From Sipunculus nudus (taxonomy: Eukaryota; Annelida; Sipuncula; Golfingiida; Sipunculidae): 64,000 nucleotides of DNA. The position numbers and the translations under genes were made by a program. Numbering within the stretch: position 1 is the stretch's first letter; every line of letters begins with the position of its first letter. Shown in pieces: positions 1 through 64,000 of this stretch. The stretch spans positions 16,025,676-16,089,675 of the forward strand of contig CM049311.1 in NCBI GenBank assembly GCA_026874595.1, in the 5' to 3' direction. The notes beneath the pieces were generated by a model. The model had not been told where the DNA came from and searched no databases. It saw nothing but the letters and a program-made list of their open reading frames with translations.

Positions 1-1495
1 ATATAATATGGTGTCTTTCACCGTGATTCTAAAGAACAGCTGCAGTAATAAGCGTTATCCTTGATAGGCATATTGATGATGTCAACGTTATTTGAAAACT
101 AGCTGCAGTTGTTATCATCTATATTGAACTAGGTTGCACAAAACGAGTTTACCATGCTTCATTGATAAGTAAAAAAGAATCATACTCCGGGTTTCATATA
201 CTGATTCTGGTAAATCAGCAAAGCAGAAATTAAATTCATGGAGAAATAATTGAATTTATAATTTAATAATTAGTTTCATATATTAACTTATAAGTAATGA
301 ATTCATGTGATTGACTAAATAATGTAATGACGGTCATTAAATATCTCAGGAATCGCTGCAATTATTAATTTGGTTACTCATGAGCAGATAAAAGCCTTGC
401 AGGGTGCCAACTTTGTTGGAATAGTGCTGAATGGGATTTCCATTTCAACCTTTTTTATAGGCTTATGGAATCTAGATTATAACTAAAAGTGGTACCACTC
501 TACCTTGATGAATCTGTGGTCCTGTCTCGAATTTGCTCGATTTTGGTCTTAAACTGTTGAGAGCGGTGCCACATTTTCAATATTTCCCCATATATCATGG
601 GTAATGTGGAATCCATTTCGAGAAAGGGACATTGCAGCTCCATTTGTAATGACCAACGTGGACTACTTAAGTACGGGTATTTTAATAGCTGCTACAATAA
701 GCGGACGTGGAAACTTATCAATATGCTTAACTCTTTGACCTTCCACGCTGTCTCCATTCTTTCATCATTTTCAACCCTCAGTCCTAAATTCCTGCGTTAG
801 AACCACCGGGAGGTGGATTTGCTAATGTGCTGTACTCTTGTTCTCTGTATGTGTTTTTTTTTATCCGAGCAAGTGGCGTACGTGTGCTTTAATTAAGTCT
901 TGACTGAGTCTGTTTGTGCCACTAATTAAGTCAGTTTGCATCTCCGTATGTGATGCACATTTGGGATAGGCTAGGTTCTTTGAAGTGTAGAAAACATTTT
1001 GATATTAGAGGGATTTTGATGAGAGGGCAGGGTTAAATGGTCTAATATAGAAGACACCGTTTATTTAATCAGAGACACATGGAAGTATGTGAAATAATCA
1101 ACCTTAGTGCAAAGTTAGCGGTATACAGGGATAATACCAGGCTGTGCTGACAAACTCGTCAAATAAGGTGAAAGTGGAGAAAGAGGTTTTTGACCAGATC
1201 CTCGGGCATTTTTGTGAAAACCTCGTGACTGCAGAGAATTACCCTGCATGCAAACCACGATTCCGAGGAAGCAATGCCCACGACCGCCGACATTGTGTCA
1301 CTTCTTAAAATAAACAGAACACCGAGTCGACAGTAACGCTCGTCTGAGGGTAAAGATGATCTTTCTAAACCAGTGACTGTCAGAAAGGCCTTTGAGGAAT
1401 CGAAACAGAACTACGGTGTATGGAATGGAGGATCGGGGGTTTGGCACGAGGGGATGTTGATAAGAATGTTTGGATAAATATATATTTTTCATAAA
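1..1495. other. Gene-free AT-rich sequence
   Basis: I see no convincing exon, RNA gene or mobile element here. Open frames are short (under about 70 codons), are not bounded by paired splice sites in a consistent phase, and have unremarkable composition. Confidence 0.5.
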
Positions 1496-1499
1496 ATGA

Positions 1500-1817
1500 A
1501 TGCAATTTCTAGAGAATAAACATGTTTCAAAAGGTTGTGTGATTTATTTTTCAAAACTATTGGCACATCTATGAGCACTGTCAACTCGGCAGTGACGTCA
1601 CAAACCGAGAAAACCCTGTGACAAAAAATTCTAGATCTCATAAAAGCTTACGATTTCTGACATCGCCAAGGCTAGATTTAGGTAATTTATTAATTTTGCC
1701 TGTGATGTCACACTTTTACACAAGCCGATTACACCAGAGACCGGTTTCTCATCCGGATGAAGTGTACTGTGCACGTAACAAACCCACGTGCTATTACGTT
1801 TACCTTACTTTCACTCT
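1500..1817 (+). repeat. Dispersed repeat, copy A
   Basis: First of three related direct copies. Shared landmarks with the copies at 2930 and 4068 are a run reading gttgtgtgattt, then caaaactattggcaca, the phrase 'gtcaactcggcagtgacgtcac', aaaattctagatct, and a closing ttacgtttacctta. Copy A lacks the left portion seen in the other two. No coding capacity is visible. It is probably a nonautonomous transposon or old interspersed repeat. I could not find clean termini or target-site duplications by eye. Confidence 0.7.
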
Positions 1818-2929
1818 GACCCATCATCTTTACCCCATTTATCATAAAAGCAATCTATAATGGAACTAAATGGCTACTAGAAACTTAAATTTTCACACTG
1901 TCTCTAAAATGAAATATGTCAGAGATCTGTAACTATAACTCATTCTTATTTGTGATTTACATGACAGTGGCCATCGTGAAAATGACTATACAAATATTAT
2001 GTTATTTCAGGAACTACCATCCTTCTCTACATGTGAGGCATTCTCATGTGTCACGCCGAAGGGGGGACTCTCGCGCTGTATCATTTAGCGCTGGGTTTTC
2101 AGCTGCATCTCTGTGTGCCTTTGAACAGTGAGTTTTATCACCCCCGTCAGCAACATTCGACACAGCAAGACTCTTAGTTGATACTCCAATCTGTAAACTC
2201 CTTAGTCATATATTAAATGACTTGATGCCTTTTTCACAATAATGCTGACCGGTATCTGGCAGTCAGAGCATTCTCACTCAGTTGTTATGAATCTTCGGTC
2301 AGCAAGTTTAAACTGGAATTCTGAACCTCAAAAGACATCAAGATACATATTCTAAGTAAAATTTAAACAAACAATAAGGCATTTGTGTTATTATTCATAA
2401 AGTAAAAATATATGCTTGTATATAAATAAAATATCCAAACATGGGATATTAAGTTAACATTATGTATAATATATATATATATATATCTATATATATATAT
2501 ATTAAATTATTACATGTAATGTATATCTTATCTGCTGAAAACAGCTTTAACATATATATCAGAAATAATTGTAATATAGGTTAAAAATTTTGATGTATGA
2601 CACTGAACGAGTGGATCAGGAAAAAGGTAAAAATTCCAACACTGAAAATAATTGTTGCATACATTTAAACACTCTTTTCTAATCCAAATCAGCTTTGCAA
2701 TTGCAATTCAGTCTAATCAAAGGGCACTTATACTTTGACATTTTAAATTCTCACCTTTCACAACTGGGCTTCCCTTCACTAAGCTGTTCTTGGGTTAAGC
2801 TGCTAAAATACAGAAAACAGCAGCTGATTTTACTGGTCATACAATAACTTGAAAAACACGTGTGGCTTGATTTTGTTCACTCCGCCATCTTGTCTCCAGG
2901 TCCGCACTGACTGAACCTCATCATGGCAG
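1818..2929. other. Non-coding stretch with a short (TA)n tract
   Basis: This stretch holds a TA-rich microsatellite at about 2468-2503, interrupted once by a C. Otherwise it is AT-rich sequence in which I recognise nothing. Confidence 0.5.
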
Positions 2930-3341
2930 GCGAACGTATTCCAGATCTCATTATATAATCAAATACCACAATTGCCTACGAAAAAAAATATTTATATAAA
3001 TTTAACATATAAGAAACCCTCTTCCTGGAGGATTTTTTTCTAATTATTTAAAAAAACATTAAGAGGTTGTGTGATTTGTTTCAAAACTATTGGCACAGGG
3101 AAAATTTTTCTGTAACTAAAAATTCTATATCCAATCAAAAGCTTAATATGTATGACACTGTCAACCCCAGATTTTCAGCAAAGAATAGAAACATGTACTG
3201 CTAGATTTACGTCATTTATAATTTTGCCTATGATGTCACTCTTTGGACAAGCTGAATACATCAGAGTCAAGACTCTCTTCTGGATAAAATTTACCGTGCA
3301 TATTACAAACACATGTGCTATTAAGTTTACCTAACCTATAT
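2930..3341 (+). repeat. Dispersed repeat, copy B
   Basis: This is a longer copy of the family at 1500 and 4068. It begins with gaacgtattc-agatctcattata, passes through a cttcctggagga block and the caaaactattggcaca block, and ends ttaagtttacctaacc. It lacks the tgacgtcac segment that A and C share, so it carries an internal deletion relative to them. Confidence 0.7.
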
Positions 3342-4067
3342 TCGCTGTGGCCTTTCCAGTTCACAGGCGCCACCTGCCGCCGTCAATTATTCTGATGCAA
3401 TTTAATGTCCAGAGACTCAAATGGATTTAATTTCAAACGACATAAATTCTGTTTTGTCGGCTGAGATCCTATTGCATCGTTTGGCTTATAATCATTTCTT
3501 TAAAAAAACGACATTATTGCAAATTCATATGCCACAGACTTCTTTGAAAGTAGGACTGCTACGATACATTATCTCACAACACAATTCGTATCACCACATC
3601 TCACCCAAGGTACGATACGAAATGTGATTCATATCACTGGAACATGTCTGAAAGTCCACCTGTCTAATAAAACGGGCCATATTTGGCCGGTGAAACACGT
3701 AGTTCGGTTTACATTCAAGTCCTTGTCATAACAATAGCTGCGTCAAGGTCATTGCTGTAAGGGTCCTTAAAGACTATACAGGTATTCACTAGGTTATTCT
3801 TGTAAGCCATCGGTAAGTGCTTGCAAATGCATCATCATGGTAACATGAAAGGGCCATTTAACCCTTTAAACTTCAAAACGGACGAAACCGGCCGCTGTCC
3901 CGTTTCCTAATAACGGCCGAAACCGGCCGTAAAATACAGTCTGGCACAACATGAAATATTTCTGTGTAAACATTAGATAATAACAAGATACTTGGTCACT
4001 GTTTAAATTATAATTTGTGTACGTCTCTTAATTCGAACCATGACATGGTTTTACTGTCGGAATACTT
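3342..4067. other. Non-coding stretch with a small GC-rich palindromic motif
   Basis: This is mostly AT-rich with no recognisable gene. At 3879-3930 the motif gaaaccggccg occurs twice, about 34 bp apart. The second copy (acggccgaaaccggccgt) is nearly self-complementary. Confidence 0.45.
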
Positions 4068-4507
4068 AATTGTATTAAGGTCAAGCAAACGTATTCTAAA
4101 TCTCATTATATTATCATATAAAATAATAACCAATGAAAAAAATATTAATATAGATTTTACATAAAATAAGCCCAATTCCTGGAGGAAAAACATTTTATCT
4201 ATTTTTCCACTAAAAACATGAGGTTGAGTGATTTGTTCAAAAACTATTGGCACATCTATGAGCATTGTCAACTCGGCAGTGACGTCACACACTGGGAAAT
4301 CCCATGTGACTAAAAATTCTAGATCTCCGTAAAAGTACAGTATTTCTGCCTCTTTCAAACCCAAATACTAGATCTGAGTTGTGGATAAAATTCAGTCCAT
4401 GATGTCACATGTGTAACAGCCAATCAAATCAGGACAAAGTCTGGGATCTGGACGAAATCCTCCCACCACACAACAAACGCACATGGAATAGGTTTACTTA
4501 ACCTTAA
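4068..4507 (+). repeat. Dispersed repeat, copy C
   Basis: This is the most complete of the three copies. It contains the left block (cgtattctaaatctcattata), the cctggagga block, caaaactattggcacatctatgagc, the tgacgtcac block and the right block ending aggtttacttaacc. The 118-codon open frame on the minus strand within it is not preserved in the other copies, so I do not call it a gene. Confidence 0.7.
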
Positions 4508-7500
4508 GTCTCCATGGTGTAAGATTGCACAAGGCACGGTTGCAAACCGCTGACCAGCAAGTCAGTGACACGACCAGCCGATAACGAGAGCGCGGCCGCG
4601 AAACCCATCCAGAAACATTTTTATTTTGTAATCAGATACTTAATAAAAATTCTACATGGTAAATAAAAGCATCATGAGTGGTTGTGTTCCAAATCAGAGA
4701 TAAGGAGCAGTGTCAGTGTACTACGTCACAGGTTGAGCCGGAGTGTTTTTTTGGCCCCTGACCTAAGGTCCCGAGTGGTTTCAGACCTAGATCCATAATT
4801 TTATTTGGCAATGTCATAGATCGAGCTTATTACCCGCAACAACAGATCTGCAGCATGCGAACCAAGAGTCCAAAACTTGCGAAAAATATATCATCAGGAT
4901 AAGAGAAGGGGTTTATATTATATCGATGGATTGAATGGTTTAGAACGACATAATGATGTCAATTTTATTCATTGTCGGGCCTATAAGTCTTCTTGTGGAA
5001 CAGTGCGACAGTTGCTCGGACACGACTAATAGGCCTAATGAGGCCGCATGAGTGTTAATCGACCGTTGGCTCAAAATACGACCAGCTTGCGCTAACATTG
5101 ACATAAACTTATATATCCCAGTGGTACAATAATAAAAATGCATTTAAATTTATCATTACCGATGTAAAATATATTTTAATATCGATTTTTGGTAGGCCTG
5201 CAGGGGACAATCTGGTTTTTAGAAAATAATCGCTGGTCAATTGGACAATTTACATAAATTAGTCATAAGAATCTCTGAAACACGGTTATTTTGATAATCC
5301 CAGTGGAAAACATGTGACAGGTTCCATGTTATTATTCAAATTTCAATATAAATGAATACCAGACCTACCGATCTGGGTAGTCAAGTCTGGCGAGTTCTGA
5401 TACGACAAACGTGACCGGCGTGAACCAGATCAGTTTATAACTGTCAAATGCGATAGCTCGGCGCATGGGAAATTTTTGTTACAATTATTTTTTTCTGGTT
5501 TTACAATTTGCTGGGCTTGATATTACGTAATATGATATTAATTTGTGAATGTCTTCTATAAGGCAAAACATTTAATCTGTCTCCGGGGCCATCGCCGAAC
5601 ATGTTGGCTAGCCGGGATTTCTTGTTTTTTTTTATTTGATGGAATTTGGCAATATAATGGCTTGTCATATAAATAATGTTTTGACCATTACGAAAAAAAG
5701 TTCAAACAATAAAAAAGTTTCGTGTCCGATGATATACATGATACTTTTTAAATAAAAATCATGTTACCGTACGACATCAACTGTGAAAATCTACGGCTAG
5801 CAACCGCTTATACCTGCGTTATGCCTGTATTATAATCTTTCGACAAATGTCAATCAGATGAACGTTCATGTTTCTTGCTAGAAAAAAAAAATTTAACCAA
5901 TCAATAATGGTTATCCAAAAATTTTAATCGGTCCAGCCATGCATGTTTTAACTTTTATAACAGTTTAACTGAGAGAGTCACAGTCATGTAAACGGGCAGT
6001 ACGTGATTGCGATCGGTAGAACTGGGTAAGGGAAAAGTCGGCCAGGTAACTTCATTTAGTAAATTTTTGGCTGGAAAGTATTCGCGGACATCATTGGCAC
6101 TACTTTGGTCTCAAGCTCACGCGAAGTATTTGTGTAGTTATGTCCTAAACTATTTTAGTCAATAGAGCTTGTATAAAAATAAAGTAAATTAGGCGGCCTC
6201 AAGCTTGAATAACTAATGACGGAATATATAAAACTGTCGAGGTCTAGAACACGATCATGACAAACTAGATGTTCCGCATAGGAAAAATGGCGGATTTTAC
6301 AACACGAGCGACAATGACGACAATGTTCTTGGAGCGTACCGGCACTTCTGATAAATTACATAACTTAATTTCAGCAATCTGATAGTTTTTTTTTCTATAA
6401 AAATCGATCAAGTGTAGATATAAATTTCTAACAAAACTGCGATTTTTTTAATAGGTACTTACTGACGGTCTATTAGTCCGATCATTGAATAAAGTATAAA
6501 ATATATACCGATTGCTGTAGCTGATTATAAGTTAAATGAAGTATATTTTTATTTCAACAGTTCCATACACTCATGTCTTTAAGTGACAAAATTATTATGA
6601 GTTGGGTACTGTATGCACTGTCATCATGTATTCATGTGAATTGTTATAGGTTAGAAATTGATTTAGTCCTCAGAGTCAAATCCCTATTTCTGTAAACCTG
6701 TAGGGTTTTTTATCGATAAGCAAAATTGCTTAAAACAGTCGTCCGAAATTAAACATGACAATAAACCTTGCAAAACATATATAGTAATAAATTGCTTGGA
6801 AATTTTTGAGGTTATAATGGAATATCATGAGCTGATTTCGATCGGTGTGGTATCCCATATACTGAGCGCTAAAATGATTTTACCGCTGCACACACGCAAT
6901 ATTTTCGTCTCACACTAGAAGAAAACTGCGCTAGGGCTGGCTGATCTTAGCGCGAAAAAAAATTGAAGATTGTAAGCTATTTAAATATATCCTTTAACCA
7001 GTTAAATATACAGAGGAGCCTTGGTATTGTTCAATATAATTATAATATAATAATATATATATATAAAGTCTAGTTGCAGTTTTAAATTGGGGAGCAGTTA
7101 AAAAAGCACGGATAAAATAATTGAAGAATTTGTACTGCATAACGTAAAAACTTTGGACGAGAAATGCTTATTGCATTCTTATGAATATTTTATCTCACAT
7201 TAGTATATTCTTATGATACATGAATCTATCAGTGTAAATTGCTCTGCTCTATGGAAATATACCATTATGGAAACTTGTCTGAACACACCTTTGCCCATTC
7301 AGTCTCATCAAAGAATTCACGTTATATACAATTAATGACATACAATTTAGGCATCTCTGGGGTGTTCATTTACTCATATTCAGTTTGTGACACTGTTATA
7401 GCACACTTGTTTTTTTTATCTGCCTTCACACTGAAGTTATCCTATTTAAGTAAAGACGCTAGTAGACACCGCAGATTTGAAATTGCACCATTGAACACAA

Positions 7501-10500
7501 GGGTATTCATGTATGCAATTTACATTCAAGAACTTTAACGTTAAGGTTACTGTGAAACAATCTAGTGGAATTCCAGTCACGATCAGAATTTCGATGCTGG
7601 GGTTCAGACTGTGGCTGTTCCCTTGACAGATATTCCCTGGTATGTTGGCCTGCTATATAGCTTCTTGGCCAAATTGAACCCAGCCCCCTGAGACAACCAT
7701 ACATTTTCATATACAATCATAAATGATGGAAAAGGCCATCCTTGATGTGTATCCATTGGTTGTTGTGTTGATCATAAATATAATATGTATAAATATATTT
7801 ATAGTCTTGTTGGAGAGAATAATCCATGGGCATTTTACATTACACATGTTGCAAGAATAACCACAGACTGTTATATTTGCATCATAAATAATACAATACT
7901 CCTAAGACATAGGCGAAGTAACATATATAGTTTCCATTGGCTATTTATCATTAAATTTTTATTTCAATTGACTTTTGTATATCTTCCTATCCCAAATCAA
8001 TTGGCCATTGTTTATCTTTACTTAATTCGACGGGCTGTTAATCATTATATTATGAACAACAAAATCATTGACTTTTTAAATTTCTTTGCATTCTGTTACC
8101 ATGACAACCAATAATCTTCATATTTAGCATCATGATATTTTGTCATTCAAATTTGGGATATACATTCTATACATATTTATGGATTCTTTGGAAGTCTTGT
8201 GACGATCAGTGAGCTTTTCTGCCCAAACTTCAGGGAATATGTTTTGTACTTTAGCTCCCGTAGATACAGCAATTAGTGTACATACCCTAATGACATATAA
8301 CACATAAAAAAAATATGACCCAAAAATATGTCCATACCTTCCCCTGGACACAAGAGATTTCATGCTAAACATTAAAAAATATATTTATTCATAATAGACA
8401 ACAAAGTCCTGAACAATTAAATATGTATAATTTTCTTTATTCCTACTGATTTCCGTTATCATGGCAACCAGGTGATCATCTGCAATGATTTGAAGTCACA
8501 TCTCGATGTAGCCGATGACCAGTGTATTTAACGATTTCTTCACATTTCTTTAAAATGAAATATTCAGTCTAGAAAGGGTTAAGAAATCCTTTGGTGAACC
8601 GAAAACTTCCCCAATGTTTATAACCGACCTATCGAATGTGACCACCTTATAATTTGGACCAATTTTGGTGTTGCAGGTATTCAGCGAGCATGTGAAGCCC
8701 GCGCAGATAATGATTAAATTGTAGAAGTTCAGAGCATACATATAGAGTGTCGCAAAATTATTGCAATCCGCTAAAGATCCGAAATAGGAGCAATTTTCAT
8801 GTAATCGTAGATTACGACCTAGAGATCATTGTCTGTCCGTGGTCAACCGGCAAACTTTTAATCGAAGATGAAAGATATGGGTGTATTTATTTAAGAACGA
8901 ATAATTTTTACCCTTCTCTTAAGTCCATATGCAGGCAAGAAAATGATGACTGGTCAGGAAAGGCTTTGGCTCAAGTAATGTCGAGAACCTCTGACTTACT
9001 TGCAGATTACACTATTAACCACCAAACAAGTAATGTACTGGTGTTGTTGAAAATAATTATCATCAAACTTTTGAAGTTTATTATTCATAATTTTTAGTGT
9101 GTAGCAACATATCTCTCATTTTAAGTCTATCAAACCTGGTTCTTGTACCTGTTTCATGACAAGATCTGTTTCATGAGAGAATGTCACAATATTAGAAATA
9201 AATGTTTGGAGCCACGAATATACAAGCCCCATTAATGACCTGCCCCATCAACTCCTTGCATCATTTCACAGATCAGACAATCCAAAAACAATTTGCTGAT
9301 GTGAAAATTTGAGTTTATTGGCTAAATGTTTGTGACGTTTGATCAAGACTAATTCATATTGATTGGTAATATTTGGAATCTAACAGGAAGTTCTCTTAGT
9401 TGTTCAGACTGAAACTACTTTTAACGACCTGCCAAACAACTTGCGATCAGTCAACAGGGTAATATGAATAATTCATACGCACGGCAGTAGTGACAAAGAT
9501 ACACAAGCATCGGTTATAAAAGTGTGAATTTCCTAGAGAATTACAATTTAAACTAGAATGATATCAGATTAAAACCTTATCTGTGGTTATGCCTGTGCAT
9601 AAAGCATTCAAGCGAAATGATTGCTATCGTACTGGTCCTTTGGATGATATTGTGAATTTGTGAAAGGTATCAAGAAAAGGTGGATACATGTTTAGTTGTT
9701 TAGCCTGCTGGCGATCACAATGTAGTGTTTTGGTTCAAACTGTTCCTAATGACCTCATTGGAATATTAGCTTGCAATGTTAAGTATTTTACGTGTTTTAC
9801 ATATATTGTTGCGTAAACATTTTGTTCAGAGGAAAATTTTGCCCCGATCTATGTCAACGGTGCAACGACTTCGCTAAAAGACAGCTTGAACGGCCGGGCT
9901 GTTTCACCAAAGTGACAAAATCTGGTTCTTACAGCAGTCACTGACCATTCCATTACTATTATTTTAACACTGTGCCATAAACTTACTCATTGTTTTCATT
10001 CTATTCACATAATCATAAAATGACCAATTATCAAACAATATAATGATAGGTAATAAACAGCCAAAGAAAATGTAAATAAAATACAGGTTTCATAAAACGG
10101 GTCATGTATGTAACGTAATAACAATTATTGCATTCCCATTCAATCAGTTACCCTTCAAAGTCTTTCATTTTTTATGTGACACGAGAGAGTTTGCAGTGTG
10201 AAAGATAAACGTGAACATTTGCAATTATACCAGCTAAATGTATCTTCTCTCTGAAGATGTACCTGCAAATAACAAGCAAGAGGAGCATGCAATCTTTTGT
10301 TTTAGTACAAATGACATGTGGAGTGTAATTTGCAAACCTCCATGTCTTAAACTATTCTCAGGGGCACAAACATATTTGATGAAATTGATGAATGAGACCA
10401 AAGTCTGCTTATAATCAAGGCTGTTTCTTTTTGTAATGCGAAAAGACATATTTCTGACGTGAAAACCAAAGAGGGTCATTTTGTATAATGAAATAACAAA

Positions 10501-11595
10501 CAGAAATAGCTATGAATAGTAAAAGTGGCACAATTGCATACAGTCAGCCGGAATGTTGAACATTAATGGACTAGCTTATTTGATGGGTTCACACCTGCAG
10601 GCTCTGGATAAAGAAACAACAGATTCAGAGAGATGTTATATAAAGCCCCCATTTCAAGACAAGATATGTTACGAAACAGCATGTACCTTTCAGGAAAACT
10701 CTTAATATCAGGCAAATATGGACAAGTTGCGTGTATATAATTAATATTATATTAATTTTAGGTAAAAGATATATTGAGCAGTGTAGAACGACAAAACGAA
10801 AGCTCAAGGTTGATGCATGTATATAGTTTATATTTGAACATGCAAGACATGAGTATTCTATGGCCAAGAAAATAATAAAACTGACTCATTTAAAAAGAGA
10901 TGTGCAGATTATTAATCCAGCTAAAATCCAGCATTTGAAGAGAAGGCAGAATTGTAGAACATACATATGTATGTATGTATGTGTGTATCCATGAAGAGGT
11001 ATGTATGTAAGTTGGGGGGGGGGGTCATGTTAATGCGACTTGTTTTAATGTATATGTACCGTTTCTCAGTTTACATGTATGCAGACTAGCATGAATGTAC
11101 TTGCAAAAAAAAAGTATTTTTCCCTGGAGTGAATAAAAACAGTACATAAAGTAATATTCATTAATGATAATATTTTGTGAATCTTTACTTAACTACATGA
11201 ACTATCCTTCTATATACGCATACTCTGAGAGCTTATATGTACATTCACAAAGCACATTTAATGTTCTTTCTAATACTTGCACTGATAACAACAAATCATT
11301 TAAGTCATCTGTTGATGAGGAAATCATTCTAACGGCATGCCTTCAAAAGGCTCGTTTCACCCGAATGACAGGAAAATATATGGCTTTTTAGCGTCATAGT
11401 TCATGATCTGGTTCATTTGTTTTAGTATTATTAGATTTCATTTATATAAAAAACAGATGATGTTAAGAATAACTTAATTTTTATTGATTTCATCTACTTT
11501 AAACTGATTACGTTAAGATCGTTATTTCTCCGCCATTAAGTGTTAAAAAAAATTCATATCAACAGAACCTAAAAAAATGCTTTAATTATTTTTTT
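4508..11595. other. Long gene-poor AT-rich interval
   Basis: I find no exon chain, RNA gene or intact mobile element across these 7 kb. Several frames of 60-116 codons exist (for example 7785-8114 and 8747-9097), but they are rich in Ile, Phe, Tyr and Asn, as expected from AT-rich DNA, and lack convincing flanking splice sites. A (TATG)n tract lies at about 10963-10985 and a run of ten G residues at about 11015. Coding or regulatory sequence here cannot be excluded without transcripts. Confidence 0.4.
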
Positions 11596-11599
11596 GTTT

Positions 11600-12418
11600 T
11601 ACTTAACATGTATGCCCATAATTGATGAAAATTATTTTTTTACATTTCATAATTAATATAAAAAAATCATAATTTTTTAAAGTTTAATTACCATTCTAAT
11701 ACAAAAACTTGGATGGGGTGTTTCATCTACAATTTTTACATTTCAAATTTAAACAATTTTACTTTTTTTAAGATTAATATTGATTTTTTGTTTCATATTA
11801 ATATAATACTACTTTTACTTTTTTATATTTTATTTTATTGATTACTTCTAATTCTTTGTACATATCATTTTTAATGAGAAGAAAACTATAATTTAAAAAG
11901 TCAGCACCGGATTATAAAGTTTGTCACCTATAGGTTTATATATATTTAAAAATAATATATATATATTTATTAAGGAATTATATGAAACAAACTATTCTTA
12001 AATCTATTTTATTTTTTTTTTATTTTATTGATAACTTATACCTTTTTTACATTCTTATTTAATATAAAAAAATTATAATTTTAAAGTTATAATTTCCATC
12101 CCAATAAAAATACTGGGGTGGGCGTGATTCACCTACATTTTTCACATTTCAAATTGAAACATTATTACTTTTTTATCTATGATAAATATTGTATTTTTGT
12201 TTTATTTTTAAATATTAATACATTTATTTTTTTATTTTTTATTTTATTGATTACTTATAATTCTTTTTACATATCATATTATTATGAGATAGTTAACTGT
12301 AAGTCAGAAAGTCAACACCTGTTTAAAAAGTTTGTCACATATAGGTTTATATTTATTTGTATATTATATTTTAAAGGAATATATATTTTAAAGGAATTAC
12401 AAGAAACAAATTATTCTG
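11600..12418 (+). repeat. Diverged tandem duplication in extremely AT-rich DNA
   Basis: Two direct copies of about 400 bp (roughly 11600-11998 and 11999-12418) share landmarks in the same order: a 'taatataaaaaaat-ataatttt' block, a tggggtg block followed by ttcacatttcaaatt, ttttattgattacttataattctttttacatatca, a gtcagcacc/gtcaacacc block, aaagtttgtcacctataggtttata, and aaggaatta-aagaaacaaa-tattct. The copies differ at many sites, so the duplication is old. The 126-codon Phe/Ile/Tyr-rich frame inside copy 2 is a composition artefact. Confidence 0.75.
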
Positions 12419-13403
12419 AGATCTGGATATCGTCAACCGTAGTTAGAAAACTCAAAGAGTGCATATATTATTCTCAGCTTTCTGAATATGTATATTAAAG
12501 GGGTTCTAGAACAGTAGTTTTGAAATCAATAATGAAATATGAGAAAATGTTTACACACTTACATGCATGAGACAAAGCGTCTGGAAACCTATGACAGGAG
12601 ATTCTGCAGAAAACGAAATTGTAGCCTACCAGAGACTCTTCAGTAAGCTGTATTTGGTTGATGTGATGTACAGGCTAATGTAACAGATTAAGAACTAATG
12701 ATATGGCTTTTGTTGGTGTCTAGCTCTACTTTTACATCATCTGTTCAACCATTTGTCATGCTGTAAAGGTCGTGAAGGGAAGCTGACCATTATATTATCA
12801 CTAAGATTGTGTAAATATACTTAGATGCATCAATGAATTTGCAAATTAACAAATTGGGGCATAAAATTACTTGAACAAGTGTGAATGGAGAGACACTGGT
12901 AGCACATGTAAGAGGTAGTACACAAAGGATGCCCTTCTTATAAGGGGTATAGTCTTTTGCCTACCAGCCACTGACCAGGCCAGCAGTATCCCTGATGTAA
13001 ACAACAACGATGCAGTCCCCTATATGATCACTACTTTATGCATGATGCCTTCAATTATAGCTGTAAGAAAAGACGGAATTATAGTATTTAATTTCGTATT
13101 TAAAATTTTGGGCAGCAAATAAATATAGAAGTATTTAATTAATTTCCATGAAGGCTTAAAGCAACATTCAGTAAAAATTTCCAGACAGCTCAGCTACTTA
13201 ATTAAGTATAATTCTTATTTTTTGATGATTTAATTTCATGTGCCTTTTTTATGACTGCTATGTCGATCTACCGATCTGCTGAGAATATTCCACCCTGTAA
13301 AGTCGAAGATAAACTGGTCTGCATATATTTTGAAATATTTTGGAGCGTTGATAATTCAGAGCATTTTCCTTTTGAGTGAGATGGGCAATAATATACATAT
13401 ATT
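12419..13403. other. Non-coding interval
   Basis: AT-rich sequence without recognisable genes. It abuts the LINE relic that follows; part of 13268-13403 may be the 3' tail of that element. Confidence 0.4.
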
Positions 13404-13710
13404 TTATTCTGTATCAAGTGCATTCCACAACCTGATGGTTTTTTGGACGAAGAACCCATAGTACAACTCAATTCTTGCCAGGATATGCGAAATCTCCAAT
13501 GTGTCAGAGCGAGTGAACTGAGTTTTGGTTTTCGGAGGAGGACGAAGGAGGTATAGATATTGGGGCACCTCTCTATTTATCATTTTGCAAAGAAGACACA
13601 CTTGATTTGATTCTCTCCTTTGTTCATTTTGTTACCGTATAAAGTAGATAGTGGCTCGTGCCTTTCACGCCTCCTGCTACTATTCTAGCTGCCTCAAGTT
13701 GTATATTTTC
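13404..13710 (-). pseudogene. Non-LTR retrotransposon reverse-transcriptase C-terminal relic
   Basis: Read on the minus strand, the interval begins QLEAARIVAGGVKG, runs through a short stretch with a stop, shifts frame, continues with LLCKMINREVPQYL and closes with FFVQKTIRLWNALDTE and a stop. A QLxAARI start, a middle (L/K)M-xG/R-xxPxYL element and a final FFxxTIxxWNxL is the usual layout of the region just after the reverse-transcriptase domain in LINE elements of the Jockey/CR1-like kind found in many invertebrates. This fragment is 5'-truncated, frameshifted and has an in-frame TGA, so it is dead. Truncation is typical of LINE insertions. The clade cannot be assigned from so short a piece. 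Confidence 0.75.
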
Positions 13711-14959
13711 TATTTATTAGAAAGACTGTTTAGTCCTGGACCTGTATAAGACCTGGTTTACAACTCATCCACCAGAGATTTTAACACTTGATTTGACTTA
13801 TTGGGCCTTTGAGGTTCAAGAATCAAATAGGTGCTTTTTTGAAAGCGGGTGAATATGAACATTTAACTAAAGATGCATGTGTAATACATCTGTTTATGGG
13901 TTGTGTCATGCAAGAAATCGATTTTTTACATCACTCTATGACTAGAGGTCCAAATTACATGTAAACATGAATTTTATGTTAAAAATTCAAAATAGCCGCC
14001 CCAAGCCATTATGAAAATATTGAAATTTTGAGGTACACAAACTGAAGTACAAAAAAATATCCTCTTTTATTTTCTTTTATCTGTTTCTTTCTTGTCTTCT
14101 ATATTGTGGGAAGCAATATTTAGGCCTTTTATGTTAATAAAGGTGCTGGCTTAAAATCGAAGAGAACACCAGTTACCACCACATAACGTTTGAACCGCTC
14201 ACTGAAATTTCTGTACATTCACTCGTTTGGTTATCGTTTATCTTTTAATGCTTTTAACTTTATTTTGTTGTTTGCTCTTGCTTTTGTGTGGCTCGTCCTT
14301 TGTTTTCTGACTTTTTATTTTTGGTACAGAGAACTTGTTAGTGAAATCATTTTATTGATTCCAGGTCAATGTATAGGTCATACTTCCAGTCAAATACATC
14401 AAAACGTATACGAAAACATAAGTTTAAACACAAGTTGTTTTGTAAATATGTATACAAAAACGGGGATTTATACTATTACATTATTTACCATATAGCTGCT
14501 GTCGGTTGACAGGTGTCAGTTATTTCCACAATGTGTTTTCAGTTTTTTTATGACAATTTTTTAATCTTCGTCTCATGTTATAGAGCAACCTAATTGTAAG
14601 TTAGTAGAACAGGGAATGGCGGAATGCAGTTGTCAGAAATCAATTCCTCTGTTGGCCCCTGTGCATCTGACATCTGGTAATTTCACCGACGCTAATAGCA
14701 GTAAAGGTATTTTCTGCTAGAAAACTGGTAAGAAGTCTTACAAAGTCTGAAACGAGAAATAAAAAGAATCTACATGATACGCACATCACAACACTAATAA
14801 GTGTTTCAAAACGTATACAGTTAAGCAGAAACCTGATGTTTTAGAACGATCTCAATCTCAATCTCAAGAACAGACGTAAATATCCTCAGCACCAATTCTC
14901 CGCCGCAATGCAGTAACACCCAGGTAAGTGACAAGTTCACAGCGACATCCAGAGAAAAT
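13711..14959. other. Non-coding interval
   Basis: No exon or element is recognised. A 101-codon frame at 14190-14495 is rich in Phe, Leu, Ile and Tyr with no supporting context. Confidence 0.4.
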
Positions 14960-17155
14960 GATATGTGCTGTGTGTTAAAGTGCTGGGGTCAAGTAAACAT
15001 AATATCCATCAGAGACAAATTCAGAATATGTTGAGCGAGAGGGAGCAGACAAAGTTTTGACTGCTACTAAACATTTGAAAGATGAAGTTTTCTGTAGAGT
15101 TACTAAGTTGAACAGTCCTGAGGATGTATTCGCATCAAATATTTATTGCCATTCCATTTGTTTCAGACGTTACATGCACAAGTATGACCAAGATGTACAA
15201 TCACCAAGAAACGATCCTGTAGGAAAACCTGCAAGAAGGATACGGTTTAACCGTTAGAGCATGAATCAGAATTGTTTTTTTCTTACAGTATCAAAACTGC
15301 TGAACAAGCAGCTAAGGTAAAAAATCTTGACACTCTGAAACATGTCGGTGCACTATTAAAACAAAGCTGCTAAGAATGTCGATTATTGTTTGGATGACAC
15401 ATTCTGTGATGCCAAGGAGTTGAAGCATTCCTGAGAAAAAAACAATTCTAATGCCTGATGGATGGTTGACATTTTATTCCGCACTGTATGATATCTCCAA
15501 TCACTCGTGGCTTAAATAGAAATGACGCAAATCCAGAAGGTGTAGATGTAAACAGTTTAGAAGAAGAAAATAAAAGAAGATGGTGATGAAGATGGCATGT
15601 TTCATGAAAAGCATATGTGGTCTGTGAAAAATCGACACTCACAGCTAAACTTCCATTTTCAGATGGCATATTACTGCATCCACCATGGCAACAGGAAAAC
15701 GCCACTCCACATAATGCTAGGACAATATATATACTTGAAGAAACGAAGAAGAGAAATTCTCACAACACTTAACAGGATGGGGGCCTCAAATAGTTACAAT
15801 GAAGTGTAGAGATCAAGAAATCTTTTGCGTTTCTACACAATGCAGTCAGCAGATGTTACACCCATTCGAAGTCATTTCTCAGAAGACGGATGGGCATTTG
15901 GTGCTTTTAATGATGAAGACTTTGATGGCAAATCCTCAATTTTAGGAACCAATAGCAATACACAGCAAGAGCGCTTGACCAGGAGACTACTCAAGGCCCT
16001 TAGTGAAACCCGCCTGTATCAGGCACCAATCTGTCCAAGTTTTCACATCCCTAAAAAGATAAATTTCCTTGTCAAGTTGTACCACCTTATTTTAAACCCG
16101 GGATGAGGCCTTCCTTACCAACCATCATTCAACTAGTTGAAAATACCCATTTGATCATCTTGACTGATGCAAGTTGAGCATGCAACCAATTATCAATTCC
16201 TCGTATCTTTTATTCGTTGTGGACTCCCACATTCAGCTCCTGCCTGTAGCCAGTTACCTCCTTGGGGTGGTAATCATGCCCTGATCACGACGTCTAATGT
16301 ACCCCTAATAAGAGTTGGTTTCCTCTCTGTTATAACTTCCCCTGCTACAGAAAATGCCACTCTCCGAAAGGCCATAACAACCTTTCAAGCATGTCGTCAA
16401 CAGTGTATTCAAGAAGCTATGAGTCCGCCAGGTACTTTCGATGATTTGTTTCCTATGTTGGGATTATTCCACTTAGCTAAGTTTTACGATGTGCAGGAAG
16501 GTATTTAAGAGGCATTGCATGGTTGATGCTCTTATTGAAGGCGAAGTATTATGGCCAAAGACTGTCTGGACGGTGCTTTCTGAGAGTCACTAAGTGAGGT
16601 CATTTTAAAGAATGCTTATTGTATGTGAGGTTGATTCTCTCATGTGGGGTGCGTTCTGGCAAACAATAGAAAATACATTTGATTCCTTTGCCCAGTCAGC
16701 TGGGTTTCAAAATGTGTTTCAAAATAAAACTCGCAATTGGTGTGTCTCTAAGTTTGAGCAGTTTTCCGCTGCTGCCATTACGCTCTATCACTGTGCCAAG
16801 AGTGCGAATAGTAGTTAGAATTGTGAAGTATTTCATGAACCTTCGCAAGATTGTGTCTATCATCAATCGGTTGATTGTTGCAGATCGTTATGGCAACTGA
16901 TCGTTGCAATTTGGAACCGTGAAGGCTTCCGTGAGATTTCTATGTGAGTGTGATGCAATCAAATATCTTCAGTATGGATCATGGTACTTGGAGAGGATTC
17001 AGGTTCAGCAGCTAACTTATCCAACACCCTACCGCCGGTTCTGTATTGGACATTCTGCTGTAAATGACCGAGCTGATGCGATGTTCGCTGCTCTGTTAGG
17101 AGTTCTAACAATATTCAAGCCAGATTTGTTGCATGACTCTATGAGTTTAAATTAG
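14960..17155 (+). pseudogene. Decayed copy of an uncharacterised protein gene
   Basis: A series of protein-like blocks in one direction, broken by stops and frameshifts, spans about 2.2 kb. Block 1 (about 15057-15254) contains DVFASNIYCHSICFRRYMHKY, with a Cys/His spacing suggestive of a metal-binding segment. Block 2 (15597-16106) is one open frame interrupted only by a TAG at 15807 and includes LHIMLGQYIYLKK, LNRMGASNSYNEV and GAFNDEDFDGKSSILG. Block 3 (16167-16508) contains LPPWGGNHALITTSN, VPLIRVGFLSVITSPAT and DDLFPMLGLFHLAKF. Block 4 (about 16518-16818) contains VDALIEGEVLWPKT, then in-frame stops, then MLIVCEVDSLMWGAFWQT. Block 5 (16904-17155) contains YPTPYRRFCIGHSAVNDRA and ends KPDLLHDSMSLN-stop. 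The block order and good residue quality point to one former gene of roughly 700 codons or more. I recall multi-copy invertebrate proteins of unknown function with this general pattern, but I cannot name a domain. It may be part of a mobile element or a retroposed copy. Confidence 0.7.
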
Positions 17156-17861
17156 TCCGGGACAAACACAAAATAATTGTACATAATTGACATGTGGTTT
17201 CCTTTGTTATTTTCCTGTTTATTAAAAGTGAAGTAAAAATCTTTAATTTCTTTCCGTTTTCCCTGTTAACTCAACTTTCACCTTCAAGTGAGTATAATGT
17301 AATTAAATACGTTCTTCCATATAAAAGGGATCTTAGTGCGGATGTTCACAAATTGTAACACTAAACGTCCAGGCTTTAACCTTAATTGTATCCATAAAAT
17401 GCCTGTAGTATTTAAGTCTTTCTTAATCATGGCCATTTCGTGTGCAAAAAAAATGTACACAGCGTACCACCGCTGGACTGGCAACTGTTAACTTTTATAT
17501 CTCAAATGAAATATTACTGTTGATGATTTTTACATAAATCTATTTTAAATAGAAAACATGGAATATTTATTTTTGACTGTTGATGGTCCTTTAATAACAT
17601 GACATAGTGACTATTCAAGATATATTTAACAGCAGATGTTGCCAATAGGTATAATGCTGTTTAGATAAAGCAATAGATATGTAAAACCATTTCCGGCAAA
17701 TATGATTGCATTGTTATTGGGCATATACCTCCATATCTCCGTGAATCATTAACACCTTATCTTTGTTAAGGCTGCTGTTGCACGGACCCATACAATGCAA
17801 TAGTTATGGTCATAAAATTTACATAAACTGATATGTGTTCAGTATGGCATGATAAGTACAA

Positions 17862-17862
<1 letters not shown>
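17156..17862. other. Non-coding interval
   Basis: AT-rich sequence following the pseudogene. Nothing is recognised. Confidence 0.45.
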
Positions 17863-17931
<69 letters not shown>

Positions 17932-17941
17932 ATTTGTGTGT
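17863..17941 (+). repeat. (TA)n microsatellite grading into (TG)n
   Basis: About 60 bp of uninterrupted TA dinucleotides are followed by tgtgtgtg and ttgtgtg. It is likely to be length-variable between individuals. The 76-codon frame with a poly-(Ile-Tyr) stretch that crosses it is only the repeat translated. Confidence 0.95.
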
Positions 17942-19220
17942 ATCACGGTTTGGTCCTATTACAGGGTTCTATTACTATTAATATTAATTCTTAATCAATC
18001 TATTACTATTACTATTTCAACATTTTCCTATCTACTACTATTACTTTCAATTGTCTTCTATAACAAATACTATCACTAATACTTTGCTTTCATATAGTTA
18101 TATATCAGTATAGCCCTCTACATAAGCCCATTCAATTCCATGTAGGTGGACCTTTAACATGCTCGTATATCTAAATGGTAATTCTTATAAGTTTAGATCT
18201 TAATTATAAATGAAAATAAAATAGATATAAATCCTTTAGAATAAATGAGGTTTTTGTCGCAATTAATACGGACGATTTTGTTAAATACTTTCGGGATTAT
18301 TTCAAGCTAGAACATGATCAGTACAACATAAACTCAGTTCCGATAGGTTAATATTCACCATAGTTAAAGACCCTATCTTTTAGATTTAATTATACATTTT
18401 ACACAAGATTCAAAAGAAAGTTAAATAAACAACTTTGTATAAATCACGGTTGGAAAAGAAGTTTAAAAGAGTAAGGTTTGAATAATCATAAAACACATGG
18501 AATGTTTGATGCAACATATTGTAATTAATGTGATAAGATTCTTGTTTAACACAACATAAATAAAGTAATAAATATGTATATCTGTAATTCTAGTAATTAT
18601 AGAATATAAAATGTGCACATAATCCTTCTTGCATGTAACACTCAAATTCAACCTGTTTATGTTCATCAAAACAAGAAGTCGTGTGAATATTGTGTCTACC
18701 ATTTACTACATCTTAGATAAGTTCATTTTAATTTACTAACAAGAAGATTCGGTTTTGTTCCGGCATTAAGTAATTAATATAAATTTATTTAATTTTAAAG
18801 TTTATCATTTTATGTAGGACTCCCTACAACCTAGAGAATACACATAGATCTGGAGATCTCCAAAATAACCAAAGAATTATATAAAAAATAATGTGACAGA
18901 AGCAAACTGCTTGGTATTAAATTGACCATGACCAGGAGATCCTTGCAATTAGTAACCTAATCCAACTACTCACCACTGCTCAACAGATGAAACATTTGGA
19001 AACCACAATACAGCATTAGCTTGGAGGACGCAAGGGTCTAATCTTCGATGCATATGTGGCACGAATGCGCGGGAAATCCCCTTCATAATCCATGCCACAA
19101 ATTTGAATCACTATAACTTTGTAAGTTAGAGAATATGTGTAGAATATGTGCTTCTCTTGGTGCAAATGAAAATACCATATAACTTTATAAAGGTGTGATG
19201 CAATAACATCATGAAAAGTA
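17942..19220. other. Non-coding interval
   Basis: AT-rich sequence. A run of attact/tattac-type imperfect trinucleotides occurs at about 17965-18080. No gene is recognised. Confidence 0.45.
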
Positions 19221-19630
19221 ACCGGCTTCTATGGCTCAGGGGTAGACCTCAGGACTCAAAGCCGGGAGATCGTGGTTTCGAATCTCGGCCGAGGCGGTGA
19301 CGGTCGGCCCCCACCCAATGTAAGCGCTCTGCAGGCTTAAAGGAAAGGCTGTACCCCAAAGCCGTGTATCACTCACATACGAGTGCGACTTTGGGGGTTC
19401 CTCGGTGTAATGACCCTGCAATGGGGATGATTACACATCCAAGACGCAGGTGCGGTAGACACCGGGCCTTGGTGAGACCAGAATACAAAATAAGAATGGT
19501 AGGAAGCGAGTGCTACCGCCCCGTCAAGTAGTCCCAAACATTAGGTACATGCTCAGGTTAAGAATCAGATAAGTCAGCATTAAAAATATGGACGCGGTTA
19601 CCTCCACCTAAAATAAAATTTAAAAAAATA
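19221..19630 (+). mobile_element. tRNA-derived SINE, copy 1
   Basis: The left end is tRNA-like: TGGCTCAGGGGTAG at 19232-19245 matches a pol III A box and GGTTTCGAATC at 19274-19284 a B box, at normal spacing. A body of about 300 bp follows, then an A-rich tail (aaaataaaatttaaaaaaata). A second, more diverged copy with the same order of blocks lies at 22405. The tRNA head plus non-tRNA body and A-rich tail identifies a SINE. It would have been moved by a partner LINE. The minus-strand frame of 61 codons inside it is an antisense artefact. Confidence 0.85.
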
Positions 19631-19743
19631 TGAAAGGTGACATGAATGCGCTATGTTTACATTTATTTTAAATATACTTTCATATTAAGGTACATATTAA
19701 AAATCTCTACTTTAAGAATAAAGGTCTGTCAATAAACTCTTTC

Positions 19744-19813
19744 TGTCTCTCTCTCTTTCGCTCTATGTATACAGATGAAAAAGAGCGAGAGAGAAAGCGA
19801 GAGAGAGAAAAGT
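19744..19813. repeat. Imperfect inverted repeat of pyrimidine and purine tracts
   Basis: A pyrimidine arm (tctctctctctttcgctct, about 19746-19764) is followed, after a spacer of about 17 bp, by a purine arm (agagcgagagagaaagcg and further gagaga, from about 19782). The arms are largely complementary, so single strands could fold into a long hairpin, and the tract is also a candidate for triplex DNA. It sits about 335 bp upstream of the proposed start codon at 20148. Confidence 0.8.
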
Positions 19814-20124
19814 GTCATTTTGACCTGTCTATTCCTGGGTCATATGTGAAGCAAAGAGGTAAAAACATTCATGTTATTTATACGTAAACTCAGCCCAGAT
19901 CTTATATATACCTTTATCATAATTTTGGTTACCAAATCACCATTATGGAGACCAGATAAACAATTTATTCCAGAAAAGATACTTTCAATAATGATGTCAG
20001 TTATCACTTGTAAATCTGAAAATGTACATAACCAGGTACGATAGCATCAATGACATTATCAAGTAGAATTTTAATATGCCTTTAACTTAAAGTGCTTTTC
20101 TGGCCCAAGGCATTTCCCTTGCAG

Positions 20125-20147
20125 CATTCGAATAATATCATTACAAG
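20125..20147 (+). promoter_or_regulatory. Probable 5' untranslated part of exon 1
   Basis: A good pyrimidine-rich acceptor (ending gcag at 20124) lies 23 bp before the ATG. This suggests an upstream non-coding exon that I cannot place. No clear TATA box sits at a suitable distance; ttatatata at about 19911 is too far upstream to assign. Confidence 0.35.
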
Positions 20148-20193
20148 ATGAATTTGTGGGGCGTATTCATTGTGTGGTACATTCAGACACAAG
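20148..20193 (+). CDS. Exon 1: start codon and signal peptide
   Basis: ATG at 20148 encodes MNLWGVFIVWYIQTQ plus the first base of a split codon, which the next exon completes to Ala. The hydrophobic core LWGVFIVWYI and the TQA end fit a short signal peptide with cleavage after the Ala, just before VWSRR. The donor is gtttgt (20194), weaker than gtaagt but with G at +5. An acceptor-like tttcccttgcag ends at 20124, so a 5' untranslated exon may begin at 20125. The chain fits only if this exon ends in phase 1, which it does. Confidence 0.6.
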
Positions 20194-23100
20194 GTTTGTG
20201 ATTAATATCATATCCAATTAAATATATAATATTATATCAAATATTAATGATAAAGAAATACTTTTATAACATCTGTATAATACTGGTCAAATAACTAGAT
20301 AAGATTATAGAAAATACGGAAGTTGTACATGAGAATTATGATATATGTAAAAGTTGTTAAAGGTGTACGGGCAGAGACTAGCTCTTATTGTTGTTGCAAG
20401 ACTTACATATTCATCATTGGCTATCTTTTACATAAAGCCTCAACAAATTACAAACATCTTCGTAACTGTAAAGGAAAAATGATATAAATAAGATGAGCAT
20501 ATTATAAGAAGTGACTTATTTGATATCTCGAAATTAAGAAGTAATGGTTATCAAGTTTAGACATTTTGTAAAGGATATCCGTTGAAAAAGCTTTATAATC
20601 CAATTAAATGTTAACGGTTGTTCCCTTTAAAACACTTTGTTTCTTATATCTTCAGATGAAGAAATAGTATTTTTTTCTTGAAATAATGTTATTATAAATA
20701 ACACTCTTCTGTATAAATACAGAAGGTAAGAATGGAGGTGATATAACGCCCGTTCGTTGAAAAGGGGCTATATATGAGTTATGAAATTTGTTTGCATACA
20801 AGTGATATATGTGTGGTTTCATGTTAAAATCATTATGCGCTTCTACATATGTATTTTTAGCGGTAGCGTAATTTTAAAAAGAAAGTAATTTTATATAAAA
20901 ACGGTAGCACAGTATTAAGGCAATACTATTGCACTATTGGGTAAAATACAAATTTGGAATTTTAACTGTATTTTTGCTTAAAATCGTTATGACATGAGGG
21001 TTCTATTTTTTTAAATTTTTTCCTCACAAATGGCGATGCTAGGTCATAATGCTTATTGAATATTAATACACAAGGAATATTGAGTTAAAATGGCTTTAGA
21101 AAGTTTACAAATAATAATACTTTTTTTGCAGCCGTGTGGTCAAGGAGGCTCTTTGAACCTGATTATGATTTTTTCAGTAAGTATCAAAATAATTTGACTT
21201 AAGGTATCATTTACAGTAAGTCACTTTTAGTAGACTTACTTTGAAAAACATGGCAATATCTCATGTTTTTCCCTCTGTCATGTGTCAATCTACCCAATCT
21301 ACCTATTTTATTTTTCAACATGACGGACACACATGAAATGGGAAAAAAAGATTTAAGATATTGTCATGTAGTTTAATAGAACTCCAGTAAAATAGTAGCT
21401 TACTGTCACTAGATGCTAACAGTAATGAACCTTTTATATGGACATTTTATTTTTTATCACAATTTACAACACCATGTGAAAATGAATGTAAAGTTTAAAA
21501 ATAGCTTTACCTAAAAAAAAACACTGTTGCATTTAAAAAAAAAATGTACACTTTATATGAATATTAATATATTATATTAATATCTTATATGAATATTAAA
21601 CAAATTTTGGATTGAGTTAGATATAGGGGAATCGACAATAATGTTACCTTAACTCAGATTTTATTTTTCAATATTCTACTATAATGAAGTAGATTTAACA
21701 TATTTTATTAAGAACATCAGGTATTTGATTGATGGATAAAATCATGATACGTTTTACGTACATTTCATATATATTTTTCATATATATATTTTCATATATA
21801 TTATATATGTTTGATATATGAGATGCAGTTGCCTCCTTAAGTATTAAGAAAGAATACACATATCAGTAATGTTATTAGTCAGGGTAACATTTTCAATTAG
21901 AAAATTGGAAAATACTTTCGTTTGAATTACCAAAACTATTGTTTTTGTATTTGCTATTGCTAACCCAATGTGTTTATGAGTCATTGATTAATACATTGAA
22001 TTCAAAGCTGTTCCTCGCTTCAGAAAGCTAGGCGACTAACCAAGATCAATGTGCTTCAATGTAAACAGTATATATTTAAAAATTAATAATTAGTCAACAA
22101 TAATACAATGATAAGCAAGTGAGGTAATTACATAAACAAATCTCCCAGCTAATTATATGAGTCAAGTTTAACCTGCAAAGCCGATAATCAGATTGTATCA
22201 TTGAACCGGTTCATCATTTCCCCTTCATTTCATCTTCGCTTAGTTTCCCAGTATTCTGCCTGGCCTTACCAGTAATTTAATCTAAACTTGTCATAATGGT
22301 TTTAGAAATTAGTCTCGTCACCCACTAAGGCAGAGGTTCCGTATTGAAGGACTGTTAGCTTTAGTTCAGCCACTTATGGCACAATGTTATGTAGGCTTAA
22401 CTGTACCGGCTTCTCTAGCTTTGGGATAAAGCACAGGACTCAAAGCCAGGCGTTTGTGATTTTATAACTCAGCCGAGGAGCGGTGAGTTTTTTTCTCCGT
22501 CGGCAACAACCGAGTGTTAATGAGAATGCTCTGCCACACAGCCCTGTTTCGTTTACAAACGAGCGCGTCTTTGGATTTCCTCGGTGTTTTGACCGAACAA
22601 TGGGAATAATTTCACACCCAGGACCCGCAGGTTCGGTTGACACTGGGTCTGGATGACACCAGGAAATAAAATTATATGATGGGCAGCGAGTAAGATCGCC
22701 CGGACAAGTTGTCCAAAACCGAAAAGTTAATTCTGCAGATGTACATACTTAGGGTGAGAATTAGATAAGTTAGCATTTAAAATATTGGAGGCTATTACCT
22801 CCAACGAAATAAAGACTTTTATTGTTTACAGGTAGGCTCACATCTCGTTGTCTCTTTACCTAGTCAGAAAGAATTGCAGTGTTAACTTATGTCATGTAAT
22901 TTACGAATCATGTATCACGTATTAATAGTAACAGTAATATCAATTAAATAGCATTAATTGTAAAACATATGAACAAACGAAATATGATCATGTAACTTGT
23001 CAACAGGAGGCCAATGGACAAGCTTAAAAAACCAACGTCTCAAGTCGGTAGAGTAAGGTTTTCAGCCGCCTGGAGAGACGTGATTGATACTGTCTTTGAG

Positions 23101-26100
23101 TTTATGAAACGAAGTATTATTCTTTTTGCCCGTACGAATAGGGTTTTACATCAAACACTCAATTTCAAAATTTTATATTTATATACTGACGGAGTTAGTG
23201 AGCATTGCTGACATCTGGCTGACGAATCTGGAACTAATTCAGGCTCCAAAATTCTGTCTGTATGGAACCCCGTATAAAATTTGGCCTATGGTACTCCTGG
23301 AGATAATTTACTGATTTGAAAGCCACCTCTAGTTTATTGCACTCTACATTATCTTTTTCCGAAAAAGGGAACTTGTCACTCACACCCAAAGCCTGATCCA
23401 GACGGCTAGAAATTCATGGTATTTGTCACAGTACAATATTCCATATCCATTAAAAATTATATCTCTCGTTAAACACCACAGTACCGATGTGTACACTAGG
23501 CTGTCATATTTGAATTATAAATAAGATAAGAATAAGCACGACTTTTGTTAAAACTTAACTTGTTATCCACGTGTTGTTAAATTCCCGGAGTAGTGTTTAC
23601 TTACATAAGTGCGCTGGCACTTATCTTTTTATCTTCCCTGGGCAAAGTAGGGTGGCGATTGTATCATTTGGTATTTATAAATGAGAACCAATTCCTCTAA
23701 ATAACCCATATCGACGAATCTCTAGTTTTAATAAATCAAGTGGTTTGTAGCAAGATCATAATCCATATCTGTAATCTGACGGTATAACAGTATAATATAA
23801 AGTATTCAATGGTTAAGCGTCGCCACACTTTGTGCAACCCCTTCATAGGCCAGGGTTAAAATGAACATTTTAACGCTGCTTTAAGCACAAATAGATTGGA
23901 TTGGGTGTCTGTTTGAACTGATATGGATAAATTAGGTTATTTTGTTTTTATTTGCTTGTTACATGTTTTAGAGTTGGTATTATTTGCAATAAAACTTCAT
24001 ATAGTAATATGATATCTTCACAAGCAGAGCTGATCCCGCACTACTACTTTATACACTTGGGGTATGGAGATGTACAATGTACGACATCTAACCTAGGGTG
24101 TATATATGTAGTAGTATCCGCAACTTTAGTATTTGAATAGGGCTGATACTCGTTATCTCTTTGTATTAAAGAAAACCGATAATTGTAAATGTGTAATATA
24201 ATAAATATAGTATATTATCAAAATGTATTTCTATTTTCAAGTAAATTGTCATTCGTTGAGCTTGAATTTAGCTGCATATGGTACCAAGTTAGGCAGCCGA
24301 AACCGTCACTCGTTGTTTAAGAAAAAAACAAATCAACTGTGTCCGCCTTTTCATCGTCCTCATTGTTTTTAAAATTGTTTCACGCTCCTCCGGACGGGAA
24401 CCACTAGGGTCAAGGTGGCCAAATAGGCGGGAGAAAAAAATGTTACCCAAATCAACTGAACATAAAATCATGTGCTCTCAGGTATTATTTAATCATTGTA
24501 ATATACCACGATGCTTGATTTTACATATTACAATCCATATTGATTTATGACTTCTATTTTAGTGTACGGAAGAGGATTAGCTTCAGGTGGCTCAGGCAGC
24601 TTTGGTAGCGGTGGTTCCGGTTTAGGTGGTTCCGGTAGTTCAGGTAAGTGTTATAATCAACTAGAATTCTAAATAATAATTCACTTTAATATTATTTTCT
24701 GGTCCAAATGTTTATATATAAAGGTGAGCAAAGGTAAGTTGAAGAAGTCCAACTATAATTTTTCATCACGCAGTTGCCTTTTTTGCATTTCAAGAATTTC
24801 TTTGATTGATTTCCAAATTTTTTAACCAACTTTTAATAACACGCTTGTGAAGGATTTGTAGGTGGGTTGGACTATATTGTGTTAGCCTGGCACGGGAAAT
24901 AAAAACGTGTGTAAAAATGGTTTTGCAGGGTCTAACACATTACCGAACATCCCTATTCTAGGAACGGAGTGTGTCCTATATTACTTTTTATAATTAGTTT
25001 TAAAATCCGTGTAAAATAAGTTTTTATATATCGCGTTACTTTGATATGTAATGTGGTCAAATTTAACCACTGTGTTCGACTTCAAAAGGCATTTGAAAAA
25101 TTGTTTATCAGCAAAGTGATTGGTTTTAGAATTTGTGAATAGTCATGAGCCTCTTGGTATCTTTGACCCTGGTCCCGTCAGTACAGGAGGAGACGAAGCA
25201 TTTGTCTGCAAAACCCCACTTTTGAAGGCGAGTCTTTTTAAAGCCACTGTCAAGCCACTTCTCCCAGACAGATGTTGTGATATCCATTGACGATAAGCCC
25301 TCTGCTGTGACAGTTCCTTTCTGGCGTTCCCATTTGCGCAGCTGCTGTTCCAGTCCAAACCTATCTTCTTCTGTGGTCTTTGGCTTAAGTAAAGACCAAT
25401 CTCTATTAAAGACAGGCGTTTTGTTTATCATTAGGGTACATCACATTCACTCATGCATCTGGGTCGAAATTTCACTTTATATATATACACTGTTTTTAAA
25501 TATGTTAGTCTTGTTGCCTTGTATTCTTCGTGTTTTTATTCTTTACAATCGCCGGGTGTTTTAGACCGTTGTCCAAGGAGATTGAAAGATTCATCTAATC
25601 TAAAACCTCAATATACGTTGTCATTACATATAAAATGATTTATATATTCTACGCCCGTCCTAAAACAATAAAAAAGGTCAGCACAAATTCATGCATTGAT
25701 AATGCTGATATAGATTGCAGGGAAGACTTTCTAAATGTGTATAAAGTTAGTGCAAAATACATTGGCGTAAAGATATACTGTACCTTATACAGTACATAAC
25801 ACGACATGCTGATTGGTGGTTATTGATTCGCTGATATATATTAAATGTAGGCAGCAATTATTCTTCTGTGATACAAAGGCGGAATATATTTTACAATATC
25901 TGATTCATGTTCACTTGAAATAGGAAAAATTGCTGGCTTTCATTTTGCAAATGTTGATTTTATGACTGCTTATTAGTTCATTCATAGAGAACGGATGACG
26001 TTGTGTTTTTTTTACTTTCTGCTCTTTCCGGTTTATTTTCGAATATTGAAGAACAAATATTATTGATAAAACTAAGTTTTTTTTCCACGACTTACTCGCA

Positions 26101-29100
26101 TTCCTTTTAAAATTCGAGACAGGTGCCGTAAATGTCCTCTTCTAGTAGATTTTTTTCTTTTATACGTTTATGTTTCATTTGGCCGATTTCTCAATAATTC
26201 TAACATTTGCATCAGGAGTGCCCCTTTCTCCTTCGAGGCTGATTTTGGTAACATAATGGTAAGAAAGCATGACAAGATCGTCCTGTGGAATTTATAGTAT
26301 GTTTAACGTGAGATTATCATGCATTATGTTCTCGGTGGCCTGAATGATCTCTGCAATCCACTACAAAATATTTAATGTTTCAATGAAATGTAGTGAAAGT
26401 ATTGTTTGAAAACACTGGTCCTTCTGTAGTTTTTCCTCGCGAGTTGCTAGTAAACTATTAATGGATGGGAACGCTTACGAGCACTAAAAGGGGAACCGCT
26501 GGTTGTAAGGGCTGAATATTCTGTTCAGTGGAATGAGAAAGCAAAGGCAATTTGAGATATCATTTCTAGTAATAACCGGTTGGCACTTTGTTTAATTAAA
26601 CATGTTTTTATGTATATTTTTCTTCAGTGGCCCCACCGACCACTTCGCCCCCCTCCGTGTCTCCAACTCTAGCACCAAGTGGTAAGCAATATACTTTGGT
26701 TATTAAGCTTTAGTGAATCACTCTTTGATTCATGTAAATGCAAATCTATCGGGTTTGTGCCGTATCTAGGAATATTCAGCATGTAGCGTGCAATTGGCCC
26801 AAAACAATTCAAATCTCGCTCTTTTCTTAAAAAGTTCCTCTTAATGCAGATATTATGTTTGTTAAGTATTCTTTTTTAAATAACGAAAAGGGAAGGACAT
26901 GGATGTTATAATCGTACAGAGCCTGTTTTTTTTAAGATCGGTGCACTTGAAATATTATAGGTCAATGCATTCATTTAGCAAACAGGGGGAACTAATGAAT
27001 TCTTTAATAAGAATAATTATTGGTTCTTGAAATGTCAGTGTAATGTGCTTTTCATTTCTTTCATTAAGATCATCAATAAATCATTTTGTGCATGTGGCAT
27101 AGCTAATAAAAAAATGGAACATAGTTTCGAAATAGAACAAATCTAGTGCTTTACGTTCCTTGGTTTGAAATGGTCCTTAATGTGTTACGCTGATATTTTA
27201 TTTGGAGCACACTTACTTAACCAGCCCAAAATAGCAAATGAGGAGGGCTGGCAAGTTTTCGGTGTTTTCGGTCTCTATCTAATCAGAGCTTTATAAATCC
27301 ATTTGGACTTGAAATGTAGATGGTTTCTTCTTTCGTCTAGCAGGGAAAGTGAAAGGCGGAATTTTGTTCTTTGACAACTTATCGGTACATCCATTTAGAG
27401 GGTATGATGTCGTTTTTTGTTTAATTTCTGATATCTTAAAGTATTGTTTGAATGTGGAAAAAATATGTAATTAACATAAATTGCATCTTTCTAATTCGCG
27501 ACACGTATCGTCGTTGTGCTCCATTAGGTGACGTTTTTCTATGCTCAGCTGACCATGAGTCGTCTGAAGTAAGACTGTGGGGCTATTTACATTTTCTAAA
27601 TGTTTCCACATTTTTATTGTATTTTTGTACTCAGAAATTACGGCTTCCCAAGAGTTAACAGTATACAAATCGTAACAGCTTGAACAAGAAACTTTTTTTT
27701 ACCAATAATTAGGTTGGTTCTATGTAAATCTCTATGCTTATTAAAAATAAGACAACTGTGCCCTATGCAATTTAAAGTTTGGTGATTCTGCTTAATCACT
27801 GACTGGCATTCCCTCAAAGATTCACGACGCGTATCGTCGCTGTGCTCTTTAAGCAGACGTTTTTAAGCTCATCTGACCATAAGTCATCTGACCGTCTGTC
27901 CAGGTGTCTGTCTCTCCATGCCATAACAAGTCTTAAACATCGACCATTTGACCTAAAATCTTCTCACTTTACATATAGGTCAATTCCTGGAATATAAACC
28001 TAGACATCTACAAAATAGTTCACTATGACCTATATTTGGATGGTACCTGTGTATCTGGGTGATTTGGCACTTAGAAGTCAGACGTATGCTCTGGGCTGCC
28101 AGCCATACAGTGTGCACTCAATCTTAAAAAAAATATACATTCTGCATAAACTGCACATATAGCATTGTTTCCGCCCTGCCGGTTCTTCAAAACTGTTGTG
28201 GATACAATGATTTATTAAAATGTTTTAAGCTTTTTATAGATGGAATTCATATTCAAGAAATATATCTGAGTAAGTAACGGTTTGATCCTCCTGAAATTAA
28301 GAAAGCCAATTGATCATGGATAGACCAACAAGCTGAGGAATAATGTGGCGTTATCTACATTTTCTGAATGTTTCAACATTTTATTGTATTTTTTGTAGTC
28401 CGAAATTACGGCTGGCCAGGGGTTAATTAGGCAAAAATCGAATTCGCTTGAACTGGGAACGGGTTTTTAAATATCCATGTTGGTCCTTGGTAAATCTCTG
28501 TGCTTCTTAAAAATTAGGCCACTGTGCCCTATGCATTATCAGGTCGTGTGGTTTTTAATTTAGATCTCTATTATTTTTATATTACAGATTGTTTAAAGCA
28601 TCTGTGCGTCATGACTCACGGGTCACTTGTTCTCTTGTATGATTATGTTTAATGTAGCTGAATTGTCGATAATTAAACCATTTGCCAACAGGATTAGAGG
28701 AGTAGAGTTTGGTAAGGTAATGGTAAGAAAGCGTGAAATGGTGGTGAGGCGGATTCTTGTGGCTGCGATAAATTGGATAAACATGCATTTTATGCTTACT
28801 GGCCTGCCTGGTCTCTGTAATTCATTACAAAATATTTAACGTTTCAATGAAATGTTGTGAAAAGTATTATTTGGTAACACTGGTCTTGCTAAAGATTTTT
28901 TAAACGCGAGTTGGCAGTAAACTTAATGAATGTCTACGGTAATGAGCACGAAAAGGGGAACCAAACAAAGCAACTAAACAATTCTGGCAAATCAGAAATA
29001 CAAGTTCTATTAGTAACTAGTTGGCATTGTATTCAATTAAACATGTTTTCATGTATCTTATTCTTCAGTGGCTCCGACGACCCCAGCGGCCGCAGTCGCG

Positions 29101-32100
29101 TCTTCAACTCCAGCACCATCTGGTAAGCAAGATACTAGTCGTGTTAGCTCTAGTAAATCACTCTCTAATTCATGTCAATGCAAAAAGATCGGGTTTTCCC
29201 ACGATATAGGAAGGTTTAGCATGCAGTGTGCAATTGTTCTTAAACAAAGCAATTCTGGCACTTTTCGATTCTATTATTAAAAGCTCTTTCCTTTTATAAG
29301 CAGATATTATGTCTGTAAAGATTCCTTGCTTAAAACCTTCTATTCTTCTTCATGTAGATAATGTAATTGTTAAGTTATTTTTTTTAAATGAACGAAAAGG
29401 AGAGGTTATTGAAGTTATGATGATACAGAAACTGCTTATTTGTAGTTCTTTGCATCTGAAATAGGACATGTTTATGCTTTGATTAATCAATCAGACGGAA
29501 TAAATGAATTCTTTTAAAATGATTAATTATTGGTTTCTTCAATTTTAAATGTCAATGTTATATTCTTTTCAATTCTTTCACATGAAGATCATAGAAATTC
29601 GATTGTGTGCATGTGGAATAGCTTCTGAAACAATGGAACATTTAAATAGTTTCAAAATCAACAAATATGATGCGTTACGACACTGGGTTTAAAACGACCC
29701 TTTCTGTGTCGGACGGATATTATTTTTGGAGCCAATTATTTGGCCAGCCCAAAGAATATGCTCTGAGCTTGCTGAAGGTTCTTTTCCAAGCGAGTTGCCA
29801 CAAACTTTTAATGGATGACTACGCTAACGACCAATCAAAGCTGAATCTCAAGTCGAAATGGCTGAATATTCTATTCATAAGAAGGAGAAAGCAAGGGGAG
29901 TCAGAAATTTAAGTTGTATTAATAACTGGTTGGCACTGTGTTCAATTAAACATGTTTTCATGTATATCATTCTTCAGTGGCCCCAACGACCCCACCGGCC
30001 GCCGTCACGTCTCCAACACCAGCACCAACTGGTAAGCAAGATACTAGGCGTGTTAGCCCTAGTAAATCACTCTCTAATTCATGTCAATGCAAAAAGATCG
30101 GGTTTTCCCACGATATAGGAAGGTTTAGTATGCAGTGTGCAATTGTTCCTAAACAAAGCAATTCTGGCTCTTTTCGATTCTATTATTCAAAGCTCTTTCC
30201 TTACATAAGCAGATATTATGTCTGTAAAGATTCCTTGCTTAAAACCTTCTATCCTTCTTCATGCAGATAATGTAATTGTAAAGTTATTTTTATTAAATGA
30301 ACGAAAAGGAGAGGTTATTGAAGTTATGATGATACAGAAACTGCTTATTTGTAGTTCTTTGCACTTGAAATAGGACATGTTTATGCTTTCATTAATCAAT
30401 CAGACGGAATAAATGAATTCTTTTAAAATGATTAATTATTGGTTTCTTCAATTTTAAATGTCAATGTTATATTCTTTTCAATTCTTTCACATGAAGATCA
30501 TAGATATTCGATTGTGTGCATGTGGAATAGCTTCTGAAACAATGGAACATTTAAATAGTTTCAAAATCAACAAATATGATGCGTTACGACACTGGGTTTA
30601 AAACGACCCTTTCTGCGTCGGACGGATATTATTTTTGGAGCCAATTATTTGGTCAGCCCAAAGCATATGCTCTGGGCATGCTGAAGGTTCTTTTCTAATC
30701 GAATTGCCACAAACTTTTAATGGCTGACTACGTTAACGACCAATCAAAGCGGAATCTCAGGTCGAAATGGCTGAATATTCTATTCATAAGAAGGAGAAAG
30801 CAAAGGGAGTCAGAAATATAAGTTGTATTAATAACTGGTTGGCACTGTGTTCAATTAAACATGTTTTTATGTATATCATTCTTCAGTGGCCCCAACGACC
30901 AAACCGGCCGCCCTCACGTCTCCAACACCAGCACCAACTGGTAAGCAAGATACTAGTCGTGGTAGCCCTAGTAAATCACTCTCTAATTCATGTCAATGCA
31001 AAAAGATCGGGTTTTCCCACGATATAGGAAGGCTTAGTATGCAGTGTGCAATTGTTCTTAAACAAAGCAATTCTGGCACTTTTCGATTCTATTATTAAAA
31101 GCTCTTTCCTTTTATAAGCAGATATTATGTCTGTAAAGATTCCTTGCTTAAAACCTTCTTTTCTTCTTCATGCAGATAATGTAATTGTTAAGTTATTTTT
31201 TTTAAATGAACGAAAAGGAGAGGTTATTGAAGTTATGATGATACAGAAACTGCTTATTTGTAGTTCTTTGCATCTGAAATAGGACATGTTTATGCTTTGA
31301 TTAATCAATCGGACTGAATAAATGAATTCTTTTAAAATGATTAATTATTGGTATCTTCAATTTTTAATGTCAATGTTATATTCTTTTCAATTCGTTCACA
31401 TGAAGATCATAGATATTCGATTGTGTGCATGTGGAATAGCTTCTGAAACAATGGAACATTTAAATAGTTTCAAAATCAACAAATATGATGCGTTACGACA
31501 CTGGGTTTAAAACGACCCTTTCTGTGTCGGACGGATATTATTTTTGGAGCCAATTATTTGGTCAGCCCAAAGCATATGCTCTGGGCATGCTGAAGGTTCT
31601 TTTCCAATCGAGTTGCAACAAACTTTTAATGGCTGACTACGCTAACGACCAATCAAAGCGGAATCTCAGGTCGAAATGGCTGAATATTCTATTCATAAGA
31701 AGGAGAAAGCAAGGGGAGTCAGAAATATAAGTTGTATTAATAACTGGTTGGCACTGTGTTCAATTAAACATGTTTTCATGTATATCATTCTTCAGTGGCC
31801 CCAACGACCCCACCGGCCGCCGTCACGACTCCAACACCAGCACCAACTGGTAAGCAAGATACTAGGCGTGTTAGCCCTAGTAAATCACTCTCTAATTCAT
31901 GTCAATGCAAAAAGATCGGGTTTTCCCACGATATAGGAAGGTTTAGTATGCAGTGTGCAATTGTTCTTAAACAAAGCAATTCTGGCTCTTTTCGATTCTA
32001 TTATTGAAAGCTCTTTCCTTTTATAAGCAGATATTATGTCTGTAAAGATTCCTTGCTTAAAACCTTCTATCCTTCTTCATGCAGATAATGTAATTGTAAA

Positions 32101-35100
32101 GTTATTTTTTTTTTAAATGAACAAAAAGGAGAGGTTATTGAAGTTATGATGATACAGAAACTGCTTATTTTTAGTTCTTTGCACTTGAAATAGGACATGT
32201 TTATGCTTTCATTAATCAATCAGACGGAATAAATGAATTCTTTTAAAATGATTAATTATTGGTTTCTTCAATTTTAAATGTCAATGTTATATTCTTTTCA
32301 ATTCTTTCACATGAAGATCATAGAAATTCGATTGTGTGCATGTGGAATAGCTTCTGAAACAATGGAACATTCAAATAGTTTCAAAATCAACAAATATGAT
32401 GCGTTACGACACTGGGTTTAAAACAACCCTTTCTGTGTCGGACGGATATTATTTTTGGAGCCAATTATTTTGCCAGCCCAAAGCATATGCTCTGGGCTTG
32501 CTGAATGTTCTTTTCCAAGAGAGTGCCACAAACTTTTAATGGCTGACTACGCTAACGACCAATCAAAGCGGAATCTCAGGTCGAAATGGCTGAATATTCT
32601 ATTCATAAGAAGGAGAGAGCAAGGGGAGTCAGAAATATAAGTTGTATTAATAACTGGTTGGCACTGTGTTCAATTAAACATGTTTTCAAGTATATCATTC
32701 TTCAGTGGCCCCAACGACCCCACCGGCCGCCGTCACGTCTCCAATACCAGCACCAACTGGTAAGCAAGATACTAGGCGTGGTAGCCCTAGTAAATCACTC
32801 TCTAATTCATGTCAATGCAAAAAGATCGGGTTTTCCCACGATATAGGAAGGTTTAGCATGCAGTGTGCAATTGTTCTTAAACAAAGCAATTCTGGCACTT
32901 TTCGATTCTATTATTAAAAGCTCTTTCCTTTTATAAGCAGATATTATGTCTGTAAAGATTCCTTGCTTAAAACCTTCTATTCTTCTTCATGCAGATAATG
33001 TAATTGTTAAGTTATTTTTTTTAAATGAACGAAAAGGAGAGGTTATTGAAGTTATGATGATACAGAAACTGCTTATTTGTAGTTCTTTGCACTTGAAATA
33101 GGACATGTTTATGCTTTCATTAATCAATCAGACGGAATAAATGAATTCTTTTAAAATGATTAATTATTGGTTTCTTCAATTTTAAATGTCAATGTTATAT
33201 TCTTTTCAATTCTTTCACATGAAGATCATAGATATTCGATTGTGTGCATGTGGAATAGCTTCTGAAACAATGGAACATTTAAATAGTTTCAAAATCAACA
33301 AATATGATGCGTTACGACACTGGGTTTAAAACGACCCTTTCTGCGTCGGACGGATATTATTTTTGGAGCCAATTATTTGGTCAGCCCAAAGCATATGCTC
33401 TGGGCATGCTGAAGGTTCTTTTCTAATCGAATTGCCACAAACTTTTAATGGCTGACTACGTTAACGACCAATCAAAGCGGAATCTCAGGTCGAAATGGCT
33501 GAATATTCTATTCATAAGAAGGAGAAAGCAAAGGGAGTCAGAAATATAAGTTGTATTAATAACTGGTTGGCACTGTGTTCAATTAAACATGTTTTTATGT
33601 ATATCATTCTTCAGTGGCCCCAACGACCAAACCGGCCGCCCTCACGTCTCCAACACCAGCACCAACTGGTAAGCAAGATACTAGTCGTGGTAGCCCTAGT
33701 AAATCACTCTCTAATTCATGTCAATGCAAAAAGATCGGGTTTTCCCACGATATAGGAAGGTTTAGTATGCAGTGTGCAATTGTTCTTAAACAAAGCAATT
33801 CTGGCACTTTTCGATTCTATTATTAAAAGCTCTTTCCTTTTATAAGCAGATATTATGTCTGTAAAGATTCCTTGCTTAAAACCTTCTTTTCTTCTTCATG
33901 CAGATAATGTAATTGTTAAGTTATTTTTTTTAAATGAACGAAAAGGAGAGGTTATTGAAGTTATGATGATACAGAAACTGCTTATTTGTAGTTCTTTGCA
34001 TCTGAAATAGGACATGTTTATGCTTTGATTAATCAATCGGACTGAATAAATGAATTCTTTTAAAATGATTAATTATTGGTATCTTCAATTTTTAATGTCA
34101 ATGTTATATTCTTTTCAATTCTTTCACATGAAGATCATAGATATTCGATTGTGTGCATGTGGAATAGATTCTGAAACAATGGAACATTTAAATAGTTTCA
34201 AAATCAACAAATATGATGCGTTACGACACTGGGTTTAAAACGACCCTTTCTGTGTCGGACGGATATTATTTTTGGAGCCAATTATTTGGTCAGCCCAAAG
34301 CATATGCTCTGGGCATGCTGAAGGTTCTTTTCCAATCGAGTTGCAACAAACTTTTAATGGCTGACTACGCTAACGACCAATCAAAGCGGAATCTCAGGTC
34401 GAAATGGCTGAATATTCTATTCATAAGAAGGAGAAAGCAAGGGGAGTCAGAAATTTAAGTTGTATTAATAACTGGTTGGCACTGTGTTCAATTAAACATG
34501 TTTTCATGTATATCATTCTTCAGTGGCCCAGACGACCCCACCGGCCGCCGTCACGACTCCAACACCAGCACCAACTGGTAAGCAAGATACTAGGCGTGTT
34601 AGCCCTAGTAAATCACTCTCTAATTCATGTCAATGCAAAAAGATCGGGTTTTCCCACGATATAGGAAGGTTTAGTATGCAGTGTGCAATTGTTCTTAAAC
34701 AAAGCAATTCTGGCTCTTTTCGATTCTATTATTGAAAGCTCTTTCCTTTTATAAGCAGATATTATGTCTGTAAAGATTCCTTGCTTAAAACCTTCTATCC
34801 TTCTTCATGCAGATAATGTAATTGTAAAGTTATTTTTTTTTTTAAATGAACAAAAAGGAGAGGTTATTGAAGTTATGATGATACAGAAACTGCTTATTTG
34901 TAGTTCTTTGCACTTGAAATAGGACATGTTTATGCTTTCATTAATCAATCAGACGGAATAAATGAATTCTTTTAAAATGATTAATTATTGGTTTCTTCAA
35001 TTATAAATGTCAATGTTATATTCTTTTCAATTCTTTCACATGAAGATCATAGAAATTCGATTGTGTGCATGTGGAATAGCTTCTGAAACAATGGAACATT

Positions 35101-38100
35101 CAAATAGTTTCAAAATCAACAAATATGATGCGTTACGACACTGGGTTTAAAACAACCCTTTCTGTGTCGGACGGATATTATTTTTGGAGCCAATTATTTT
35201 GCCAGCCCAAAGCATATGCTCTGGGCTTGCTGAATGTTCTTTTCCAAGCGAGTGCCACAAACTTTTAATGGCTGACTACGCTAACGACCAATCAAAGCGG
35301 AATCTCAGGTCGAAATGGCTGAATATTCTATTCATAAGAAGGAGAGAGCAAGGGGAGTCAGAAATATAAGTTGTATTAATAACTGGTTGGCACTGTGTTC
35401 AATTAAACATGTTTTCAAGTATATCATTCTTCAGTGGCCCCAACGACCCCACCGGCCGCCGTCACGTCTCCAATACCAGCACCAACTGGTAAGCAAGATA
35501 CTAGGCGTGGTAGCCCTAGTAAATCACTCTCTAATTCATGTCAATGCAAAAAGATCGGGTTTTCCCACGATATAGGAAGGTTTAGCATGCAGTGTGCAAT
35601 TGTTCTTAAACAAAGCAATTCTGGCACTTTTCGATTCTATTATTAAAAGCTCTTTCCTTTTATAAGCAGATATTATGTCTGTAAAGATTCCTTGCTTAAA
35701 ACCTTCTATTCTTCTTCATGCAGATAATGTAATTGTTAAGTTATTTTTTTTAAATGAACGAAAAGGAGAGGTTATTGAAGTTATGATGATACAGAAACTG
35801 CTTATTTGTAGTTCTTTGCATCTGAAATAGGACATGTTTATGCTTTGATTAATCAATCAGACGGAATAAATGAATTCTTTTAAAATGATTAATTATTGGT
35901 TTCTTCAATTTTAAATGTCAATGTTATATTCTTTTCAATTCTTTCACATGAAGATCATAGAAATTCGATTGTGTGCATGTGGAATAGCTTCTGAAACAAT
36001 GGAACATTTAAATAGTTTCAAAATCAACAAATATGATGCGTTACGACACTGGGTTTAAAACGACCCTTTCTGTGTCGGACGGATATTATTTTTGGAGCTA
36101 ATTATTTGGCCAGCCCAAAGAATATGCTCTGAGCTTGCTGAAGGTTCTTTTCCAAGCGAGTTGCCACAAACTTTTAATGGATGACTACGCTAACGACCAA
36201 TCAAAGCTGAATCTCAAGTCGAAATGGCTGAATATTCTATTCATAAGAAGGAGAAAGCAAGGGGAGTCAGAAATTTAAGTTGTATTAATAACTGGTTGGC
36301 ACTGTGTTCAATTAAACATGTTTTCATGTATATCATTCTTCAGTGGCCCCAACGACCCCACCGGCCGCCGTCACGTCTCCAACACCAGCACCAACTGGTA
36401 AGCAAGATACTAGGCGTGTTAGCCCTAGTAAATCACTCTCTAATTCATGTCAATGCAAAAAGATCGGGTTTTCCCACGATATAGGAAGGTTTAGTATGCA
36501 GTGTGCAATTGTTCCTAAACAAAGCAATTCTGCCTCTTTTCGATTCTATTATTCAAAGCTCTTTCCTTTCATAAGCCGATATTATGTCTGTAAAGATTCC
36601 TTGCTTAAAACCTTCTATCCTTCTTCATGCAGATAATGTAATTGTAAAGTTATTTTTTTTAAATGAACGAAAAGGAGAGGTTATTGAAGTTATGATGATA
36701 CAGAAACTGCTTATTTGTAGTTCTTTGCACTTGAAATAGGACATAGTTATGCTTTCATTAATCAATCAGACGGAATAAATGAATTCTTTTAAAATGATTA
36801 ATTATTGGTTTCTTCAATTTTAAATGTCAATGTTATATTCTTTTCAATTCTTTCACATGAAGATCATAGATATTCGATTGTGTGCATGTGGAATAGCTTC
36901 TGAAACAATGGAACATTTTAATAGTTTCAAAATCAACAAATATGATGCGTTACGACACTGGGTTTAAAACGACCCTTTCTGCGTCGGACGGATATTATTT
37001 TTGGAGCCAATTATTTGGTCAGCCCAAAGCATATGCTCTGGGCATGCTGAATGTTCTTTTCCAAGCGAATTGCCACAAACTTTTAATGGCTGACTACGTT
37101 AACGACCAATCGAAGCGGAATCTCAGGTCGAAATGGCTGAATATTCTATTTATAAGAAGGAGAAAGCAAAGGGAGTCAGAAATATAAGTTGTATTAATAA
37201 CTGGTTGGCACTGTGTTCAATTAAACATGTTTTCATGTATATCATTCTTCAGTGGCCCCAACGACCCCACCGGCCGCCGTCACGTCTCCAACACCAGCAC
37301 CAACTGGTAAGCAAGATACTAGTCGTGGTAGCCCTAGTAAACTCTCTTATTCATGTCAATGCAAAAAGATCGGGTTTTCCCACGATATAGGAAGGTTTAG
37401 TATGCACGGGGCAATTGTTCTTAAACAAAGCAATTCTGGCACTTTTCGATTCTATTATTAAAAGCTCTTTCCTTTAATAAGCAGATATTATGTCTGTAAA
37501 GATTCCTTGCTTAAAACCTTCTTTTCTTCTTCATGCAGATAATGTAATTGTTAAGTTATTTTTTTTAAATGAACGAAAAGGAGAGGTTATTGAAGTTATG
37601 ATGATACAGAAACTGCTTATTTGTAGTTCTTTGCATCTGAAATAGGACATGTTTATGCTTTGATTAATCAATCAGACGGAATAAATGAATTCTTTTAAAA
37701 TGATTTATTATTGGTTTCTTCAATTTTAAATGTCAATGTTATATTCTTTTCAATTCTTTCACATGAAGATCATAGAAATTCGATTGTGTGCATGTGGAAT
37801 AGCTTCTGAAACAATGGAACATTTAAATAGTTTCAAAATCAACAAATATGATGCGTTACGACACTGGGTTTAAAACGACCCTTTCTGCGTCGGACGGATA
37901 TTATTTTTGGAGCCAATTATTTGGTCAGCCCAAAGCATATGCTCTGGGCATGCTGAAGGTTCTTTTCTAATCGAATTGCCACAAACTTTTAATGGCTGAC
38001 TACGTTAACGACCAATCAAAGCGGAATCTCAGGTCGAAATGGCTGAATATTCTATTCATAAGAAGGAGAAAGCAAAGGGAGTCAGAAATATAAGTTGTAT

Positions 38101-41100
38101 TAATAACTGGTTGGCACTGTGTTCAATTAAACATGTTTTCATGTATATCATTCTTCAGTGGCCCCAACGACCCCACCGGCCGCCGTCACGACTACAACAC
38201 CAGCACCAACTGGTAAGCAAGATACTAGGCGTGGTAGCCCTAGTAAACTCTCTTATTCATGTCAATGCAAAAAGATCGGGTTTTCCCACGATATAGGAAG
38301 GTTTAGTATGCACGGGGCAATTGTTCTTAAACAAAGCAATTCTGGCACTTTTCGATTCTATTATTAAAAGCTCTTTCCTTTAATAAGCAGATATTATGTC
38401 TGTAAAGATTCCTTGCTTAAAACCTTCTTTTCTTCTTCATGCAGATAATGTAATTGTTAAGTTATTTTTTTTAAATGAACGAAAAGGAGAGGTTATTGAA
38501 GTTATGATGATACAGAAACTGCTTATTTGTAGTTCTTTGCATCTGAAATAGGACATGTTTATGCTTTGATTAATCAATCAGACGGAATAAATGAATTCTT
38601 TTAAAATGATTTATTATTGGTTTCTTCAATTTTAAATGTCAATGTTATATTCTTTTCAATTCTTTCACATGAAGATCATAGAAATTCGATTGTGTGCATG
38701 TGGAATAGCTTCTGAAACAATGGAACATTTAAATAGTTTCAAAATCAACAAATATGATGCGTTACGACACTGGGTTTAAAACGACCCTTTCTGCGTCGGA
38801 CGGATATTATTTTTGGAGCCAATTATTTGGTCAGCCCAAAGCATATGCTCTGGGCATGCTGAAGGTTCTTTTCTAATCGAATTGCCACAAACTTTTAATG
38901 GCTGACTACGTTAACGACCAATCAAAGCGGAATCTCAGGTCGAAATGGCTGAATATTCTATTCATAAGAAGGAGAAAGCAAAGGGAGTCAGAAATATAAG
39001 TTGTATTAATAACTGGTTGGCACTGTGTTCAATTAAACATGTTTTCATGTATATCATTCTTCAGTGGCCCAGACGACCCCACCGGCCGCCGTCACGACTC
39101 CAACACCAGCACCAACTGGTAAACAAGATACTAGGCGTGTTAGCCCTAGTAAATCACTCTCTAATTCATGTCAATGCAAAAAGATCGGGTTTTCCCACGA
39201 TATAGGAAGGTTTAGTATGCAGTGTGCAATTGTTCTTAAACAAAGCAATTCTGGCTCTTTTCGATTCTATTATTGAAAGCTCTTTCCTTTTATAAGCAGA
39301 TATTATGTCTGTAAAGATTCCTTGCTTAAAACCTTCTATCCTTCTTCATGCAGATAATGTAATTGTAAAGTTATTTTTTTTTTTAAATGAACAAAAAGGA
39401 GAGGTTATTGAAGTTATGATGATACAGAAACTGCTTATTTGTAGTTCTTTGCACTTGAAATAGGACATGTTTATGCTTTCATTAATCAATCAGACGGAAT
39501 AAATGAATTCTTTTAAAATGATTAATTATTGGTTTCTTCAATTATAAATGTCAATGTTATATTCTTTTCAATTCTTTCACATGAAGATCATAGAAATTCG
39601 ATTGTGTGCATGTGGAATAGCTTCTGAAACAATGGAACATTCAAATAGTTTCAAAATCAACAAATATGATGCGTTACGACACTGGGTTTAAAACAACCCT
39701 TTCTGTGTCGGACGGATATTATTTTTGGAGCCAATTATTTTGCCAGCCCAAAGCATATGCTCTGGGCTTGCTGAATGTTCTTTTCCAAGCGAGTGCCACA
39801 AACTTTTAATGGCTGACTACGCTAACGACCAATCAAAGCGGAATCTCAGGTCGAAATGGCTGAATATTCTATTCATAAGAAGGAGAGAGCAAGGGGAGTC
39901 AGAAATATAAGTTGTATTAATAACTGGTTGGCACTGTGTTCAATTAAACATGTTTTCAAGTATATCATTCTTCAGTGGCCCCAACGACCCCACCGGCCGC
40001 CGTCACGTCTCCAATACCAGCACCAACTGGTAAGCAAGATACTAGGCGTGGTAGCCCTAGTAAATCACTCTCTAATTCATGTCAATGCAAAAAGATCGGG
40101 TTTTCCCACGATATAGGAAGGTTTAGCATGCAGTGTGCAATTGTTCTTAAACAAAGCAATTCTGGCACTTTTCGATTCTATTATTAAAAGCTCTTTCCTT
40201 TTATAAGCAGATATTATGTCTGTAAAGATTCCTTGCTTAAAACCTTCTATTCTTCTTCATGCAGATAATGTAATTGTTAAGTTATTTTTTTTAAATGAAC
40301 GAAAAGGAGAGGTTATTGAAGTTATGATGATACAGAAACTGCTTATTTGTAGTTCTTTGCATCTGAAATAGGACATGTTTATGCTTTGATTAATCAATCA
40401 GACGGAATAAATGAATTCTTTTAAAATGATTAATTATTGGTTTCTTCAATTTTAAATGTCAATGTTATATTCTTTTCAATTCTTTCACATGAAGATCATA
40501 GAAATTCGATTGTGTGCATGTGGAATAGCTTCTGAAACAATGGAACATTTAAATAGTTTCAAAATCAACAAATATGATGCGTTACGACACTGGGTTTAAA
40601 ACGACCCTTTCTGTGTCGGACGGATATTATTTTTGGAGCTAATTATTTGGCCAGCCCAAAGAATATGCTCTGAGCTTGCTGAAGGTTCTTTTCCAAGCGA
40701 GTTGCCACAAACTTTTAATGGCTGACTACGCTAACGACCAATCAAAGCTGAATCTCAAGTCGAAATGGCTGAATATTCTATTCATAAGAAGGAGAAAGCA
40801 AGGGGAGTCAGAAATTTAAGTTGTATTAATAACTGGTTGGCACTGTGTTCAATTAAACATGTTTTCATGTATATCATTCTTCAGTGGCCCCAACGACCCC
40901 ACCGGCCGCCGTCACGTCTCCAACACCAGCACCAACTGGTAAGCAAGATACTAGGCGTGTTAGCCCTAGTAAATCACTCTCTAATTCATGTCAATGCAAA
41001 AAGATCGGGTTTTCCCACGATATAGGAAGGTTTAGTATGCAGTGTGCAATTGTTCCTAAACAAAGCAATTCTGCCTCTTTTCGATTCTATTATTCAAAGC

Positions 41101-44100
41101 TCTTTCCTTTCATAAGCCGATATTATGTCTGTAAAGATTCCTTGCTTAAAACCTTCTATCCTTCTTCATGCAGATAATGTAATTGTAAAGTTATTTTTTT
41201 TAAATGAACGAAAAGGAGAGGTTATTGAAGTTATGATGATACAGAAACTGCTTATTTGTAGTTCTTTGCACTTGAAATAGGACATAGTTATGCTTTCATT
41301 AATCAATCAGACGGAATAAATGAATTCTTTTAAAATGATTAATTATTGGTTTCTTCAATTTTAAATGTCAATGTTATATTCTTTTCAATTCTTTCACATG
41401 AAGATCATAGATATTCGATTGTGTGCATGTGGAATAGCTTCTGAAACAATGGAACATTTTAATAGTTTCAAAATCAACAAATATGATGCGTTACGACACT
41501 GGGTTTAAAACGACCCTTTCTGCGTCGGACGGATATTATTTTTGGAGCCAATTATTTGGTCAGCCCAAAGCATATGCTCTGGGCATGCTGAATGTTCTTT
41601 TCCAAGCGAATTGCCACAAACTTTTAATGGCTGACTACGTTAACGACCAATCGAAGCGGAATCTCAGGTCGAAATGGCTGAATATTCTATTTATAAGAAG
41701 GAGAAAGCAAAGGGAGTCAGAAATATAAGTTGTATTAATAACTGGTTGGCACTGTGTTCAATTAAACATGTTTTCATGTATATCATTCTTCAGTGGCCCC
41801 AACGACCTCACCGGCCGCCGTCACGTCTCCAACACCAGCACCAACTGGTAAGCAAGATACTAGTCGTGGTAGCCCTAGTAAACTCTCTTATTCATGTCAA
41901 TGCAAAAAGATCGGGTTTTCCCACGATATAGGAAGGTTTAGTATGCACGGGGCAATTGTTCTTAAACAAAGCAATTCTGGCACTTTTCGATTCTATTATT
42001 AAAAGCTCTTTCCTTTAATAAGCAGATATTATGTCTGTAAAGATTCCTTGCTTAAAACCTTCTTTTCTTCTTCATGCAGATAATGTAATTGTTAAGTTAT
42101 TTTTTTTAAATGAACGAAAAGGAGAGGTTATTGAAGTTATGATGATACAGAAACTGCTTATTTGTAGTTCTTTGCATCTGAAATAGGACATGTTTATGCT
42201 TTGATTAATCAATCAGACGGAATAAATGAATTCTTTTAAAATGATTTATTATTGGTTTCTTCAATTTTAAATGTCAATGTTATATTCTTTTCAATTCTTT
42301 CACATGAAGATCATAGAAATTCGATTGTGTGCATGTGGAATAGCTTCTGAAACAATGGAACATTTAAATAGTTTCAAAATCAACAAATATGATGCGTTAC
42401 GACACTGGGTTTAAAACGACCCTTTCTGCGTCGGACGGATATTATTTTTGGAGCCAATTATTTGGTCAGCCCAAAGCATATGCTCTGGGCATGCTGAAGG
42501 TTCTTTTCTAATCGAATTGCCACAAACTTTTAATGGCTGACTACGTTAACGACCAATCAAAGCGGAATCTCAGGTCGAAATGGCTGAATATTCTATTCAT
42601 AAGAAGGAGAAAGCAAAGGGAGTCAGAAATATAAGTTGTATTAATAACTGGTTGGCACTGTGTTCAATTAAACATGTTTTCATGTATATCATTCTTCAGT
42701 GGCCCCAACGACCCCACCGGCCGCCGTCACGACTACAACACCAGCACCAACTGGTAAGCAAGATACTAGGCGTGGTAGCCCTAGTAAACTCTCTTATTCA
42801 TGTCAATGCAAAAAGATCGGGTTTTCCCACGATATAGGAAGGTTTAGTATGCACGGGGCAATTGTTCTTAAACAAAGCAATTCTGGCACTTTTCGATTCT
42901 ATTATTAAAAGCTCTTTCCTTTAATAAGCAGATATTATGTCTGTAAAGATTCCTTGCTTAAAACCTTCTTTTCTTCTTCATGCAGATAATGTAATTGTTA
43001 AGTTATTTTTTTTAAATGAACGAAAAGGAGAGGTTATTGAAGTTATGATGATACAGAAACTGCTTATTTGTAGTTCTTTGCATCTGAAATAGGACATGTT
43101 TATGCTTTGATTAATCAATCAGACGGAATAAATGAATTCTTTTAAAATGATTTATTATTGGTTTCTTCAATTTTAAATGTCAATGTTATATTCTTTTCAA
43201 TTCTTTCACATGAAGATCATAGAAATTCGATTGTGTGCATGTGGAATAGCTTCTGAAACAATGGAACATTTAAATAGTTTCAAAATCAACAAATATGATG
43301 CGTTACGACACTGGGTTTAAAACGACCCTTTCTGCGTCGGACGGATATTATTTTTGGAGCCAATTATTTGGTCAGCCCAAAGCATATGCTCTGGGCATGC
43401 TGAAGGTTCTTTTCTAATCGAATTGCCACAAACTTTTAATGGCTGACTACGTTAACGACCAATCAAAGCGGAATCTCAGGTCGAAATGGCTGAATATTCT
43501 ATTCATAAGAAGGAGAAAGCAAAGGGAGTCAGAAATATAAGTTGTATTAATAACTGGTTGGCACTGTGTTCAATTAAACATGTTTTCATGTATATCATTC
43601 TTCAGTGGCCCCAACGACCCCACCGGCCGCCGTCACGACTACAACACCAGCACCAACTGGTAAGCAAGATACTAGGCGTGGTAGCCCTAGTAAACTCTCT
43701 TATTCATGTCAATGCAAAAAGATCGGGTTTTCCCACGATATAGGAAGGTTTAGTATGCACGGGGCAATTGTTCTTAAACAAAGCAATTCTGGCACTTTTC
43801 GATTCTATTATTAAAAGCTCTTTCCTTTAATAAGCAGATATTATGTCTGTAAAGATTCCTTGCTTAAAACCTTCTTTTCTTCTTCATGCAGATAATGTAA
43901 TTGTTAAGTTATTTTTTTTAAATGAACGAAAAGGAGAGGTTATTGAAGTTATGATGATACAGAAACTGCTTATTTGTAGTTCTTTGCATCTGAAATAGGA
44001 CATGTTTATGCTTTGATTAATCAATCGGACTGAATAAATGAATTCTTTTAAAATGATTAATTATTGGTATCTTCAATTTTTAATGTCAATGTTATATTCT

Positions 44101-47100
44101 TTTCAATTCTTTCACATGAAGATCATAGATATTCGATTGTGTGCATGTGGAATAGATTCTGAAACAATGGAACATTTAAATAGTTTCAAAATCAACAAAT
44201 ATGATGCGTTACGACACTGGGTTTAAAACGACCCTTTCTGTGTCGGACGGATATTATTTTTGGAGCCAATTATTTGGTCAGCCCAAAGCATATGCTCTGG
44301 GCATGCTGAAGGTTCTTTTCCAATCGAGTTGCAACAAACTTTTAATGGCTGACTACGCTAACGACCAATCAAAGCGGAATCTCAGGTCGAAATGGCTGAA
44401 TATTCTATTCATAAGAAGGAGAAAGCAAGGGGAGTCAGAAATATAAGTTGTATTAATAACTGGTTGGCACTGTGTTCAATTAAACATGTTTTCATGTATA
44501 TCATTCTTCAGTGGCCCAGACGACCCCACCGGCCGCCGTCACGACTCCAACACCAGCACCAACTGGTAAGCAAGATACTAGGCGTGTTAGCCCTAGTAAA
44601 TCACTCTCTAATTCATGTCAATGCAAAAAGATCGGGTTTTCCCACGATATAGGAAGGTTTAGTATGCAGTGTGCAATTGTTCTTAAACAAAGCAATTCTG
44701 GCTCTTTTCGATTCTATTATTGAAAGCTCTTTCCTTTTATAAGCAGATATTATGTCTGTAAAGATTCCTTGCTTAAAACCTTCTATCCTTCTTCATGCAG
44801 ATAATGTAATTGTAAAGTTATTTTTTTTTTTAAATGAACAAAAAGGAGAGGTTATTGAAGTTATGATGATACAGAAACTGCTTATTTGTAGTTCTTTGCA
44901 CTTGAAATAGGACATGTTTATGCTTTCATTAATCAATCAGACGGAATAAATGAATTCTTTTAAAATGATTAATTATTGGTTTCTTCAATTATAAATGTCA
45001 ATGTTATATTCTTTTCAATTCTTTCACATGAAGATCATAGAAATTCGATTGTGTGCATGTGGAATAGCTTCTGAAACAATGGAACATTCAAATAGTTTCA
45101 AAATCAACAAATATGATGCGTTACGACACTGGGTTTAAAACAACCCTTTCTGTGTCGGACGGATATTATTTTTGGAGCCAATTATTTTGCCAGCCCAAAG
45201 CATATGCTCTGGGCTTGCTGAATGTTCTTTTCCAAGCGAGTGCCACAAACTTTTAATGGCTGACTACGCTAACGACCAATCAAAGCGGAATCTCAGGTCG
45301 AAATGGCTGAATATTCTATTCATAAGAAGGAGAGAGCAAGGGGAGTCAGAAATATAAGTTGTATTAATAACTGGTTGGCACTGTGTTCAATTAAACATGT
45401 TTTCAAGTATATCATTCTTCAGTGGCCCCAACGACCCCACCGGCCGCCGTCACGTCTCCAATACCAGCACCAACTGGTAAGCAAGATACTAGGCGTGGTA
45501 GCCCTAGTAAATCACTCTCTAATTCATGTCAATGCAAAAAGATCGGGTTTTCCCACGATATAGGAAGGTTTAGCATGCAGTGTGCAATTGTTCTTAAACA
45601 AAGCAATTCTGGCACTTTTCGATTCTATTATTAAAAGCTCTTTCCTTTTATAAGCAGATATTATGTCTGTAAAGATTCCTTGCTTAAAACCTTCTATTCT
45701 TCTTCATGCAGATAATGTAATTGTTAAGTTATTTTTTTTAAATGAACGAAAAGGAGAGGTTATTGAAGTTATGATGATACAGAAACTGCTTATTTGTAGT
45801 TCTTTGCATCTGAAATAGGACATGTTTATGCTTTGATTAATCAATCAGACGGAATAAATGAATTCTTTTAAAATGATTAATTATTGGTTTCTTCAATTTT
45901 AAATGTCAATGTTATATTCTTTTCAATTCTTTCACATGAAGATCATAGAAATTCGATTGTGTGCATGTGGAATAGCTTCTGAAACAATGGAACATTTAAA
46001 TAGTTTCAAAATCAACAAATATGATGCGTTACGACACTGGGTTTAAAACGACCCTTTCTGTGTCGGACGGATATTATTTTTGGAGCTAATTATTTGGCCA
46101 GCCCAAAGAATATGCTCTGAGCTTGCTGAAGGTTCTTTTCCAAGCAAGTTGCCACAAACTTTTAATGGATGACTACGCTAACGACCAATCAAAGCTGAAT
46201 CTCAAGTCGAAATGGCTGAATATTCTATTCATAAGAAGGAGAAAGCAAGGGGAGTCAGAAATTTAAGTTGTATTAATAACTGGTTGGCACTGTGTTCAAT
46301 TAAACATGTTTTCATGTATATCATTCTTCAGTGGCCCCAACGACCCCACCGGCCGCCGTCACGTCTCCAACACCAGCACCAACTGGTAAGCAAGATACTA
46401 GGCGTGTTAGCCCTAGTAAATCACTCTCTAATTCATGTCAATGCAAAAAGATCGGGTTTTCCCACGATATAGGAAGGTTTAGTATGCAGTGTGCAATTGT
46501 TCCTAAACAAAGCAATTCTGCCTCTTTTCGATTCTATTATTCAAAGCTCTTTCCTTTCATAAGCCGATATTATGTCTGTAAAGATTCCTTGCTTAAAACC
46601 TTCTATCCTTCTTCATGCAGATAATGTAATTGTAAAGTTATTTTTTTTAAATGAACGAAAAGGAGAGGTTATTGAAGTTATGATGATACAGAAACTGCTT
46701 ATTTGTAGTTCTTTGCACTTGAAATAGGACATAGTTATGCTTTCATTAATCAATCAGACGGAATAAATGAATTCTTTTAAAATGATTAATTATTGGTTTC
46801 TTCAATTTTAAATGTCAATGTTATATTCTTTTCAATTCTTTCACATGAAGATCATAGATATTCGATTGTGTGCATGTGGAATAGCTTCTGAAACAATGGA
46901 ACATTTTAATAGTTTCAAAATCAACAAATATGATGCGTTACGACACTGGGTTTAAAACGACCCTTTCTGCGTCGGACGGATATTATTTTTGGAGCCAATT
47001 ATTTGGTCAGCCCAAAGCATATGCTCTGGGCATGCTGAATGTTCTTTTCCAAGCGAATTGCCACAAACTTTTAATGGCTGACTACGTTAACGACCAATCG

Positions 47101-50100
47101 AAGCGGAATCTCAGGTCGAAATGGCTGAATATTCTATTTATAAGAAGGAGAAAGCAAAGGGAGTCAGAAATATAAGTTGTATTAATAACTGGTTGGCACT
47201 GTGTTCAATTAAACATGTTTTCATGTATATCATTCTTCAGTGGCCCCAACGACCCCACCGGCCGCCGTCACGTCTCCAACACCAGCACCAACTGGTAAGC
47301 AAGATACTAGTCGTGGTAGCCCTAGTAAACTCTCTTATTCATGTCAATGCAAAAAGATCGGGTTTTCCCACGATATAGGAAGGTTTAGTATGCACGGGGC
47401 AATTGTTCTTAAACAAAGCAATTCTGGCACTTTTCGATTCTATTATTAAAAGCTCTTTCCTTTAATAAGCAGATATTATGTCTGTAAAGATTCCTTGCTT
47501 AAAACCTTCTTTTCTTCTTCATGCAGATAATGTAATTGTTAAGTTATTTTTTTTAAATGAACGAAAAGGAGAGGTTATTGAAGTTATGATGATACAGAAA
47601 CTGCTTATTTGTAGTTCTTTGCATCTGAAATAGGACATGTTTATGCTTTGATTAATCAATCAGACGGAATAAATGAATTCTTTTAAAATGATTTATTATT
47701 GGTTTCTTCAATTTTAAATGTCAATGTTATATTCTTTTCAATTCTTTCACATGAAGATCATAGAAATTCGATTGTGTGCATGTGGAATAGCTTCTGAAAC
47801 AATGGAACATTTAAATAGTTTCAAAATCAACAAATATGATGCGTTACGACACTGGGTTTAAAACGACCCTTTCTGCGTCGGAGGGATATTATTTTTGGAG
47901 CCAATTATTTGGTCAGCCCAAAGCATATGCTCTGGGCATGCTGAAGGTTCTTTTCTAATCGAATTGCCACAAACTTTTAATGGCTGACTACGTTAACGAC
48001 CAATCAAAGCGGAATCTCAGGTCGAAATGGCTGAATATTCTATTCATAAGAAGGAGAAAGCAAAGGGAGTCAGAAATATAAGTTGTATTAATAACTGGTT
48101 GGCACTGTGTTCAATTAAACATGTTTTCATGTATATCATTCTTCAGTGGCCCCAACGACCCCACCGGCCGCCGTCACGACTACAACACCAGCACCAACTG
48201 GTAAGCAAGATACTAGGCGTGGTAGCCCTAGTAAACTCTCTTATTCATGTCAATGCAAAAAGATCGGGTTTTCCCACGATATAGGAAGGTTTAGTATGCA
48301 CGGGGCAATTGTTCTTAAACAAAGCAATTCTGGCACTTTTCGATTCTATTATTAAAAGCTCTTTCCTTTAATAAGCAGATATTATGTCTGTAAAGATTCC
48401 TTGCTTAAAACCTTCTTTTCTTCTTCATGCAGATAATGTAATTGTTAAGTTATTTTTTTTAAATGAACGAAAAGGAGAGGTTATTGAAGTTATGATGATA
48501 CAGAAACTGCTTATTTGTAGTTCTTTGCATCTGAAATAGGACATGTTTATGCTTTGATTAATCAATCAGACGGAATAAATGAATTCTTTTAAAATGATTT
48601 ATTATTGGTTTCTTCAATTTTAAATGTCAATGTTATATTCTTTTCAATTCTTTCACATGAAGATCATAGAAATTCGATTGTGTGCATGTGGAATAGCTTC
48701 TGAAACAATGGAACATTTAAATAGTTTCAAAATCAACAAATATGATGCGTTACGACACTGGGTTTAAAACGACCCTTTCTGCGTCGGAGGGATATTATTT
48801 TTGGAGCCAATTATTTGGTCAGCCCAAAGCATATGCTCTGGGCATGCTGAAGGTTCTTTTCTAATCGAATTGCCACAAACTTTTAATGGCTGACTACGTT
48901 AACGACCAATCAAAGCGGAATCTCAGGTCGAAATGGCTGAATATTCTATTCATAAGAAGGAGAAAGCAAAGGGAGTCAGAAATATAAGTTGTATTAATAA
49001 CTGGTTGGCACTGTGTTCAATTAAACATGTTTTCATGTATATCATTCTTCAGTGGCCCAGACGACCCCACCGGCCGCCGTCACGACTCCAACACCAGCAC
49101 CAACTGGTAAGCAAGATACTAGGCGTGTTAGCCCTAGTAAATCACTCTCTAATTCATGTCAATGCAAAAAGATCGGGTTTTCCCACGATATAGGAAGGTT
49201 TAGTATGCAGTGTGCAATTGTTCTTAAACAAAGCAATTCTGGCTCTTTTCGATTCTATTATTGAAAGCTCTTTCCTTTTATAAGCAGATATTATGTCTGT
49301 AAAGATTCCTTGCTTAAAACCTTCTATCCTTCTTCATGCAGATAATGTAATTGTAAAGTTATTTTTTTTTTTAAATGAACAAAAAGGAGAGGTTATTGAA
49401 GTTATGATGATACAGAAACTGCTTATTTGTAGTTCTTTGCACTTGAAATAGGACATGTTTATGCTTTCATTAATCAATCAGACGGAATAAATGAATTCTT
49501 TTAAAATGATTAATTATTGGTTTCTTCAATTATAAATGTCAATGTTATATTCTTTTCAATTCTTTCACATGAAGATCATAGAAATTCGATTGTGTGCATG
49601 TGGAATAGCTTCTGAAACAATGGAACATTCAAATAGTTTCAAAATCAACAAATATGATGCGTTACGACACTGGGTTTAAAACAACCCTTTCTGTGTCGGA
49701 CGGATATTATTTTTGGAGCCAATTATTTTGCCAGCCCAAAGCATATGCTCTGGGCTTGCTGAATGTTCTTTTCCAAGCGAGTGCCACAAACTTTTAATGG
49801 CTGACTACGCTAACGACCAATCAAAGCGGAATCTCAGGTCGAAATGGCTGAATATTCTATTCATAAGAAGGAGAGAGCAAGGGGAGTCAGAAATATAAGT
49901 TGTATTAATAACTGGTTGGCACTGTGTTCAATTAAACATGTTTTCAAGTATATCATTCTTCAGTGGCCCCAACGACCCCACCGGCCGCCGTCACGTCTCC
50001 AATACCAGCACCAACTGGTAAGCAAGATACTAGGCGTGGTAGCCCTAGTAAATCACTCTCTAATTCATGTCAATGCAAAAAGATCGGGTTTTCCCACGAT

Positions 50101-53100
50101 ATAGGAAGGTTTAGCATGCAGTGTGCAATTGTTCTTAAACAAAGCAATTCTGGCACTTTTCGATTCTATTATTAAAAGCTCTTTCCTTTTATAAGCAGAT
50201 ATTATGTCTGTAAAGATTCCTTGCTTAAAACCTTCTATTCTTCTTCATGCAGATAATGTAATTGTTAAGTTATTTTTTTTAAATGAACGAAAAGGAGAGG
50301 TTATTGAAGTTATGATGATACAGAAACTGCTTATTTGTAGTTCTTTGCATCTGAAATAGGACATGTTTATGCTTTGATTAATCAATCAGACGGAATAAAT
50401 GAATTCTTTTAAAATGATTAATTATTGGTTTCTTCAATTTTAAATGTCAATGTTATATTCTTTTCAATTCTTTCACATGAAGATCATAGAAATTCGATTG
50501 TGTGCATGTGGAATAGCTTCTGAAACAATGGAACATTTAAATAGTTTCAAAATCAACAAATATGATGCGTTACGACACTGGGTTTAAAACGACCCTTTCT
50601 GTGTCGGACGGATATTATTTTTGGAGCTAATTATTTGGCCAGCCCAAAGAATATGCTCTGAGCTTGCTGAAGGTTCTTTTCCAAGCGAGTTGCCACAAGC
50701 TTTTAATGGATGACTACGCTAACGACCAATCAAAGCTGAATCTCAAGTCGAAATGGCTGAATATTCTATTCATAAGAAGGAGAAAGCAAGGGGAGTCAGA
50801 AATTTAAGTTGTATTAATAACTGGTTGGCACTGTGTTCAATTAAACATGTTTTCATGTATATCATTCTTCAGTGGCCCCAACGACCCCACCGGCCGCCGT
50901 CACGTCTCCAACACCAGCACCAACTGGTAAGCAAGATACTAGGCGTGTTAGCCCTAGTAAATCACTCTCTAATTCATGTCAATGCAAAAAGATCGGGTTT
51001 TTCCACGATATAGGAAGGTTTAGTATGCAGTGTGCAATTGTTCCTAAACAAAGCAATTCTGCCTCTTTTCGATTCTATTATTCAAAGCTCTTTCCTTTCA
51101 TAAGCCGATATTATGTCTGTAAAGATTCCTTGCTTAAAACCTTCTATCCTTCTTCATGCAGATAATGTAATTGTAAAGTTATTTTTTTTAAATGAACGAA
51201 AAGGAGAGGTTATTGAAGTTATGATGATACAGAAACTGCTTATTTGTAGTTCTTTGCACTTGAAATAGGACATAGTTATGCTTTCATTAATCAATCAGAC
51301 GGAATAAATGAATTCTTTTAAAATGATTAATTATTGGTTTCTTCAATTTTAAATGTCAATGTTATATTCTTTTCAATTCTTTCACATGAAGATCATAGAT
51401 ATTCGATTGTGTGCATGTGGAATAGCTTCTGAAACAATGGAACATTTTAATAGTTTCAAAATCAACAAATATGATGCGTTACGACACTGGGTTTAAAACG
51501 ACCCTTTCTGCGTCGGACGGATATTATTTTTGGAGCCAATTATTTGGTCAGCCCAAAGCATATGCTCTGGGCATGCTGAATGTTCTTTTCCAAGCGAATT
51601 GCCACAAACTTTTAATGGCTGACTACGTTAACGACCAATCGAAGCGGAATCTCAGGTCGAAATGGCTGAATATTCTATTTATAAGAAGGAGAAAGCAAAG
51701 GGAGTCAGAAATATAAGTTGTATTAATAACTGGTTGGCACTGTGTTCAATTAAACATGTTTTCATGTATATCATTCTTCAGTGGCCCCAACGACCCCACC
51801 GGCCGCCGTCACGTCTCCAACACCAGCACCAACTGGTAAGCAAGATACTAGTCGTGGTAGCCCTAGTAAACTCTCTTATTCATGTCAATGCAAAAAGATC
51901 GGGTTTTCCCACGATATAGGAAGGTTTAGTATGCACGGGGCAATTGTTCTTAAACAAAGCAATTCTGGCACTTTTCGATTCTATTATTAAAAGCTCTTTC
52001 CTTTAATAAGCAGATATTATGTCTGTAAAGATTCCTTGCTTAAAACCTTCTTTTCTTCTTCATGCAGATAATGTAATTGTTAAGTTATTTTTTTTAAATG
52101 AACGAAAAGGAGAGGTTATTGAAGTTATGATGATACAGAAACTGCTTATTTGTAGTTCTTTGCATCTGAAATAGGACATGTTTATGCTTTGATTAATCAA
52201 TCAGACGGAATAAATGAATTCTTTTAAAATGATTTATTATTGGTTTCTTCAATTTTAAATGTCAATGTTATATTCTTTTCAATTCTTTCACATGAAGATC
52301 ATAGAAATTCGATTGTGTGCATGTGGAATAGCTTCTGAAACAATGGAACATTTAAATAGTTTCAAAATCAACAAATATGATGCGTTACGACACTGGGTTT
52401 AAAACGACCCTTTCTGCGTCGGACGGATATTATTTTTGGAGCCAATTATTTGGTCAGCCCAAAGCATATGCTCTGGGCATGCTGAAGGTTCTTTTCTAAT
52501 CGAATTGCCACAAACTTTTAATGGCTGACTACGTTAACGACCAATCAAAGCGGAATCTCAGGTCGAAATGGCTGAATATTCTATTCATAAGAAGGAGAAA
52601 GCAAAGGGAGTCAGAAATATAAGTTGTATTAATAACTGGTTGGCACTGTGTTCAATTAAACATGTTTTCATGTATATCATTCTTCAGTGGCCCCAACGAC
52701 CCCACCGGCCGCCGTCACGACTACAACACCAGCACCAACTGGTAAGCAAGATACTAGGCGTGGTAGCCCTAGTAAACTCTCTTATTCATGTCAATGCAAA
52801 AAGATCGGGTTTTCCCACGATATAGGAAGGTTTAGTATGCACGGGGCAATTGTTCTTAAACAAAGCAATTCTGGCACTTTTCGATTCTATTATTAAAAGC
52901 TCTTTCCTTTAATAAGCAGATATTATGTCTGTAAAGATTCCTTGCTTAAAACCTTCTTTTCTTCTTCATGCAGATAATGTAATTGTTAAGTTATTTTTTT
53001 TAAATGAACGAAAAGGAGAGGTTATTGAAGTTATGATGATACAGAAACTGCTTATTTGTAGTTCTTTGCATCTGAAATAGGACATGTTTATGCTTTGATT

Positions 53101-56100
53101 AATCAATCAGACGGAATAAATGAATTCTTTTAAAATGATTTATTATTGGTTTCTTCAATTTTAAATGTCAATGTTATATTCTTTTCAATTCTTTCACATG
53201 AAGATCATAGAAATTCGATTGTGTGCATGTGGAATAGCTTCTGAAACAATGGAACATTTAAATAGTTTCAAAATCAACAAATATGATGCGTTACGACACT
53301 GGGTTTAAAACGACCCTTTCTGCGTCGGACGGATATTATTTTTGGAGCCAATTATTTGGTCAGCCCAAAGCATATGCTCTGGGCATGCTGAAGGTTCTTT
53401 TCTAATCGAATTGCCACAAACTTTTAATGGCTGACTACGTTAACGACCAATCAAAGCGGAATCTCAGGTCGAAATGGCTGAATATTCTATTCATAAGAAG
53501 GAGAAAGCAAAGGGAGTCAGAAATATAAGTTGTATTAATAACTGGTTGGCACTGTGTTCAATTAAACATGTTTTCATGTATATCATTCTTCAGTGGCCCC
53601 AACGACCCCACCGGCCGCCGTCACGACTACAACACCAGCACCAACTGGTAAGCAAGATACTAGGCGTGGTAGCCCTAGTAAACTCTCTTATTCATGTCAA
53701 TGCAAAAAGATCGGGTTTTCCCACGATATAGGAAGGTTTAGTATGCACGGGGCAATTGTTCTTAAACAAAGCAATTCTGGCACTTTTCGATTCTATTATT
53801 AAAAGCTCTTTCCTTTAATAAGCAGATATTATGTCTGTAAAGATTCCTTGCTTAAAACCTTCTTTTCTTCTTCATGCAGATAATGTAATTGTTAAGTTAT
53901 TTTTTTTAAATGAACGAAAAGGAGAGGTTATTGAAGTTATGATGATACAGAAACTGCTTATTTGTAGTTCTTTGCATCTGAAATAGGACATGTTTATGCT
54001 TTGATTAATCAATCAGACGGAATAAATGAATTCTTTTAAAATGATTTATTATTGGTTTCTTCAATTTTAAATGTCAATGTTATATTCTTTTCAATTCTTT
54101 CACATGAAGATCATAGAAATTCGATTGTGTGCATGTGGAATAGCTTCTGAAACAATGGAACATTTAAATAGTTTCAAAATCAACAAATATGATGCGTTAC
54201 GACACTGGGTTTAAAACGACCCTTTCTGCGTCGGACGGATATTATTTTTGGAGCCAATTATTTGGTCAGCCCAAAGCATATGCTCTGGGCATGCTGAAGG
54301 TTCTTTTCTAATCGAATTGCCACAAACTTTTAATGGCTGACTACGTTAACGACCAATCAAAGCGGAATCTCAGGTTGAAATGGCTGAATATTCTATTCAT
54401 AAGAAGGAGAAAGCAAAGGGAGTCAGAAATATAAGTTGTATTAATAACTGGTTGGCACTGTGTTCAATTAAACATGTTTTCATGTATATCATTCTTCAGT
54501 GGCCCCAACGACCCAACCGGCCGCCGTCACGACTACAACACCAGCACCAACTGGTAAGCAAGATACTAGGCGTGTTAGCCCTAGTAAATCACTCTCTAAT
54601 TCATGTCAATGCAAAAAGATCGGGTTTTCCCACGATATAGGAAGGTTTAGTATGCAGTGTGCAATTGTTCCTAAACAAAGCAATTCTGGCTCTTTTCGAT
54701 TCTATTATTCAAAGCTCTTTCCTTTTATAAGCAGATATTATGTCTGTAGAGATTCCTTGCTTAAAACCTTCTATCCTTCTTCATGCAGATAATGTAATTG
54801 TAAAGTTATTTTTTTTTTAAATGAACAAAAAGGAGAGGTTATTGAAGTTATGATGATACAGAAACTGCTTATTTTTAATTCTTTGCACTTGAAATAGGAC
54901 ATGTTTATGCTTTCATTAATCAATCAGACGGAATAAATGAATTCTTTTACAATGATTAATTATTGGTTTCTTCAATTTTAAATGTCAATGTTATATTCTT
55001 TTCAATTCTTTCACATGAAGATCATAGAAATTCGATTGTGTGCATGTGGAATAGCTTCTGAAACAATGGAACATTCAAATAGTTTCAAAATCAACAAATA
55101 TGATGCGTTACGACACTGGGTTTAAAACAACCCTTTCTGTGTCGGACGGATATTATTTTTGGAGCCAATTATTTTGCCAGCCCAAAGCATATGCTCTGGG
55201 CTTGCTGAATGTTATTTTCCAAGCGAGTGCCACAAACTTTTAATGGCTGACTACGCTAACGACCAATCAAAGCGGAATCTCAGGTCGAAATGGCTGAATA
55301 TTCTATTCATAAGAAGGAGAGAGCAAGGGGAGTCAGAAATATAAGTTGTATTAATAACTGGTTGGCACTGTGTTCAATTAAACATGTTTTCAAGTATATC
55401 ATTCTTCAGTGGCCCCAACGACCCCACCGGCCGCCGTCACGTCTCCAATACCAGCACCAACTGGTAAGCAAGATACTAGGCGTGGTAGCCCTAGTAAATC
55501 ACTCTCTAATTCATGTCAATGCAAAAAGATCGGGTTTTCCCACGATATAGGAAGGTTTAGTATGCAGTGTGCAATTGTTCTTAAACAATGCAATTCTGGC
55601 TCTTTTCGATTCTATTATTAAAAGCTCTTTCCTTTTATAAGCAGATATTATGTCTGTAAAGATTCCTTGCTTAAAACCTTCTATCCTTCTTCATGCAGAT
55701 AATGTAATTGTAAAGTTATTTTTTTTTAAATGAACGAAAAGGAGAGGTTATTGAAGTTATGATGATACAGAAACTGCTTATTTTTAGTTCTTTGCACTTG
55801 AAAAAGGACATGTTCATGCTTTCATTTATCAATCAGAAGGAATAAATGAATTCTTTTAAAATGATTAAATATTGGTTTCTTCAATTTTAAATGTCAATGT
55901 TATATTATTTTCAATTCTTTCACATGAAGATCATAGAAATTCGATTGTGTGCATGTGGAATAGCTTCGGAAACAATGGAACATTTAAATAGTTTCAAAAT
56001 CAACAAATATGATGCATTACGACATTGGGTTTAAAACGACCCTTTCTGCGTCGGACGGATATTATTTTTGGAGCCAATTATTTGGTCAGCCCAAAGCATA

Positions 56101-59100
56101 TGCTCTGGGCATGCTGAAGGTTCTTTTCCAATCGAGTTGCCACAAACTTTTAATGGCTGACTACGCTAACGACCAATCAAAGCGGAATCTCAGGTCGAAA
56201 TGGCTGAATACTCTATTCATAAGAAGGAGAAAGCAAGGGGAGTCAGAAATATAAGTTGTATTAATAACTGGTTGGCACTGTGTTCAATTAAACATGTTTT
56301 CATGTATATCATTCTTCAGTGGCCCCAACGACCCCACCGGCCGCCGTCACGACTCCAACACCAGCACCAACTGGTAAGCAAGATACTAGGCGTGTTAGCC
56401 CTAGTAAATCACTCTCTAATTCATGTCAATGCAAAAAGATCGGGTTTTCCCACGATATAGGAAGGTTTAGTATGCAGTGTGCAATTGTTCTTAAACAAAG
56501 CAATTCTGGCTCTTTTCGATTCTATTATTGAAAGCTCTTTCCTTTTATAAGCAGATATTATGTCTGTAAAGATTCCTTGCTTAAAACCTTCTATTCTTCT
56601 TCATGCAGATAATGTAATTGTTAAGTTATTTTTTTTAAATGAACGAAAAGGAGAGGTTATTGAAGTTATGATGATACAGAAACTGCTTATTTGTAGTTCT
56701 TTGCACTTGAAATAGGACATAGTTATGCTTTCATTAATCAATCAGACGGAATAAATGAATTCTTTTAAAATGATTAATTATTGGTTTCTTCAATTTTAAA
56801 TGTCAATGTTATATTCTTTTCAATTCTTTCACATGAAGATCATAGATATTCGATTGTGTGCATGTGGAATAGCTTCTGAAACAATGGAACATTTAAATAG
56901 TTTCAAAATCAACAAATATGATGCGTTACGACACTGGGTTTAAAACGACCCTTTCTGCGTCGGACGGATATTATTTTTGGAGCCAATTATTTGGTCAGCC
57001 CAAAGCATATGCTCTGGGCATGCTGAAGGTTCTTTTCTAATCGAATTGCCACAAACTTTTAATGGCTGACTACGTTAACGACCAATCAAAGCGGAATCTC
57101 AGGTCGAAATGGCTGAATATTCTATTCATAAGAAGGAGAAAGCAAAGGGAGTCAGAAATATAAGTTGTATTAATAACTGGTTGGCACTGTGTTCAATTAA
57201 ACATGTTTTTATGTATTTCATTCTTCAGTGGCCCCAACGACCAAACCGGCCGCCCTCACGTCTCCAACACCAGCACCAACTGGTAAGCAAGATACTAGTC
57301 GTGGTAGCCCTAGTAAATCACTCTCTAATTCATGTCAATGCAAAAAGATCGGGTTTTCCCACGATATAGGAAGGTTTAGTATGCAGTGTGCAATTGTTCT
57401 TAAACAAAGCAATTCTGGCACTTTTCGATTCTATTATTAAAAGCTCTTTCCTTTTATAAGCAGATATTATGTCTGTAAAGATTCCTTGCTTAAAACCTTC
57501 TTTTCTTCTTCATGCAGATAATGTAATTGTTAAGTTATTTTTTTTAAATGAACGAAAAGGAGAGGTTATTGAAGTTATGATGATACAGAAACTGCTTATT
57601 TGTAGTTCTTTGCATCTGAAATAGGACATGTTTATGCTTTGATTAATCAATCGGACTGAATAAATGAATTCTTTTAAAATGATTAATTATTGGTATCTTC
57701 AATTTTTAATGTCAATGTTATATTCTTTTCAATTCTTTCACATGAAGATCATAGATATTCGATTGTGTGCATGTGGAATAGCTTCTGAAACAATGGAACA
57801 TTTAAATAGTTTCAAAATCAACAAATATGATGCGTTACGACATTGGGTTTAAAACGACCCTTTCTGTGTCGGACGGATATTATTTTTGGAGCCAATTATT
57901 TGGTCAGCCCAAAGCATATGCTCTGGGCATGCTGAAGGTTCTTTTCCAATCGAGTTGCAACAAACTTTTAATGGCTGACTACGCTAACGACCAATCAAAG
58001 CGGAATCTCAGGTCGAAATGGCTGAATATTCTATTCATAAGAAGGAGAAAGCAAGGGGAGTCAGAAATATAAGTTGTATTAATAACTGGTTGGCACTGTG
58101 TTCAATTAAACATGTTTTCATGTATATCATTCTTCAGTGGCCCAGACGACCCCACCGGCCGCCGTCACGACTCCAACACCAGCACCAACTGGTAAGCAAG
58201 ATACTAGGCGTGTTAGCCCTAGTAAATCACTCTCTAATTCATGTCAATGCAAAAAGATCGGGTTTTCCCACGATATAGGAAGGTTTAGTATGCAGTGTGC
58301 AATTGTTCTTAAACAAAGCAATTCTGGCTCTTTTCGATTCTATTATTGAAAGCTCTTTCCTTTTATAAGCAGATATTATGTCTGTAAAGATTCCTTGCTT
58401 AAAACCTTCTATCCTTCTTCATGCAGATAATGTAATTGTAAAGTTATTTTTTTTTAAGTGAACAAAAAGGAGAGGTTATTGAAGTTATGATGATACAGAA
58501 ACTGCTTATTTTTAGTTCTTTGCACTTGAAATAGGACATGTTTATGCTTTCATTAATCAATCAGACGGAATAAATGAATTCTTTTAAAATGATTAATTAT
58601 TGGTATCTTCAATTTTTAATGTCAATGTTATATTCTTTTCAATTCTTTCACATGAAGATCATAGATATTCGAATGTGTGCATGTGGAATAGCTTCTGAAA
58701 CAATGGAACATTTAAATAGTTTCAAAATCAACAAATATGATGCGTTACGACACTGGGTTTAAAACGACCCTTTCTGTGTCGGACGGATATTATTTTTGGA
58801 GCCAATTATTTGGTCAGCCCAAAGCATATGCTCTGGGCATGCTGAAGGTTCTTTTCCAATCGAGTTGCAACAAACTTTTAATGGCTGACTACGCTAACGA
58901 CCAATCAAAGCGGAATCTCAGGTCGAAATGGCTGAATATTCTATTCATAAGAAGGAGAAAGCAAGGGGAGTCAGAAATATAAGTTGTATTAATAACTGGT
59001 TGGCACTGTGTTCAATTAAACATGTTTTCATGTATATCATTCTTCAGTGGCCCAGACGACCCCACCGGCCGCCGTCACGACTCCAACACCAGCACCAACT

Positions 59101-62100
59101 GGTAAGCAAGATACTAGGCGTGTTAGCCCTAGTAAATCACTCTCTAATTCATGTCAATGCAAAAAGATCGGGTTTTCCCACGATATAGGAAGGTTTAGTA
59201 TGCAGTGTGCAATTGTTCTTAAACAAAGCAATTCTGGCTCTTTTCGATTCTATTATTGAAAGCTCTTTCCTTTTATAAGCAGATATTATGTCTGTAAAGA
59301 TTCCTTGCTTAAAACCTTCTATCCTTCTTCATGCAGATAATGTAATTGTAAAGTTATTTTTTTTTTTAAATGAACAAAAAGGAGAGGTTATTGAAGTTAT
59401 GATGATACAGAAACTGCTTATTTTTAGTTCTTTGCACTTGAAATAGGACATGTTTATGCTTTCATTAATCAATCAGACGGAATAAATGAATTCTTTTAAA
59501 ATGATTAATTATTGGTTTCTTCAATTTTAAATGTCAATGTTATATTCTTTTCAATTCTTTCACATGAAGATCATAGAAATTCGATTGTGTGCATGTGGAA
59601 TAGCTTCTGAAACAATGGAACATTCAAATAGTTTCAAAATCAACAAATATGATGCGTTACGACACTGGGTTTAAAACAACCCTTTCTGTGTCGGACGGAT
59701 ATTATTTTTGGAGCCAATTATTTTGCCAGCCCAAAGCATATGCTCTGGGCTTGCTGAATGTTCTTTTCCAAGCGAGTGCCACAAACTTTTAATGGCTGAC
59801 TACGCTAACGACCAATCAAAGCGGAATCTCAGGTCGAAATGGCTGAATATTCTATTCATAAGAAGGAGAGAGCAAGGGGAGTCAGAAATATAAGTTGTAT
59901 TAATAACTGGTTGGCACTGTGTTCAATTAAACATGTTTTCAAGTATATCATTCTTCAGTGGCCCCAACGACCCCACCGGCCGCCGTCACGTCTCCAATAC
60001 CAGCACCAACTGGTAAGCAAGATACTAGGCGTGGTAGCCCTAGTAAATCACTCTCTAATTCATGTCAATGCAAAAAGATCGGGTTTTCCCACGATATAGG
60101 AAGGTTTAGCATGCAGTGTGCAATTGTTCTTAAACAAAGCAATTCTGGCACTTTTCGATTCTATTATTAAAAGCTCTTTCCTTTTATAAGCAGATATTAT
60201 GTCTGTAAAGATTCCTTGCTTAAAACCTTCTATTCTTCTTCATGCAGATAATGTAATTGTTAAGTTATTTTTTTTTAAATGAACGAAAAGGAGAGGTTAT
60301 TGAAGTTATGATGATACAGAAACTGCTTATTTGTAGTTCTTTGCATCTGAAATAGGACATGTTTATGCTTTGATTAATCAATCAGACGGAATAAATGAAT
60401 TCTTTTAAAATGATTAATTATTGGTTTCTTCAATTTTAAATGTCAATGTTATATTCTTTTCAATTCTTTCACATGAAGATCATAGAAATTCGATTGTGTG
60501 CATGTGGAATAGCTTCTGAAACAATGGAACATTTAAATAGTTTCAAAATCAACAAATATGATGCGTTACGACACTGGGTTTAAAACGACCCTTTCTGTGT
60601 CGGACGGATATTATTTTTGGAGCCAATTATTTGGTCAGCCCAAAGAATATGCTCTGAGCTTGCTGAAGGTTCTTTTCCAAGCGAGTTGCCACAAACTTTT
60701 AATGGATGACTACGCTAACGACCAATCAAAGCTGAATCTCAAGTCGAAATGGCTGAATATTCTATTCATAAGAAGGAGAAAGCAAGGGGAGTCAGAAATT
60801 TAAGTTGTATTAATAACTGGTTGGCACTGTGTTCAATTAAACATGTTTTCATGTATATCATTCTTCAGTGGCCCCAACGACCCCACCGGCCGCCGTCACG
60901 TCTCCAACACCAGCACCAACTGGTAAGCAAGATACTAGGCGTGTTAGCCCTAGTAAATCACTCTCTAATTCATGTCAATGCAAAAAGATCGGGTTTTCCC
61001 ACGATATAGGAAGGTTTAGTATGCAGTGTGCAATTGTTCCTAAACAAAGCAATTCTGCCTCTTTTCGATTCTATTATTCAAAGCTCTTTCCTTTCATAAG
61101 CCGATATTATGTCTGTAAAGATTACTTGCTTAAAACCTTCTATCCTTCTTCATGCAGATAATGTAATTGTAAAGTTATTTTTTTAAATGAACGAAAAGGA
61201 GAGGTTATTGAAGTTATGATGATACAGAAACTGCTTATTTGTAGTTCTTTGCACTTGAAATAGGACATGTTTATGCTTTCATTAATCAATCAGACGGAAT
61301 AAATGAATTCTTTTAAAATGATTAATTATTGGTTTCTTCAATTTTAAATGTCAATGTTATATTCTTTTCAATTCTTTCACATGAAGATCATAGATATTCG
61401 ATTGTGTGCATGTGGAATAGCTTCTGAAACAATGGAACATTTTAATAGTTTCAAAATCAACAAATATGATGCGTTACGACACTGGGTTTAAAACGACCCT
61501 TTCTGCGTCGGACGGATATTATTTTTGGAGCCAATTATTTGGTCAGCCCAAAGCATATGCTCTGGGCATGCTGAATGTTCTTTTCCAAGCGAATTGCCAC
61601 AAACTTTTAATGGCTGACTACGTTAACGACCAATCGAAGCGGAATCTCATGTCGAAATGGCTGAATATTCTATTTATAAGAAGGAGAAAGCAAAGGGAGT
61701 CAGAAATATAAGTTGTATTAATAACTGGTTGGCACTGTGTTCAATTAAACATGTTTTCATGTATATCATTCTTCAGTGGCCCCAACGACCCCACCGGCCG
61801 CCGTCACGTCTCCAACACCAGCACCAACTGGTAAGCAAGATACTAGTCGTGGTAGCCCTAGTAAACTCTCTTATTCATGTCAATGCAAAAAGATCGGGTT
61901 TTCCCACGATATAGGAAGGTTTAGTATGCACGGGGCAATTGTTCTTAAACAAAGCAATTCTGGCACTTTTCGATTCTATTATTAAAAGCTCTTTCCTTTA
62001 ATAAGCAGATATTATGTCTGTAAAGATTCCTTGCTTAAAACCTTCTTTTCTTCTTCATGCAGATAATGTAATTGTTAAGTTATTTTTTTTAAATGAACGA

Positions 62101-64000
62101 AAAGGAGAGGTTATTGAAGTTATGATGATACAGAAACTGCTTATTTGTAGTTCTTTGCATCTGAAATAGGACATGTTTATGCTTTGATTAATCAATCAGA
62201 CGGAATAAATGAATTCTTTTAAAATGATTTATTATTGGTTTCTTCAATTTTAAATGTCAATGTTATATTCTTTTCAATTCTTTCACATGAAGATCATAGA
62301 AATTCGATTGTGTGCATGTGGAATAGCTTCTGAAACAATGGAACATTTAAATAGTTTCAAAATCAACAAATATGATGCGTTACGACACTGGGTTTAAAAC
62401 GACCCTTTCTGCGTCGGACGGATATTATTTTTGGAGCCAATTATTTGGTCAGCCCAAAGCATATGCTCTGGGCATGCTGAAGGTTCTTTTCTAATCGAAT
62501 TGCCACAAACTTTTAATGGCTGACTACGTTAACGACCAATCAAAGCGGAATCTCAGGTCGAAATGGCTGAATATTCTATTCATAAGAAGGAGAAAGCAAA
62601 GGGAGTCAGAAATATAAGTTGTATTAATAACTGGTTGGCACTGTGTTCAATTAAACATGTTTTCATGTATATCATTCTTCAGTGGCCCCAACGACCCCAC
62701 CGGCCGCCGTCACGACTACAACACCAGCACCAACTGGTAAGCAAGATACTAGGCGTGTTAGCCCTAGTAAATCACTCTCTAATTCATGTCAATGCAAAAA
62801 GATCGGGTTTTCCCACGAAATAGGAAGGTTTAGTATGCACGGGGCAATTGTTCTTAAACAAAGCAATTCTGGCACTTTTCGATTCTATTATTAAAAGCTC
62901 TTTCCTTTAATAAGCAGATATTATGTCTGTAAAGATTCCTTGCTTAAAACCTTCTTTTCTTCTTCATGCAGATAATGTAATTGTTAAGTTATTTTTTTTA
63001 AATGAACGAAAAGGAGAGGTTATTGAAGTTATGATGATACAGAAACTGCTTATTTGTAGTTCTTTGCATCTGAAATAGGACATGTTTATGCTTTGATTAA
63101 TCAATCAGACGGAATAAATGAATTCTTTTAAAATGATTTATTATTGGTTTCTTCAATTTTAAATGTCAATGTTATATTCTTTTCAATTCTTTCACATGAA
63201 GATCATAGAAATTCGATTGTGTGCATGTGGAATAGCTTCTGAAACAATGGAACATTTAAATAGTTTCAAAATCAACAAATATGATGCGTTACGACACTGG
63301 GTTTAAAACGACCCTTTCTGCGTCGGACGGATATTATTTTTGGAGCCAATTATTTGGTCAGCCCAAAGCATATGCTCTGGGCATGCTGAAGGTTCTTTTC
63401 TAATCGAATTGCCACAAACTTTTAATGGCTGACTACGTTAACGACCAATCAAAGCGGAATCTCAGGTCGAAATGGCTGAATATTCTATTCATAAGAAGGA
63501 GAAAGCAAAGGGAGTCAGAAATATAAGTTGTATTAATAACTGGTTGGCACTGTGTTCAATTAAACATGTTTTCATGTATATCATTCTTCAGTGGCCCCAA
63601 CGACCCCACCGGCCGCCGTCACGACTACAACACCAGCACCAACTGGTAAGCAAGATACTAGGCGTGTTAGCCCTAGTAAATCACTCTCTAATTCATGTCA
63701 ATGCAAAAAGATCGGGTTTTCCCACGATATAGGAAGGTTTAGTATGCAGTGTGCAATTGTTCCTAAACAAAGCAATTCTGGCTCTTTTCGATTCTATTAT
63801 TCAAAGCTCTTTCCTTTAATAAGCAGATATTATGTCTGTAAAGATTCCTTGCTTAAAACCTTCTTTTCTTCTTCATGCAGATAATGTAATTGTTAAGTTA
63901 TTTTTTTTAAATGAACGAAAAGGAGAGGTTATTGAAGTTATGATGATACAGAAACTGCTTATTTGTAGTTCTTTGCATCTGAAATAGGACATGTTTATGC
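20148..64000 (+). CDS. Secreted mucin-like Pro/Thr/Ser-rich protein, multi-exon gene (partial at 3' end)
   Basis: This gene model was assembled from splice sites and reading phase: signal-peptide exon (20148-20193), linker exon (21132-21176), Gly/Ser-rich exon (24563-24643), and 40 tandem 54-bp exons from 26628 to 63645, continuing past the edge. All introns are phase 1, so codons split across every joint and each cassette begins with a Val formed by G plus TG. The visible product is about 777 residues, about 93% of it an 18-residue Pro/Thr/Ala/Ser repeat with no Cys and almost no charge. Such composition is typical of mucin-type O-glycosylated, extended regions. The exons are about two-thirds GC while the introns are about one-third GC. 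The product is probably exported into mucus, matrix, shell or adhesive material. The exact role, any C-terminal domain and the polyadenylation site lie outside the window. Alternative reading: a satellite array that happens to contain an exon-like motif. The matching upstream exons and the constant GT/AG sites argue against this. Confidence 0.8.
21132..21176 (+). CDS. Exon 2: short charged/aromatic segment
   Basis: A 45-bp phase 1-1 exon between the acceptor tttttttgcag and the donor gtaagt. It encodes VWSRRLFEPDYDFF after the split Ala, and ends with A, which joins TG of exon 3 to give Met. The RR and the acidic/aromatic EPDYDFF make it unlike the rest of the protein. It would be the mature N-terminus, or a propeptide if cut after RR. 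Intron 1 is 938 bp and intron 2 is 3386 bp. Confidence 0.65.
22405..22818 (+). mobile_element. tRNA-derived SINE, copy 2 (in intron 2)
   Basis: Same family and orientation as the copy at 19221. Both start accggcttct, share ggactcaaagcc, a gccgagg-cggtgag block, a ttcctcggtgt block, a ggacc/gacgc-gcaggt-cggt block and the ending gataagt-agcatt-aaaatat-gg-ttacctcca. The A and B boxes are decayed here, so this copy is older or less constrained. It lies inside intron 2 of the mucin-like gene. Confidence 0.8.
22819..24562. other. Remainder of intron 2, no further exon recognised
   Basis: I looked for other phase 1-1 exons with paired acceptor and donor here and saw none I would defend. Small open frames are present but unsupported. 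Confidence 0.4.
24563..24643 (+). CDS. Exon 3: Gly/Ser-rich segment
   Basis: An 81-bp phase 1-1 exon between ttctattttag and gtaagtg. It encodes YGRGLASGGSGSFGSGG followed by SGLGGSGSS, built from GGSG(S/L/F) steps. The other two frames hit stops (TAG) within the exon, so the phase is fixed. Gly/Ser runs of this type serve as flexible linkers and also occur in silk-like, byssal and shell-matrix proteins. Here it links the N-terminus to the Pro/Thr repeat. Confidence 0.8.
25126..25431 (-). CDS. Possible nested gene fragment in intron 3, unrecognised protein
   Basis: An uninterrupted 101-codon minus-strand frame whose composition stands out from the AT-rich surroundings. It contains WSLLKPKTTEEDRFGLEQQL, RKWERQKGTVTAEG and VWEKWLDSGFKKTRLQKWGF, so it is rich in Lys, Glu, Gln and Trp like a real helical protein. 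No domain is recognised. No splice sites were confirmed, and the frame lies antisense inside the intron between exons 3 and 4. It could be a retroposed exon fragment, a single exon of a nested gene, or chance. The frame opens ATG-ATA-AAC and ends at TAA. Confidence 0.35.
   Translation of the reverse strand: MINKTPVFNRDWSLLKPKTTEEDRFGLEQQLRKWERQKGTVTAEGLSSMDITTSVWEKWLDSGFKKTRLQKWGFADKCFVSSCTDGTRVKDTKRLMTIHKF
26628..26681 (+). CDS. Exon 4: founder-like PTS cassette
   Basis: 54 bp, phase 1-1, acceptor ttcttcag and donor gtaagc. It encodes VAPPTTSPPSVSPTLAPS, the most diverged of all cassettes (Leu and extra Pro/Ser). Its following intron is 2387 bp, against about 855 bp in the array. Up to about 27240 that intron aligns with the 909-bp unit, and then it carries extra sequence. 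Confidence 0.85.
27245..28905 (+). repeat. Extra intron segment absent from the 909-bp units, with an internal duplication
   Basis: The intron after exon 4 matches the array unit up to about 27240 (ccagcccaaa) and again from about 28905 (gcgagttggcagtaaac). The intervening segment of about 1.6 kb is missing from array units. Its right part (from about 28700, ggtaatggtaagaaagc) matches sequence upstream of exon 4 at about 26255-26450, so the long form is probably ancestral. Inside, blocks at 27495-27790 recur at about 27825-27890 and 28340-28550 (tatcgtcg-tgtgctc; gaaattacggct; ggtaaatctctgtgctt). This could be a small repeat element copied within the intron. Confidence 0.65.
29069..29122 (+). 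CDS. Exon 5: PTS cassette, unit 1
   Basis: Encodes VAPTTPAAAVASSTPAPS. It is intermediate between exon 4 and the young cassettes: Ala replaces Pro at residue 7 and it ends Ser-Ser-Thr. It is the first unit with a short (855-bp) intron, so it marks the left edge of the homogeneous array. Confidence 0.9.
29978..30031 (+). CDS. Exon 6: PTS cassette, unit 2 (type S)
   Basis: Encodes VAPTTPPAAVTSPTPAPT, the canonical 18-mer. Intron after it 855 bp. Confidence 0.9.
30887..30940 (+). CDS. Exon 7: PTS cassette, unit 3 (type K)
   Basis: Encodes VAPTTKPAALTSPTPAPT. The Lys is one of very few charged residues in the array, and V10 is Leu. Intron after it 855 bp. Confidence 0.9.
31796..31849 (+). CDS. 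Exon 8: PTS cassette, unit 4 (type P)
   Basis: Encodes VAPTTPPAAVTTPTPAPT (Ser12 to Thr). Intron after it 856 bp. Confidence 0.9.
32706..32759 (+). CDS. Exon 9: PTS cassette, unit 5 (type I)
   Basis: Encodes VAPTTPPAAVTSPIPAPT; Thr14 is Ile, removing one potential glycosylation site. Intron after it 855 bp. Confidence 0.9.
33615..33668 (+). CDS. Exon 10: PTS cassette, unit 6 (type K)
   Basis: Same exon as unit 3, with Lys6 and Leu10. The right half of its intron carries the cggactg variant and a private A at 34168, which later mark the duplication joint near 44 kb. Confidence 0.9.
34524..34577 (+). CDS. Exon 11: PTS cassette, unit 7 (type Q)
   Basis: Encodes VAQTTPPAAVTTPTPAPT; Pro3 to Gln through two adjacent base changes. 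First unit of the higher-order block. Intron after it 857 bp with a longer T run. Confidence 0.9.
35435..35488 (+). CDS. Exon 12: PTS cassette, unit 8 (type I)
   Basis: VAPTTPPAAVTSPIPAPT. Intron after it 855 bp. Confidence 0.9.
36344..36397 (+). CDS. Exon 13: PTS cassette, unit 9 (type S)
   Basis: VAPTTPPAAVTSPTPAPT. Intron after it 855 bp with the private motif 'ttctgcctctttt'. Confidence 0.9.
37253..37306 (+). CDS. Exon 14: PTS cassette, unit 10 (type S')
   Basis: VAPTTPPAAVTSPTPAPT. Its intron (852 bp) carries the 3-bp loss and the atgcacgggg variant. Confidence 0.9.
38159..38212 (+). CDS. Exon 15: PTS cassette, unit 11 (type T)
   Basis: VAPTTPPAAVTTTTPAPT, the Thr-richest cassette (seven Thr in 18). 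Intron after it 852 bp. Confidence 0.9.
39065..39118 (+). CDS. Exon 16: PTS cassette, unit 12 (type Q), variant donor
   Basis: VAQTTPPAAVTTPTPAPT. Unlike every other array exon its donor reads gtaaac rather than gtaagc. Skipping it would keep the frame. Confidence 0.88.
39119..39124 (+). promoter_or_regulatory. Weakened 5' splice site (gtaaac)
   Basis: G to A at the fifth intron base (39123), a position normally paired with U1 snRNA. All other array donors read gtaagc, including the duplicate at 49107. This unit may be skipped more often. Confidence 0.8.
39976..40029 (+). CDS. Exon 17: PTS cassette, unit 13 (type I)
   Basis: VAPTTPPAAVTSPIPAPT. Intron after it 855 bp. Confidence 0.9.
40885..40938 (+). 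CDS. Exon 18: PTS cassette, unit 14 (type S)
   Basis: VAPTTPPAAVTSPTPAPT. Intron after it 855 bp. Confidence 0.9.
41794..41847 (+). CDS. Exon 19: PTS cassette, unit 15 (type S', Pro6 to Ser)
   Basis: Encodes VAPTTSPAAVTSPTPAPT. The CCA to TCA change is private to this unit; its 9,988-bp partner (unit 26) keeps Pro, so it arose after the duplication. Intron after it 852 bp. Confidence 0.9.
42700..42753 (+). CDS. Exon 20: PTS cassette, unit 16 (type T)
   Basis: VAPTTPPAAVTTTTPAPT. Intron after it 852 bp. Confidence 0.9.
43606..43659 (+). CDS. Exon 21: PTS cassette, unit 17 (type T), last of the first higher-order block
   Basis: VAPTTPPAAVTTTTPAPT. Its intron is chimeric: the left part is T-type and the right part is the K-to-Q intron type otherwise seen after unit 6. 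Confidence 0.9.
43830..44026 (+). other. Unequal-crossover joint between the two 9,988-bp blocks
   Basis: Left of 43830 the intron has T-type marks (aaactctcttattc, atgcacgggg, ctttaataagc). From 44027 it has K-type marks (cggactg, ggtatcttcaatttttaatg). The private A shared by 34168 and 44156 lies exactly 9,988 bp apart. The exchange therefore fell in this interval, where the two unit types are identical. Confidence 0.85.
44512..44565 (+). CDS. Exon 22: PTS cassette, unit 18 (type Q)
   Basis: VAQTTPPAAVTTPTPAPT. Partner of unit 7. Intron after it 857 bp. Confidence 0.9.
45423..45476 (+). CDS. Exon 23: PTS cassette, unit 19 (type I)
   Basis: VAPTTPPAAVTSPIPAPT. Partner of unit 8. Intron after it 855 bp. 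Confidence 0.9.
46332..46385 (+). CDS. Exon 24: PTS cassette, unit 20 (type S)
   Basis: VAPTTPPAAVTSPTPAPT. Partner of unit 9. Intron after it 855 bp. Confidence 0.9.
47241..47294 (+). CDS. Exon 25: PTS cassette, unit 21 (type S')
   Basis: VAPTTPPAAVTSPTPAPT. Partner of unit 10. Its intron (852 bp) carries the ggagg variant at 47883. Confidence 0.9.
48147..48200 (+). CDS. Exon 26: PTS cassette, unit 22 (type T)
   Basis: VAPTTPPAAVTTTTPAPT. Partner of unit 11. Its intron shares the ggagg variant (48789) with the preceding unit. Confidence 0.9.
49053..49106 (+). CDS. Exon 27: PTS cassette, unit 23 (type Q)
   Basis: VAQTTPPAAVTTPTPAPT. Partner of unit 12 but with the normal gtaagc donor. Intron after it 857 bp. 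Confidence 0.9.
49964..50017 (+). CDS. Exon 28: PTS cassette, unit 24 (type I)
   Basis: VAPTTPPAAVTSPIPAPT. Partner of unit 13. Intron after it 855 bp. Confidence 0.9.
50873..50926 (+). CDS. Exon 29: PTS cassette, unit 25 (type S)
   Basis: VAPTTPPAAVTSPTPAPT. Partner of unit 14. Intron after it 855 bp, with a private C to T at about 51002. Confidence 0.9.
51782..51835 (+). CDS. Exon 30: PTS cassette, unit 26 (type S')
   Basis: VAPTTPPAAVTSPTPAPT. Partner of unit 15 but keeps Pro6. Intron after it 852 bp. Confidence 0.9.
52688..52741 (+). CDS. Exon 31: PTS cassette, unit 27 (type T)
   Basis: VAPTTPPAAVTTTTPAPT. Partner of unit 16. Intron after it 852 bp. Confidence 0.9.
53594..53647 (+). 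CDS. Exon 32: PTS cassette, unit 28 (type T)
   Basis: VAPTTPPAAVTTTTPAPT. Partner of unit 17. Its intron is T-type throughout, unlike the chimeric intron of unit 17, so it shows the parental state. Confidence 0.9.
54500..54553 (+). CDS. Exon 33: PTS cassette, unit 29 (type T*, Pro6 to Gln)
   Basis: Encodes VAPTTQPAAVTTTTPAPT, the only CAA at this position. Its intron (856 bp) returns to the long form with atcactctctaattc. Confidence 0.9.
55410..55463 (+). CDS. Exon 34: PTS cassette, unit 30 (type I)
   Basis: VAPTTPPAAVTSPIPAPT. Its intron (856 bp) has several private changes (gaaaaaggacatgttcatg, tcagaagg), making it one of the more diverged young introns. Confidence 0.9.
56320..56373 (+). 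CDS. Exon 35: PTS cassette, unit 31 (type P)
   Basis: VAPTTPPAAVTTPTPAPT, otherwise seen only in unit 4. Intron after it 855 bp. Confidence 0.9.
57229..57282 (+). CDS. Exon 36: PTS cassette, unit 32 (type K)
   Basis: VAPTTKPAALTSPTPAPT. Its acceptor region reads tatttcattcttcag, one base different from the rest. Intron after it 855 bp. Confidence 0.9.
58138..58191 (+). CDS. Exon 37: PTS cassette, unit 33 (type Q)
   Basis: VAQTTPPAAVTTPTPAPT. Followed directly by a second Q unit, the only Q-Q pair in the array. Intron after it 856 bp. Confidence 0.9.
59048..59101 (+). CDS. Exon 38: PTS cassette, unit 34 (type Q)
   Basis: VAQTTPPAAVTTPTPAPT. Probably a recent single-unit duplication of unit 33. 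Intron after it 857 bp. Confidence 0.9.
59959..60012 (+). CDS. Exon 39: PTS cassette, unit 35 (type I)
   Basis: VAPTTPPAAVTSPIPAPT. Intron after it 856 bp. Starts another I S S' T run like those of the higher-order blocks. Confidence 0.9.
60869..60922 (+). CDS. Exon 40: PTS cassette, unit 36 (type S)
   Basis: VAPTTPPAAVTSPTPAPT. Intron after it 854 bp, with the shortest T run in the array. Confidence 0.9.
61777..61830 (+). CDS. Exon 41: PTS cassette, unit 37 (type S')
   Basis: VAPTTPPAAVTSPTPAPT. Intron after it 852 bp. Confidence 0.9.
62683..62736 (+). CDS. Exon 42: PTS cassette, unit 38 (type T)
   Basis: VAPTTPPAAVTTTTPAPT. Its intron (855 bp) is mixed: the left part is long-form (atcactctctaattc), then the atgcacgggg mark of the short form, suggesting conversion. 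Confidence 0.9.
63592..63645 (+). CDS. Exon 43: PTS cassette, unit 39 (type T), last exon in window
   Basis: VAPTTPPAAVTTTTPAPT with donor gtaagc. Its intron runs off the right edge still in register with the array, so further units are expected. Confidence 0.9.

Follow-up and report, generated by a model that had tools for sequence, protein, structure and literature searches.

We analyzed a 64,000-nucleotide stretch of the Sipunculus nudus genome (hereafter, the window; G000:C6:16,025,676-16,089,675, within a 1.43-Gb assembly) that carries, between positions 26628 and 63645, 40 short cassettes with the form of separate exons of a proline- and threonine-rich, mucin-like protein. The cassette sites were located by an ungapped scan with a 62-base cassette model that includes the splice-site bases, using a cut-off of at least 40 of 62 matches. 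The 40 sites score 49–62, and we reject a chance origin because the next-best site in the 64 kb scores 31. Every cassette is exactly 54 bp long, stop-free and in phase 1-1, with CAG before it and a GT donor after it (GTAAG in 39, GTAAA in one). Their spacing is 906–911 bp, except for 2,441 bp between the first and the second. Three putative exons lie upstream (Table 1), and, judged by eye, the predicted exons include a putative secretion signal, MNLWGVFIVWYIQTQA. Joined in silico, these three exons and the 40 cassettes form an open frame of 777 codons, to which the cassettes contribute 720 residues.

The original prediction, made from the DNA letters, had described at least 40 cassettes of 54 bp and 18 residues each, 720 spliced residues with constant phase 1-1 joints, and junctions joining G to TG. 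Its coordinates, count, phase and junction all agree with the window scan and the in silico joining. It understated the size of the array, which continues past the window and is followed by a second one (see below). We infer that the cassettes are spliced exons from three features of the sequence, namely the splice signals, the reading frame and conservation among related cassettes.

Table 1. Putative exons and higher-order repeat blocks, in window coordinates
Feature	Position	Strand	Details	Basis
putative first coding exon, signal-peptide-like MNLWGVFIVWYIQTQ	20148..20193	+	ends phase 1; weak donor GTTTGT	by eye
putative exon 2 (AVWSRRLFEPDYDFF)	21132..21176	+	phase 1-1; GCAG acceptor, GTAAGT donor, frame continuous	by eye
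putative exon 3, Gly/Ser-rich (MYGRGLASGGSGSFGSGGSGLGGSGSS)	24563..24643	+	phase 1-1; TTAG acceptor, GTAAGT donor	by eye
cassette exon 1 (VAPPTTSPPSVSPTLAPS)	26628..26681	+	most diverged of window cassettes	cassette-model scan
cassette exon 2 (VAPTTPAAAVASSTPAPS)	29069..29122	+		cassette-model scan
cassette exon 3	29978..30031	+	reference type VAPTTPPAAVTSPTPAPT	cassette-model scan
cassette exon 4	30887..30940	+		cassette-model scan
cassette exon 5	31796..31849	+		cassette-model scan
cassette exon 6	32706..32759	+		cassette-model scan
cassette exon 7	33615..33668	+		cassette-model scan
cassette exon 8	34524..34577	+		cassette-model scan
cassette exon 9	35435..35488	+		cassette-model scan
cassette exon 10	36344..36397	+		cassette-model scan
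cassette exon 11	37253..37306	+		cassette-model scan
cassette exon 12	38159..38212	+		cassette-model scan
cassette exon 13	39065..39118	+	sole GTAAA donor in window	cassette-model scan
cassette exon 14	39976..40029	+		cassette-model scan
cassette exon 15	40885..40938	+		cassette-model scan
cassette exon 16	41794..41847	+		cassette-model scan
cassette exon 17	42700..42753	+		cassette-model scan
cassette exon 18	43606..43659	+		cassette-model scan
cassette exon 19	44512..44565	+		cassette-model scan
cassette exon 20	45423..45476	+		cassette-model scan
cassette exon 21	46332..46385	+		cassette-model scan
cassette exon 22	47241..47294	+		cassette-model scan
cassette exon 23	48147..48200	+		cassette-model scan
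cassette exon 24	49053..49106	+		cassette-model scan
cassette exon 25	49964..50017	+		cassette-model scan
cassette exon 26	50873..50926	+		cassette-model scan
cassette exon 27	51782..51835	+		cassette-model scan
cassette exon 28	52688..52741	+		cassette-model scan
cassette exon 29	53594..53647	+		cassette-model scan
cassette exon 30	54500..54553	+		cassette-model scan
cassette exon 31	55410..55463	+		cassette-model scan
cassette exon 32	56320..56373	+		cassette-model scan
cassette exon 33	57229..57282	+		cassette-model scan
cassette exon 34	58138..58191	+		cassette-model scan
cassette exon 35	59048..59101	+		cassette-model scan
cassette exon 36	59959..60012	+		cassette-model scan
cassette exon 37	60869..60922	+		cassette-model scan
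cassette exon 38	61777..61830	+		cassette-model scan
cassette exon 39	62683..62736	+		cassette-model scan
cassette exon 40	63592..63645	+	window's last	cassette-model scan
higher-order repeat block 1	34524..44511	+	11 units, 9,988 bp	unit alignment, block comparison
higher-order repeat block 2	44512..54499	+	11 units, 9,988 bp	9,966/9,988 identical to block 1

The 720 cassette residues are 30.3% P, 29.9% T, 22.2% A, 10.7% V and 4.0% S. According to the portion of the literature cited here, mucin PTS domains are repeated and have at least 20–25% Ser+Thr and at least 5% Pro (PMC2515642), and the cassettes exceed both values. The description of the domain as mucin-like thus stands on composition; its status as exons depends on the splice signals, the frame and conservation in relatives. 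All but two mucins are said, in the cited part of another report, to have a VWD or SEA domain (PMC1552070). A Pfam search at E up to 1 gave no match to the N-terminus plus five cassettes, or to a string of cassettes from the second array. At the sequence level, all 40 repeats in the window occupy their own predicted exon with duplicated introns. A transposon or dispersed repeat as the unit is rejected, as a 91-base cassette query matches the C6 locus only (40 scored of 76 candidates). At the gathering score Rfam matches nothing in the window, and there is no row of tandem repeats (periods up to 500) at 28–64 kb. Within the limited literature covered, we found no published report of the locus and no paper with the peptide PTTTPATT.

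The window end cuts through this first array. Cassettes 41–62 follow in the sequence beyond, bringing the total to 62, none with a stop. Of the acceptors, 61 are CAG and one is CAA; the donor is GT in 58, GC in three and lost in one; CAG and GT are both present in 57. The departures (the CAA acceptor, the three GC donors and the lost donor) belong to decaying cassettes near the 3' edge, and the most diverged cassettes of the array are found at both of its edges.

From 16,134 kb a second array begins, on the same strand and in the same phase as the first, consisting of 60-bp PTS cassettes in phase 1-1. Each is made of two decapeptides, e.g., VAPTTTPATTVAPTTTPATT, which are VAPTTTPATT-like, and the cassette types contain 45–50% S+T and 20% P, again above the PTS threshold. 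Two 33-base core patterns, the first allowed up to one mismatch and the second up to two, match 49 and 74 places, respectively, at 16,137–16,301 kb. The array size is therefore given as at least 123 core matches, with splice sites checked for part of these. A list of 296 cassette rows contains nested duplicates and had been chosen by frame, and it is left out of this count. Half-cassettes recur inside array-2 units at C6:16143316, 16147415, 16157495 and 16295348, keeping the second decapeptide and the donor, with no acceptor in register. Past the end of the array, at C6:16317373-16321158, we noted by eye the remains of a retroelement, with gag-like, integrase-like and reverse-transcriptase-like frames. 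Further cassettes of the family are found at C6:16,396-16,574 kb, C6:19.1 Mb and C2:93.4-93.9 Mb.

The first array is built of exon-intron units of ~909 bp that are nearly identical to one another. Across the 54 aligned units (u02–u55; u56, 2,184 bp long, was dropped, and units 1 and 57–62 were left unaligned), mean pairwise identity is 0.969 (96.9%), with a minimum of 0.945 and 12 pairs that are fully identical. By distance between units, identity peaks at lags of 5, 11 and 16, and units grouped at 99.5% identity follow one another in the order F-G-H-I-I, F-G-H-I-I-J and so on. The two 11-unit blocks of Table 1 differ at 22 sites with no gap (99.78% identity), and when five-unit blocks are compared, in four comparisons, 4,536 or 4,538 of 4,541 sites are identical. 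Since the introns are as alike as the exons and the units form higher-order repeats, duplication of exon plus intron, as the original prediction had it, is well supported. The unit likeness and the higher-order repeats point to repeated unequal crossing-over, singly and in blocks, of which they are the expected pattern. The repeat probably grew in blocks of 5, 6 and 11 units as well as one unit at a time. As the higher-order repeats would record recent block duplications, length differences between individuals are to be expected and should be measurable.

The count of 62 relies on the assembly, and repeat blocks of 9,988 bp at 99.78% identity, along with 12 pairs of identical units, make correct assembly difficult. 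Copy number could therefore be inflated or collapsed. We regard this as unlikely, given that the blocks carry distinct variants and that the units least like the others are those at the edges.

A further question is whether the cassettes are coding. Within the first array, the exon is no more conserved than the intron (pi of 0.046 versus 0.029). The 22 exon variants exceed the number expected from the intron spectrum (14.9), and they divide into 8 synonymous and 14 nonsynonymous versus 4.4 and 10.5 expected (p 0.49). As this variation fits neutrality, purifying selection is not apparent in the recent copies. Such a result is what one would expect if a satellite-like tandem repeat had captured one mucin exon, with most copies dead or skipped and only the edge cassettes ever spliced; units that behave as higher-order satellite repeats and splice sites broken in some copies fit that account too. 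Against it, CAG and GT are kept in 57 of the 62 cassettes (the others having CAG with GC in three, CAA with GT in one and a lost donor in one).

The relatives of the 60-bp cassette bear on the same question. Using homology to a 29-base core alone, we collected 83 clusters, with the DNA fetched to that point; shuffling 154 kb of sequence gives no match to this core at up to 8 mismatches. The acceptor is in register in 75 clusters, the donor in 78 and both in 72, leaving 11 with one or both missing. All 72 clusters with both splice sites in register are stop-free, and they encode 33 distinct peptides. Because splice sites were sought in the expected register only, being in frame largely follows from the search; being stop-free does not. 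The exon measures 60 bp in 70 of the 72, 90 bp in one and 30 bp in one, where the 30-bp value takes an internal CAG and the exon reads 57 bp from the letters.

Among 15 representatives (105 pairs), exon identity is 0.779 versus 0.651 and 0.633 for the two 150-base flanks, and 0.605 for a shuffled flank. In the 24 pairs for which both flanks fall below 0.62, the exons agree at 0.757 and the flanks at 0.599 and 0.581; as this subset was chosen for poor flanks, we place weight on all 105 pairs and on the core scan. The representatives are themselves biased, three having been picked by a splice-demanding pattern and most others from lists filtered by frame and by splice-like ends, so that the scan of 83 clusters weighs more than the pairwise identities. 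That 72 of the 83 clusters retain both splice sites in register, and that exons are more alike than flanks among relatives, speaks against a captured satellite, which we consider quite unlikely. On these comparisons, what is kept over time is the cassette form with its splice signals, while individual residues can vary almost freely in new copies. Such freedom is usual for PTS repeats.

Our favored reading, which we hold to be probable, is that the window covers the 5' portion of a large gene for a secreted, mucin-like protein, with an exon-per-repeat PTS domain grown by unequal crossing-over. A signal-peptide-like exon and a Gly/Ser exon would lead into the PTS domain, in which a separate 54-bp phase 1-1 exon encodes each 18-residue repeat, and unequal recombination between the near-identical ~909-bp units would lengthen that domain. 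Each cassette has 3n bases and phase 1-1 ends, a symmetry that preserves the frame whenever cassettes are gained, lost or skipped and leaves domain length free to change. The 60-bp array probably belongs to the transcript of the 54-bp array. The product may be an extended rod or a mucus component, and would probably be O-glycosylated.

Several separate mucin genes might instead lie in tandem on C6, at 16.05–16.57 Mb, with the two arrays belonging to different genes. A VVTTVxTTP exon preceded by a TTQATT-type exon forms an end motif, which is present both at 16,305-16,306 kb and at 16,398-16,399 kb, suggesting at least two gene ends on the contig. Between the arrays, at 16,119-16,134 kb, we saw nothing resembling a first or last exon in the lists of frames (as distinct from a proper search for starts and ends), and strand and phase agree between the two arrays. 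A division of the arrays between genes appears possible to us, if somewhat doubtful. We also put forward, tentatively and with less than even confidence, a stronger form of the single-gene reading. One transcription unit of at least ~254 kb would splice at least 185 symmetric exons, nearly identical and of two kinds, into a mucin stalk. Unequal crossing-over (between individuals) and exon skipping (within individuals) would together determine the variable length of the stalk, and other members of the family would bear C-type lectin heads.

The lectin link comes from a paralogue on C2. There, a contiguous 30-kb stretch holds, on the minus strand, four 60-bp cassettes followed by a 27-bp VVTTVITTP exon, the two halves of a C-type lectin domain (CTLD; PF00059, E 9.2e-5) and a stop. 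Boundaries read in the last three exons are in phase 1; one of the four cassettes has no donor and another has GTAAC. As these cassettes lead into a C-terminal CTLD, the ancestral role was probably that of a long lectin-bearing stalk. The link depends on this one contiguous gene; elsewhere on C2, CTLD exons and cassettes occur as separate matches that share strand and region. For the gene of the window, the corresponding exon, VVTTVVTTP, lies at 16,306 kb. CTLD scans and a comparison of gene ends found no lectin exon or C-terminal domain for this gene at 16,306-16,354 kb, and no CTLD lies at C6:16.0-16.6 Mb among the matches listed. Likewise, the second gene on C6 has no CTLD in the 25 kb past its VVTTVITTP exon, and the 4.8 kb of sequence retrieved upstream of a CTLD gene at C6:17,400-17,405 kb holds no cassette. 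The genome is very rich in CTLDs (a first look gave 2,756 Lectin_C candidates for PF00059, of which 150 were scored), so neighborhood to cassettes is by itself weak evidence. Many of the scored Lectin_C matches, spread over many contigs, have nearly equal scores and open frames of ~360–382 aa; these are perhaps carried by a mobile element.

The same assembly also appears to contain bacterial sequence. In a COX1 search, 10 of 11 matches fell on contigs C60-C123, where the standard code leaves their frames open. Nine are matches to haem-copper oxidase subunit I with near-equal scores, on the unplaced contigs C60, C61, C62, C66, C72, C74, C75 and C89 (two). For one such match compared with GTDB, the best 80 listed relatives are at most 58% identical. 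Given the near-equal copies and this low identity, the sequenced material seems to have included, besides the host, a little-known bacterium in several copies or strains. By eye, a ccoNOP-like bacterial oxidase operon is present at C123:8000-12999, on a 112-kb contig, and apparently represents a second bacterium.

How does this locus compare with known genes? The original prediction called the architecture unusual, which holds in degree (scale, higher-order repeats, two cassette types); the design itself is known from chicken Muc13, SmPoMuc and spider Flag. In chicken Muc13, as described in the cited part of the report, each 20-residue PTS repeat has its own near-identical exon, with at least 12 repeats, and the authors suggest that length is controlled by splicing (PMC1552070). 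The window gene is similar in having one exon per PTS repeat, and the 20-aa repeat of Muc13 equals the length of the 60-bp cassettes. Unlike that account of Muc13 and its at least 12 repeats, the locus has at least 123 core matches in addition to its 62 cassettes, and the SEA and transmembrane domains of Muc13 were not found here. SmPoMuc of Schistosoma mansoni, according to the section cited, repeats a genomic unit of ~1 kb that contains an exon of 27 bp, with up to 20 copies per gene and concerted evolution (PMC2576457). Shared with it are a short exon tandemly duplicated with its introns (SmPoMuc units being >93% identical) and a mucin family of several loci. The SmPoMuc exon is 27 bp versus 54 bp here, and the cited text describes repeats separated by imperfect microsatellites and an intronic hammerhead ribozyme, whereas the window has neither a tandem-repeat row at 28–64 kb nor an Rfam match at gathering score; on these grounds we reject membership in the SmPoMuc family proper. 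The spider silk genes Flag and Argiope MaSp2 have iterated exons with near-identical introns, read in the cited portion as homogenized by intragenic recombination (PMC1885213). The iteration of exons and introns is alike, but these are silk rather than PTS repeats, in a different protein. With respect to C-type lectins (PF00059), the C2 paralogue has cassettes upstream of a two-exon CTLD, and the window gene is one for which no CTLD was found in the sequence retrieved or in the listed matches.

If expressed, the gene would be an extreme natural test of spliceosome register over dozens of near-identical introns, and of the growth of a domain by satellite-like recombination while in frame. The C2 lectin link suggests a family of stalked lectins, which would be of interest for defense, mucus or symbiosis. 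The general exon-per-repeat design has been in print since 2006–2008, and because one-exon-per-repeat mucins such as chicken Muc13 and SmPoMuc are known, the window gene can be viewed as a very large form of a known design. What sets it apart is the copy number, the higher-order repeats, the two successive cassette types on one strand and in one phase, and the link to a lectin family.
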